Shown: positions 1 to 64,000 of the stretch, piece after piece
Position numbering within the stretch: the stretch's first letter is position 1
Layout of the letters: the number at the start of each line of letters is the position of its first letter
From: Arbacia lixula
Taxonomy: Eukaryota > Echinodermata > Echinoidea > Arbacioida > Arbaciidae
Direction of reading: 5' to 3'
NCBI GenBank assembly: GCA_963669155.1
Contig: OZ022577.1
Span: forward strand, 6,406,288-6,470,287
Length of the DNA: 64,000 nt
Notes under the pieces: model-generated
What the model saw: the letters and a program-made list of their open reading frames with translations, nothing else
What the model was told of the DNA's origin: nothing
Database searches by the model: none
Made by a program: the position numbers and the translations under genes

Positions 1-480
1 TCCCAACAACATCAACACCAACATCACTATTACAAATGTTGCAAAAAAGGAAAAAAAAAACATTACAGAATAGCGAAGTTCTTCACAAATATGATATTGT
101 ATATGTTCACTACCAACAAAGATTATAGATATAGGTGGTAGTGCATTTTTTTGGTTTTTCTTCTGTGATTTTAACAGCTCACCATAATCATGTTGAGATG
201 GGCAATATTATCAAAAGAAACGGATTTCTTTTAAAATAACAATTATTACTTCACGCCTCAATGTGAGGCTAAAAAAAAAATGAATTTCACGAGTGCGTGA
301 ATGTTCTCACCTGCAGAGGTGCAGTGAAGAATGCAAGTAATTCAGAAAGAGATCAAGAATCCATCCACGGGACTTAACTCCCTGCTCCTGGAGGTAAATG
401 GGGCATACATCAGGCAAGGTTGGGGGCGTGGTCTCCACGAGATGGTGGGTCATCTCAGAGAAATGTTGTTTGAGTCTCTC
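1..480. other. AT-rich non-coding DNA
   Basis: No open frame, splice-bounded exon or repeat family is recognisable here. The stretch is AT-rich with short A and T runs. Confidence 0.5.
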
Positions 481-499
481 GATAAACACACGCACACAC

Positions 500-563
<64 letters not shown>

Positions 564-567
564 ACAT
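481..567. repeat. (CA)n microsatellite
   Basis: An almost pure CA dinucleotide run with a few interruptions at both ends. The short open frames across it encode only His-Thr or Cys-Val repeats and are artefacts of the microsatellite. Confidence 0.95.
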
Positions 568-1724
568 GGGTACAAACCAACACACATTCCGTAAATTATT
601 CTCTTTATAGACGACAATGGTTGTAATACTGTAGCATGATTGGATTTTGAAAGTACTTGGCCCGAGACGTACTTTCGATGATTTGTTGACTCTGTTTGGT
701 CCGCACAGCCGGATTTGTCACAGAAAGTTTCGACTTTCACAACCACTAGAAGTAAAAGTAAATCTGTGAAAAATTCCTAAGCATACAAAATCTAATAAGG
801 TAAATCCAGCTTTGTAGAAAGTTTGAAAATTTGTACCCACGGTATCGAATTATAAGAAAAACATCCGCTGCAGAACGGGGTCATCGAAACCAAGAAATAT
901 CGCTCCAATATGGTATTTAAAGGTTGTGTGTCCCGTATGCTGTAAATACCATGGTACATGGAAGAACAAACTCTTTGAAAACATTCTTTTTTCTTCAGAA
1001 TATAGAAACTCAAATGTGATTTTAACTGGCTTCAAATTCTATTCATATTATTTCATCGGGAATTTTGGTCGGCTGAAATCATAGTTTCTTACAAACACCA
1101 CAGTCTCAGAAACTCAATGAGATCAACGTCGTTCTTCATGTACATTTTGCTGTTAGCTTCTTGACAAGGAATGATTATGTAGAACTATTATTGATGATTA
1201 CATGAAAATCTCAAAAATCACCTTGCATTTGAAAATTAAACTAATCCTGGGAGGCAAACTACAAGTAATGTGCTTTTGATGTTGTTGGTGAATTCCACGT
1301 CACTATCAAGTTTGATATTTGACCTACTGGACCTTCATGCTGTTCCTGTGGTGCGTTTAATGGTTTACATTATGATTTTGTCATAGGGGTACACCTGCCT
1401 TTAACAACCACCGGCAGAACATCTCCCAGAAACCACGTTCTACCCGCAATCCCATCCAAGTTTAAGAGCATTGAGTAGAATGTAGTACAGAAAAGGACCT
1501 CATTTTTTTTCACTGGTGGGTGATTGGGGGCACTTGAATTCAAGGGGGTGATGGGAGTTCCTTTCTTCGTCTGAATACAACTACAATTACAGGTGAAATT
1601 CGCCATGACGACATAAAAAGAAAACTCATAGATGAACGAGGAGAGAAGAAATAGGCAAAGGAAGGATATATCTAAAGAAAAGGAAGGAGAGGAGGAGAAG
1701 AGGATAGGAAGGGTGGTGTTGGTA

Positions 1725-1800
1725 GTGGTTGTGGTTGTGGTTGTGGTGGTGTGTGTCTGTCTGTGTGTGTGTGTGTGTGTGTGGGGGGGGGGTGGTGGAG
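1725..1800. repeat. GT / poly-G simple repeat
   Basis: Imperfect GTGGTT/GTGT repeats followed by a G9 run within a purine-rich tract. Confidence 0.9.
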
Positions 1801-3198
1801 GGCGGGTAGGGCAGAAGAAGGGGGAAGAGGAGGAGACAAGAAGACGAAATCTTGGTGAACTATAATACAAGAAGAAGAAGATAATTATGTCATGTCTGGT
1901 TTCCTACCCCATAAATCAATTACGAAGCACTTCAGCCAAAATGCCAGTCTTCTTCGCATTTAATCTGTCTGTCATCAACAGGAGTTAAGGGGTCAGGTCC
2001 TCATTCAAAAAGTGCCCCTCTTAAAAGGGGGCAGCATCCCCGAAGAATCGGGTTTCTGAAGAGAGTGTTCAGATGAGAGGTCTTGTTGTCGGATCGTCAG
2101 CTTTCATTCATAACACTTGGTCAGAATACCGATTTACAGAACGCTGTAAGCGGCACGGTATACACATTCGCTACAATTTTGTATTTCCTTACTTACGATA
2201 TCAGATAGACGCAGCTCTGAAATAGCGCACGATACCTTGGAAAACCTAAAATTAACTTTAAGTTTAATTTTGTATTTGAATTCAGATAAAAAAAAAACAG
2301 TAGCTCAAGCATATTGTAACATGGAATTCTGATATTTTATCCAGTTTATTATGTCATAATACTACATGCATTGCAAATGTGTATCTCCTACACTAGCTGT
2401 ATAGTATCACGAAAGGTCTGCGACACATACACTAGTAACAATCGAGTAAGTGGTCACTTGTGTCCTTCTGTCGTAATAAAGTAGACTAAGAGCAGACGAT
2501 CGGTCACACTAGCCGAGTGATGATACGAGGGAAAGCGGGTCACAAGGTCGTGCACTTTCGTCCAGTCCTGAAGTCACGTGCAAGGGTGTTGCTAGGGGGA
2601 TAAAGGCATCCCCTCCTCCATCGCGACAAGATGAATCATCGAATCATTGATACGACCCCTTTCTTTGTATGTATATCCATGTGGTAAGGTCCATGGTGTA
2701 TCCATTAATGCTACAGAGACACACCGGAGATAGTCGTGATTTATGTATACAGCGATATATTTCGCTCAACGCTAATCATGTTTAAAAAAAAAAGACGAAG
2801 ATTTTAAATGGTAAAATGGCAATAGGTCCAAACTTGTAGGAGCTAACGATTTCTTTTTTCATTTACATATATGATTAAGACAATGAAACAGTCAGTTGTG
2901 AGTTGTCTCAACTATACTGTATGAATGAACTCCACATACGAGTATATTTTTGGCTTTCCATTTTATACCCCATTTAGTGCCTACTAAAACACATAATGGC
3001 GGTGGTATTGTTCTCATTGGTTAGCAAATGACATACTAGTATTCCGTTAAAAGAACCGTGGTAACGACAGACACATACCCCAGGCAGATACATCTCGTTA
3101 TGCCCCTGGTAATGAGAAAATAAAGACCAAACCCTAATGTCACATTTCAAGATGGGTTATATAGCGTTTATTGTTAGGTGCTCGGTCTATCTCTGCCC

Positions 3199-3222
3199 CC
3201 TCCCTCCCCCCCCCCCCCCCCC
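3199..3222. repeat. Poly-C tract
   Basis: A C-rich run with two short T interruptions at its left end. Such homopolymers recur through the window (5101, 17991, 22980, 23230, 34290, 43535). Confidence 0.9.
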
Positions 3223-4547
3223 CCGCACCACTCATTAACCTGACGATGTAACTGTCCGTGCTCGGTGTAAGGCGACCGACCAAGAGATTGACGTCACATA
3301 TTGGAGTCAAAGGGAGCCCCAAGCAACCTCGAGCAAAGCAAACTGTGATCACGGACTATTAAACACATATCATTGAGCTGCGTTTAAACACAATACGATT
3401 CAGGTCGGCTTCTGGCCTTTCCATAACATGACGTCAACATTGCAGAGATAATACGCTCACTCAGTGCGATCAGCTAAATGTTTGGTGGGTCTTTGCAGTG
3501 TTTGATAGCATAATCTAATTCAACGTGGTATTATTGAAATTGAAAAGGAGGTTTCTTCATCTATATGATACTACCTCTAAAGTGATGAAAAAGAATGTAA
3601 CCATGGTGATTTTATGGATCAAACATAATTTCTCCATTTTCTAGAGGAGTTTATTTATTACAAGCCTGTGCGTTAAAGGAAGCACACGTTTGAATGTACT
3701 TCCCTTTAAATAACAGAAAGAAGGATGATCCGCTAAGAAGAGGCATTTGTGATGTTTATAATGTAATCTCTTTCTTGAACCGAGGGAAGACATTGAAGGA
3801 ATTCGATCGATGGCTTTGATCCTCATCGCGGATTTTCACAGAGGTCATCTCCATGGAATGACAAACATAGAAACAACAACAGCAGCCAGCCGATGAAGGT
3901 GGCAAAAATTGATGGTGGGAACGGAGGGTGTGAATTCAATCAACACGTTTCACTTACCTCTCAGAAAAAATAGCAAAGAAGATGGGGAAAGAAAATGTGC
4001 CAAAATTGTATCACGAAGGACTTTGGGATTTAAAAGTATTCAGGTGAGAGAGAATTTCATTAAAAACAATCTCCACGGAGAAGCGGAACAACATTGTTGA
4101 CATATTTGGCAAGAATCCTGTTGTTTTGATCTAGAATAATCTGGCCGAGGACAGAAACTTAATAGTCATCCTGGAATAGTTGAGATATCAGTGTATGCCG
4201 AGCGGTGATGTCTGCATGTCATCGGTATTTCATATTCTTGTTTTTACACGGACACGGAGAGGTGTTAATCACAGGCAATGTTTATTGTATCACTTGGTTT
4301 CACCTTCAGTTTGAATGTAAAAAATGGTTCACTCTATTGCATTCCACCCTCTTCTCTCACTTCCCTGTATTCTTATTCGAGGCTAGTTGCCTTTAATTAT
4401 AAATATCTAATTTGTTTTTATTTAAAATATTCTTGTCATGTTTTCTGCTTTCTTTAATTGTTGAATTGATTGACTTTCGTTTTCTTTTTCATCATTTCCA
4501 TCATCGTCATCATTATCATAATAATCATAATCATTCTCACGCTTGTT

Positions 4548-4604
4548 TTCTTCTTCTTCTTCTTCTTCTTCTTCTTCTTCTTCTTCTTCTTCTTCTTCTC
4601 CTCC
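4548..4604. repeat. (TTC)n microsatellite
   Basis: About 18 consecutive TTC units preceded by a degenerate ATC/ATA repeat. Poly-Phe, poly-Ser and poly-Leu open frames across it are artefacts. Confidence 0.95.
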
Positions 4605-5100
4605 TTCAAACTCTGCTACTCAACACAAGACACATCAACGCTCTTTCCCCCTCCCCTCTTGTAAAACAATGTGCACTCTATTTCTACTTCATGTACCTCT
4701 GCGAAAAAGAAGAAAATGGAACGGTCGGGGGAAGTCAAGTCTGGCCGATGGGCGTGGGTTCTCAAACTGTACCGCTTATAATTTGGTCAGATCAATGAGG
4801 TACGAGACTTGAGCTCAGCTTTCATACCTCCTTGGTCAGATACTTATACATCTGGCCGGGTTGTCTCCCGCCTGACCGAGGCTCAGAAATGCAATCGGAT
4901 GTCGTCGCAACGGGAATTATTTACTTGTAAATACATCTCGTTTACATGTTGCCCCTTAGGAGTCAGGAATCGGGATTGTTGCTTCCAGCCGCCTTGCAAT
5001 TTTTGGGATACCTGGGACTAATGGGATAATGAGAGCGGATTGGATGAGTGGGGAAAGGAAGGATGATGAAGAGGGAGAAGGGGGAATAAGGAAACGTAAA

Positions 5101-5113
5101 GGGGGGGGGGGGG
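5101..5113. repeat. Poly-G tract
   Basis: A run of 13 G residues inside a purine-rich stretch (about 5040-5240). Confidence 0.9.
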
Positions 5114-5329
5114 TTAAAGGGAAAAGAAAAGACGGAAGGAGGAGGCAGTAAGGAAAGAGGAGGAAGAGGAAGAGGAGGAAGATGGTGAGAAGAGAAGGAG
5201 ATGTACTTTGTGATGATGAACATGATGAGAACGAAGATTAGAGTGTAGAAGAAGGTGAAAAGGAGGAACTGGGAGGGTGAGGAAAATGCCAGAGATGAGA
5301 AAAGCAACAAGGGCAGAGTGGTCCTACTA

Positions 5330-5510
5330 AAAGCCGGCAAAAGCCGCCAAGAGTCGGCAGGCGTGACAATATTTAAGAACATCCAAGAGCCACCAAGAGC
5401 GATAATATTGAAGAACAGCCAAGGGCAACCAAGAGCGAGCGACAATATTTGAGAACAGCCAAGAGCAGCAAAGAAGCAGCCAAGAGCGGCAGAAGACACC
5501 AGGAGAAAGC
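5330..5510. repeat. Degenerate minisatellite (GACAATATTT...CCAAGAGC)
   Basis: Imperfect tandem repeats alternate a GA(C/T)AATATT(T/G) segment with AGAACAGCCAAGAGC-like segments. GACAATATTT-type blocks sit near 5368, 5401 and 5440, and CCAAGAGC-type blocks recur between them and up to 5490. The region is non-coding; ORFs across it are by-products of the repeat. Confidence 0.75.
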
Positions 5511-5519
5511 GAAGACACA

Positions 5520-7150
5520 CGGTAGACCTCTGTAGGATTGTCAAAGTGGTCGCTCGGTCAATAATATTTAATCATTATTTTACAAGCATGTCACGTAGAA
5601 CCGTAAAATCTCTTAACTGCCTCTTGACTGATTTGTTAGTAGGACCCGGGCAGAGCGGCGATGAAGTGAAGATGCGGAGAAGGGTTAGCAGAAGACATGT
5701 ACGGATAGGCCGAGTAGCTTTCAATCTGTGACGTCAAAGTGCACGCGACAAGCGGCAGCGGCAAACCGCTCCCGTGTGAACGAACCTCAAACCGGTACGT
5801 TTCGCTGACCTACAGTATGAGGCATTAATATATGACTTATCACATTATAATGAACAGTTCGTCTGAGCTGGAACCAGCGAACGGAACTCGCTTTTCGGGC
5901 AGCACACACTCCGGCTGACTTTCTGCGAGATTCAGTCGAATTGCCGTTGAACGGTTTTTGAATGCAAAAGTCAGGCAACGGTGTCGGGTTATTCACTGCA
6001 TTGAAGCATAAATTAAGAATGGAAAAAAGTGGAAAGCAGGATCTAGTCCCTGTTTTTTGCCATTGACTAATCTCATGTTATCTATAGATACATTATCAGC
6101 AATGTTAATGCTGAACAAGCGCTGAAAAGAAGGGCGGAATTTTGTATCGCTTTTCCTATCTCGACAAAATGTATCGTATGCTTCAAGGAAATAATTTTGG
6201 TGACAAGAACCGGGATATCACCTTAACTATTGCAATGCATTGACAAGATAATCGTACAGAAGATACGAGGTGTGAGTTCTTATAACGCTATTCATTGGTT
6301 TTTTCTTCACGTTCTCCCCAAGGATTAGCGTTGGAACATCAATCTTCCACAGTCAATCAACCATAATCAAGCGCACACGTAATCGTCTGCTTTCGACGTA
6401 GCTAAAATCAAAAGAAGGAACCAGAAATCGCGGGCATTATTGGGCGGTCAACCTTTGCGATGTCTTGCCAAGTCCAATTCACGCAAGCACTTCGTTTGTT
6501 GGTGGACATTGTCATCATTTATACCACGCGGCACCTGAAGTGGATGAGTGGGCAAGGGAGAAGAGAGATCAAGGGAGGAATTGAAAGTATCTCGCCATCT
6601 CCGGGTCGTATTGTCATCACTAATTTGGCGGCGGTTTTAAGTTGCGATATGCTTTCAGCAGATGACGGCGAGCCGAGGGCGGACTGAGGGCGCGGTAGTG
6701 GAGACAGAGAATGGGGCATGTGATCTAGATAAGTGACCTCTTATTTTGATCCCGAAGTACAGTAAATGACACACTCTCTTAATAGAGTTATTTGATTCTG
6801 GCAGATAATTATGATGTGTTAATACGCGAAGAACATACCAACAAAAATGACAAAATCAATGATGTTAATGATTTACAACAATGAAGAAAACTCTAATTGA
6901 CAACGAGGATGATGGACTAGACAATGAAGATACAAATTTAATGTCAGTTTATGATAGTCTGAATTTGAAAAGAGAGAACATCAACATCAACAGCATCGTC
7001 GTCATTGTCAGTTTGAGCATCACTTACATTTGTGATCACAATAACATGATGTTAACAAACAAGCACCCTGAAACCCACCAAGGGGGCACCTTGGTCGCCG
7101 CCCCCTCCATCCGCCCCCTTCCCGTACACTAGCAGCGTGATATTAGGCGG
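5520..7150. other. Intergenic DNA, no gene recognised
   Basis: Mixed-composition DNA with CpG-containing patches at about 5640-5980 and 6420-6720. Short open frames occur (for example 6460-6687 on the plus strand), but none shows a known motif or convincing splice sites. Confidence 0.45.
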
Positions 7151-7204
7151 ACGTGTTACACGACCCTCGCGGTATGTTTTGACGGGGAGAGCTCACCGCG
7201 GCTC

Positions 7205-7735
7205 TGGTATGTCCGAGTTTTAATCCCTGCTACGAAGAACTCATCAACAAGGGGTGTCGCTCACCTACCCCTCTCCCCTCTCCCCTCACTAAGCCTCTCG
7301 TCCTTAGTGGATCTTATCCCCCTATCACGAGCTTATTACTACGAGAAGGTCGCTTACTAGCCCCTCAGCTGTATCTCTACCATCCTTCTGAGTTTTAATC
7401 TTTGCTACGACGAGCTTATCAACAAGGGATGTCGCTCACCTACCCATCTCCCCTCTCTTAGCCTCCTGTTCTTATAGGATCTAATCCCCGCTACCACGAG
7501 CTCATCACTACAAGAAGGTCGCTCACTCACCCCTCTTTTAGGACTTTTCTCTCTGATACGACGAGCTCATCACTACGAGAAGGTTGCTCACTTACCACTC
7601 TGTGTCCCTCCTTATGGGATTTATTCTCTGCTACGACGAGCTCATCACTAAGGGGTGTCGCTCACTTAACCCTCTCCCCTTCTGTAACACTCCCCTTCCG
7701 TGAAGGTTTTAATCCCTGCTATAACGAGCGTTTTT
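7205..7735. repeat. Degenerate tandem array, about 65-95 bp period
   Basis: Seven related copies of a module reading roughly TTTTAATCCCTGCTACGACGAGCTCATCA(CTA)..AAGGTCGCTCAC are spaced 64-93 bp apart, starting near 7217, 7310, 7392, 7478, 7542, 7616 and 7705. They are joined by pyrimidine-rich CCCCTCTCCCC linkers. The copies are clearly related but each has substitutions and indels, so the array is old. No coding function is apparent. Confidence 0.8.
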
Positions 7736-7739
7736 GAAA

Positions 7740-10700
7740 TTTGAAAAGGCCACCCCCCCCCCTTCATCCCCTTCCTTTCCCACTACATCGCATTGCCGTT
7801 TTGGGACTCCAATCAATGTTGATGGGATTCCCACCTCGTGTAAAGCACAACATTCGACATACCTGAACGTGTGAATCAAATCGAGCTTCCCCAAACCAAT
7901 CTGTACCGTTATTCCTAAGCCCATTATGAAAACAAACCCTGCCCTCTAATCCCAATCCTTAGACCACATAGAGTGTGCCAGAACCGCTTGTTACGTCACA
8001 CCAATGTTCTGTTCGATACTTTGAGTACCTCGTATGACTGTTCGATCAGCGAACACCGACTGCCATATAAACATAGAAACGAGCAAAGTAACTAGCGATA
8101 TTGTCTGCATGCTCATATAGCAACTGTTTTGTTAGAATCACGGGTGGAATATTTGATATGAGGAATCTATAAACGTATATCTTATATTCTAGGTCAAAGT
8201 TATTGTATAAACATAAGAAAGAGCCATGAAAGCTCCATAATGAGTTTATTGGACTTAAATATACATAATCACAACAACAGACTGGGATAGTTTGACCACT
8301 AACATTTAACCCGAAAAGTCGTCACGGGCAATGACTAACTACATTAGTTAAATGGGCAATCGCTCATAACCCACTATAGAGAGTTTTGGATCGTGACTGT
8401 GTCTGTAACCCATTGCCCCTATGCACAGTGCATAACAAAGGCAAAACATAGCATCCTCATGCTCTTCAGAATTGACATTGGCAATGCAAGATTTTAGGCT
8501 GTACTCTATCAATCTATACGCTTGATATTTTTTTGGTTTATTTGAATCAACTGCTTGTCAGGATTTCTTTGCCCTATAATACAACACTATGCATGATATC
8601 GTTCTCGATGTAATGTGGTCATAAGGAAACGAAACCGATCGCTGACAGCGATATTCTTTTTTCCCTTCAATATCCAATTCTTCCCCTTTTCCTTCAAGCC
8701 TCCTACCACGCTCCAGTAATTAGCGTACCTTCAACATTCTTCTCTCATGCGAAGAGTCGTCCGCGGTCCACATCATCCGTAGATTTCATTCCTCCATCTC
8801 CAAACCCAGATCTGAAGCAGATAATTAGTCTTTGTCTGTGCGCGGCATCTGCTCCGCTCCGCCCAGACTTTCCCCGGCAAGACGATGGACCCGCTGGGTG
8901 ACAGTGTGACAGGCAAAATCTCAACTCATCGTAATTGAGAGATAGGAATGTGACTCGATGTGATTATGTTTCATTAATCTGGTTAAACCGATCAATCTCG
9001 TTTCGCATGGATCTCTGCAAGGTCCAGTTTGGAGAAAAGATGGGGGGGGGGGGAGGCTGGGTACTGCTTTAACTAATTGACCTGTGATGTCTCAATAAAT
9101 CAACAATTATTTTTAACGCACAAGATTAACACATGATAAACCATTTCTTATCAGAAGTATGCTAATGTGCCATGAAGGTATCTTGATTTCACTCTCTTAA
9201 TACCAAGGCATGAAGAGGCCATTGATTTATAACACAGTTAATAAGCCTATGGTACTATGGTTCAGGATTGCTGGCTACGTTAAAATGAAACTCGCCTATG
9301 ACAAAAACAACACGAAGCAAAGGAGCGAATAAGTTTTCAAGTGTCCCCGATTTAAAGCAATATTGCAGACAATAGGAAGGAATGCCTCTCCTCCTTTTCT
9401 TTTTCGAAAGTTCATTATTTCAAAACACATGGTCCATGTCTTCAGCATGGGATCTTAAGAGAAGGGTCTAACTACCATGGGTGGAACGTGGAGAGCTGAG
9501 ATTCGTATTTCGCGACGATGGTCTTCCGCTTTAATAAGTACACCACCCCTGTGCTCTCATCGTGAAAAATCTGGGCAACAACTAAAAGGCTTGTAAAAAA
9601 ATCCTCAGAGTCACAGAAAGGGAAAGGAAAGAATCATTCTATGTATCACGAGAAAGAGATAGGATTCGAGAAGAAGATTGGAGGGACACAACCCCAGTGA
9701 AAATATTGTACAATAAATAATGATAAGTTCTCATTGTTTGAGCGAAAACGAAAAAAAATTATAGAGGCGCCCCATGCAAGAAGCTATGCTTGTAAGTTAA
9801 AATCAATAATCTGATCAAACCAACCAACATTTACATACATAGGAATGTTGTAGCATGATACGCAAATAAGAACAAATTAATAGGATATAGAAGAATAGGA
9901 TCAACCGCGCTGTGACGTAAGTGCGCGGGCGACACTTTAGCGCCATCTGCGCGAGCAATCATGGAAGCGTTTTCACCCGGTGCATGCGTTAGCCGGAGAA
10001 GAGTGCTTGATGAAATGAAATGTCAGAGGCGGTTAACACGAGTTTGCTTGCCGAGGACCGTACACGAGGTAGAAAGCTCATCATATGACGCTATGTCGGG
10101 CAATTGGAACCTAGCTGCTTTGTTTTGCTTTTTTCCGCTGTGTTCGTTGGCTTCTCTAACCAACCGTTGCTTAACGGGACCTTGATTTCCAGGGGCGTAT
10201 AGCGTTCCTTTGAGCACGAAACTTGGACTTCAGTTCTCAGTCATTGGAAATGGTAGACTAACGTCACATTGTCAGTATGAAAGAGTAATCTGCAGCAATT
10301 CTGTATCGACCTTATCTGGATAGAATTGAAAATAAACATGAATAAAACTGAAATAGAAAGACGAGTACATGCCCTATAAAAAAAAAAATCTTCATCATAA
10401 ATTCCAGCCCGACTTTCAAGCATCGGTTCCAGCCTTGACAACTTTGAGCAGAATGCCGTCCGGTTAAGGAAAAACGAACAAACCCTCTAGGGCTCAGATA
10501 AATGTGTTGAAGTAAAGTATACCGATTAGAACCACAGCTCGTTGATTGATGTGCCTAGTAACTGTTAGTACAGAAAATTAGTACAGAACATCGGCAATTA
10601 TTGCATAACCTGCGAGAACACTTTGTTATCCAACATCAGTCGATATAAATTTGTGAAATTGTTTATGGACTTCGTAAGGATGCTAGTATCGGTTTTGGGC

Positions 10701-11429
10701 GTGATGAAACCGAACCAGCAATCTAGTGACGTCAGACGGGAAAGGTTACATGTGCACCCCCTGCAAAGAATGATTAACATTGACTGTCTCGATCCGAAAT
10801 GTTAGCGGGGCGAACTCACACTGCTAGCTTCTATGTTTGTAATGAAATAGTCTGTCTACAACGCGAGCAATATCAAAGGGACACGTAAGATTTTGAAGTG
10901 AAACGCAAAATAGCTACGCATCTACTTATTCGTTCGTAAGATGTATGTCAAGGTGCTTAAGTCCTTTATAATGATACCTTCTCCATTCACGCCTTTAATA
11001 ACCATAGGTGAAATCAGTTGTAAAACTCTCTATTTTTTTTTTTTTTACCATTGAAGGTTAAATCAATACATATTTCTTATCAAATTTCTTATGAAAGTCC
11101 CTCATTCCGGTGGTTTACGATCACCCTAGAGGCGGAAGGCTAGTTGTGGACATGGCGTTATACCATCATGACCATATATGTCTACTCCGAAATTCATGTG
11201 CTTGAATGCAGGAGCAAGGAATGATGGAGCCCTGGGCTACAAACGAATGATCATTGGTTAAAAATGTTTCTAGGAAAGACGAAGAAAAAGATTGCTGTCA
11301 GAGTAGAGATCCCGGCAGGTTGAGAATAAACTTTCGAAACACTCAAAGAGCGGATTTTGTCGTCCTTATTTTGTGGTTTTAAAAATGAAGAGGGTGGTCA
11401 AACTGGAACATATGCTTCTTGTTTATAGA

Positions 11430-11430
<1 letters not shown>
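7740..11430. other. Intergenic DNA, no gene recognised
   Basis: Mostly AT-rich DNA. A CpG-containing patch at 8640-9010 and another at 9900-10250 (with TGACGTAA and GCGCCATCTGCGCG) stand out. An open frame of 74 codons begins at 9961 but has no recognisable motif. Small poly-C and poly-G runs lie at about 7748 and 9043. Confidence 0.45.

Positions 11431-11433
<3 letters not shown>

Positions 11434-11484
<51 letters not shown>
11434..11484. repeat. (GT)n microsatellite
   Basis: A pure GT run of about 25 units. Confidence 0.95.
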
Positions 11485-11487
<3 letters not shown>

Positions 11488-11814
11488 GTGATTGATAACA
11501 GCTCTATATTGACAGCAGTTACAAGTATTATTTCCATTTCTAATTACCTGTAGTCGTTATGGCACGATTCTTAAAATTGTACTATAATATATTTATATTA
11601 TGATATGATTGTGACTGTATATGCTTGTTTGGAAAATAATCACAAATATTACTTAAGAAACATTTCTTTAATACAAACTTGAGATGGTCTCCGACCGTTG
11701 AGATCTATATTTTAAAGTTTGATGTTTCAAATTCGTGTAAAAACATTTTTTTTTTAAGTGAAACTTTTTCAGTTGTTTAACATCTTCATCAGATTGCAGC
11801 TGATTGTCACGGTT

Positions 11815-12084
11815 TAATAATAATAATAATATAACAGTTCTTGTATAGCGCATTATACCTTTGAAAAAGGTCTCAACGCGCTTAAAAGGAAAAAGAAAAT
11901 TAAGAAGAAGAAGAGAGGGAAAGTTGCTGTGAGGTGAATGTCTTGTACTAAGTAAAATGTAGCTTAATTAAATAAGTATGTTTTCAGAGCAGTTTTAAAT
12001 TGCTCAACTGTGTTAGCTTGCCTCACACTGCATGGGATACTATTCCACAGTTCTGGTGCAGCATGCGCAAAGCCCCTTTTACCA
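11815..12084 (-). mobile_element. 3' end of an interrupted CR1/L2-like non-LTR retrotransposon
   Basis: The minus strand encodes the conserved C-terminal tail of a non-LTR reverse transcriptase protein, GKRGFAHAAPELWNSIP followed by FKTALKTYLF, ending at a stop at 11964-11966. This matches the usual AF..AAP.LWN.LP....FK..LKT.LF tail of CR1/L2-type elements. The short 3' UTR ends in a GCGCTATACAAG-type motif and a (TTA)n microsatellite at 11815-11831, also typical of this group. The coding sequence stops abruptly at 12084, where the 25.4-kb insertion begins. Its upstream continuation is found at 37500-37640. The copy is 5' truncated and dead. Confidence 0.85.
12076..12084. repeat. Left 9-bp target-site duplication of the giant MULE
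   Basis: CTTTTACCA directly precedes the left terminal inverted repeat and is repeated exactly at 37500-37508 directly after the right one. Nine base pairs is the usual duplication length for Mutator-like elements. Confidence 0.93.
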
Positions 12085-12153
12085 GGCTTACTTCGAACCA
12101 TCGGGTCTTCGCGTCGGGCCGCGTTATCGCGTAACCCGACCTTTCGTGAAAAC
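12085..12153 (+). repeat. Left terminal inverted repeat of the MULE
   Basis: Sixty-nine bp beginning GGCTTACTTCGAACCATCGG and ending CCTTTCGTGAAAAC. It is identical to the reverse complement of 37431-37499. It contains eleven CpG sites. A related stretch with one small gap extends the match to about 12181, giving a TIR of roughly 97 bp. Confidence 0.95.
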
Positions 12154-12290
12154 AGCCACATTTATTTACGAAAGGTCGGGTTCACCATTTGTGAAATATA
12201 CCCGTTAAATCTACGAATAGTTGGGTCCATTAACCCGACTCTTCGTAAAATTTAGCCAGCAAATATACGAAGGGTCGCGTTCTTCACGCG
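12154..12290. repeat. Subterminal TACGAAAGGTCGGGTT repeats, left end
   Basis: Variants of (T)TACGAA(A/T)(A/G)GTCGGGTT occur at about 12165, 12212 and 12265. An inverted copy (AACCCGACTCTTCGTAAA) starts near 12232. The same motif is the inner part of the TIR (12135-12150) and recurs inside the right end at 37404-37424. Clusters of this kind are commonly transposase-binding sites; that role is inferred here. Confidence 0.7.
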
Positions 12291-12299
12291 CATTTCTAC

Positions 12300-12385
12300 A
12301 ACAAATAAATATGATGAAAAACGGCTTGAATAAAATCTAGCATTCAATCCGCACAAAGTCAGCCTTTGCCTTGAGAAGTCTAGAG
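12300..12385 (+). other. Candidate 5'-UTR exon 1 of the transposase gene
   Basis: The segment ends in ..TCTAGAG|GTGAGT, a strong splice donor at 12385/12386, just inside the left end where MULE promoters usually lie. The upstream boundary is a guess. It has no coding potential. It would splice to the candidate exon at 13046-13133. Confidence 0.4.
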
Positions 12386-13045
12386 GTGAGTACAGTTTAA
12401 ATTTCGCTAAATTGTCGAAAAATGGAATTTATTCATGATAAGTCATAGTGTTGTGGGAAATTTCCTTTAATTCCTTAACATTTTGAAATAACTGACCTAG
12501 GTTGTATATCATGAGATTATGGTGTAATCAACTCCTGCACTTTGAAAATGTTTTCATTGTCGAGAGTTGAATTTCGGCTGAATTTCCCGCCGACACCAAC
12601 GCACACGCAGCATCTTCCCCAGACTTTCGGGCAGATGTAGTCAATGCTATACTAGGATGTATTGAATTGTGTTAATGTCACCTGTGCCTCTTGCACGTGT
12701 TTTGGTGATCGGCCATAGGCTAGCGAGTAGTGCTTCCTAGTAGGGGTCCTTTAAAACTTTCATGCATACCTTTAATATTTCTGGACCAATGATTTATATA
12801 TTTATTCACATTTGTTTGGGTTTTTAAAAATAGAACTTGAACTTAATTGAACTATGTAACTCTATGAAGGATATGGACTCGCCACTCACCAGAGTCAGAC
12901 ATGAGTAGATCTAACCTTCCCATTCATTAAATGCCTCTCAATAGCCTAGAATGACAAGAATCACTATAAAAAGCACAAACAGTCGATTGAACTCTGGGGG
13001 ATTTTTTAATGTGATATAATTGTTTTTTTAAACGTTTTCTTCTAG

Positions 13046-13133
13046 ATTTTTCTACTACTTCGGCCTTCATGCCATGGATCTATTGATCTGATGCTAGCTA
13101 CTGAAGAGTGACGAGCAAAAAAAAAGGGCAAAG
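13046..13133 (+). other. Candidate 5'-UTR exon 2 of the transposase gene
   Basis: A segment preceded by a polypyrimidine acceptor (TTTTCTTCTAG) and followed by a consensus donor (AAAG|GTAAGA). It contains only very short upstream frames, so it would be untranslated. It fits between exon 1 and the first coding exon at 15005. Confidence 0.45.
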
Positions 13134-13270
13134 GTAAGAATAGAATCTAGACCTATATCTTTTCCAGAAAGGGGGGAGGGGATTGAAAGTCATCTGATAT
13201 AGATTTCCAGACACAGATTTTCCTTCAAAACTGAAATCTAATGTAGATGTAACGTTTGCATGGTGTCAAA

Positions 13271-14404
13271 CAGAGGCGTGGATCCTGGGGGGTGGGGCAG
13301 GGGGGAAGTTGCCCCCCCCCCCCCCAAGAAAATTTCGGGGGGCAAAGATACCATTTTGCCCCCCCCCCCCCCCATAATTTCCCAACAAAAAAAAAGAAAA
13401 AAGAAAAAGAAAGAGAATAGAAAGGAAAAGGAAGGAAGGTAGTGAAATGAAAGCGTAAAACAAGAAAAAATAAAGGAAATGGGACATTGGGAAGTGCTCG
13501 CTCGCTTCGCTCGCTCGCATTTAAGTATCTTAACCAATGCTGATGATAATTACTATTCTTATGAAAGGAAATCAGTTTGCATCTTCTGTTTCTATCTAAT
13601 GTTATACTATTCTTCTACTCATAGGAAGTAATATAACCAAACAAGATATCACTCCCAGAAATCGAGCGGCCAGTTCATCTAAAAAATAGATAAACTTTCA
13701 GGAGATAACGGCCTGGATTTTAAAAAAAACCGCAAAACAAAAACACATTTTCTTTAACTCGCTCGCTACTCTCACTGGTAAAAGCTAGATACAAGATGAT
13801 TTCGGGCAGCAAGTAGCTTATCATAGCAGCGAGATTCCAAAATATTATATTTAGGCAGCAAGGTGGGTGACAAAGATTTTGGGACGAATCCATATAATTT
13901 TGCTGGGATCGGTCGTTTGCTTTGCTCGCTATGGTAGAAAGAGAATGGATTCGGACTGCAAGCGAGGTAGCTATTATAAAACAGTTTCATATTCGTCACA
14001 CAGGTGATTGAATGTATTATTGAGATATCATACAGGCATGACAGGTTAATTCTGATGGTAATGATAATAATATCACATTTTTATCACAATATTATGATGA
14101 CGAAATAACACTTCTATCGTATGGAAAAGGGTATATTTTTCCTCGCTCGCTGCGCTTGTTCGTTTCATATTAATGGTTTTGAAAGCAAACAAATTGAGTG
14201 AGATGAGACCGAAAAGATAATGTAGATGTTTCATTGGCTCACAGCGCAATTTGCCGAAGGGTTTACTACATCTACCATAAAAGACTGTGTGCTTCCTCAC
14301 TCGCTTCGCTCGCTCATAATATTAAAAAACAGAGTGGTTTGGGGGCAGCAACAATGGACCAGCGATGTGACAAAATAGAGTTCATATGTGGCAGCAAGGT
14401 AACC

Positions 14405-14466
<62 letters not shown>

Positions 14467-14608
14467 TAGGTATCATTTATGCCTATATGAACACGAAACC
14501 CTTCTCTCATAACAAGAATTTTTTATTTTTTGCTTGCTCGCTTGGGTTCATCTCCGCTTGGTCGTCTTGCCCCCCCCCCCTCCCAATCCGAAAATGGATC
14601 GACGCGTC
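13271..14608. mobile_element. Nested TIR element with 10-bp TSD
   Basis: A 1.3-kb insertion is flanked by the direct repeat TGGTGTCAAA (13261-13270 and 14609-14618). Imperfect inverted ends read GAGGCGTGGATCC on the left and GACGCGTCGATCC as the reverse complement of the right end. It begins with poly-G/poly-C tracts and contains several CTCGCTTCGCTCGCTCG motifs (about 13498, 13755, 14143, 14297, 14530) and an (AT)n run at 14406-14463. It encodes no protein. It lies in an intron of the MULE transposase gene, so it landed inside the larger element. The superfamily is undetermined; MULE- or hAT-like nonautonomous elements are possible. Confidence 0.7.
14406..14463. repeat. (AT)n microsatellite
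   Basis: A pure AT run of almost 30 units inside the nested TIR element. Confidence 0.95.
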
Positions 14609-15959
14609 TGGTGTCAAAGGAAATGTAATGTGGATACATGAAGCAGCCTGTTCAAAGAGGTAGAGACAGTAATTCTGGAGAACAGGGGGCACCTACACTA
14701 CAGTATCCAGAGGGAATAATAATTGATACCTCCCTTGCTCTCTAGTCTTATTCATTTTAGAGGAACAATGAGATCAGGCTTATGTGTTCTCAGGCTGACA
14801 GTGAAACTACAGAAGAAATTTAGATGGTGGTTGGACAATTAGGATGGGGTGCGACCATTTCTTTTCACACTATTTGCTTAACTTTTTTTAAACCAAAAAA
14901 TTAGTAATGGGTAGGGAGGGGGATTAGTGACTAGCTTCACTGGACACCCTAGACTCTGTAGAGCCATCTTTACAAAATTGAAAAATATTTTCTTACTTTA
15001 TTAGCATCATGGATTGCCCATCTGATATGGATTGCTCATCCGATGAGGAAGGAAACATATTACCAAACCTTAGCTGCTCAAGAGCAGGAACAGAGCAAAG
15101 GTAAGAATTTCTATTTTTCTATCAGTTTTCTATCTTAATATCTAGAATACTTTATCCAACAATCCAGAAAAAACAAATTTTTAAGAAGTTATCTCTCAGT
15201 ATGCAGTTTGGAATCAAGGAAAGAGTTTTTTTAATTTTAAGCAGCTCTAAACAGAAAGAGAAAACTTGAAGGGAAAATATATAGGCTTCCACCTTCCATT
15301 CACTCACTGATTAAAGATCCTGCATGTGACTCATATAAACATTAATCATCAAACACATTCTACTTCCTGGATCTTTTCATTCTGAAGCAAACTTGTAGCA
15401 AGTATGGTCAGAATGGTTTAATTTCTTTTCAACTTAACAGGGGGTGGATATATATGACAATGTATTTGGTGCGATTTTATATGCTTTATAGCTCTTAAAT
15501 GTTTAAATCCATACTATAAGCAAATGTTTGATCAAGTTTTGGTTTGTACTTAGCAAGTAAATGGCTTCAAAAGTGAACTTAAAGTCTAATCTTTTGTTTT
15601 GTTTTGTTTTGTATAGTACCACTTCAACACTCTCATCTGATGACAACAAAGAGATAGATCTAGATGACATGCCAAGCTGCTCTACTGCAAGAGTTCAGGA
15701 AAGGTAGGAAAACAGATATCTCTTATTGAAGTTCTCAGCAACCATCCATGAAGATCATTCTTCACAGTGTATTTGAAGCTGATTTCTCTATTGATGCTAA
15801 GAATGTGAATACAGTGGAATGGGTTTACTAGGTATATGCTGTGTAGACAGCAGGCCTTAACTATTATATTCAGATTTACATTTTGGATTTTACTCTGTTT
15901 TAATCTGTTTTGTCCTTAAACTGTAATGATGTAACCCTTTCATGCCATTGTCAAATCAT

Positions 15960-16600
15960 TTGAGAGAATAATACTCCGCCTCCGCCCACCGTAGGTGGTT
16001 GCCAGAGGCATTATGTTTTCGGGTCGTCCGTCCGTCCGTACATCCGTCCGTCCGTCCGTTCCGTTTTCGTTCTCGCGATAACTTAAGAACCGTTTGACGG
16101 ATCAGCTTCAAACTTGGGTCATGTGTGCATATGGGAGGGACAATGATCTGCTTAGATTTTGGAGTCTCAAGGTCCAAGGTCAAGGTCATAGAGGTAATAA
16201 TACACATAAAAATGGCTCGTTCTCGCAATAACTTGAGAACCATTTGACAGATTGACTTCAAACTTGGCTCATGTATGCACATGGAAGGGACAATGATCTG
16301 ATTAGATTTTGGGGTCACAAGGCCAAAGGTCAAAGGTCAGAGAGGTCGTTATGTACATAGAAATGCTTCGTTTTCACCATAACTCAACAACCATTCGAGC
16401 GATCAACCTCAAACTTAGCACATGTATGCATATGGGAGAGACAGTGATCTGATAAGATTTGAGGGTCACAAGGTCAAAGGTCAAGGTCAAAGATGTCATT
16501 GTATAAATGAAAATAAATCAACATGAAGTGCCATTTATTTCTGATTTGGTAATGGCGGAGGCATAAAGTTCGACCACGCGTGGTCGAAGATTCATCTAGT
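15960..16600. repeat. Dispersed repeat with 150-bp internal tandem units
   Basis: The left end (CTCCGCCTCCGCCC, then a CCGT/CCGTCCGT run) and right end (GGCGGAGGCATAAAGTTCGA) enclose three tandem units starting near 16068, 16217 and 16368. Each reads TCGTT(C/T)TC..ATAACT..AGAACC..., ACAATGATCTG and a run of AGGTCAAAGGTCA. The units are about 150 bp and diverged. The element lies in a transposase intron and does not encode a protein. The AGGTCA half-sites form perfect DR1 nuclear-receptor-type motifs in units 2 and 3. Confidence 0.75.
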
Positions 16601-16604
16601 TTTT

Positions 16605-16920
16605 TTATGCCTCCATCCTCGGAGATGTGTGCTGGAGGCATTATGTTTTATGTTAGTCCTTCTGTTCCGTTTTTGTTCTTGCAATAACTTAAGAACCATT
16701 GAATGTATCAACTTGTGTATATATTGGAGTGATGATGGTCTCATTAGTTTTTTGGGCAGAGGTCAAAGGTCACATACATGGAAATGACTTGTTGTCATGG
16801 TAACCTTATATGGGAGTGACAATGATCCTCTTAGATTATCAGAGTTTTTGAAAGATTTCCATGAATGTGTGATATGAGACAAGGGCGAAGGCATTAATTT
16901 GGACTGTGCACAGCGGAGAA
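16605..16920. repeat. Second, truncated copy of the GAGGCATTATG repeat
   Basis: TATGCCTCCATCCTCGG...GGAGGCATTATGTTTT, then TTCTTGCAATAACTTAAGAACC and GGTCAAAGGTCA, repeats the plan of the element at 15960-16600 but with only about one internal unit and more decay. Confidence 0.65.
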
Positions 16921-19900
16921 TCCATGTATTTTTTTTTTGTCTGGTTGTTGAGGCATTGGTATTAATTAAAGGCAAGGACCCAGTTTCATTTCCCAGAGGA
17001 GCCATTTTTCAACCTTTGCAAAAAAATTTTAAAAAGGGGGGTAGGACACTATTATCATTCAACTGATTTCACATTTATTTATTTTTTATCAAGGAAAGTT
17101 GCAAAGCTGTATATTCACAGAAATGCACAATGCACACGAGTTTAGAGCGTAGCTTCTAATTGGTTCCTCTTTTATTATGCCATGCTTTTAATTAGCATAT
17201 TCTTCTTCAGGGCTTTTATTAAGGCTTGGCCTTATTATTAAGCTTGGCCCAGTAAAAGTTAAACATTACCATGAGGTGCCAATGGCATTCTGTTCAGGCA
17301 TTTCTTTCCCTACAATGAAAAAGAAATGAATTTTCAACTGTATTTACATGTATATTGAAATTAGTCTTTGTAAGTGAACTTAGTCCATAGTCCAAATTCT
17401 TTTGTTTTCTTATATATAGCACTATAATCATTTCATCGGATGACATCGAGATAGATGACATGCCAAGCTACTCTACTGCAAGAGTTCAGGAAAGGTAGGG
17501 AAAAGGATCTCTTATTGAATTTTTCAGCAAGTATCACACATGAAGAAATTTTCTCCACAATAATGGAATGATGAGATTAGAATATAAGTTGTATCTTAAA
17601 GAAAAGCCAGTAGCCAAAAAAGAGAAGTAATCTGACCGTTTGAGAATGGCTAGTAATATCAAGGAGGTTTACTTGGGGTCATGGCTTTTTCTGTGGTGTA
17701 ATTTTCTTAGTGATGAAATAAGGGTCAGATATTACAGCTTTTCATGTGCCCAGTACATGGTTTAAAGGGGAAACACAATAAACCTTTGTGCCTTTAATGA
17801 ATAGTTATTTCAATGTACCGGTATTTAAAACCATTTTCTCTTTTCACATAAACTGAATCCATTGGAATTGGTTTATTATTTAGAGATAGACAGCAGACTG
17901 TTCCATCTTGATTTTTTTTTTTAATTTTAGCATTTCAATTTATTTATTCAGTCTGTTGATTTCATTGAACTATATCATGATTCAACCTGCCCCCCCCCCC
18001 CCCCGCAGTATTGATGGTTCACAATATAGTTTAGTAGGCCTAATAATGGGATAAGCGCTGTATGTCATTGTTACACATGTATTTTCTAAGAATGTCTGCA
18101 TTGGAAAAAAAATGTATTGACACGTTTATTAATAAATGGCTTTAAAAGTGAACTTATATTCCATTCTTTTGTTTTCATACACATAGCACTATAATCATTT
18201 CATCTGATGATGAGGCAGATGACATGCCAAGCTGTTCTACTGCAAGAGTTCAGAAAAGGTAGAAATGTATAGCTATATCTCTAAATTATTGAAGTTTCCA
18301 GCTACCACAGATCACTTGTGTGTAACTTTGAGATTTACTGCAAAATATATCTCCCAAATTAAGTGTTTGGTTATGGGAACCTGGTGGTCCCTGCATCAAG
18401 CATATGGGAAATACAAAGTTAAATACTCAACAGGTTATCTTACTCTTTTGAACACACGAATCATTGCCAAATTATTAATGAAAGTAAATATGATATTGGA
18501 GGAATGACCTTTATTTAGAATATATCTATTCCAAAGGGACAATTGAAATGTAATGGAGTAACTGAATGTGTCACCTGATTACTGTGATGTGGTATATTGG
18601 CCCTCCCATTTCCTGAAACAGGCAAGATAAGCAAGTTCTTATACATGTATTTCTTTTTCTGGATGTCTTGTACAACATTCCATTTAGATAATAAACTTGA
18701 ACTGACAGTATTATTATGGATAGGGGGGATACTAGGGGAAAAGAATTGGTTATCGATGTCACCCGTGATAGAATATTAATGTAAAGGGAATATGTGTTCT
18801 ATATTATGTTTGCAGAACTGCACGTATGAAGTTCAATACACTTTAATAGAATTTGTTTGTTTCTGTCACCAGGTCTCGGCCAGAGTTCATTCAGCCGAAT
18901 GAACCGAAGCGTGTGAAGACAGCCAACAGCCAGTTTGAATGTATGCTTTATCGGGAGAAATGCCATGCCATCAAAGCGAGCAAAGCTTTCTTCAGGGATA
19001 GCACAAGTGTAGCTTCACTGATGCTATCCACAGCTACCAAGGTAAACACTGGTGTTCCAGTAGCATGTGACGATGAATTCGCCTTTCTTGTGGATACTTC
19101 CAGTCTTGAATTTGAACAGGACCTTACATGCGACGAGACCGGCAAATACAAAAAACCCAGTTATTCCCGATGTGAGTTGGCCGTGGATGGTGAACACAAC
19201 ATATTTGGGTTAAAAATGGGTCCCAAGACTGGTACTGAAAGATACACACTTCTCCGGAGGTATTATCCCCACCGTGATACCCCTGGATTTTTCAGGACAA
19301 TATATGAGCTACAAAGGGATGGAGTGCAGAAATGTCCAGTCGTCTTAATACGATATGAGTGGAGAGGACAGAAGACAGCATTAAGAATGACGGCTCATGG
19401 TCACTGCAGACAGAATGATAGCCCCTTCATCCGATCAAAGAAGGCCTTGATTGAAGAACTGAAGAAGCCATCATGACAGTCAGCACAGGACAAGCTGAAC
19501 GAGAAGTTCAAAATGCAGGGTGGTAGTGTGGGAGTAGATGCATTTTCGTCATTGCCTCGTGACAGGCAGCAGATCTACCGGCACGGTACAGGAGGGAAGA
19601 AGCAAACTGATTTCAACAAACTAATTGAGAAGAATGCATCTGGAGAATTTGTAAGGAGTGTTGAATTCATCAATGATAAGTCCAAAGGCCCTTATCCTAG
19701 ATGTGTCGTTTACACAAATAAACAAATCGAAGACATGAAGAGATATTGTTCAGCAGGCAGTATCATTTCGTTTGATGGTACATTTGACCTTGGTCAAATG
19801 TATGTCACTGTTGCGTCATACAGACATCAAGATTTTCTGAATAAACGGAATGAAAAAAATGTACTCATGCCAGGCCCAGTATTGCTGCATGCAAGAAGAG

Positions 19901-21427
19901 ATACTGAAACGTATCAGTACTTTGGACACCAGATTTCCAAAGCTCTGGGAAATGAACATGTACCCTTTTTCGGGACAGATGGGGAGAGTGCAATGTACAA
20001 GGGTCTGAAAAGCTCACCAAGCTTTTCCAATTCCAAACATCTTCTCTGCATGATCCATCACAAAAGAAACGTGGAAAGCAAGCTTGAGAAACTTGGAGTG
20101 CACAAGAACACTGCAAAAATTCTCAGATCGATCTATGGGGAAGAAGTCCATGAAGCACGTTACGAGGGACTTGTAGACAGCAGTAGTGACAAGGAGTATG
20201 AAGAGGCTCTTCTCAATTGGTCTACCAAATGGGACCAAATGGAAACAGAAGAGACAGGAAGGCCTCCTGCATTTGCGAATTGGTTCAAGCAATACAAATC
20301 CCAAGAGGTGAAAGAATGCATGTTGAAACCATTAAGGCAGCAAGCAGGAATGGGAGACCCACCGCGCCAGTATAGTACGAATGATTGTGAGTGTATGAAT
20401 TCTATGCTGTCCAAGTGGATTGGTGGCAAGAAGTAATGGAACGATCTTGTCGATAGCCTTGAGGACTTTGTCAAGTCAAAGTACACAGAACTGGAAATGT
20501 CAATCATAGGCTTAGGTGAGAGACGACCAGCCAAGAAGTGTCTTGAAAGAACACCATTGGAATGGTCTCATATGAAGTCAGAGGAAAAGAGAGTATTACT
20601 AGAGAGAGCGAATCTTAGTGTACCAGAACAGTCAGCTAAGGAGCTTTCAATATCTCCAGAAGAAAGTGGAATCGGAGGATTTACTCAGTATGAATTGCAA
20701 GCTGTCTGGAGCAAGGCTGGTAAGATCATTGATTGTAGTCATAGCATCGTTGACTTTCCATCTACCAGTTCTCAATCCATTTGCTTTGATGGAAAGGATC
20801 ACCTCAAGGTGTCATGGCACAATGACTTGTATGTTTGTGACAGGCAATGCAGATCATTCATCCTACACAATCGTCTGTTTTGCAAACATACCTTAGCAGT
20901 TGCTGAACAAAAGGACAAATTGGCAGCCTTCCTCTGCAGAGTCAATACTAAAAAGAGAGCATCATCTGTTAATCTAGCCAATGACGTCCTCCAGAAACAA
21001 TGCTCTGACAGTGGTAAAAAAAAAGAGTGCAACTAAGAGAAGAGGTGGCAATAACAAAGTGTCCCAACCTGTCACAACAGTTATCCCCAAGCCCAGTCAA
21101 GAACAGCCTTTCTGCATTGCTCGTAAAGTGGGTGTCATCAAACGCTGCTATGGATGCAAGCAGGAGTTTGGACAGAAGATGAATATGCCTCCACATGATA
21201 TAGTGTTGAAGAAAATAGACATCAGAGAGTGGGTGGACAAACTGACAGGTTCTGTCATGCTTTCAAAGAGCCTTGTACCTACATATTACCATTTCAAACT
21301 GAATTGTCTGAGAATAACCTATCCTTATACTGAATTGAAGGACATAATTGAGCATGATGAAGTTCTTGAGCATTTGAACCCCGACCACAAAGTTATTCTG
21401 AGAAATTTTGGTCTTGATATTGCCTAA

Positions 21428-22848
21428 ATAATGAAGATGTGTACATGCAGAACAAACACTCAAATACCATGAGAATTAACAACTGTTATTTGGTTGTTAG
21501 AGAGAGAATACTTACTGTACAAGAAAAAATAGTACTGAACAGTGGTAGGATGGTAAGTGCAAAAACCTCTTGCAAAGATACACTGTCACTGCCATACTTA
21601 CTCACATTATACTACTTCAATAATGAGTTATGTGAGAGGTTTACATCGATTCCATAGCTTGTTCTTTTCTTGAATAAGTATACAGAATGAAAGTTGGGTA
21701 GATACACTGTTATAACAGTTGGAAATAATTAAGCTTTTATCTTTATCTTAGGGTGAGTAGCATGGCTATTTTGTTTACCATTTATATCTATCATTTAACC
21801 AATGTAATATTAATATACAAAATGTGAAAAATAATATTTGTAAAGACCTCTTTAAGTGTGCAGGTCCCTAATTTTTCTTGCATTGGCAGCAGGCCATTTT
21901 ATATGTGGTCAACAATTGATTGGCTGTATCACTCTTTTAGCTTCTGGTTATTTGATGTTTGTATTAATCAGCTTAAAACTTAAACACAGATTAAATTGAT
22001 ACCATCGAAGGTTTGTCTGTTCCTTCCATTGAGGCTAATCATATTATTGATCTTGATTTTTAAGGGTTAAGTCATGTAATACATGTATATGTCAGTAGAT
22101 ATTACATGTATATTGTCTCCTGTATAATGTATTGTTAATGCTATAACAAAGCATCTTGATTTGAAGCCTAAAGTCAAGTTTATTATTTGGGTTCAAGTAT
22201 CACATACAGTTCAGGATTGCATTTGTAACACTGTTGAAGTTAATTTCATACTTTTATGAACACATGAAGTGACATGAACATTTTACCACTCTAGTCTAGT
22301 ACATGTACTACATATAAAATGTCTTCTGAATTATAAATCTGTCTTTCGGATTTTATCTAAACATACATTGTATGCCTGAGTAGCAATGTTAAGTTCATAT
22401 AAAGTACATGACATCGTTGTTTTATATTTCACTTTTTTTTTATTGTTTAATGGATCTTGAGTGGTGTCCATCCATCTGGGATGGTAATGGAGACTTGATG
22501 GTTTGATCTTGAGTTTTGACCTTACTTGGAAGGTATATGATGGGGAGCCCATGCCAGAGTAGAAGGTTACCTCAAGGTCAAGGTACTCTACAGGAAGCAT
22601 ACACTTTAAGTTTCTGTTTTTATTGTTGGGGTAGATAACTTCACAATAAACCTTAAATGGACCTCTACTTGGTGAAAGCTAGGTCGTAGAAGTACATTTA
22701 AATAGGTTAGAGATCAAATGAGGTCAATATATGTATTAAAATTTACCAGCAAGCACACAACCTAGGCAGTTAGACACATTATTGGACACATTGTTACACT
22801 TGTGACTTGACTGGTTACTAATATTTTTAGTCATTGTGTGCATGAGAT
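21428..22848. other. AT-rich 3' flank of the transposase gene
   Basis: No coding signature. It probably includes the transposase 3' UTR, with AATAAA at 22645-22650 as a candidate poly(A) signal. Short AGGTCA-type half-sites occur near 22573. Confidence 0.4.
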
Positions 22849-23330
22849 CATGGGCGGAAATCCCGGGGGGACGGGGGGGGTCGCGTCCCCCCCACCATTT
22901 GGAAAGGGGGGGACACAATATCAAATGTTCCCCCCCCCCACTATTTTCTGTCTGATTGAATTTTTTTCGAAAAACGTCATAACCCCCCCCCCCCCCCCCA
23001 CCACCACCATTTCGAAGGGGGGGGGGGACACAATATCAAATGTCCCCCCCCCCACTATTTTCGGTCGTGTACCCCAACGAGACTGGGCGGATTAATTTTT
23101 TTTCGAAAAACGTCATCACCCCCCCCCCCCGCCCCCCCTCCCCCCCCCCCCCTCCCCCCCCCCCACTGAGAGCATTTTCAGAGACTGGGCGGGATACAAA
23201 AAAATGAAGGAAAAAAAACACCTCCCAAAATTCCCATCACTAACCCCCCCCCCCCCCCCCCCCCCCCGCTCAGCTACTTATTGAGAAAAAACATGTCCCC
23301 TCCACCTTCGGGGAGCGATTTCCGCCCATG
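22849..23330. mobile_element. Nonautonomous element with CATGGGCGGAAATC ends, copy 1
   Basis: The left end CATGGGCGGAAATC is the exact inverse of the right end GATTTCCGCCCATG. The interior is poly-C/poly-G rich and partly duplicated: ACACAATATCAAATG followed by poly-C and ACTATTTTC occurs twice, near 22914 and 23029. No protein is encoded. A shorter copy with the same ends and the same internal order is at 34076-34377. No clear target duplication is visible. Confidence 0.75.
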
Positions 23331-25130
23331 CCCGTGACTATTTCGGAAAGGCATATATGGATTCATCTGTTCGAGTGTCACGTGATAAATTTGACTACTA
23401 TGGGGTCGTGTAGCCCGACAATGTTGTCGAACTGCTAGCATGGTTAATCTTGTAATTCTGTGACTTGAGACGGAACGTTGGATGGTTGAACAGGGTGTGA
23501 TAAATCATCCACGGTTTTTGTAGCCTTATAATTTTATTCACGGTACAGATTTGTACTTGATATCAAAATATTGAATTGAATTTTTGATGGCAAACAAGTA
23601 TGTTAGTTTGCAAAGTACTGGATGTATACTAGATCTTATAGTCAATATGCGAAGTTTATGAGAATTTGGGTGACAAATAAAAAAGAAAAATCTAATTTCC
23701 ACCAGGTTGTATTTCCGAATAGACTGGTAATGTAACGGCCCAATGATAATGTGAAAACGTAATTCATTCAGTGTCATTTCCCACGCTACGCAACACGTTG
23801 TAATTCATGAGTCTACTGTTCGCCAAGCATTTGCAGAATGAATAACAGGGGTATCTGTGACGTTGTGAATTCAATTCACTCTCCGTGCTTCCCGTCAAAT
23901 AAATAACATAATCAAGTTTAAGAGGGAATAAAACGAACGTCTTGTAATTGAAACACATGTGTCCCGTTGCAATTTTCTTACCTTTGCCATGCTTTTGGCA
24001 TCATTCATGAACAATTATTATCATTACAAACACAATGTGGCTAGTGAAGTGTACCAGTGTATTTTATACAATGCCTGCTACCATGACAGCGATTACTCTT
24101 TTTCTTCATGTATAACATAGAAAGGCTTGAAACTGCTTGATAAATCGAATAATTATTCGAAATTGTTCATTAAGCTATTCGCAGATATAATGTCAAAGAA
24201 GCAATTTATTCATTTGAATAATGACGTGCAATTCCCTCCAAAATGTGCATTAATGATTTAGATTACTCGTGTGTTTAATGAAGGGAAACAAAAATTTTTG
24301 GAGTTGTATGGCGATTTCAATCGCTAATTGCAATGCGTTTTGGGGTTCGTTGCATCCTTCTTAAGTAGTCAGACTTCATCGCTTATACAGAACAGAATCC
24401 TCCGTATTATGTGCCAGTTCTCATTACCTTGAATCTTCGTTACCCCTGTTTGAACGTTGCTTAATGTTTTTGATATGAATACGATGCAAATTGCCTGTTT
24501 AATGCGTAGATACTTTTCAAACCTAATATCTCATACACATGTTTTCATTGAATGCTGAAATTCATCAGTACAATACCTTTTTAACCTGTAAAATTCCACA
24601 TGGGGAAAGTTAAATACAAAATACTCTTTCCAAATCAGCCCGTTGTTTAGGTCCAGTAACCTAGATTTTATTACCAGCCCACATTCAGAATGCTTAGTTT
24701 CGTAATTCTTTTAAAATCAACTTATAAACAGTGTCAAAATAAAATGTAAGCCAAATTACAAATGTTAACTGACTGGCAATGGAAGCCACGTTGCTCAGTA
24801 ATGTGTTTCTTTTGTAATAGCTTTAAACACCACATGGCCGAGTTAATTCGACTCATCTTCTAAAAGCCCTTATACCATATGTTTTATAATACAGGTAACC
24901 TAGGCTCTGTGGCGCACGGATGCATCGCATTCTTAATTCTTTTGTCTATCCTTTTCGTAGCTAGGAGCCGTGCCTAATCTATTGTTACCTGCGTTTTTTT
25001 TTTCGGTTTGCCGGATTTTGCCCTAAGGGTATTATGTAATAGTAAGTGACGAGACACATATGGGAGAACATGATTGGTAGATTTTGTTTTGGTATGATGG
25101 AACGAGGGTCCGAGGGTACATGAGTTTGAG
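23331..25130. other. AT-rich DNA within the MULE, no gene recognised
   Basis: Unique-looking AT-rich sequence without coding signatures, exon-like blocks or recognisable repeats. Confidence 0.45.
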
Positions 25131-25139
25131 GGAGTGGTG

Positions 25140-25375
25140 TGAGAAGCTATTTTGTCGTAATTGACGTGTTTTGTCACCCACGGGGAAGAGTCCTGTGCGC
25201 GGGAGAGAGTCGGGGAAGTCTGGGGACTTGCTGCATGAGAGTGAGTGCATCCACCCCAACTCTAGCTGCCACTGTTTCTGCTGTCATGAGCGGGGAGTGC
25301 AGACGGCCGTCGTGTGGACACAAATTCCTCCGGGAGGCAGGCAACAGGATCTTCAATTCTTCAAAATAACTGTAA
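25140..25375 (+). other. GC-rich exon-like block 1 (possible captured exon)
   Basis: A GC-rich block of about 230 bp in AT-rich surroundings, ending in a consensus donor (AAAATAACT|GTAAGT at 25375). One frame is open from 25171 through the donor and includes CHCFCCHE and PPGGRQQDLQF, but I do not recognise a family. It precedes two further exon-like blocks and the TMEM53-like exons on the same strand. It may be a 5' exon of the same captured gene or an unrelated fragment. Confidence 0.35.
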
Positions 25376-26128
25376 GTCTGAAACATGCCAGTTTGCGGGG
25401 GGTTTCTACAACTGTTTAATTTCTGTATAGGCAAGTCTTTCAGATTAAAGTTTGACTTTCTAAAAATCAGTGCTTTCAACTAAAGTGAACATTTTAAATG
25501 CAAACAATTTCTGACACGAAAATTACCATTTCAAATTGAATGATTTCTTCTAGTTCGGAAACTGAACGTATATATTTTTCAGCAAAAACTGAAATGTGTT
25601 TAATTAGTAGTCATATGTCATAAACGCCCTCTTTTAGCAAGTAACAAAAGTCGGCCATTTTATGTCAGCCATGTCGAACTTTGAGGAAGCCTATATTGTT
25701 GGGTATTTCTCATTGATCGGTACCACCGTGTATTTACGGCATATATTTATATTGGGATGAAAATGAGAACTACTTTAGCGTGGCTATATGTTTTGATAAT
25801 CAATGGTTTATACAACTTACGCATTTTGTTAACAAGCGGTCATAAGTAATAGTTGCTGGTTAAATGGAAGTATTGTACAAAGCAGAGGTATGAATCATTC
25901 TAGCACTGGACATTATTATGCTAGTAAATGGCTATTATGGTAATTGGAGATATCGAGGAGATATCCGGTTGCTGTTTTTTTTTTTTGCGAAGTCTATTAA
26001 TTGGTAAACCAAATAGTGTGATTATTGTCATTTTAAGATGTCGTGTGCTTTACAAAATATAAAGTTAAAGCGTACAAGTTATACTTGGGTTGAATATATA
26101 TTTATGATTCGGTGTAACTGTATTTCAG

Positions 26129-26345
26129 ACGTAATCAAGGGTTCAGCCATCACGTGCCCTTGCACCCAGACCGGGCGGTGACAGTTCGGTTTCCTGGTCT
26201 CCTTCATCGACGTCGCCGAGCATCGAGGATCGCAACTACGACCACCTCAGCTCGGGCATCGACGTCCTACCGTGTAACCTCGACAGCGGGTCTTTCGATG
26301 AACTCGCGCTTCAAAAATCAACGTTATCGCGATCGCGTCGTCAAG
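26129..26345 (+). other. GC-rich exon-like block 2 (possible captured exon)
   Basis: A block preceded by a pyrimidine-rich acceptor (CTGTATTTCAG) and followed by a donor-like CGTCAAG|GTAACC. It is much richer in CpG than its flanks. One frame is open from about 26144 to the donor, with a Ser-rich start (GGDSSVSWSPSSTSPS) followed by IEDRNYDHLSSG. The family is unrecognised. An alternative open frame from 26154 is Arg/Thr-rich and looks like a shadow. Confidence 0.35.
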
Positions 26346-26835
26346 GTAACCGGGTTGTATTGACGCTGCACACTGCGCTGAACATTATCAACCGGCCATG
26401 TGCAGGTTTTGATATCTGTACCGAAGATAGTTTGATGTAAACCCATAATTTCATTCATTACTTTTGATATATATATGACTAGTAGACAGAGTCAATCGGA
26501 AAGTATTTGATTGTTTATCCATCATCATGCCTATTTAAAGATTATTGTATTGAGGCAATATTTCACTGTTCAGTTCAATTGATATGTGTATGTTATTGCG
26601 TTTCATTATAATCTGATTATTTCATGCATTCCTTTTAGTTAAAGTTTCATTTTGAAACTACATAAATATTAGTTCCGATTTTTATTAATTATTTATCTTA
26701 TTTATGAAGAAACCCACTATGTGACAAACAGCATTCATCCCTTCTAAATACTCTTTACCTGGCGCAACATAGAATAAAATGAGTTAGCAGCTTTAGCTCC
26801 TCGGTGTAATTATGTTATTTACATGATTTATCTGC

Positions 26836-27350
26836 ATGCTCTTTTTACACAGGTGTACCCAATTTATCAAGCCAGTGAGGCATTTACGGGTAAACCTTCT
26901 TCTGCATTGTTTATACTTGACCCGTGCTCGTATTGGGTATTCTCATTTGACTCATGCATACTTATTTGCACTAGAAACTCCACCTCAATGCATGTCATGT
27001 AATCATACACTAACAATTAAACACATTCTCCTTGAATGTGTTGAACTTGCAAATATTCGTATTAACTTTTTGATTGTCCTGACCTCAAGACATTATTTAG
27101 AGATATTTTGCGATTATGTGTTACAAACTTTCTAAAGAAGATCAATCTTTACACTTGATTTTAAGTGGAAAACTGATCGTATCCCAATCACAACATGTAT
27201 ACCCTTGGGCAACGTATTTTATTCAAATTGCCTAGTCTTTCGGAGCATTAAACCGTCGATCCCGTGTAAAGGAGAGTCACACCATTGGCACGTTAAAGAA
27301 CATGCTTCTCTTTTCATAAAGAGTAGGGAAGTTATTCCGAGGAAGTAGTT
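26836..27350 (+). mobile_element. 3' fragment of an RNase H-type non-LTR retrotransposon
   Basis: The plus strand reads ARIGYSHLTHAYLFAL, then PPQCMSCNHTLTIKHILLEC. This is the well-known C-terminal CxxC...H....C zinc-knuckle tail found after the RNase H domain of I/Jockey-type elements. The frame ends at 27135. The downstream GCATTAAACCGTCGATCCCG and GGCACGTTAAAGAACA segments look like the element's 3' UTR. It is strongly 5' truncated and non-functional, and nested in the MULE. Confidence 0.75.
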
Positions 27351-27665
27351 AACATAATTGATTTATTTCTGATTTATAATCCTTCTCAAATTCTGTAAAT
27401 CACATTAGGGAAACTTGAATGGTATAATCTTTTTAGATGAACTGTTCGACACTTATATGACACTCAAGTGTTAGTAGTGTCGTTAATTTCTTATCAGTCA
27501 ATCAATCAACCAATCATTGTTTATACTTACATCTCTGCAATACTCATGTTGTGCCGCTTTTTATTAATCGTCGCTATTGCCGATCAGTCACTATTAATAT
27601 TTTCCTATGTGAAGTCATATGTTGATATAATACATGTTTCAATTTTGTATATTTTTTAGTTCTAG

Positions 27666-28648
27666 ATTCGATGTACTGGTGTCATGACGCGACCCATCGA
27701 CATCGCCTGGCCCGCCAATGCCAAGGAGATCGCGCGGGAGATCCTGGATTATGTCACGGACGGCGACACACGCCCTCTCCTGGTCCATGCCTTCTCCGTC
27801 AGCAGCCACGTGCGTCTGCGGAGCGGAGTAGCCGTTAGGCCTATGCATCCGTGCATTACCGCATCGTTGCTCAGATCCTGTACAGTTGTATTCTCTCAAG
27901 GGATAGCTACGAGGGTATCTACTCGTAGGACGCCAACAACTCCTTTACGCAGTTTGTCACCAAGAGGGTTACAGAGACCTACCATAGGCTGACCAACAAG
28001 TACACCATGGATAGCATCGTCAAGGTGAGCTTGAAGGGTGAACTCTCCCGTGAGCATTGGCGTGAAGATGTGTAGTTCGCCAATGTGGTTTTCAGGAAAT
28101 GGTAATGTAAAAGTTAAAGGTCCGTCTCATTGGTGGAGATGTCGCAAGGACAGCATAGATAAGTTACAGAGACTTACAGGAGACTTGGAAAAAAATAAAA
28201 CACATTCGAATTCACGATGACCCGTCTAGTCTCGCAACGACTCGGTCTCAAACAAGCCACATATTTCTAACATTTTACAAGGCATAAACTCAGCAGTAAT
28301 TTACATCTTGGGGAATCATAATTCATTATGATTCATTAATGTATGAAGGAAAGCGAGAATTCCATAAGAATTTCCAAAGAAACAAAGCAGAGTTTATTAA
28401 CGGTCCTACTGTTCTGCATTGTCCTTCAGGTGAATGAGATCTTTACTGGCCGCACGGTCAAGGCGCCCGCCCTGAACCTCTTCTTTCGCGATGACCCGAT
28501 CGCCACGGCCAAGGAAAACGACGAGTTGGTCGAGCAGTGGCGCAAGCATGTGGAGAGCGACCTTGACGTCAAGTGTTGCAGAACTCCCCACTTTGCGAAG
28601 CACAGTGACGAGTAGGAGGAGAGCATCTACGGCTTTATGGCAAGCTGA
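27666..28648 (+). pseudogene. TMEM53/DUF829-like gene fragment, two exons, broken
   Basis: Exon A (27666-28024, CTAG acceptor, AAG|GTGAGC donor) encodes FDVLV, then PIDIAWPANAKEIAREILDY and PLLVHAFSVSSHV. This is the family's GFDVL...P..LWP...A....L.FL....P.LVH.FSVG motif including the catalytic-serine-like region. Exon B (28430-28648, CCTTCAG acceptor) encodes APALNLFFRDDP, EQWRKH and a C-terminal PHFAKHSDE segment, matching the C-terminal half of the alpha/beta-hydrolase-like fold. TMEM53-type proteins are about 280-350 residues, so the N-terminal part is missing here. Damage includes a 1-nt deletion near 27682, a second frameshift around 27810-27830, TAG codons in both exons (27926-27928 region and 28613-28615) and loss of the family's glycine-rich nucleophile turn. 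The introns are retained, so it was copied from genomic DNA and not from mRNA. Confidence 0.7.
28287..28375. repeat. Direct repeat, copy 1, flanking TMEM53-like exon B
   Basis: AACTCAGCAGTAATT..CATCTTGGGGAATCATAATTCAT continuing to AAAGCGAGAATTCCATA(A/G)GAATT. It is repeated at 28681-28784 after the exon, with a few substitutions and an insertion of about 16 bp. Confidence 0.85.
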
Positions 28649-28680
28649 CACTGCAGCGCTGCCGCACGTTCCAGTTAGAG

Positions 28681-28784
28681 AAACTCAGCAGTAATTTGCA
28701 TCTTGGGGAATCATAATTCATAATGATTAATTAATGTATCATTAGTGTATGTATGTATGAAAGCGAGAATTCCATAGGAATTCC
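28681..28784. repeat. Direct repeat, copy 2, flanking TMEM53-like exon B
   Basis: Second copy of the 28287-28375 sequence. The extra bases (ATCATTAGTGTATGTATG) make it slightly longer. The pair brackets exactly one exon. Confidence 0.85.
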
Positions 28785-28789
28785 GTCGT

Positions 28790-29225
28790 CGGCGGGGACG
28801 CTACTGTAGGAAGCGCCAAAGCAGGCCGATTTAAAGTAGAATGAGTGAGGGAGCTCAACAAATGGACACTAGGCTAAATCTTCCTAAAGGAGCGGTCACT
28901 ATAGACTGTAGGATGGACTTTGCCACGACTTCACGAAGGATGAGTGAGGGAGATAATTAATCCGCGCAGCCAGCTTGACAAATGAACAAGAAATCTCTCC
29001 TACCAGAGATGCCATTATAGGATGGACTTTTGCGAAACTTGACAAAATGGTAAGGGAGAGAGAGAGCCCGCTGAGCTAGCGCAACAATCTTGCCTAAAAT
29101 GAAGGTCACGATGAATTAACGGATGGGCTTTGGAACGATTTGAAGAGAACGCGCAGAGGTAGCTCAACTAATCAACGCTACATCTCTCCTTAAGGAGAGG
29201 TCATTGAAGGGTGGACTTTCCCCAC
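28790..29225. repeat. Strongly diverged tandem array, about 100 bp period
   Basis: Four related segments share a core reading CTCCT(A/T)..AGAG..GTCA(C/T)TATAGGATGGACTTT, followed by a GACTT/GAAGG segment and AGTGAGGGAG. The GGATGGACTTT-like cores sit near 28911, 29019, 29121 and 29210. The units are poorly conserved, so the array is old. Confidence 0.6.
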
Positions 29226-29229
29226 AGAG

Positions 29230-31940
29230 GAACACCGGGGTAACTCCACACATGTCCTATATAAATATCAGTGACACATCTCTCTCTCTTGATTAAGCTG
29301 CGAGCTTTAGTATTGACTGGTCAGAAATAACTGCCAATCTGAATTGTTTACATGCCGAAACTCGCACATCATTATTGAACCAGCGGACTGCATCTCCTTT
29401 GGGGTATTGAGCATTAGTTTATAACTGATGCAGGGGAACAAAAGGTATTTTGTATCCACCCATTGGACTGTCAGTATAGACATGCTCACCGTAATAGCGG
29501 ATCATATTCAGATATGCCTAGAACGAGTATTTACCTAACTTGTGACATATGACTCAAGACATAGATGTATGTGTTATGTCACACAAAGAAGAATGTTTCA
29601 TTATCATGTATGTATATTATGAAACTGATATGTGAGCCAAGAATCTGGAGGTTGAGATTTTGTACGTCGTATACTGTGTAAAGTTCACTTGAAAGAGTTT
29701 GGATTGATGAAAAAGAACCAGGGGTATGGGGCATGGGAAGAAGGATTATTAAGTTGATAAGCATCCTGACTGACTGGTTTACCATGATATGCAATTGATA
29801 CAAAGAGCTCAGTACAGAGAACTGTGTGGCACTCCATGATAGCCTACGTCACACGACAAAGCACCCAGAGAGAGAGAGATAGTATATCAAGCAGTCATAT
29901 TAACAGAAGATAGCTTGGACAGACCACAAGGCAAATCATGATCGTTGAATTATTTCACAAAAAATTGCATGCATGAATACTTTTGAACAAAGAATGATAC
30001 GACCTCTCTTAACCCTAATACTACCGGGGTATTTCAAAGCATGTTAGGGTGGGGGGGGGGGGGGGGGCATTATGGCCATGGGCCGCCCGATTCCCTCTTT
30101 TTTTTTTTATAAGGGTCAAGAATTATGTACTCTACCAGTTGTATAGCTAAATATACGAAAGTGCCTTTATGTTTTTAATTCAATAATGTATGCTCATTTA
30201 TGCAAGAAATCACTAGATAAAGCCTTAGGAATATCAATTTCTGGTACAGATATCTTTAAAAAATCCCTCATCAATTCCCGAAAAAAGGATAGGTTGTGGT
30301 AATTATTTCTTACGTATTTCATTGTTTTTCGTCAAGCGCATTTTGCGATTTGGGTGTAAGTGTGCGTGAATGTGGGTGTATGTGGGTTTGTGTGTGTTGT
30401 AATTATTTACACTTCCTATAAGAAAAGTATTTACATAAAATGGGAAATCTCCTGCATGATTTTGTCTGTATGGTTGTGCTCAGTCATATAGAGAAATAGC
30501 GAAATTTCAGTCACATGTGTTTGGTAAACGTAATCTGGTATTTGCACGGTAGGTCCGATCGTCATAAATTTGGTATCAAAATTCGCGAAAAGGATCAGAA
30601 AAAAAAAATCGTGTTCGTTTCGAAATATTGAGGTGTTCGGAAGTACCGACAAATAAATGACGGGTGGTGGGGGACTAATGCACCCCCGTGAGTATTAGGA
30701 TTAAAGGATTATGTGAAGCACGTTGAATTCTCAATATTGCACATATAAGGGAAAGTCGTCCCATGATGTATTAGTGTAAGAGACCGGCGGCATGGATCAT
30801 TCTAAGAAACATATCCCCGTCACACACACGCCTGAGTTGCAAGTAATAGCATGTGAAGTGCACAGTATTGATGCAAGAACACGACATGGAATTCATTCTC
30901 TATAAGAAGCAGAATAATTGTGGTTGTATTTAATTGAGGAAAGCAATGTTTGAGCAAACTATTTCTCTCTCAAATGACATTCTATTGCATGTGAATCTCC
31001 AACGATATAAGCTATCCATCATGTACATTGTATATCTATATATTCATGTTATCAGAATCAGTGTCGGCGTGTGTAAAATATCTAATTGGTGATTCAAATG
31101 GCCTAGCTTCTTTGCATTGTAGAGTGTACAGCTCGGTTTTTCTTGATTTCCCCCGAGATGTTCCTTCACATATACATATATGATTCTCTCTGCTTGTGAT
31201 CTGCGTCGGGTTTCACTGAAACTCCTTGCGTCGGACGCAAGGACGACGCAGGGAAGGATTGTAGAAGTTTGCAAGCAAGCTGCCAACTCCACGTAGAAAA
31301 ACACGGACGGCCGGTTGTGACCATGGCATAAGGCATCCTAGTATAAATGTACTTATCTTTTAAAGGATGAATAAATAAGAACTTAATCAGTTATATTTCT
31401 AAGCGTTTAATAAAGACAGCATTATAAAAGAACAGGTATGTATTTTTAATTTTTAGTTCTTGAAATAAAATGTATGTTTGTCACATCCCACCTAATATCC
31501 CTCATTCTTATTTTCAATTTTATATTGTAATAAATTATTTTACTTTCTTACTCTGATTTTAGTTGTATTTTTGTGGGGAGGGGGGGGGGGGTCAGCCAGC
31601 AAATAATATGTAAGAAAACAACATGACATTTTTTATATTCAGGAGAGTTTTTGTCGACAATTGCCAAAGTGTTGCATCACTGTTTGAATTGAGTTTTGAT
31701 TAGGACAATTCTCTGCATCCACAATACAGTGTATAGATATTTGAATGTTTCCTTCATCAAAACAATGAGCATTTACATGATTATACATGGACCAGTTCAT
31801 CATTACCGTATTGATATATGTCATGAATTTGAAAATGTTGATGCATTCAAGAATAAAAAATATATTTGTGGGGAAAATAAGCAACCGTCTACGTCTGCTT
31901 ATCTGAATATGGAGTACCGAAGTGTGACGCCATTTGAGCA
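29230..31940. other. AT-rich DNA within the MULE, no gene recognised
   Basis: Contains a poly-G run near 30050-30067 and a short GT-rich stretch near 30360-30400. Open frames up to 157 codons exist (minus strand, 31639-32112) but have no recognisable motifs and one is overlapped by an open frame on the other strand. Confidence 0.45.
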
Positions 31941-31946
31941 TTATTG

Positions 31947-32103
31947 TCAAGACAAATGGCTCTAAACAATACGGGCAGAACAAGCAGCGGTGATTACAAC
32001 GGGGAATGTAATTGAGAATGCCGGACACTATCCCGGTATACAGTATCGGACAGGTAAACCTCTCAGTTGAGTGAGTTCGTTTAGAGCCAATTTGTCTTGA
32101 CAA
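31947..32103. mobile_element. Short inverted-repeat (MITE-like) element
   Basis: TTGTCAAGACAAATGGCTC..AAC at 31947-31970 is inverted at 32079-32103 with a single-base difference, separated by about 108 bp. A 157-bp non-coding element with 24-bp inverted ends is the simplest reading. No clear target duplication is visible. Confidence 0.55.
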
Positions 32104-32588
32104 CATGTTCATATGACGACACTACTTCGGTACTCTACATGAACGAATGCTTGCATCGGAAGAGAAAAGAACAACGAAGATGGCTTTAGAGAAACAGAGG
32201 GGGGGGGGGGGTGGGGGTAGAGAGAGAAAAAGGGAGGAGGAGGGAGAGAGAGAGGTGGAGAGAGAGGAGGTTGGGAGAGAGAGAGAGACGGAGAGAAAAG
32301 CGAGCGCCATGGAAAAGTAGTAACATTTATCAATTATCTCACAGCATAGAAGATGTCATATCATAGTTCACGTTACTACAAGATTATATCAGATTTATAG
32401 GGCTCTCGGGTCACTTTCAGGATACATTTGGGCAACAAATCCCCCCTCCCCCATGTGATTTTTTTTTCATAAATTGCACATTTCCTTATATCAAAAAGAA
32501 AATTACCTAAGTAATAGATAGAAACTTGTTGACAATCTGCAAGTATATATGTTTAATACTCTATGAAAACATACCAACATCAGCAATC

Positions 32589-32662
32589 GGTCTGTTGGCT
32601 CAGTTGGTAGAGCGTCAGACTGATAACCTGAGGGTCATGAGTTCGATTCCTGATATAGATGC
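32589..32662 (+). repeat. Decayed tRNA-Ile(GAT)-like sequence (SINE head)
   Basis: Box A (TGGCTCAGTTGG), an intact D arm, an anticodon loop CTGATAA (GAT at 32622-32624) with four of five stem pairs, and a box B-like AGTTCGATTCC are visible. The acceptor and T stems are badly mispaired. It therefore cannot fold into a working tRNA and is best read as the tRNA-derived head of a SINE or a tRNA pseudogene. Confidence 0.65.
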
Positions 32663-32733
32663 TCTTTTGGTTTTTTTCTCGTTGATTTGAAACTAATAGT
32701 CTATACGCTAAAATCACCAAGCAAAACCACCGA

Positions 32734-33060
32734 CGTCTTATAGCCTAGTGGTAGGGTAAGCGCCGGGACTACCTCACACTCGTGCTAGCGAGCACGGGTT
32801 CGAAACCCGCTAACTCCAAGGTTGCAAAGCCAAGGTTCAAGGATTGTCGGATGGCCCGGCAAAGGCATTGGGATCGCCCTTGTTCCTCCCCTAAAGAGTT
32901 AGAGTCTATAGTTCTTATAGGCTATAGTTTTTAGGAGGTAGGAAGGGATACGCGATGGGCCGGTCGCCATACCAGAAGGGAACTAATGGTAGTCGGTAAA
33001 GGGTGATCAGCCCGAAGTCACGACACCTGAACTCCTGGCAACCATCGCTTAACCTTTTAT
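32734..33060 (+). mobile_element. tRNA-derived SINE
   Basis: Box A TAGCCTAGTGG at 32741-32751 and a perfect box B GGTTCGAAACC around 32797-32807 lie about 45 bp apart. A stem-loop between them (CTCGTGCTAGCGAG) resembles the long variable arm of a type II tRNA. The T stem (CGGGTTCGAAACCCG) is fully paired. A non-tRNA body follows, to a T-rich end near 33060. Such elements are transcribed by RNA polymerase III and moved by a partner LINE. Confidence 0.65.
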
Positions 33061-33232
33061 TTTTTTGTTGTTGAACTATTGACTTTAATTGTTGTTTTCC
33101 TTCTATCTTTGATGACAACAATCATCCAGAGCCTTATCATCTTTGTTGTTCCGTTTTTCATTATTCCATATTCCTCTTCTTATTACTTTCTGCCCGGTTT
33201 TTTGTCCATTGATTTTCTACACTTTCCTGGAG

Positions 33233-33304
33233 CATGTTGCATATAGGTTTTAAATTCTACCTTACCATCAATGGTAGCTACCGAGAAAACCTATCTGCAA
33301 CATG
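33233..33304. repeat. 72-bp hairpin
   Basis: CATGTTGCATATAGGTTTT is inverted at 33286-33304 with one mismatch, around a 34-bp loop containing a further small palindrome (TACCATCAATGGTA). It lies just upstream of the Tc1-like relic; a link is possible but unproven. Confidence 0.7.
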
Positions 33305-33344
33305 ACCCTGATCTCTGATATCATCCAATCTTTCTTATTTGCAC

Positions 33345-33622
33345 AGAGTAGAGGGTATCCTCAACCAGCAAGGCTATCATTCAATCCTACAGCGGAAGGC
33401 CTTCCCTTCAGGGAAACGCCTGATCGGAGGAGGGTTCGTTTTCCAGTAGAACAATGACCCAAAGCACACGTCACGACTATTCAAAGAATATGCAAAGGCT
33501 ACTTGAAGAAAACGGAAGAGACACAAGTCCTGGCAATCATGGATTGGCCGCCCCAGTCTACAGATTTCAATCCCCTTTCTTGTCATTTTATGTTTTTGAA
33601 TAAAAGAAAAAGAGGTTTCCAT
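33345..33622 (+). pseudogene. Tc1/mariner-type transposase relic
   Basis: The plus strand encodes GGFVFQ-stop-NNDPKHTSRLFKEY and, one frame over, DWPPQSTDFNP. These are the conserved catalytic blocks of Tc1-like transposases (FQ.DN.PKHTS and .WP.QSPDLNPIE). Stops at the Asp-Asn block and before the second block, plus a frameshift, show it is dead. Only the C-terminal third remains, and no inverted termini can be assigned. Confidence 0.8.
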
Positions 33623-34075
33623 ACAAGTTAAACACTAAATATCGTTTCATTTTATTTGCGTGTTTGACTTCTAACTAGGAAAAGGAAGAATGAATGAAGC
33701 TACGCATTTAACCCTGTATAATGGTGAAAAGCTCTGGATATCTAGATTACGCGAATGTAATAAAAAGGTTAGCATTTTGAGAAAATGCCATATTGACTGG
33801 TAGGCAGCCATTTAATAGAGTATAACTTTGTTTGAATCAAGGATAAAATGTACATTCTTACATACTATTCACTTTAAACGAAACTTAATTGAACTATGCT
33901 ATCAGCCTGAATATCAATAAAGCCTACCAATTATACACTGAATGCAGGTGTTCCTAAACTTTTGGAGGTTCAGTGTATCTCTCTTACTTTCTCCCCCACT
34001 ACATATTACTCTTACTTCCTCTCGATCTCCCTATACGGTACACACAGCTGGCCACCATACCGTACCGGGTATAGG

Positions 34076-34377
34076 CATGGGCGGAAATCCCGGGGGGGAC
34101 ACAATATTAAATGTCCCCCCCCCCCACTATTTTCGGTCGCGTACCTCCACGAGACTGGGCGGATTAATTTTTTTTTCGAAAAACCTCATAACCCCCCCCC
34201 CCCCCCCCACTGAGAGCATTTTCAGAGACTGGGCGGGATAAAAAACAAATGAAGGAAAAAAAAACACCTCCCCAAAATCCCATCACTTCCCCCCCCCCCC
34301 CCCCCCCCCCCCCCCGCTCAGCTACTTCTTGAGGAAAACATGTCCCCTCCACCTTCGGGGAGCGATTTCCGCCCATG
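34076..34377. mobile_element. Nonautonomous element with CATGGGCGGAAATC ends, copy 2
   Basis: Same termini as 22849-23330 and the same internal sequence order, including ACACAATAT.AAATG with poly-C, GAGACTGGGCGGATTAATTT, ACTGAGAGCATTTTCAGAGA and CTCAGCTACTT. It lacks one internal duplication, hence the shorter length. Both copies lie inside the MULE and in the same orientation. Confidence 0.75.
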
Positions 34378-36950
34378 TATGAGATTAGTATTTGTAGCCT
34401 TCATCAGTTGTTGAAAAGCAGTTTTACTATTTCACTTCATTCTGACTTACATGATTTAGCATTTTCAAGAAATGTGCATCTGATTACAGACAGTCCATGT
34501 ACAGACAGTCCATGATAATAAGGAGGGTGACCTAATATCAGCTTACTGGTCTGTCCACTGTCATGCTGCCCACAGTTGTTGTTTTTTTTTAAAATCAAAT
34601 TACTTGTGGAGATATCATTTATGGCATGTTGCTAACCATACTAAAGTCCATGCTTGAAAGCATATTCCAGATCTAATCTTCAAATTTTGAACACTGATAG
34701 AAATGTCTGGTAATTCTAGAGGAGCAGGTTTACAAACAGGAGTAAAGAGTATTCAACAAATAGCAGTTTGATGTAAGTTTGAATGGAACTTCTATACTCT
34801 AACTTTGTTAAATCATTTCTGCACATTTATGCACAGGTTTTAGACCACCTAATTAAGTTACAGTGTCTTTTGCAATTTTTCCATGAGCATTCAAACAAAA
34901 GCTCAAAATGTGATATATTGCTATTAATTTATAGATTTCTATAGGGAATAATCAGCCAATATCATAAACTCCTAGCTCCTTGCATAAAACCTTAACAACC
35001 GTTTCATGAAATTATGCAAAGACTTCATAAAGTTCTACAAATATATTTTGTTTCTTATAATATTTTTTACTTGTTTTTGCTTGATTGGTTTTTGTTTATT
35101 TTTCACTTCTACTTGATGCAAGGCTGAATATCCCCTGTTATGCATGTAGAGTACTGTCTACAGTTTATGTCATTGTTTTTTATGCCTCCACCTGATATCT
35201 TTCTTAGCTGGTCAGATCCTTCATGAGTCTCTTAACGTTGGTGACAAGACAGATTGAAGTGAGAACATATTTAGTTTGCCTAATCTTGTTTAAAGTTCAT
35301 CAACTCATCAGGTCTGCAGGTGCATGTGTTTTTGGTCATTAATGTCAATGTGACAGGAAGGCTTTCTTTTAGTTGAGTTTAAATACTTTGTTTTACTATT
35401 CTTTTAATCTTGCCAAGTTATGCAGAGCATCAAAGATGGCTTTTGTTTCTGTGTTTGATATTTTAATGCCTCTGCCACTTAGTAAAGGCAGAGGCATTTT
35501 CATGCTTATTGTTCAATTTTTTGACTGTTAGAAAGTAGTTAACTTATAGTATTCAACTGGACGATCACTAAATTATAATTAATAACAGCATGGTGATTTT
35601 GGTATGGGGGAGGAGAGTAGTGGTGGCATCAAAGTTACATGTATATGCAATAAATGAAAAGGGAAAGCCCCCATTTGGGAGTGCGGGGTGGTAGAGGGGC
35701 TCTTGCAGTTTGCATTGTCACGTATTTTTTTCTCTGTGTATTAATTAGTCACTTTGCCCAAGCCAGAGCAATGTACATGCCTCCCCCCCCCCCTCCCTCT
35801 AACCTACACCACTGCAGTAATTGCATATAACAAGTGACACATTTTCTTGATAACTTGTGAGATAAAATGAGATCTAATAGCATAGAGTAAATATGATTCT
35901 ATGGATCAAACATATACATGTGTGCATTGAGCATTATTGTAGCCAGGGGAGGGGAGGGGGGCACATTGTGTCCCCTAGAGTCCTCCTGCACCTTAAGAGC
36001 ATTTTCTAGTAAATTTGCTGACCTTTTCTAAAATTGTATAGGAAACAATTTGATGCATAACCATGATAACTTTGGTATGCCTGTCTTGCCAGATATCTTT
36101 TGTTGCCATGTCAACCATAATTGGCAGCCATGCCAAACAGAAAGGTTGTGTTTTTTTTTCTCTAATACCATTCCATTTGACAATGAATCCTTGGGTTTTA
36201 CTGCTTCAGTTTTCTCAAGGGTCTAAATATGAAGTTATAATTTTTGAATGGGTTATAAATAATTGTACATGTGTATATGATTTTCCCTTTTCTTTTGTGA
36301 AGAAAACATTATACAATCGATATGAAATAATTTTGATAAAAGAATTTTAATTTGTATACAGAAAAGAACAATTTTAGCCCATTTTATGTATTTCTTTATG
36401 TTCCGAATAACACCCCACTTTTTGGCCTTTCCAAACATCAACCTCATTGAATCGAACTTAATGGCAAACATGAAAGTATAACTTGTGATGACGGACAAAC
36501 TTGATTGCATGCAGCAGGAATCCCTTTGTTTTGGAGTCCTTTTACTTGTTGATGTTTTATGCGTTAAATGAAACTTTCATGTTCTACTTTTCTGCAAATA
36601 AATGTGATGAAATAATCACTGAAACTTTTGATGGCGAGTTCTGTGCACAATTTGTCCTTGTCGGTGTATGATGAGTAGAAAATACAGTCATGGCGGGGAG
36701 GAGGTGACATTAAAAGAAAATAGCTCGAAATTCTATTAAGAAGCACAATTGATATTAAACAACAACTATTTAGGTCGAATGGTCAGACAAAAAGAACTGA
36801 ATAGCACTGGACCAACTTGGGGAGTAGCTGAAATTGATAACTGCAATGGTACGATGTGATGATATATCTATAGACCAAGGGTCATTGGACAAACTAAAGT
36901 CTGGATAAAACTAAACGGCTTGCCATGGATTAATTACGTGGGCCTTTAAA
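34378..36950. other. AT-rich DNA within the MULE, no gene recognised
   Basis: No exon-like blocks are seen. A short inverted pair GCCTCTGCC..GGCAGAGGC lies at about 35468-35496, and poly-C/poly-G tracts at about 35786 and 35945. Confidence 0.45.
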
Positions 36951-36958
36951 ACAATGAA

Positions 36959-37266
36959 TAGGGGCAGCGCCAGGATATTTTGAAGGGGGGGGGGGGGACC
37001 CATACATGACTACGTTTTAAATTGAAAAATAAGGGTATATTACAATTACATAACTCGTACAGCCCTCTTTTTCCCCGTGTCTTTTTTACGCCTTTATATA
37101 AACAAAACAAAAAATATGTAGGTATTATTTAGTTCCATGACCCAGTCCTTCCTTTCCCCATCATGCTTTATTTTTTTTCCTTGTTCAGCCTTGTTCTTTT
37201 TTTTTTTCTCTCTCTCTCTCTCTCTCTTCTTTTCTCCTCCCCCTGCCCCCTATAAGGGCGCCCCTA
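36959..37266. mobile_element. Possible small nonautonomous element with AGGGGC(AG)CGCC ends
   Basis: AGGGGCAGCGCC near 36959 is mirrored by GGCGCCCCT near 37258-37266, enclosing poly-G, A-rich and CT-rich sequence. No target duplication is visible and the inverted match is short, so this is tentative. Confidence 0.35.
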
Positions 37267-37403
37267 CGTCTTAAATGGTTTTAGAATGATTTTACCCGAT
37301 GCTTCGTAATTTGAAGGTACCTTTTTCATAAATGTTCACGTAAAGAATTAGTCTTATGTCAATGACCACCATTACAAAAAATAACATTTTTTCCACCTGA
37401 TTT

Positions 37404-37430
37404 ACCCGACCTTTCGTAGATAAAGGGACT
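37404..37430. repeat. Subterminal repeat, right end
   Basis: ACCCGACCTTTCGTAGATAAA at 37404-37424 is the inverse of the TTTATTTACGAAAGGTCGGG motif at 12161-12181. It extends the right TIR inward to about 97 bp with a small gap. Confidence 0.75.
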
Positions 37431-37499
37431 GTTTTCACGAAAGGTCGGGTTACGCGATAACGCGGCCCGACGCGAAGACCCGATGGTTCGAAGTAAGCC
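37431..37499 (-). repeat. Right terminal inverted repeat of the MULE
   Basis: Ends in CGATGGTTCGAAGTAAGCC. All 69 bp match the left TIR (12085-12153) in inverse orientation without a mismatch. Confidence 0.95.
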
Positions 37500-37508
37500 C
37501 TTTTACCA
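37500..37508. repeat. Right 9-bp target-site duplication of the giant MULE
   Basis: CTTTTACCA, identical to 12076-12084. Confidence 0.93.
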
Positions 37509-37640
37509 TACCACTTTGTTCTGACTACAGGTACATTGTAAAGGTCCTTCTGAATTGACCTTAAATTCCGTACAGGTTCGTACTTTACAACTAACTCTGA
37601 TAGATAAGAAGGAGCTATGTATGTTTGTAAGTTTGGTGAT
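37500..37640 (-). mobile_element. Upstream piece of the interrupted CR1/L2-like retrotransposon
   Basis: The minus strand encodes APSYLSELVVKYEPVRNLRS, then VPVVRTKWYGKR. This is the APSYL.EL...Y.P.R.LRS.......P...TK.YG.RAF segment that directly precedes the C-terminal tail in CR1/L2-type proteins. The frame runs into the MULE terminus at 37499 and resumes in phase at 12084. The element is 5' truncated at about 37640, which is typical of non-LTR insertions. Confidence 0.85.
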
Positions 37641-38119
37641 GATTTAGGTTTTATAAAACCTGAATGAATATCACACTTCTGCGTTATATTTTGCATTTCA
37701 ATTATTGTTTTATATCTTTACTCTTCATTGATGCAAGGAACTGACAAGAAGCTAAACATCTTTACCATCTTCTTCTACAGTATCTGCGTACTGCAGGACA
37801 TTCACTTATCACGCCAATTACTGTATTGCCGAACACCTTTCTGTTATCGCACGTGTGTGTTACATTGTCACAATAATTGAGTACCTCAGAATCGTTTGAA
37901 CATCTTTTTCTCAATCTGAAAAGAGGATGGTGTTTAACGTTTTACACAAGTAACACATCAAGAATCATTAAATATCAAAGTTATGACCCGCTTGTCAGCT
38001 CATGACCATGTTACACGGGAATGGCAGCACTTGTACATCCGTTTCCTTGAACTCGGTTTAATGTACTGACAGAAACATGTACCAAAGGACGGAATGTCAT
38101 CCACAGAACATCGAGGGGC

Positions 38120-38133
<14 letters not shown>

Positions 38134-38160
<27 letters not shown>
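38134..38160. repeat. (AG)n microsatellite
   Basis: Pure AG run within a longer purine-rich tract (about 38115-38250). Confidence 0.95.
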
Positions 38161-38164
<4 letters not shown>

Positions 38165-40286
38165 TGGTTGAAGGTGATGGGAGAGAAGAAAGGAGGAGGA
38201 GATGAGAGAAATCAGGAGAAAGAAAGAGAGATAGAAGGGGGGGGGGTATATCAGATAATGGATGAAAATGTATATAACACAGGACAGCAGTGGTAGGTGA
38301 ATATTTGAAACGAAGATCATGACATCGGTAATGATCATTGTATGATATCCCACAAACAGCGTGTTTTTATAGACACAGCTATTCATTCTCTGTCCCAAAC
38401 GATCCACTTGGTCCGTTATCCACCCAAGCATGACAACGAAAAATAATGATGAAACAAAATATATGTAGTGCAACCAACATATCTACATGTACATCTTCCA
38501 GAGACGAAACGAAAGGTGTCGGTCGCCTCATCGCCATGGTGACAAGAATGTGTACCGCGCGTGCGTTCAGGGGCTGACGAGCAGACGATGTCGACAAAGA
38601 ATGCGCGGAATCCGATTCGCGCCGATTCCAGCGCAATAAAATTTGATCAGACGGAGTATCATGGAATTAAAAAATCTGGCGCGCGCATTCCGCGCTCATT
38701 GGCGGTGCAGCTGAGGGGGTGAGACTCTTCGGCTGGTGGGAAACTCAGCTGGTTGTTTCGGCCGAGCAGGCGAGTGACATCGCTACGACAAATTATTGGC
38801 GTACTAATGTGGGAAGGCGCTTATTTATGTTCGGTAATCCGGGATGGTTGTACCATCTTGCGGCCTAGCAGCGGGGCTGGCATACACCGAGGTATATCCC
38901 TTGCGGAACCAGGGGAGGGGGTGATATGGCCTGACCAATGGGAAATGGTGTCAAGTAAAGTATTGTGATCTTACGAGTTATGCATCTACTCTCTGTTTTA
39001 TTTTCTTAGGGCTCTTTCATTACAGATCTACACAATCTAATGTTTGTTGTAAACCATGACAGGTACGCGGTTAAGGCTATGAGCTTGCCCAATCATACCT
39101 ACATTAAACTGGTGAAACATTTATGTAGTTATATAAACCTTGTACAATGCATGCCAAAAGAGAACGAATATGAAATTTGATAACACGTACATACACTAGA
39201 TTATACAGTACAAGTGGGTACGTATTCTCTAAAACAGACAAATCTTTTATGCATGTATCGAAAGTAATATGCCAAGTTCAACTATATCTAAGTAATAAAG
39301 TGTACTTTCAATATGGTCCAATCTTTCATCACTCACTTCTTTAAGACACTAAGCCCTCTGGACAGAAAGTAGTTTGCTGCTGCTATGTGGGAAAGGGGAG
39401 GAGCGGGCGGCTTTACTCCTACCCTAGCCACTCTCCCTGTCGCAGCGCCGGCGAAGCCCACGGGCGTATACACCACTTCTCATCGGGATCATTTTAATTG
39501 CATTATAAGCATTTGGCTTCCAAGCGACCTCCGAGCTCGCGTGCCAGGCATGCCGCCAGCCGAATACCTCGGGTGGCTGGCAAGATGACGCACCTTGGAC
39601 CGCCGAGAGTTTACAGGGAGCCTAACCCACACTATAGGATTTGACTCTGATTTGACTTATCCAGGGTATTTTTGTCCCCGTGTAAGCTATATCTCTGCCG
39701 ACACGTAACATACAGTGCCGGTGTGGTTTGAATTAACATGTGTTATCGAGCGCCGTCCACGGAAAACGACCCGACAGGAACATCAAGATGTGCAACGGGC
39801 GAAGAAAGGACGCGGATCGTGGCCTGCTCGGAAAGTGTAACCTGGGCGCCGTGCTCCGGGGCGATCCCAGATCAGAATAGAGGAGATTTAGCAAGCGCGA
39901 AAAGAAGAAAAAAGATCGCGCGGAAAAAGCTTTGGGATGTAATTTGGCTGTGGTGAGAGATAAGGTGGGAATTCAGATCCATAAATCTAAGTGAACTGTA
40001 AGAGATCCATGGAGATGCTCTTCAAGGAGTCCACAAGCACAGCATGTTTAGAGGGGGTTGGGGTCTGAAGGTAAACACAAAAGATACGTGACCCTGTTGC
40101 AAACCTCCATATACAAAGCTTCACTCAGGTATGTGTCGTATCTGTATAATGACACATGTGATACTGGATGTTTGTAAGGTTTGAAATAGTATTGAAATAC
40201 AAACCTGACAATAATATTTGAGTTATTATGTTGTAAAGATTATTTCAGTTATAAAGCCTTTTACTTTTCCATCGTCTATACTACCA

Positions 40287-40360
40287 TGACTACTACTACT
40301 ACTACTACTACTAGTACTACTACTACTACTACTACTTCTACTCTACTACTACTACCACTA
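40287..40360. repeat. (ACT)n microsatellite
   Basis: About 20 ACT units with a few interruptions. Confidence 0.95.
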
Positions 40361-43179
40361 CTTCTGCCACTGCTGTTACTATTACGATAAGTTTATTGGT
40401 TACTTTGGATTGCCCCCACCCCATATTGCTATTCTTTACACTACATCTGCGTTCGATTATTTATAACGTTAGTTTCTATTTAATCTTTCAAGAAGTACCA
40501 ATCAGATACATGTCTTCTTTCTTGTTTTCATCATATTGTAAAAAATGCATTGAAATTAACAAAGTATTTACTTCTCATGACTGGTAATGTGAGATCAAGG
40601 GAGATTGTCATACTAGCTAACATTGGATATGTACAGAGGGACCGCATTGGTAGCTTCCCCCTCCCCAAACTCCCTCCCCATCCACTTACACACCTATTAA
40701 CACTTTCACTACCATATTCAATTTATAAGGCTACACGATATATCCTCGATCCTTCCATGATCTCTTTCAGACGTTTTAGGTATTAACATTACATCACGTC
40801 ACTTAGCTGGTAGTCTGAAAAGGTAGAAGTGGTAACGACTATGGGACACGTGATCGACCGAGAGTATTTCTGCAATGACGATGGGTCTCATTCTTGTTTG
40901 ATTTGAGGATACCAGGAAGGAATTGGCATAAAATGATAACATCGTTCGAATGATTCGCAAATCGGACCTGGTGGTGACTGCAGAATTCTTTACCACTACC
41001 CATCACCTGCGAATCTTCCTTTCAAAAACTAATTCCTAGTCTGTGAGGATTGTGCGTGTCGTTGGTGCCGAAATAGAGCGCCGGATTTCAAACCTACATT
41101 TGTCATTTTAGAGATAGTAGTGAACATCGTAGCTTCACATTCGCCACAATCCTTTGTATACTTTGTGGAAGGAATGCATAATGAGGACAGATCCTCGTGG
41201 CCGTCACTCGCAATAATCGATGGCGTGGTCGAGAGATAGCTCATCACCGTTTACACGACTCGGAAGCTACATCAAACTCGTGACCTTTCCTACACCGCAA
41301 TCACGGATTATGATTAATACGTCCTAATTCCGTGCATACTTGACATCGAAGGATAAGCAGGGAAAAAAGTGAAGAAAGATGAGAGGGAGAAGAGAAGATA
41401 CACGCGCTGAGAGATATCTGTCGAGGGACCAATTTTTCAATTGCTGTGTACCTTAGGCATTTTTCGCCGCAGCTTAACATAACAAGCGGGCCATTTTACA
41501 CGCGCACGCTATCAATCACGGGAAATCAGGCGTTTTATGAAAGAGAGATAAATTTAGGAGGTATATATCGTCTGCATTGCGGCGGACGCGAGCTCTGGAT
41601 GTCGTCACGTGATCATTGCTTGATGACGTTTATCACGCATGGCGGGGTAAAACCGATGGGTTACCTTAGAGCCCCTGGGTCGAGATGTGTATTATTTCAG
41701 ACGGCTAGGCATGGGTCCATCTTTGATTCACTCCATGGAATAAGAAAATACGTCTTCTCTCCTGGTGTTCCAATTTGGCCGGGTAGATGCAAAGTTCAGC
41801 ACGCGCCTGCGTCATTTAGCAAGAAGATTACATGGGAGAAAGATATTCGCAAATGAGCAGAATGATATCAAGAATCGACAAAGCTGGATAGATTGGCTGC
41901 AGCCGGCTTTTATGCCGAGCCCCGACTCCTCCCCTACCCCGCCCGTTATTTCTATATCTTTCTTGCATCCTTCTTTGTTTCCCAACCCTATATCCCCCTC
42001 TGTCTCAGTTTCTTTTCCAAAGCAAAGCTTCCCCGTCCCTTCTCCCCACCGCATGCTTAGCGTACGTGTCGTGTGGCGGTCGTATACAACTTGGGGTACA
42101 ACAAATAAGTTACATAATGGTTTGAATAAGCGATATGCTTGAAACAAAGTGATATATCTGTGAAACCATGGTGAAGCACGTATCACATCGGAGGCACATC
42201 GGAGGCACGTCCATCCATATGCCTGCTCATATCAACGGCCCGTAGACTTAGTGTGGAACATTCAAGGCTAGTCGGTGAATCAGCAGCACCAACCAATGAC
42301 GACCACTGTCCAGTGCCAGACGACCTCAGTATAGTCTTGCTTCCAGGATTTTTGAGCATTTATAATCTAATCAATCCGAGTTACATTCGCAGTTTTAAAG
42401 TATTAACAATACTACAATCCGACTGAGCCGGAAAATAACTAGACATATATTAGTCTATTTCAGCCAGACCCGTTTATAATATTTTGGATTAGACTAGTCT
42501 TATCAAACAGCCTGGGGCTCAGGCTACCGCCAGCATAGAAAGCTAACATAGCCAAGTTGTTCGTGTCCTTTCTGGCTAATACATCAGCACTATATCACAC
42601 ATTGCATGCTGGCCACATTTTGCGTTGAATATGCCAAGCGTGGCCTAGGATCTAGGCAGCGGAGTGTAGGCGGATAGTTCCTGGCGCGTTCGCCTAATAT
42701 CTTACAAAGTTCTAAGTCTGGGAACATGGACTGAGCAAGCTTTTTCCACCCCTCTTGTCATTGGAAGAGAGACAGACAAAAAAGACACATCGAAAGAAAG
42801 ACGGAGGGGAAGATGGAGGGAGGTAGGAGGTGGGGGGGGGGGCAGAGGGATGCAGGCTGAAAATACACTCGTGTAAATACCACAGAAGAAAATAATGAAC
42901 TTTCCTCACTAAGCTAACATGACGGTATACTGATCATGATGCTGTGCACAGAAGTAGCGCGGTAGTCACCATAATGTAGATTGATAGGTGTATGTTGCAG
43001 CGTTCATCTACGTGAGGTTGTGCCATCAGCTACTGCTGTCTCTGTTCGTCCGTGCAGCTATTCCGTTCTCGTGGTGCTTAGTGGTCAGACTTACTTCGTC
43101 ACCATCCTACCTCTCTCAGATGGCTCATCTCAAACTCGGGCGAACCTGGCAAGGGAAGAGATAGACGGATATGCGGAGA

Positions 43180-43272
43180 CAGAGAGAGAAAGAGGAAGAG
43201 AGACAGAGGCAGAGAGAGAGAGAGAGAGAGAAAGGGAGAGAGCAAGAGAGAGAGAGAGACACACAGAGAGAG

Positions 43273-43310
<38 letters not shown>
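43180..43310. repeat. (AG)n purine tract
   Basis: Imperfect GAGA repeats with occasional CA. Arg-Glu or Ser-Leu open frames across it are artefacts. Confidence 0.95.
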
Positions 43311-43311
<1 letters not shown>

Positions 43312-46300
43312 AATGGACCATTGCCTTAACCCTTGTGTGCCAGATAGAATAATTAAATGTTACATTAGAGCTTCGTCAGCCAACAAAGGACCGTTGGATA
43401 AAAACTTGACAACGCCGAACTAACACGGTGTTCAGGGACTCAGGTCATCCATCGAGGCTCATAATGATTTCTCAGATAATTATTATTTGTGGATGATAGC
43501 CAGACGGCAGATGATTAGTACTTGTAGAATTGCACCCCCCCCCCCCCCCCCCACTATTAAAAAAAAAAGAATGTGTCTCGTCCTAAGTTGAAAAATATTC
43601 GCCAGTTGCCCTAGAAGTCACGACCACAGGTTAACAAATACAACCGCAACCTGGAACAGGCATTGTCTGACATTACCTATACACGCAGTCACGCCAAGCA
43701 GGTATCGTCAGACCAAGCCCTGTTGTCAGTCGTCTCATCTCGGGGTCTCATCACCACATCAAAGCTCGAAGGATACCAGGGGGAATGAGAAAGGTGGCAA
43801 CAATCTGTTATTAAGATGCCCGGCATTCTTGCGCGCAACCCACCGCGGCGTGCGTCCGCGATTCTCTGTTTCTTTTTCACGCGCGGGAACTATCGACCCC
43901 CACACACCTGTTCTGGGTAGCCGGGAAGCGGCCAGGGGGTCGGGGGCTAGCAACATGATCCAGCCGAGAGTTATTAACACGTCGCACGAGGGATACATCT
44001 TTCCACGCGCAGAGAGAGACAATCCTCCGTCTTTTGACGTCAAAGTATCACCGTGATCACGGATTGGCGGTGACCAGCAGAGTCATAACAATAGTTCTGC
44101 CAATAATAGCAATGATGTCTTTATCTGTGAGACGGGCGACTGCTATTGTCGAAATATCGCTTTTATTACGGACTAGCGGGTGGTCGTGGCTATGGCAATG
44201 AGGAGAATGTGGTCGAGATGTCGGATGAGGGCCGGTGAGAGGTGCTTGTGTGGGGAAGGGGGGAGGGGGGTGAGGTGGGGGTGGGGGGAAGGGGAGCGGG
44301 TTGGGGATGGGGCGACTTGGAGAGGTCGTGATGGGGACGAGTGGGGGTTAGAGTGCTCGAAAGAGAAAACTGGAGATGTCGGGACGCAAACGGGTGAGGG
44401 ATGTGCAGGTAACCCTCCCTGAGCTCTAAGGTATAATGCTTTGTTTGTGTGAGAGCTCACAATGAATACGTGATAATGCATGACGTAATGCTCGGGACAT
44501 ATTGGCCTCATCTGAAGATTGTGAGACATAGACAGACAAACTTAAAGAAACATAACAAGAAAGAGGGAGTTACCTAGTAACATTCCTATCTACAACCCAG
44601 TTTGCAAGGTGATCTAGAATCTAGAGGGAGAGGGATGCAGATATAAAACTGAAAATGGAAAACGAATGTTACCCTCATCAATCATAGTTACGTATTGAAA
44701 CGACACAGACATGACAGAGACAACATTGCTTTCGTATCATTCGTTGAAACATGCCAAACAATACATATGCAAAATAACATTTCATACAGTTCTACATTGT
44801 ATCTTTATATCTCTATAACTACAAGTTTGTCAAAATATGAGAAGGAGGGGGGGGGGGGGTGTTCGAAATTGGTGAAAGAGAAAGCGTTCATACAGAGGGC
44901 AACCGTTAATCAGCTTTAATCAAGCAGCTTCTGGAGCGACGATACCATTATTGGCGTGTCAAGGAGGCCGGCGACCCACCATGGGGTATGCTAGTTAACT
45001 AGGCGAAACAAGGCCACAGCATCCATTAAAACCCCTCCTCGAACGACGTTCAAAGGCACATCAAGACGATGTAGTCAAGACCAACCAAGATCTCTCCGTC
45101 CGTCACCGCATCCCGATTGTCGAGCGCGCGCGCCGAGCAAGCCACGCGAATCAACGTAAGACCAACCCTCTTTAATTATGTTAATTATGAAATACCGAAC
45201 CGTTGTTTAATCCCAGTCGCTGTCAGAAGCGACTTTGACCAGTACATCTTGGCCATGATCATGGTGATATTTCGCGGCTCAACAAAGCCTTGATTACTTG
45301 GAGCACGAGGCTGCAGCGCCCCCACTGTGTGAGTGAGCGTGATTAAAATGCGTGACATACCTTTTCTCACCTCTTGCCCTCTGGCCCGGGGTCTTGCGCC
45401 GACTTGCTTCAGTCGCTAATCGCTCATGCACAGCCTTTTATAGCAGTGTTGTCGAAGGGAGCGCTCGTCTTCTTCATTGAATCCGTAATCTTACTTCAAT
45501 AGAGCTTTGTTACTCACAAGATACAGAAATAATAATTATCACGGTTTCGCGATTAAATGGAAGTGTCTGAGAGATTTATGTACTTTTACAGAGCATCTTA
45601 TCGCGCTTTTCATCCTTTCCCGATATAACTCGTGCCATTAAAAGAGACAGTAACATACGAATAAAGTATCACCTTATCAGAATTATGCGGAGGTAATACA
45701 GCGATTGATCATCCTTCTCAATGGCATCCTTGTATTTGTTCAATATTAGGACGATATCATCAGAATCATAATATAAGATGTTAGTATCAGTATCAGATTG
45801 AATCTTGTCTTGCCGCTTTTTAGAAAAAAATTAGTTGCGAGGGTACATGTCCTGAACATATTATATTTCAAACTAAACAAAATAAATATGACCTTTATGA
45901 AGATACATCCTGACACTACAATGTTCTAAAATATTCTATAGTCTTTCAAGCTCATCGTGTTTGTACAAGAGTATCTCCAGCACGCTTCTTGTAGAAGCAC
46001 GTATTCACATCTCCACATCCGAGACATCAGTCCAGTCTCTTACCCTTCATCTTACCCTTTGACAGATTTTCATCAAACCTTCACTGATATGTTTCTTTCA
46101 TGCTGCTTCTATTGAAACCAACTTAATTTCAGGGTGAAATAACAGTTGAATGATCTTACGTAGATGTTAATGTAAGAACATTTGTCACCTCTTTATGTTA
46201 AAGTATTAACAAAAATGTAAATCCAGAAAAGTGAACATTAAAAAAACAAATATTGCGACACGCATACGGTACATTATGTTTTGATAGCCATCCCATGTGC

Positions 46301-47750
46301 GCCATATGTGTTATACCTCGTTTGAAGAAATGATGAATCAAATAATATTGAATCATACCAAAATATAAACTCGCTGTTGCTCGACGAGACGCAAATTGAA
46401 TAAGCTTCGCTTTGATGACACAAGTGAATTGAATAAGGGGGAGTGGATTGGGTGGTATTAGGGAATACTCTTACCCACTGTCAACCCCTACTGTCACTAT
46501 TGATATAATGACACAACATGTGCCTTCAAGGAAGAAATGGAAAATATAATGTTTAATGATACATTTAGGTTGATTGATTTGTTAAGTGATTCAAGTGAGT
46601 GATTGCTTGATCGGTCGGTCAACATAATTATTGACTTTCCCCCTTCGTGTCTTTCTTGAATATTTCAACTCACCGATTTATTCACACATTCCATAATAAT
46701 GATTACAATCAAGTAGATGGAAGCGCCAACTCTTTGCACCATGTCTTTACTTGTCGGGTGACCCGGATAATTTCGAATCAAATTTGGTCATTTAAGAGCA
46801 TACACGCGACATGTCTCATTACACATCAATGTTTCACATAATACGTTATCAAAATTGGATACGTGATCAGTTTGTTTGCCATAATCCCATGTCAATCCAT
46901 TCATCAGTAAATACACATTATTATAATCCACGTTATCTCAGTTGCGTTTCGTGTCGATATTTCGCACCCTGTTCACTCATCAGATTGGATTGCATGTGGG
47001 ACTATTGTAACGATAACGACGCTCTGTCGTTCTTTCAATGCGAATAAAAGGTGCCACATTTCAAGCATGTCGAACAAGAGACTGATCGCTGTCTCTCATT
47101 TTGCTGTCAGATTCCATCTCAGTAGGTTGTCTCGATGCTTCTTTTTTTGTTGATATTCCTCTCAAAGAGCACTCGACTTGTCTTCCCCTAACGTGCCCCT
47201 GGTTGGGGGCGAGACCGAACAATGAGAAACTCGGTCAGCGAACCCGATGGTTGTGGTGAGGCAAACATCACAGCTCTGAAAGAAGAAGCGACAAGAAAAG
47301 AATATATTTAAACACGATTACTTGACAAATATGCTCTTAGTCAAACGTGGCGGAATTCTTGACGCCGTGGAAAGGGCTGCTCATGACAACTTGAGGCACA
47401 ATGTAAAGCATTCTTTCACACCCGGTGACAGCACGCGGCAGCTTCCAAGTGAGTGGATGTGCAGGGGGCACAGGTACCGGGGAAAGGGGAGGTGGGGGGG
47501 GGGGGGGGGGCTGGGGAGAACTTGTCACGCCTGCGGCAACGGAAGGATTTATCGCAGTGTTTAAATTTAGTATTGATCGTTAAAGCTTTTATTCCATGAT
47601 GATGATAGCACACGCTCATGTAGGCTTGCATAAATTATGAGGTCAAGATATATGCAAAATAATGGTTGTAACGCTCGATTATATGTACAATATATGATTG
47701 AGCGTTTTTTTTTTTTTTTTTTTTTTTATTTATAGGAGATGTAATGACTT

Positions 47751-48119
47751 AAAGGGCATATACTGTACTGGGAAGGCATAAAAGCCTTCAAAAGGTAATT
47801 ATTAGCAATCTTCTTGCCAATGCTCTTAAATTCATGTATTGACCATTTTAGCAGCTTGCTGAAAGTTATTTACCCTCAAATGATCTACATTTAGAGTAAT
47901 GAGTGATTAAATCACAAATCCGCAAAATGTTCGGCCCGAACATTTTGAGGATTTAATCATTAATCATTAATTACTCCATATGTGGATCATTTGAGGGCAA
48001 ATAACTTTTAGCAAGCTTCTAAAATGGTCAATACATGAATGTAGGACCATTGGCAAGAAGATTGCTAACAATTACCTTTTGAAGGTTTTTTTGCCTTCCC
48101 AGTACAGTATATGCCCTTT
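47751..48119. mobile_element. 369-bp near-perfect palindromic (foldback) element
   Basis: The left end AAAGGGCATATACTGTACTG is inverted exactly at the right end, and most of each 180-bp arm pairs with the other. The centre at 47935 is the palindrome AAAATGTTCGGCCCGAACAT. The whole element is one long hairpin with no coding potential. A possible TAATG duplication lies a few bases outside each end. It is best described as a foldback MITE. Transcription through it would yield a long double-stranded RNA hairpin. Confidence 0.85.
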
Positions 48120-48319
48120 GATAATGTCCATTTTCCCCTGACTAACACAAGAGATGACAAGTGCGTGTCGGCACATGTGGGATGGGGATTTTCCCCTTAT
48201 TCATGTTATTACCCCTTCTCCCCCGCCCCCCTCTCATACACTCGCAACTCTCACATGTCTATTGACTTCTGCTCATCTCATGCTGCCTCTTGTTGTATGT
48301 ATACCCCCTCTCTTTCTCT

Positions 48320-48330
<11 letters not shown>

Positions 48331-48355
<25 letters not shown>

Positions 48356-48372
48356 CCTTCTCTCTCTATCTT
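48331..48372. repeat. (CT)n microsatellite
   Basis: CT run following a C10 tract. Confidence 0.95.
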
Positions 48373-51300
48373 TATCTATCTCTCCTTTACTGCTCATGAT
48401 GATCCGGATAAGTCATCCGATTCCATTTCAAGCGTAACACCGGCAGGCTCGTCAAACACGCTGGTCCCGATTGAGTCCATTCTAGGAACCTCGGCGTGAG
48501 TGGTAGTATTTGTACATCTCTCAGGGAGAGAGAGAGAGAAGAAGATCTTGGGTTTAAGATAATATTGTGTTCCAAGGTTTAGTACATAGGAGTATTGAAC
48601 TACCTTTAAGTCTAACTGTATTTCTGCTTTGATGTCACGATGAGACTCAAATTTCTCACGACAATACAACGAAAATAATGATGCGATTTTGATGTGAATG
48701 TATATCCCGGATCGCGACTTAATGCCGCCACAGACGATGCTATTTTGCCACGATTTTGCAGTCGTACGGGCCTCGACTGGAAACGTGACGTCACCGTCTA
48801 GCACAATTCCCATGACCGGGTCCTGCGATTCAGCCAGTCGCAGAGTCGAACGACTGGTCGTATCGTGTCGTCCGTGGTGACCTACGTTTCTGTGTGAGGG
48901 GGTGGGGGTCTAAAGGGGGTTTAAAACAAAACTTAAAGTTATTTACGAAGATGTGAGCCTCCACGTACTCCAAGCCTTCATCTCTCCACCACACCCACAC
49001 CCACACCCACCCCACCCCCACCCCACCCCCACTCCACAAACACGCATTCGCCTGCTCGTGTTTATGTATGGAGCACAGATATTATGTTCATTCCTTTACA
49101 CAATAATGTATCTCAACTGATAGAGAGTGTTTTAACTCCGGCTTTTCCTCCAGCATGTGTGCCACAATTAAACCATACAAATCCCATAAAACAGTAGATT
49201 ATTTGGCACACCAGGGGTTATTCATAGCAATACACACAACTCAAGCACCTGGTACAGACGGGGTTAAATTAATGTCAAACGTGACCAATCGCGTCAATGG
49301 CGAGCTGCTGTCACTGATGAGTGACCCATGGTCAGATGGTCAGCGGACAGACAGAGCAGGCTCATCCTTAACACAAGACATGACGAAAGAAAGAATGAGT
49401 TCGTAAATCGGTTTGTCCGACCCGCTAATCCTGGATTACAAAGATTATGACATCGAGACAGAGACAGAGACTGAACGTGTGAGGAGGGAAACCGACCCAG
49501 ACGTGAGTATCGAACTATTTTCAGACTCCCCAGAAAAGAAAGGCTTTCGTGTGAAACACAGCCACATTGTCCATGCTGTAAATGGGGTCAATAAACAAAG
49601 AGGTCTGTGAAATAGGTATTTTTAATAAATCCATGTTAATCACAATATTGCATAACACATGGCATCAATTAGAAGTATGGACAGGACACTGATAGAAAGG
49701 ATAATCTTATCTCCCAATCAAATATTATTAACATGATATAGATGATAGAATGAAATATGAATAACGGTATACAGATTACGAGATATCTTACTTGAAAAAA
49801 AACAACGTTTTTTATCGCTGATATATGTTTTGATCACAGAACTGAACAAACGAAATGAAACTCTACATTTATTTTGTTCTCTCTGAGAAGCAGTTGCTGC
49901 ACAATCATGTCCGTAATTGTTAAAACTTCTGAAAAGCACATGCTGAGAACACATAACGTACTCTTCGGCGGTGCCAAGCATGGGTTTAAAGAAAGGAGAT
50001 TGATTCATATTCGTCCTTAACAATATACGCACACATGCACACACACGTGTACATGTGCGCGTAGTTAATACTCGGCACACACATTAGCAGAAACAAGCAA
50101 ATGAACAAACAACGATACAAATACAGATAAACAAACGACCTCCAATGACTCTCAAAGTATGTACGTTTTGCGTAGTTGGCATGGTGAAGGGGGCCATGAC
50201 CACTTACCATAGGCCTAACGATAAATCGGGCTATTTAATCTCGGTTAACGTTCCATGAAAATGGCATCTAATCACGACATCTAAGCCTTCTTTTGTCTCC
50301 AAATCCTCCTTTCATTCGTAAAAAGAGATAAACTACTTACGTAGGTTGTTTAAAGTAGTTTAACGTACCTGAGGGATCTGCTCAGCTCCGTGACCCGGAA
50401 CCAATCGGTCATTTCCGGCGTGATTTACAGAAACAGGGGTAAACAGTGTCAAAAAATAGCACTTTTATCTTAACACGGAAACGAGAAGTACATAATAGCA
50501 TAAAGATATGTCACACTTTTACATTGTTATGGTGCAACTTAAAATCAAATACACGTTTGCAAATGACTGTTAGGGAATAACGTACTGAGAGTGGGAATAG
50601 TTGACCAGAGGCAGAAATGAAAGCGGCTTTGGAAGCTGAGAAACGAGCTACCGTACATACCTTCAGACGTGAATCTGTGTGAGGATAATTAAATTAAACG
50701 ACGAAATGAAAATGAAATCCCTCTCGTCATTTCATTTTTGAAATTGTTCTGTGCGGATCATTGGAGGTTGAGTGACATGATTTGCCACATCTCCAAAACA
50801 TATGACTCTTGTCGTAACTTCACCTTCCCTCTTTCTTTCTCTCACTCTCTCTTTCTCCTTTTCTCCTTCTCCTTTCTTCCTTCCATGCTGCCTCCACCCT
50901 TCTCGCTCTCTTTCCCTTTGTCCGATTCTCTATCTCTCCTTCTTAAATGTGTATATATATTTTTTTCTCTTCTCTGTCTGTCCGTCGGTTCGTCTGTCTG
51001 TCTCTCCCTCCCTCTCTCCCCATTACTCTCTTCGTCTCCCTCCGACAAGCCGCCACACTTCAGATGAGTTTTGCATCTGGCGTTTTATAACATATCGGTG
51101 TTTCATTACTATTGACATAACCATAATCTTCCAGGCACGCCGCGGCCGAAACGCGCCCAGCCCGCGCACCGGGCAACATTAAACGCCAAGATGTGTGTGT
51201 ATCATAAACACGGCTAAATACCGGGCATTGTGGGGGCTAAGGTACAAGATGGCGTCATCGGATCTGGCGGACTAACATAGGGTGTTTTGTTGAGGCATAG

Positions 51301-52145
51301 CGGGAGCAAGGGCGACACCCACTTGACGCCATGGTCCGCATTTTCAGGTGATAGTGTTACCGCTTCAAGATCAACCTTCGAAGATGAAAAAACAAGACAG
51401 GATTTCGGAGGTGTCGGTTCCCTTAGCCTCTATCATTCTTGTACGATGTGAAGAATTTTCAAAAGAGTTCGTATAAACAAACTTATGAAGCGTTACCATG
51501 GTTGTTTGTGGTTGTTTTATATTGACTTGGAGGTGAAAAGGTGAAAACAACGACACGACAGGGGATTTGGTAACTTTCCAAACACTTTGCATGGTCGATA
51601 AAACTATATTCAAGTAAATGTTCCTCTTCGCTTCAAGTCTCGTTATAAACAGACAACATCCCTTCACTTTAGTTTTTATCTTAAAGATTTAGAAAATACA
51701 TCTAAATATGATATTTTGTTCCTAGTCTACGGAACTGAGATTCTTGATCGATATAAATTAATAGTTTCTCCCCAGACGAAACGACCGAGTATTCCAACTA
51801 CATACAACAAAATCCACTCCAAAATGTTCACACAAAGCCAAGGCTAGACCAATAGGTGAGGCGTACTTTGATCACGTGACCTTCCCCTGATATCGATAGG
51901 AGATCGAGTGGATACAATGTACCATCGTTGAAGTCATGATAGTAAACACCGGAAGAAGATCGACCGAGCTTAGGCCATTATTGAATTACCACATGCTAAA
52001 TCTCTCATTACCATTAGCGTGAAGATATGGATTTAGCCTGGGGATTTAAAAACCCGACAATGTAAGGGTTAATGCGCATGATTGCTTGCTAATGATACAA
52101 GACCAATCAGAGACAAGAAGCACACGTCATGGCAATGTGTATGCA

Positions 52146-52176
<31 letters not shown>

Positions 52177-52230
52177 GTGTTTGTTTGTGTGTGTGTGTGT
52201 GTGTGTGTGTTTGTGTTTGTGTGTGTATAT
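52146..52230. repeat. (TG)n microsatellite
   Basis: TG repeats with regular TTTG interruptions. Confidence 0.95.
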
Positions 52231-52737
52231 GTGTGAAGGAGAGATAAACATAGATAAATGTAGAGGAAGGGGGGGTTAAAGTAAAAAACAACAACAGTAA
52301 TTTCTTTCACCATCAAACACAAATACACGCACGCACACGTACACATATACATCACATACATCATGTTTGCACCTGCCCACATACATTTTCGTAGGGCCCT
52401 ACTCCAGGTGCCCATGAGTTCTGAGAACCAATTACCACGTTCACTGTGCTCTAAATGAATTAGACTATTAAAACTGAATCCATACAAAATTAACAAATGA
52501 AATGTAAAGATTAAAAACACGATTTCTTCTTTGTTTGTTTTCAAAGAATGTAAATTATATGAAATTGGACTGTATAGAACGTTGAAATGCTCCACTTGCA
52601 GCACTTTTTTTTTTATAATCCTTTATCTTCCCTTTCTTTATCCAACGGATAATCTTTGTAATATTCCATTGCAAATTCGCCGTCCTTCGGAACTAAGGGG
52701 TACGATTTAAAAACAATGCAGAAGGCAGACATAGGGA

Positions 52738-52742
52738 AAGAG

Positions 52743-52795
<53 letters not shown>

Positions 52796-52812
52796 AAAAA
52801 AGAGAGAGAGGG
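52738..52812. repeat. (AG)n microsatellite
   Basis: AG run interrupted by an A-rich stretch near 52791-52802. Confidence 0.95.
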
Positions 52813-53156
52813 AGAGAAAGAGGTGAGAGGGGTAGAGTAGAATGAGATGAGGTTCTAGATAGCTGCGGTGGCCTACTTTTCAACCCTCTTCTGTTTCTCT
52901 ATCATTTCTCCAAGTATCCTTGCCCTCTATCTTTTTCTCTCTCCCTCACTCCCTCCCTTCTTTCCCCACTCCACCCATCCCTCCCGATCTCTCCCCTCCT
53001 TTGTATGTTGCTCTCATCACCTGTCTCGTTTTATTGGGTTAGATGGCGGAGCACCAGTGTCCCTGTCAGCCGGACCGTGCCGGGCATAGCACGCATACCG
53101 ACAACAAGCCTCTGACATTTCTACCCGTGGATTCCCATTTCATATTCTCCCTCTGT

Positions 53157-53159
<3 letters not shown>

Positions 53160-53242
<83 letters not shown>

Positions 53243-53280
53243 ATGTCTCTCTCTCTCTCTCTCTCTCCCTAGCTATCTCT
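53160..53280. repeat. (CT)n microsatellite
   Basis: Long CT run, complementary in sequence to the AG run 350 bp to its left. Confidence 0.95.
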
Positions 53281-53379
53281 CGCACACACACAAATGGTTA
53301 TACACACACACTCTCTCTCTTCCTCTTTCCTCCTTCATTCGCACCTCCCTCATTCCCTTTCTCTTTCTCATCTCTCGCA

Positions 53380-53462
53380 CACATACAAGCACACATACAA
53401 GCACACACACACACACAAACACACACACGCACACACATACACACACATATACACACACACCC
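53380..53462. repeat. (CA)n microsatellite
   Basis: CA repeats with ACATACA interruptions. Confidence 0.95.
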
Positions 53463-56317
53463 ATGACCTTCATGTCATACGCTTCCCCCTTCTATCTTTC
53501 TCATTTTCTCTCACTTTCTCTCCCTATCTCTTTCTCTCTCCCTCTCACCCTGTCCTCTGCCATTTTCATCTCCCCCTCTCTCACTCCTCCATCTCTCTCT
53601 CACACACACACTTACCCCCCCCCCCCCCATGTGTGTAATGCATGTGTATATACGCACACATTCGGAAGAGACATACACATACGCATATTTCATATCTCCC
53701 TCTCCCATCCCTCTCTTTCTTTTTATATCATCTGTCTTCTCTCTCATCATTTCTCGTTACATTCCCCTTTCTAGTATTTATCTTCACCCTCTCACTCTTC
53801 TTCCACCCTCCTTTCTTGTAAAGTTGATGCACGTGCGTTCCCGCCCCTCCTTTTATATCATTTTTGTACCCTACGTCTTTTTTTCTTTTTGTTTGTATTC
53901 ACCTTTATTTCTTGACTAGTATCCCCTGCGACATACTTCACCTACGATAATTGGTAGCTTACCATTATACCACAGTGATAAAGTTATACATGTAGTAGCA
54001 ATTATGAGATTGACATGATAGTACATTGTGCTATTAAGCTTACAATTTTGTGATTAATGCATCTTCCGTGTTTCAGGTTTGGGGTAATTCCCTTTCACTT
54101 CCTTCAAAAGGTGGATAATGGAGTCAAGGTGAAGTGGATATGCTTCTCACCTTGATACCTTTAGATGATTAAGACCCCTTTGCCCTCTCGTCCCCTCGGT
54201 ATACTCAGGATGGATACCTCTTGTCGTTACACCAGGCAGGAGGGAGGGGTGGTGGTGGTGTTGGGTGGGGGAGGGGGGGGGTGGAGGTGGAGAGTAGGGG
54301 TGATTGGAGGCAGGGGGTCGTTGCAACGAACTTTGGTACTGGTTGGTACTCATCTTCTTTATCATCAATGCGAAATTTGAAACTCATGATGAGCGAACAA
54401 ACTTCCATTTTAATTGATTCACCCCCATTCCTCTTTCCTCATCAATCTACCTTCATACCTTATTGTCATGCCAAAACAGACTTGTACGAATGTCATTTTT
54501 CGTACAAATTATACATATCAAATATTAGATTTACATTCTTTCAGTTTCGATTATCTTTTTGTTTTCTCTCTATGGATAGTGTTATTAATTTGTGTTCGTT
54601 CACTTTGCTGCAGAATCTTGCACCTAGTTTGATCAAACTAACTGTATACCAATCCTTTCCCTAATTCCCCACGCTCCCTCTTCGCCCTACCCACCCCACC
54701 CTCCCCACCCCCTCTCTCTCCCTCTTGTCATTGTATCATTAGAGTACATTACTTCTTTTTAAAATACTGACATTAAGTCAAATTGACAGGGGCCTCAAGC
54801 CCGTATCTCAGAGAGGATTTGTCAATTCCATAACCAAGATAATTCGATCATCTATTCTTTCTCCCGAATGATCTCATTTTTCTTGCTTGACAGATTATTT
54901 CACGCTAACCATCTTTCACAACAATCACATACCCCTTTCTTCCCCAGACACGCTATCATAAGGGCGTGCCGAGAGCCATATTTAAAGTAGACATTGAAAA
55001 GAGATTTAAACGGGGGCACTTGGATTAAGATCGGGGGATTATACGCATCCAAATTATCAACCAATTAGCCGTTGTCGTGACTGCGTTATTTATTTATAAG
55101 TTTTACCCCGAGCTGGATTCATAGAGCCGTCAATGACAAAGATTATACTCAGATTATGCTCTCTTTTAGGTCTATATTGTCACGCGGACCGAGCTAAGAA
55201 CACGGTATGTTGCGTTGTCGAAGAGAACAGGCTGGTCCCGTCGATGTAAACAGTCAGTCGGCTTCCCCGGCTTGCTCCCGGGCTCCACCGGGTGAGTCAG
55301 AGGTTGTGGCAGTGATGTGAAAGGGAAGGAAGTTGTCCAAAACAATTTAAGGGGCATCGAGCTTCGCTGAGGAGAGAGGGAGAGTGTTTCAGGCAGACTC
55401 GTCAGATCACGTCGCCTCTGCCCGCCAGAGTATCGCCCATGTTTTGACGGCGAACACCGCAGGCACGGGAGACCTTGAACACAGGAACATTAAACGCTAT
55501 GATGTCATCTTGAATGTCATGTTTAAATGCCATAGTCATGGTAGGGTAGGAGCACCCGCTGTGTACAGAGTACAATCTCTTGTTTGAAACTTGAAGATTG
55601 ATTTCACAATATCAATGTTCGAGGAATTAATACACAGAGCAAGGTCATAGTAACCTGCGTGTTTAGTTACTGATACATGCATTTAGCAGGACCTAAATAC
55701 CTACGGAATGAGGAGTTAGTTATATAGCACATGTATAGTTGGCCAAAGATATCGAAACATGTGATGTTCTTCCTTAACCTCTGTTTCTTTTCATCCATTC
55801 CTTGTTTCATTGCTTACACCCATTACGGCTTGTCTTCGTCCACACGTTTCTTTCTGACAAAGGTTTATGTCGCTATCTTAAATACAATTTCTACCAAGAA
55901 ATGTAACCTGTTTTTAAGAAGTATTTCTATAATTATATCGCTTCTATTCCCCTCTAACTCTAAATTTACCACAATAATCATTTACAAAAAGAACCTGTCT
56001 TGTACGTGCAGGTGTGATCTATCTGTATCTATCTATCTGTATCTATCTATCGTGTGCATGAACTATTCGTCACCATTCACTACTTAATTCTTTCGGGGCC
56101 GCTGTAGTTTAAAACCTCTATGACGCAAATATAAATACACATACGTTCTACAGTACAGCGTTGGAAGAGGTTTTTTTTTTGGAATGATTCAAAGTTTGAG
56201 CCTCAACAGCGAGCATTCATACATATTTTAAAAATATTAAACGGTTGGTCTCTCTGGTGGCTGCCAATGGCTTCCTGAAGGGGTGTGCACATACATACAC
56301 TATCTTAACCTTTTTCT

Positions 56318-56320
56318 CTC

Positions 56321-56362
<42 letters not shown>
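56318..56362. repeat. (CT)n microsatellite
   Basis: CT run followed 40 bp later by a short (ATAC)n run near 56400-56420. Confidence 0.95.
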
Positions 56363-58082
56363 TCTCTCCTTCTCGTTCACTTTCTTACACACGCGCATAT
56401 ACATACATACATACATACACTTACGCAAGCACATAATCCGTACACACATGTACAGTTATTACGTAACACTTTGTTGAATAATGCTGTCCTAACATTTGGA
56501 AATACATGATCCTAAGCGGAACAGAGGATAGATTAATTAAAATCGAGTATCCTGTGACCTCGATGAACTTTCTCCCCCTTTTTTTCTCAATTGATCTAGT
56601 CATTGAATCTATCGTGTCTATCGTGACAAAGACGAAGATGCCGCGGGGCTTCGCTTGATATTTCTGTCGGTGTGTCACCGCTCCGCGTGGCGTCAAATCT
56701 ATACCCTTTCGTCATAAACTGATTATCACTCATCTTCTTTATCGGCTAAGATAAAGGAGGATCAGTCTTCATGGAATGACACTATAAGAGAGAAGAAGGA
56801 CTAGACAGACGTTAGGCGGAAATCGAGTACAATTTGTAACTTTTTCAAGAAAACCGTTTCATATGTTGTAAGTAAAACACAAATAATATCACTAAGCGCA
56901 TCCTTGAAAAAGAGCCTATTTCTGATCTATTGACATCCTTTAAGCATCTATTTCCTATGTGTCTTGTAATGTTTATGATGACAAACATGAATCTCCAATC
57001 AATGATTGTCGAGTAATTTCAAGGTAACTTCATTCTCCCTCCAAATATTTAATCATTCCATCCATTTCCTCTGTCTGCTTAAAATCAAATATGAGAATCA
57101 GCAGGTGCTTTAAGCCAACATTTCTTACTGGATAAATATCTTGATAATGTCGACATCTTAAAAGTTCACACGTTTCCACCGTGCAAGAACAATGGTGTTC
57201 GGTGTTGCGTGGAATATATTTAAAAACTTAACTGGTGTGGCAATCTACTGCTGATTTATCACACCAACATAAACAATCAAAGAGCACACTGTTTCATCGT
57301 TGACCTGCTATATATATTCCGCAGTCTATTATGTTTGTATTGCGAAGACACTTTCTTGCGTTGAACTGGAATATAAACACAGGTCAACGCGATGGACATT
57401 AATTCCAGACCCATTCCCTTCACCTTTTTCAATGAGAATATCACATTTTCAAAATAGCTTATATGTAAAATGATCTGTACACGCTTGTTGGTTAACATTT
57501 CTGAACGGGATATATTACACTTAGATGATATCACTTCAACATAAACGTGATCATATACTTGATCAATTCGCTTCGTTAATTACACCAATGACATTAATGA
57601 GCATAATCGAATACTTCTATCGACTATGATTACCAGTTAGCATTGAGCCGCTCGCGTGAAACCCCCGTGTTCCCTGTAGACCCGAGAGAAAGTCTATACC
57701 CTCCGTGACATTTTACTTTCAGCTATACGATATGCACGTGACATTATCCAAGCCCCGCTCAGGCCCGCTGTGTTTATGTTTCATTTCGTCATTTGGAATA
57801 CGATGGTAAAGGACCTCACAGATGTACACTAAGAGTTTAACTCATTCTGTGCCAGACAAAATGCTGCTCTATGGGTTTAACGTGTATTACAGATGAGAAG
57901 TACACCCATGGGACATAAAGACTTAATAAAAGCGGTGCGGAGAGATACTGTTTAATTGTAAGTCTATTGTGTGATCGTGATCGCGATTGGGGTTGGGGTG
58001 GATGTGTGTGCGGTGGGGAGGGGGACACAATGTTTGTTTAGCACCCAAGCTATTCTCCTCGCATATTCCTTCTTGTCAATCC

Positions 58083-58330
58083 ACTGCCAGATTTACCATA
58101 CGATCACCGATTTATCGCACAATCACAGAGTTATTGAATCATCACGGAGTTACCACACGATCACGGAGTTGCCACACGATCACGGAGTTACCGCACGATT
58201 ACGGGGTTATTGCACAAGCACGGAGTTACCATACGATCACGGAATTATCACACGAGCACTGAGTTACCACACCATCAGGGAGTTATCTCACGAGCACGGA
58301 ACTATCACACGATCACGGAGTTCACGTGAT
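58083..58330. repeat. Minisatellite with exact 19-bp period
   Basis: Eleven full units (58102-58310) plus flanking partial units follow the consensus GATCACGGAGTTACCACAC without a single length change; only substitutions separate the units. Because 19 is not a multiple of three, each reading frame cycles through all phases, so the open frame seen across it (57971-58456) is fortuitous. Confidence 0.95.
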
Positions 58331-61300
58331 TTCACACGATTACAAACATGGTACATAGGAAGCTTGTCATATTTACGTCATTTTAAAGACTTTTATTCAT
58401 CGTCTCTCTCTCAGAAAAAAAGATCCCGTCTCGCTGGACAGCAAGAAAAAATATGAACGTCACACACTATAAAGATATCATACAAATATCATAAATAACA
58501 ACCCCAAGATCAGAAGCATAGTCGTATGCACAGTATATACACATCGAATGTCGGATACGAGTACAAAATGAAAGCATCACATATAAGATACCACCCACAA
58601 ACCAGGAAACCATATTCATAATGCATATCTTTCAGTTAAAAAAAAGGCGACAATGAAGTATTTTTCGTATCATGTATACAGCTGACGTGTCAAAGGAAGC
58701 CCAAAGAATCAAGTCACTTTAGCAAACCCCCAAATGACTGATACTATGTAATGTTATTTACATCATGAAGAACACGTCTTTTTTTCAAAGAAAATCACGT
58801 AACCAGTTACTACGGTAGTGAAAAATACACGAGCAAGTGTATCGCAATCGAATTGTTGCAGTAACATATTATGTCAAAGTATATGCATGACACGCATGAC
58901 ATTGTAAACGACAGCAGCAGTGTATCTCTAACTTGTCTATGATCCGAATGTTATAAAGCCCCGCCTCCAAAAACTCAAACTCCAAACCAGCAATGGGTAA
59001 TGCACAGGCCACTCCGTAATTACAATGTTTAGAATATAATCAACAGCAAAGATTCAATCAAAGAAAATCAATTTCAATAAAGTCAACTTTTGTACAAAAC
59101 TTTTTTTGGGGTGGCAGATGATTCCACATAATACATTCCAAAATAACTTCAGATCTCCACTTAGTTCATTCTTTGATTTAGAACGAGTTGTTAATCTGAG
59201 CTTGAGTATTCAGATATATCTTACATATTGTCGCAATATAGCTAGAAGCAAAGTATCCTTTTTTGCAATAGAAGACTCAATCTGCAGCTTTTGACTTAAA
59301 TCCTTTGGCCGAGACAATGCAAGTACGTCTCACAAAATACAAGACAAACATTCCATCGAAAGACAAACACGTCCAATAATCGGCAGCCAGTTCAAAGTGT
59401 GGAGAAAGTGGATTTTGTATAGCCAGGCATAAAGCGGAGCAAACTCTTTACATCACGTACATGGCATAATATGTGTTTTTCAGAAGACATATCGAAACTA
59501 CTGCAGAGTATTTGTTTTCATCAGGATTGTGTACATGGCAATTATTCTTATACCTTTACTTCTAGACAAAGCTGCAGCGAAGTGAAATATATGTGTTCAC
59601 ATTGATGTTCTTAAAGTAAACATCGGATTATGACAAACAAGTTTCATTTGAACTTTGTCCAGAAATGAACATTCCTTTAGTAAAAACGACAACATGTCAT
59701 TAACATACTGATAGAAAAAAACAACAAATATTCTGGATATTATTGCCATTTTTTCCCAATTCAAAGTTTAAATCTGCTTTACAAAGCAGTCATTGTTTTG
59801 AAGTATTTGAAGTGATTACTTTTAAATTCATGTACTTTCTCGGCATCACAAGGATATCATACGACTGAGAAAGGTTGTTTAGTGTTATTCACGGAGAAAG
59901 AAATCAGCGCCCGTTTAAGCAAAATGGTCTTGTCATATCGACAATGTAATATTTGCCAAGCATTGCGCGTGTTGCGTTCTCCGCCTTGCTTTCCTGTCGA
60001 TCCCCTACTGAATGTGAGAAAGGTTCTTTACTATCTAAAAGTATCTAGATCAGAAGGAGCTAATGTGGATCGATATTACTCATCCTTTCTTTAAACGTGA
60101 TTAAGACGGGGGAAGGTCGCTCACCGCTGCATATTAAAAGGGGATGGGGGTGGTGGGAGGGCTGGATTAGTGCCAACATCATCGCCCTCACATAAACTTT
60201 ACATGAATCGCCCTCCCCCCAAAACTATGAACCACAGGGAAAATGGTGTTTGTCAAAACAAACCTTTTCGCAGAATCTGTTCCAGTTTCTGGCACCCATG
60301 AATCTTGACAACATCATATTGTTTTGCCATCACGTACATGCATCGCAGATGATTATCATTCCCATGTTTGTATACTTATACATATAATATTTTCTTTATC
60401 TTCGCATATCCTTGTGTAAATAATATTTGTATAAAGTACTTCGCACCGTTGATCCACTGATCTGTTTAGTAATGACAGATTCAGCAGCAAAGCAGTGCGT
60501 TCCCGCATGAGAGGTATCATACGATTTGTCGCTATTATCTCTTTGAGTGTCGCATGTGTTAACAGGGTTAATATCACCACGCGAATCCCATAATCGATTT
60601 GTTTGTCTAGAGGCGAAATCAAAAACACATAAAACAAATCTTAACGATAAAACCATGATCAGATGAAAAATTGTGTTGTGTAAACACATTCTCTACAGTG
60701 CAACATTCAAATGATACTTTGCGGCGATAAAGACCCACACTCATTGATACTCGCCTGTAAATATTGATTCTAAATGACAGGCAGGATTTCAAAGAAACGC
60801 ACGGGTACAGTTGAATACATCATGTTATACTCTTTAAAAGCCACAGGCTGCCTTCGTCACCAATCAAGAGGTTATTAGTCTAGAATACCCGTTTTTTACA
60901 TACATTACATGTTATACAAATACAGTCAAGAATTGATGTGCATTCCGGATAAATATCACTTAACGGTTTAACATTCATTCGTAATTTATATAGGGAATAG
61001 TAAAAAAAAGAAAAAGGTCTTTACATTTTCTTTTCGAATGTATTCTTTTTTGAAAAGCAATGTTTGATGTACAGTAAGACATTCATTTGAATGTTTGAAA
61101 ACATTTTTAAAACCTAGGTTACAATACCCCCACTTTGGCAAAGACTCCTGGTGAAGTTTCAAACAAAAAACTTGTTTAAATTAATGCAAGCCTTAATTGA
61201 CAAACGATATAACTTTATTTTTGAGTATTTTGTAATAACTGAACATTTTAACAGGAAGAAGTGGAAACAGATTTAAAGAGATAAAAAAAGACATATAAGG

Positions 61301-61838
61301 GGGAAACAGGCCGACGAGTTATATATAGGTACACTTATCGGACACTTATCTCGCTATTCACGCGAGCAATTATTACACCATCAAACGAGGAACGACATTT
61401 CTATTGAACGCGTGAATTCCCCCGGCGACATGTTGGTGAGATTGAAACATTATGGAACATTAATCAGATCTGCATACACTGCTTAAAGTCCCGTCGAGAT
61501 CCAATATTGAAAAGGAAACTAAACCATACGCTCATGGGCAAGATTATTACACATTCTCTAGGGTACGCAAGGCCGACTCGATCCTGCAGAAATCCGATTT
61601 GGAGCTTAGCCTCTGAACATGGTGAATAGAGAGGGAATCCCTTCACAGCGAGATGAAAACTGATCCGCTTGCTACCGGCTTTCTCAGGAGGGCGTTTAGA
61701 CGTAGTCTTATCCCTGTGGGCCCGCTCGTTGTAACCCTACGCGGAACATGAATGGTGTAAGAACATGTACGTTTGAGAAGTGAAATGATGATTATCGTAA
61801 GTTAACAGCTATTATGCGGTTTTGAAAGTTTGAAGAGT
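58331..61838 (-). other. Region downstream of FAM181, possibly containing a long 3' UTR
   Basis: AT-rich, microsatellite-poor DNA without coding signatures follows the FAM181 stop codon on the minus strand. AATAAA-type signals on that strand are present (for example at about 58387-58392), so a long 3' UTR is possible, but its end cannot be fixed from sequence alone. Confidence 0.4.
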
Positions 61839-63638
61839 TCAGGTGAATATGGGGTGAAAGCGCGGCGGGTAGGACGAGAGGGATTTGGTGGGGATGGGTT
61901 TGAGCACCCTGGCCATTGGGTATCCCCCTAGGAGGTCCGGTGTAGCTTCCATCGACTGCATAGCCGCGCTCCACCGGTTTAGAGCCAATGCCGACGACGT
62001 GTTCGTATCGAGCGGCGAGATAGGCGCAATGCCGACGGGACTGCGGGCGAACAGCCCCGACGCGCTAGGCGACGGCGGCTCCTGAACACCCGACGAGCAC
62101 GCTGCGAGATTCTGCAAGTGACACATGCAGAAGTTGTTGCCGCACGGCATTGAGAGTCCCCCACCGTGTCGATGTCGATCTCCACCTTCCATCCCGCCGT
62201 GGGGTAGGCTGAGATGAGGGAGGTGTGGCGGCCTGGGGTAGCTCGCCCCGAGGTTCAGGTTCAGGTTCAAGAACGGTGACGACGCTGCTGCAGCTGCCGC
62301 CGCGGACGATGAGGTAGACGGGAACGCAAACGGGTTCTTCTCGCCGCTGCCGCAGAAATGTCGGCCGATGCCGAAGTCGAAGTCGAGGTGGCTCGGAGAC
62401 ATCGGGGTGGGGAGCGGGAGCTTAAGCTGGCCGAACAGACTCAGGCCGGGATGGTGGACGAATGAGCGAGGCTGGCCATCGTGTGAGTGTTCGGCAGGAC
62501 GGTTCAGGATTCGGTGGTTCTCGCTCTTACCCTTCGGCTCTTGCCAGAAAGAAGCGGGTAAACGTCGTTTTCTCAGAGGAACACCGTTGATTTTGCTGCT
62601 TTCCCGATAACCTCCAATCACTGGCATTGTCTTCTTCTCGTCCACATGCCCCCCTCTCGTCGCGCTCTCTTCGCCCTCGTTGTTGCTGTCTCCATCCGAC
62701 GCGCCGTTACTCTCATCGTCCCCTTTGCTCTTTCTTCGACAATTTCCACTCAACAAATTCACGCAGCTGAAAAGATCCAAGTTATCACTTTCGTTATGGC
62801 GAGTGTTGCTGCTTTCATTTCCCATTTGAGTATGCATATCCGTCCTTTTCTCACTGTCACCATCCACCTCACCGTCTCTAAGCTTGCAAGTGAAATCGAT
62901 GGCGTTTGAGTTTTTCTCAATGTTGATTTTGTGTTCAATCTTTTCCCCGCCGAACGGGTAGGGAAGATCAAGCCGCTTCTCTCCGAATAAATCTCGTGGA
63001 CTGTCTCGAGAGGTGTCATGCTTCTCAGTCCGCGGCTCGTTGTCGGGCGAACGATGACGATCGTGGCCGAGGAAGTGCGGATGATGCAAATGATGATGTG
63101 GGTGTCGAGACGGTGGTTGATGAGTGGCGTGGTGCGATGGTTGACGAACGTGATGAGGGAGCATACTGTCCAGCGAAGACCGACGCATTGGCGACGGATT
63201 CTTCCTCACTCTCTCTCCGACGATGTCGTTGTTGACATGCTCGTTGTCGTGGTGTGGGTGGCCGGGGCTAGGCGGTGACGATTGCCGAAAATGCTGCTGC
63301 TGCTGCTGCCTCCAGTGTTTAGAGCGAGCATAGTTCCCCTGGTCGAGAGCGGCTTTGATATCGCACGACGCGTGGTGCACAAACTGGAGTAGATTCTTCG
63401 CATCCTCGCCACCGTGTGCTACCGTCTGCTGTTGACGATTCCCTGAGCGAGAATGTGAATGAACAGGAGGTGGAGGAGGAGGGCACGGCGAGAGCAGGGC
63501 CTCCGCGACGGTATGCGTATCAGATGTCCCAATATCGCGCGTGCTGGACGACACGGTCTCCGAGCGGCGCGACAGCTCAATCGTCCGCCGATACTCTCCC
63601 GATGACGAGCCGTGGTGATAGTCCTCTCCCTGCGTCAT
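61839..63638 (-). CDS. FAM181: FAM181 family protein, TEAD-binding
   Basis: An intronless frame of 599 codons. The ATG at 63638 is chosen because an in-frame TGA lies 11 codons upstream with no ATG in between. Residues 78-119 hold the family N-terminal block (EDAKNLLQFV, then SCDIKAALD, then a basic KHWRQQQQQHF stretch), corresponding to vertebrate DLL.F..SAS.NIKLALDKP and the following RKYLQKQ helix. Residues 353-368 hold VPLRKRRLPASFWQEP, nearly the vertebrate FAM181 omega-loop VPLR...LPPSFF.EP, which contacts TEAD transcription factors. The rest is low complexity: poly-Pro, His-rich (160-200), acidic Ser/Asn-rich (300-340), poly-Ala (about 440) and a Pro/Leu-rich C-terminus. Vertebrate FAM181A/B are shorter (about 350-430). 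The protein is presumably nuclear. The single coding exon matches the vertebrate genes. No other family fits both motifs. Confidence 0.88.
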   Translation of the reverse strand: MTQGEDYHHGSSSGEYRRTIELSRRSETVSSSTRDIGTSDTHTVAEALLSPCPPPPPPVHSHSRSGNRQQQTVAHGGEDAKNLLQFVHHASCDIKAALDQGNYARSKHWRQQQQQHFRQSSPPSPGHPHHDNEHVNNDIVGERVRKNPSPMRRSSLDSMLPHHVRQPSHHATHQPPSRHPHHHLHHPHFLGHDRHRSPDNEPRTEKHDTSRDSPRDLFGEKRLDLPYPFGGEKIEHKINIEKNSNAIDFTCKLRDGEVDGDSEKRTDMHTQMGNESSNTRHNESDNLDLFSCVNLLSGNCRRKSKGDDESNGASDGDSNNEGEESATRGGHVDEKKTMPVIGGYRESSKINGVPLRKRRLPASFWQEPKGKSENHRILNRPAEHSHDGQPRSFVHHPGLSLFGQLKLPLPTPMSPSHLDFDFGIGRHFCGSGEKNPFAFPSTSSSAAAAAAASSPFLNLNLNLGASYPRPPHLPHLSLPHGGMEGGDRHRHGGGLSMPCGNNFCMCHLQNLAACSSGVQEPPSPSASGLFARSPVGIAPISPLDTNTSSALALNRWSAAMQSMEATPDLLGGYPMARVLKPIPTKSLSSYPPRFHPIFT

Positions 63639-63739
63639 GTCACAGCTCAACAGCACTTCCCCCGAAAAGTTTCAAAGACGAGCAATGTATGTCTATATAC
63701 TCCAGATTGTACGGAAGCGAAACAGATCACTCTACGCCG

Positions 63740-63757
63740 TCAAGAATCCATAGACAT
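63740..63757 (-). other. Short upstream ORF in the FAM181 leader
   Basis: ATGTCTATGGATTCTTGA, five codons and a stop, lies about 100 bp before the FAM181 start in the predicted leader. It is the only upstream ATG cluster between the TATA box and the start codon. It could lower translation; this is inferred. Confidence 0.5.
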
Positions 63758-63832
63758 GACTAACTGCTCACGAGGTATGAGGGCTTCTGCGATTGCGAGA
63801 GATAATGCGATCTTGTTGACACGGATCGCGGA

Positions 63833-63897
63833 CTTTATACCAATAGAATGACTAACACGACGGGGTTACCCTAAGCGCGAGCAAGAGCAATCATTGG
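63833..63897 (-). promoter_or_regulatory. Putative FAM181 core promoter (TATA and CCAAT boxes)
   Basis: On the minus strand TATAAAG lies at 63839-63833, an inverted CCAAT (ATTGG) abuts it at 63844-63840, and a forward CCAAT lies about 55 bp upstream at 63897-63893. Spacing suggests transcription starts around 63800-63810, giving a leader of about 165-170 nt. Confidence 0.55.
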
Positions 63898-64000
63898 CTA
63901 AAAGGTCTTACGCGTGCACACATGCTATATTGTACGCACACACGCCTCTCTCACGTCATATGTTACACCATGGACCCTATTGGCAGGGCCCTGGTTATAC

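Follow-up and report, generated by a model that had tools for sequence, protein, structure and literature searches.

An 11.5-kb TMEM53-bearing element nested in a Mutator-like element of the sea urchin Arbacia lixula

What kind of element is bounded by two perfect inverted ends that stand 25.4 kb apart, and did everything between them travel together? The question was raised by a sequence-only reading of a 64,000-nt stretch of Arbacia lixula contig OZ022577.1 (the window; all coordinates refer to it, and to the plus strand unless stated otherwise). From the analysis below, the block is very probably a compound, in which a Mutator-like element (MULE) of ~13.9 kb received an 11.5-kb element bearing TMEM53 DNA and its ends then mobilised the whole.

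Ends, target site and transposase of the outer element

The outer element measures 25,415 bp from end to end. Its left terminal inverted repeat (TIR; 12085..12155) is perfect over 71 bp, the perfect part of the right TIR (37404..37499, minus strand) being 37429-37499, and over a longer span (left, 12085-12181) the TIRs are 96% alike across 97 bp. The sequence-only reading was thus correct in that perfect ends bound 25.4 kb, but gave their length as 69 bp. It was also right about the perfect 9-bp duplication outside them: CTTTTACCA directly abuts both ends, at 12076..12084 and 37500..37508, and two given positions would agree over 9 bp by chance only about once in 262,000 cases. MULE target site duplications (TSDs) are 8-11 bp long, mostly 9, and the TSD length and TIRs of the outer element are those of this superfamily. 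Copies of a subterminal motif, ACCCGACCTTTCGT, are found at 12134..12280 (no strand assigned; two exact, three with 2-3 mismatches), and of 10 matches across the window (<=3 mismatches), 8 fall within the two element ends; these copies are likely to be binding sites, still putative, for the transposase.

Joining the two outer flanks restores a LINE-like frame. The joined flanks (211 bases) were uninterrupted at all 40 LINE places scored, from 56 first-look candidates, with 206-208 bases matched at 98-99%.

The single recognised gene of the outer MULE is a probable DDE/SWIM-type transposase, in agreement with the earlier claim of a MULE-type transposase between the ends, though its frame (18862..21036) is broken by in-frame stops at 19474-19476 and 20434-20436, and a frameshift at an A-run near 21,016 has put its C-terminal part (20978..21427) into a different frame. 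With two stops and a frameshift, the window copy does not have the active, intact transposase of autonomous members. In Pfam scans its own core frame matched Mutator PF20700 (E 0.00033) and MULE PF10551 (E 0.0057), and its own read-through matched PF20700 (E 0.00075), all below the curated cut-offs. PF10551 was matched by 5 of 14 aligned transposase proteins at E <= 0.01. Among seven relatives scanned, P0036 passed the PF10551 cut-off and P0015 that of Transposase_mut PF00872, while all four of the closest full-length sea-urchin-type relatives scanned (P0003-P0006) were without a Pfam match at E <= 0.01. The cores of P0003 and P0036 align at 33% in 336 residues, and D305, D373, C396, H399 and E510, to which we assign the DDE and C(2)H roles, are invariant across the 14 aligned rows.

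The MULE family and the nested element with its TMEM53 cargo

The outer MULE family is represented in the same assembly by 24 end copies and, with the window's included, by 10 complete copies. The nine others measure 5.4-11.7 kb each, and the window's is thus the only one of the ten TIR pairs with the 20-30 kb spacing at which the earlier reading had suggested a search. Seven of the ten TIR pairs have exact 9-bp TSDs, one has an 8-bp TSD and one a 9-bp TSD with one mismatch; the tenth has a damaged right end and no TSD. Identity of the ends had been taken as a hint of recent movement. For the window copy it is no clock, because nine of the 11 left ends that the genome contains, the window's among them, are identical over 97 bp. 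Nor did the sister copies turn out to be transposase cores, as had been considered, since the whole transposase frame is spanned by no other copy in the assembly, including the nine complete sisters.

The full 25.4-kb block occurs only once in the assembly, because the copy on contig 15 is without the left part. Positions 22,849-34,377 of the window are missing from all nine other complete copies and from a tenth copy. Altogether, 12 copies span this site; ten of them are without the 11.5-kb middle and have 22,848 joined to 34,376, and the empty-site sequence was read at each of the nine sister loci examined.

The middle is a separately mobile high-copy element of 11,529 bp (22849..34377), nested in the MULE downstream of the transposase and hAT-like by its TSD length and termini (CATGGGCGGAAATC...GATTTCCGCCCATG). 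Its left 8-bp duplication, CATGAGAT (22841..22848), marks the empty site in the sister copies, and the right one, TATGAGAT (34378..34385), has one change from CATGAGAT and is exact in the contig-15 copy. Since sister copies lack the block, and since the block has 8-bp TSDs of its own and a high copy number, the object is a MULE plus a nested element; without the latter and one 8-bp duplication, the outer frame amounts to about 13.9 kb. Non-autonomous elements of the hAT superfamily have 8-bp TSDs and hAT termini. The TSD of the nested element is 8 bp and exact at two loci on contig 17 (C17a, C17b), at C12 and on contig 15; it is 7/8 in the window, which holds the same insertion as contig 15, 6/8 at C14b, and unreadable at C18, C14a and C1.

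The nested element is itself composite, with a 5' terminal unit (22849..23330) that is likewise bounded by the inverted termini and a 3' terminal unit (34076..34377) in direct orientation relative to it. The DNA between them includes a tRNA-Ile-like sequence (32590..32662). A LINE-like piece at 26,827-27,132 matched zf-RVT at E 0.46 only, and we make no claim for it. Mobilisation was presumably of the hAT type. No transposase or autonomous partner was found among the 100 of 619 end-motif places listed, which cover contigs 1, 2 and part of 3; hAT dimerisation-domain matches number 21 in the genome, and the three on these contigs lie at least 33 kb from any end-motif place listed.

The recognisable cargo is a decayed genomic copy of TMEM53 (DUF829) at 27659..29995, made up of exon pieces with intron and 3'-flanking DNA in broken frames, and a further short match follows at 30787-30847. 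Apart from the window, 33 places match the stretch of TMEM53 exon along its entire length (97-98%); TMEM53 pieces in the genome gave 1,281 first-look candidates, of which 107 were scored. A retrocopy was considered and rejected, because the match of the cargo to the parental gene takes in intron sequence and 1.3-1.5 kb on the downstream side. Pack-MULEs are marked by host gene DNA that was taken up straight between the MULE ends. The cargo here is no such case, because the TMEM53 DNA is part of the nested element and is absent from the nine other complete MULE copies.

Relationship of the copies on contigs 2, 15 and 59

Three copies bear on whether the compound moved: that of the window (contig 2; C2) and those on contigs 15 (C15) and 59 (C59). 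In C15 the nested insertion is at the same base and in the same orientation as in the window; the part before window 19,058 is missing there, and its outer TSD is therefore unreadable. Contig 59 starts one base before the inner duplication, so that a nested element in C59 lies out of sight and can only be presumed. In the outer right part C2, C59 and C15 form one group (support 100/99), with a conflicting signal of two sites that C15 has in common with C19. The first transposase stop is common to C2 and C15 and absent in all five other copies reaching that position, and in the 3' part of the transposase seven sites separate C2 and C15 from C14 and C1, with one site in conflict. Three stretches of the nested element gave 3, 0 and 5 exclusive C2+C15 sites, whereas other pairs of uniform copies reached no more than 2, 1 and 1 (L033, L034 and L037, partly divergent, were counted among the eight rows of the alignment but not as uniform copies); in the stretch with none, C15 has one site in common with C5. 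C59 is homologous to the window precisely up to the outer terminus and C15 up to within 4 bases of it, and no similarity was detected among the right flanks of C2, C59, C15 and C1.

That all of the 25.4 kb is one giant type of MULE with TMEM53 as its captured cargo, as the sequence-only reading had proposed, is suggested by the perfect ends and TSD that enclose the entire block. What refutes it for this assembly is that nine loci show the nested element's site empty; the sister copies, all nine far shorter, the ten site-spanning copies without the middle, and the middle's own TSD and independent insertions elsewhere argue in the same direction. A single giant element was consequently rejected, and we consider it extremely unlikely. 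The terminal units of the nested element could also be read as those of an LTR retrotransposon, as they are direct repeats with the same short inverted motif at the beginning and at the end. LTR retrotransposons, on the other hand, have terminal repeats made identical at each insertion and TSDs of 4-6 bp. A comparison of 11 units, five of them 5' and six 3', shows the two sets to differ at positions that are constant across loci, and the units were thus not remade from each other per insertion; together with the 8-bp TSD this led us to discard the LTR reading as highly unlikely, and three nested frames scanned, a small sample, gave no reverse transcriptase beyond the zf-RVT match mentioned above. 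For an assembly artefact joining two unrelated ends we found nothing in favour. The 9-bp TSDs match, the LINE frame is restored across the join, the nested junctions are independently present on contig 15, and the assembly was made from HiFi reads according to the available text of PMC11310861; the probability of an artefact is next to nil.

Two further alternatives concern the history of the compound. An ordinary MULE might have landed first and the nested element come later, the contig-15 insertion at the same base then being independent. Such swelling has precedents, as nested insertions are common in MULEs (available text of PMC3903597) and sister copy C9b has a private insertion of ~5.4 kb, and the nested-element copies are nearly a star in which C2 and C15 are only slightly closer than other pairs. 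However, identical base and orientation, exclusive sites in both elements, the shared stop and the group support make two independent insertions very unlikely. Segmental duplication or gene conversion, instead of compound transposition, could relate the three copies, and the left truncation of C15 with its unreadable TSD would be in line with this. It is a very improbable explanation all the same, given homology that ends at or within a few bases of the outer terminus, four right flanks without detectable similarity, and a C2 copy with a perfect TSD and LINE empty sites.

The single origin of the compound is thus strongly supported. Since C15 has the same insertion base, exclusive shared substitutions in both elements and the shared stop, and since its similarity to the window goes no further than the MULE terminus, with unrelated DNA in the flanks, the nested block was most likely carried by the MULE ends at least once. 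The earlier notion that a large block moved as a unit is upheld by this reasoning, but the unit is a MULE with a nested transposon and not one element. We envisage an ancestral MULE of ~13.9 kb with TIRs, a 9-bp TSD and one transposase gene, downstream of which the TMEM53-carrying composite would have inserted, making the 8-bp duplication; the MULE ends would then have mobilised the whole, with descendants on contigs 2 and 15, and probably 59. As the transposase of the ancestor already had a premature stop, the enzyme was most likely supplied in trans by another family member, presumably in a cut-and-paste reaction. A protein with a start site beyond the first stop might nonetheless work in cis.

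Comparison with known systems

A broader reading, which we put forward tentatively and with slightly more doubt than confidence, is that of a eukaryotic composite transposon: two direct MITE-like units may move a 10.7-kb piece of host DNA, with TMEM53, its intron and downstream sequence as well as tRNA-like sequences, to dozens, perhaps hundreds, of loci with 8-bp TSDs, and a MULE would then have taken up one copy and, through its own ends, moved the 25-kb compound. If true, the compound is well past the size beyond which DNA transposons reportedly become less efficient. A review puts the drop in efficiency at cargoes over 6 kb, and in one rice study no Pack-MULE was longer than 7 kb (available text of PMC6431247). 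The locus is a traceable animal case of a cut-and-paste transposon that picked up a large second one, after which the compound seems to have moved, and it bears on the load that TIR elements can carry. We recognised no description of this element in the open-licence literature on giant, animal or nested MULEs, Pack-MULEs, composite hAT elements and TMEM53 transposons.

Clades of animal MULEs include Ghost, Spectre and Phantom, with zinc fingers that vary by clade (RING, C2H2, FLYWCH or SWIM), and one complete Spectre element is described with perfect TIRs of 74 bp and a TSD of 8 bp (PMC6446971, in the text available). The outer element resembles them in its TIRs, MULE-length TSD and probable MULE-like DDE transposase, but is larger even without the nested element; full-length arthropod MULEs are given as 1.4-10.0 kb (available text of PMC13359780). 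The nested element, in turn, has the 8-bp TSD and termini of non-autonomous hAT elements, but consists of two direct terminal units around 10.7 kb.

Like Pack-MULEs and animal Pack-TIRs (including Ssk-FB4 of Drosophila), the compound is a TIR transposon with copied host gene DNA, but here that DNA, intron and downstream part included, lies in a nested element which the MULE carries second-hand; for 100 animal reference genomes, the accessible part of the Pack-TIR survey lists not one Pack-MULE (PMC8277862). The locus thus shows a route for the second-hand travel of a host gene copy, and the TMEM53 pieces open the study of host-gene capture and decay by a transposon family. A precedent comes from rice, where MULEs with a nested Os0548 MITE were amplified together (PMC3903597, as far as its text is available). 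There the nested element did not stop further MULE transposition, as most likely in the sea urchin too, but the insert is 274 bp in rice and 11.5 kb, with a host gene copy, in the sea urchin.

Outer termini, target site and family of the Mutator-like element

The outer terminal inverted repeats (TIRs) of the compound, comprising a Mutator-like (MULE) frame and the element nested in it, lie at 12085-12155 and 37429-37499 of the window. Comparison within the window showed them to be identical over 71 bp, with CTTTTACCA directly outside both. The sequence-only reading had correctly described perfect inverted termini and a perfect 9-bp duplication, but had given the termini a length of 69 bp. From end to end the compound measures 25,415 bp. 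When the outer flanks were joined with a single 9-bp word, an unbroken reverse-strand frame was obtained in the window, resembling a LINE reverse-transcriptase tail. In a genome search with the joined 211 bases (56 first-look candidates), all 40 scored places matched across the junction, over 206-208 bases and at 98-99% identity. The empty site sought for the outer insertion is thus present, uninterrupted, in at least 40 places, and the compound is an insertion into repeated LINE sequence, the empty site of which exists many times over. The window also contains a 369-bp near-palindrome (47751-48119, 89% identical to its own reverse complement), probably a foldback MITE, which recurs in the flanks of the outer MULE copies on contigs C12 and C15, and a 610-aa frame on the reverse strand (61842-63671) with a TEAD-interacting omega loop like that of FAM181 proteins.

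Searching the assembly (606,990,701 bases, 590 contigs) with the 97-bp outer MULE end gave 24 places, 11 left and 13 right ends, which form 10 complete pairs and leave one left end (C21) and three right ends (C1, C15 and C59) unpaired. The nine complete pairs other than that of the window measure 9,318, 6,505, 6,554, 6,306, 11,714, 6,402, 6,247, 8,386 and 5,414 bp, which does not support 25.4 kb as the element's own length. The 11.7-kb copy is that long because ~5.4 kb has been inserted, in this copy only, near window 37,003. The 9-bp duplication is exact in seven of the ten complete pairs, that of the window included. A whole transposase frame was found in none of the nine other complete copies, six of which have common breakpoints near 13,142/15,089 and 15,711/18,217; all nine are internal-deletion forms. 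Pairwise identity in the 3.1-kb right part is 96.8-98.8% among 13 copies. The outer MULE also holds a 151-bp tandem array (16066-16499, 2.9 copies), and no complete sister copy matches window 15,745-17,034.

The transposase frame runs on the forward strand from 18,862 to 21,036 and then in another frame to 21,427, with stops at 19,474 (TGA) and 20,434 (TAA) and a change of frame in an A-run. D305, D373, C396, H399 and E510 are invariant across 14 aligned proteins, as are the finger residues C659, C663, C674 and H676. In Pfam the window transposase falls near Mutator/MULE, under the curated cut-offs, and four close relatives (P0003-P0006) gave no family at E <= 0.01. Two more distant relatives exceed the cut-off, P0036 for MULE and P0015 for Transposase_mut, and the core of P0003 aligns with that of P0036 at 33% identity. 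With this distribution of Pfam matches, it is the target duplication, the TIRs and the chain of transposase relatives that support the putative membership of the outer element in the MULE superfamily. The three best named relatives are all from sea urchins (Strongylocentrotus purpuratus, 61% identity; Lytechinus pictus; Diadema antillarum), and the list names one more organism, an oyster (29%).

A nested hAT-like element with TMEM53 cargo

In 10 of the 12 copies spanning the site (nine pairs and the C1 copy), the sequence passes straight from window 22,848 to 34,376, the two sides overlapping by 10 bases, and the uninterrupted site TGTGCATGAGATTAG was read in all nine loci examined (C9b left out). 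The nested element occupies 22,849-34,377 on the forward strand (11,529 bp), starts with CATGGGCGGAAATC and ends with GATTTCCGCCCATG. To its left stands CATGAGAT and to its right TATGAGAT; two further matching bases at the insertion site are also its own last bases. Elsewhere it stands between different exact 8-bp duplications (GTTACATG and CAAGTACT on C17, CAAAGATA on C12). The duplication on C14b matches poorly (6/8), and three further loci were unreadable. The 2,561-base TMEM53-exon stretch is full-length in at least 34 places (40 of 920 candidates scored), with 100% identity in the window and 97-98% in the other 33, and a 669-base stretch near the left end was found at 98-100% in 40 of 40 scored places (110 candidates).

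Each end of the element is formed by a unit (482 bp and 302 bp in the window); the two are in direct orientation, and inverted 14-bp termini bound each of them. Across loci, five 5' units have common differences from six 3' units, so that the terminal units are not remade at each insertion; the overall identities of these 11 units (89-99%) sort less cleanly. The element may be called hAT-like from its 8-bp duplication and from ends that resemble those of hAT elements; no hAT transposase partner was found among the end-motif places listed.

Between the units lies DNA resembling the gene for TMEM53 (transmembrane protein 53, DUF829), whose parent is at G000:C17:8457580-8459583 of the assembly. 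The match to the parent, at 77-91% identity, takes in intron sequence and 1.3-1.5 kb downstream of the gene; the frames of the copy are broken. Another seven loci that contain TMEM53 pieces (L038, L039, L041-L045) are ~89-96% identical to the nested element over a total of 2.2-3.5 kb, and older subfamilies of it thus exist. Genome-wide, TMEM53 pieces gave 1,281 first-look candidates, of which 107 were scored, with several distinct lesion patterns, so that there were probably several generations of carrier elements. A tRNA-Ile-like sequence (32590-32662) and a weaker tRNA-like one under the Rfam gathering score (32734-32818) are perhaps captured tRNA genes.

Probable movement of the compound

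The copy on C15 spans window 19,058-37,499, save for a gap of ~26 bases near 19,961, and contains the nested element, inserted at the base and in the orientation seen in the window, with CATGAGAT exactly duplicated. The similarity of the C15 copy to the window breaks off no more than 4 bases from the outer terminus, and a comparison of four right flanks showed them to be unrelated to each other. The first transposase stop is present in the window copy (C2) and in C15 and missing from all five other copies reaching it; the second, reached by two copies, is in C2 and not in C15, and the long A-run of C2 recurs in C1 and C14 and not in C15. The sequence-only reading had seen in the identical ends a hint that the whole block moved as one unit, and the same insertion at the same base, the shared stop and the unrelated flanks argue for such movement. 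We consider a single nested insertion, followed by transposition of the compound by its MULE ends, the best explanation and a very probable one.

In a tree built from the 3.1-kb right part (13 copies), C15, C2 and C59 grouped together with support of 100/99. In the 3' part of the transposase (four copies), seven sites part C2 and C15 from C14 and C1, and one parts off C2 and C14. Within the nested element, C2 and C15 have three exclusive sites in one stretch (eight copies; other pairs of uniform copies at most two, the divergent pair L037 and L033 38), none in another (nine copies; C15 with C5 one, C18 with C91 one) and five in a third (five copies; any other pair at most one). Two sites of the right part, common to C15 and C19, conflict with the grouping. 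An independent nested insertion into the C15 copy at the same base we regard as highly improbable; our confidence in either history takes account of these sites and of the Pfam result for the four close relatives. Contig C59 (G000:C59:1-4583) opens within a copy of the outer MULE, a single base ahead of the inner duplication. With its place in the C15/C2/C59 clade, this suggests that it probably had the nested element, which perhaps caused an assembly break there.

In the simplest history, one nested insertion into the outer MULE would come first. A MULE transposase would then bind the outer TIRs and the subterminal ACCCGACCTTTCGT repeats (eight of the ten matches in the window sit at the compound's two ends), and would move whatever DNA stands between the TIRs. 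As the first stop was already present in the ancestor of the compound, another copy most likely supplied the enzyme; alternatively, a protein of the compound itself may have started downstream of that stop.

Comparison with known elements

In rice, MULEs are reported to have been amplified together with a 274-bp MITE nested in them (PMC3903597), so that nested travel as such is already known; the passenger described here, in contrast, measures 11,529 bp. A survey that covered 100 animal genomes reports no Pack-MULE in reference genomes (PMC8277862), and full-length arthropod MULEs measure from 1.4 to 10.0 kb (PMC13359780). The apparent novelty lies in how large the nested passenger is, in its load of host gene DNA and in the evidence of compound movement.
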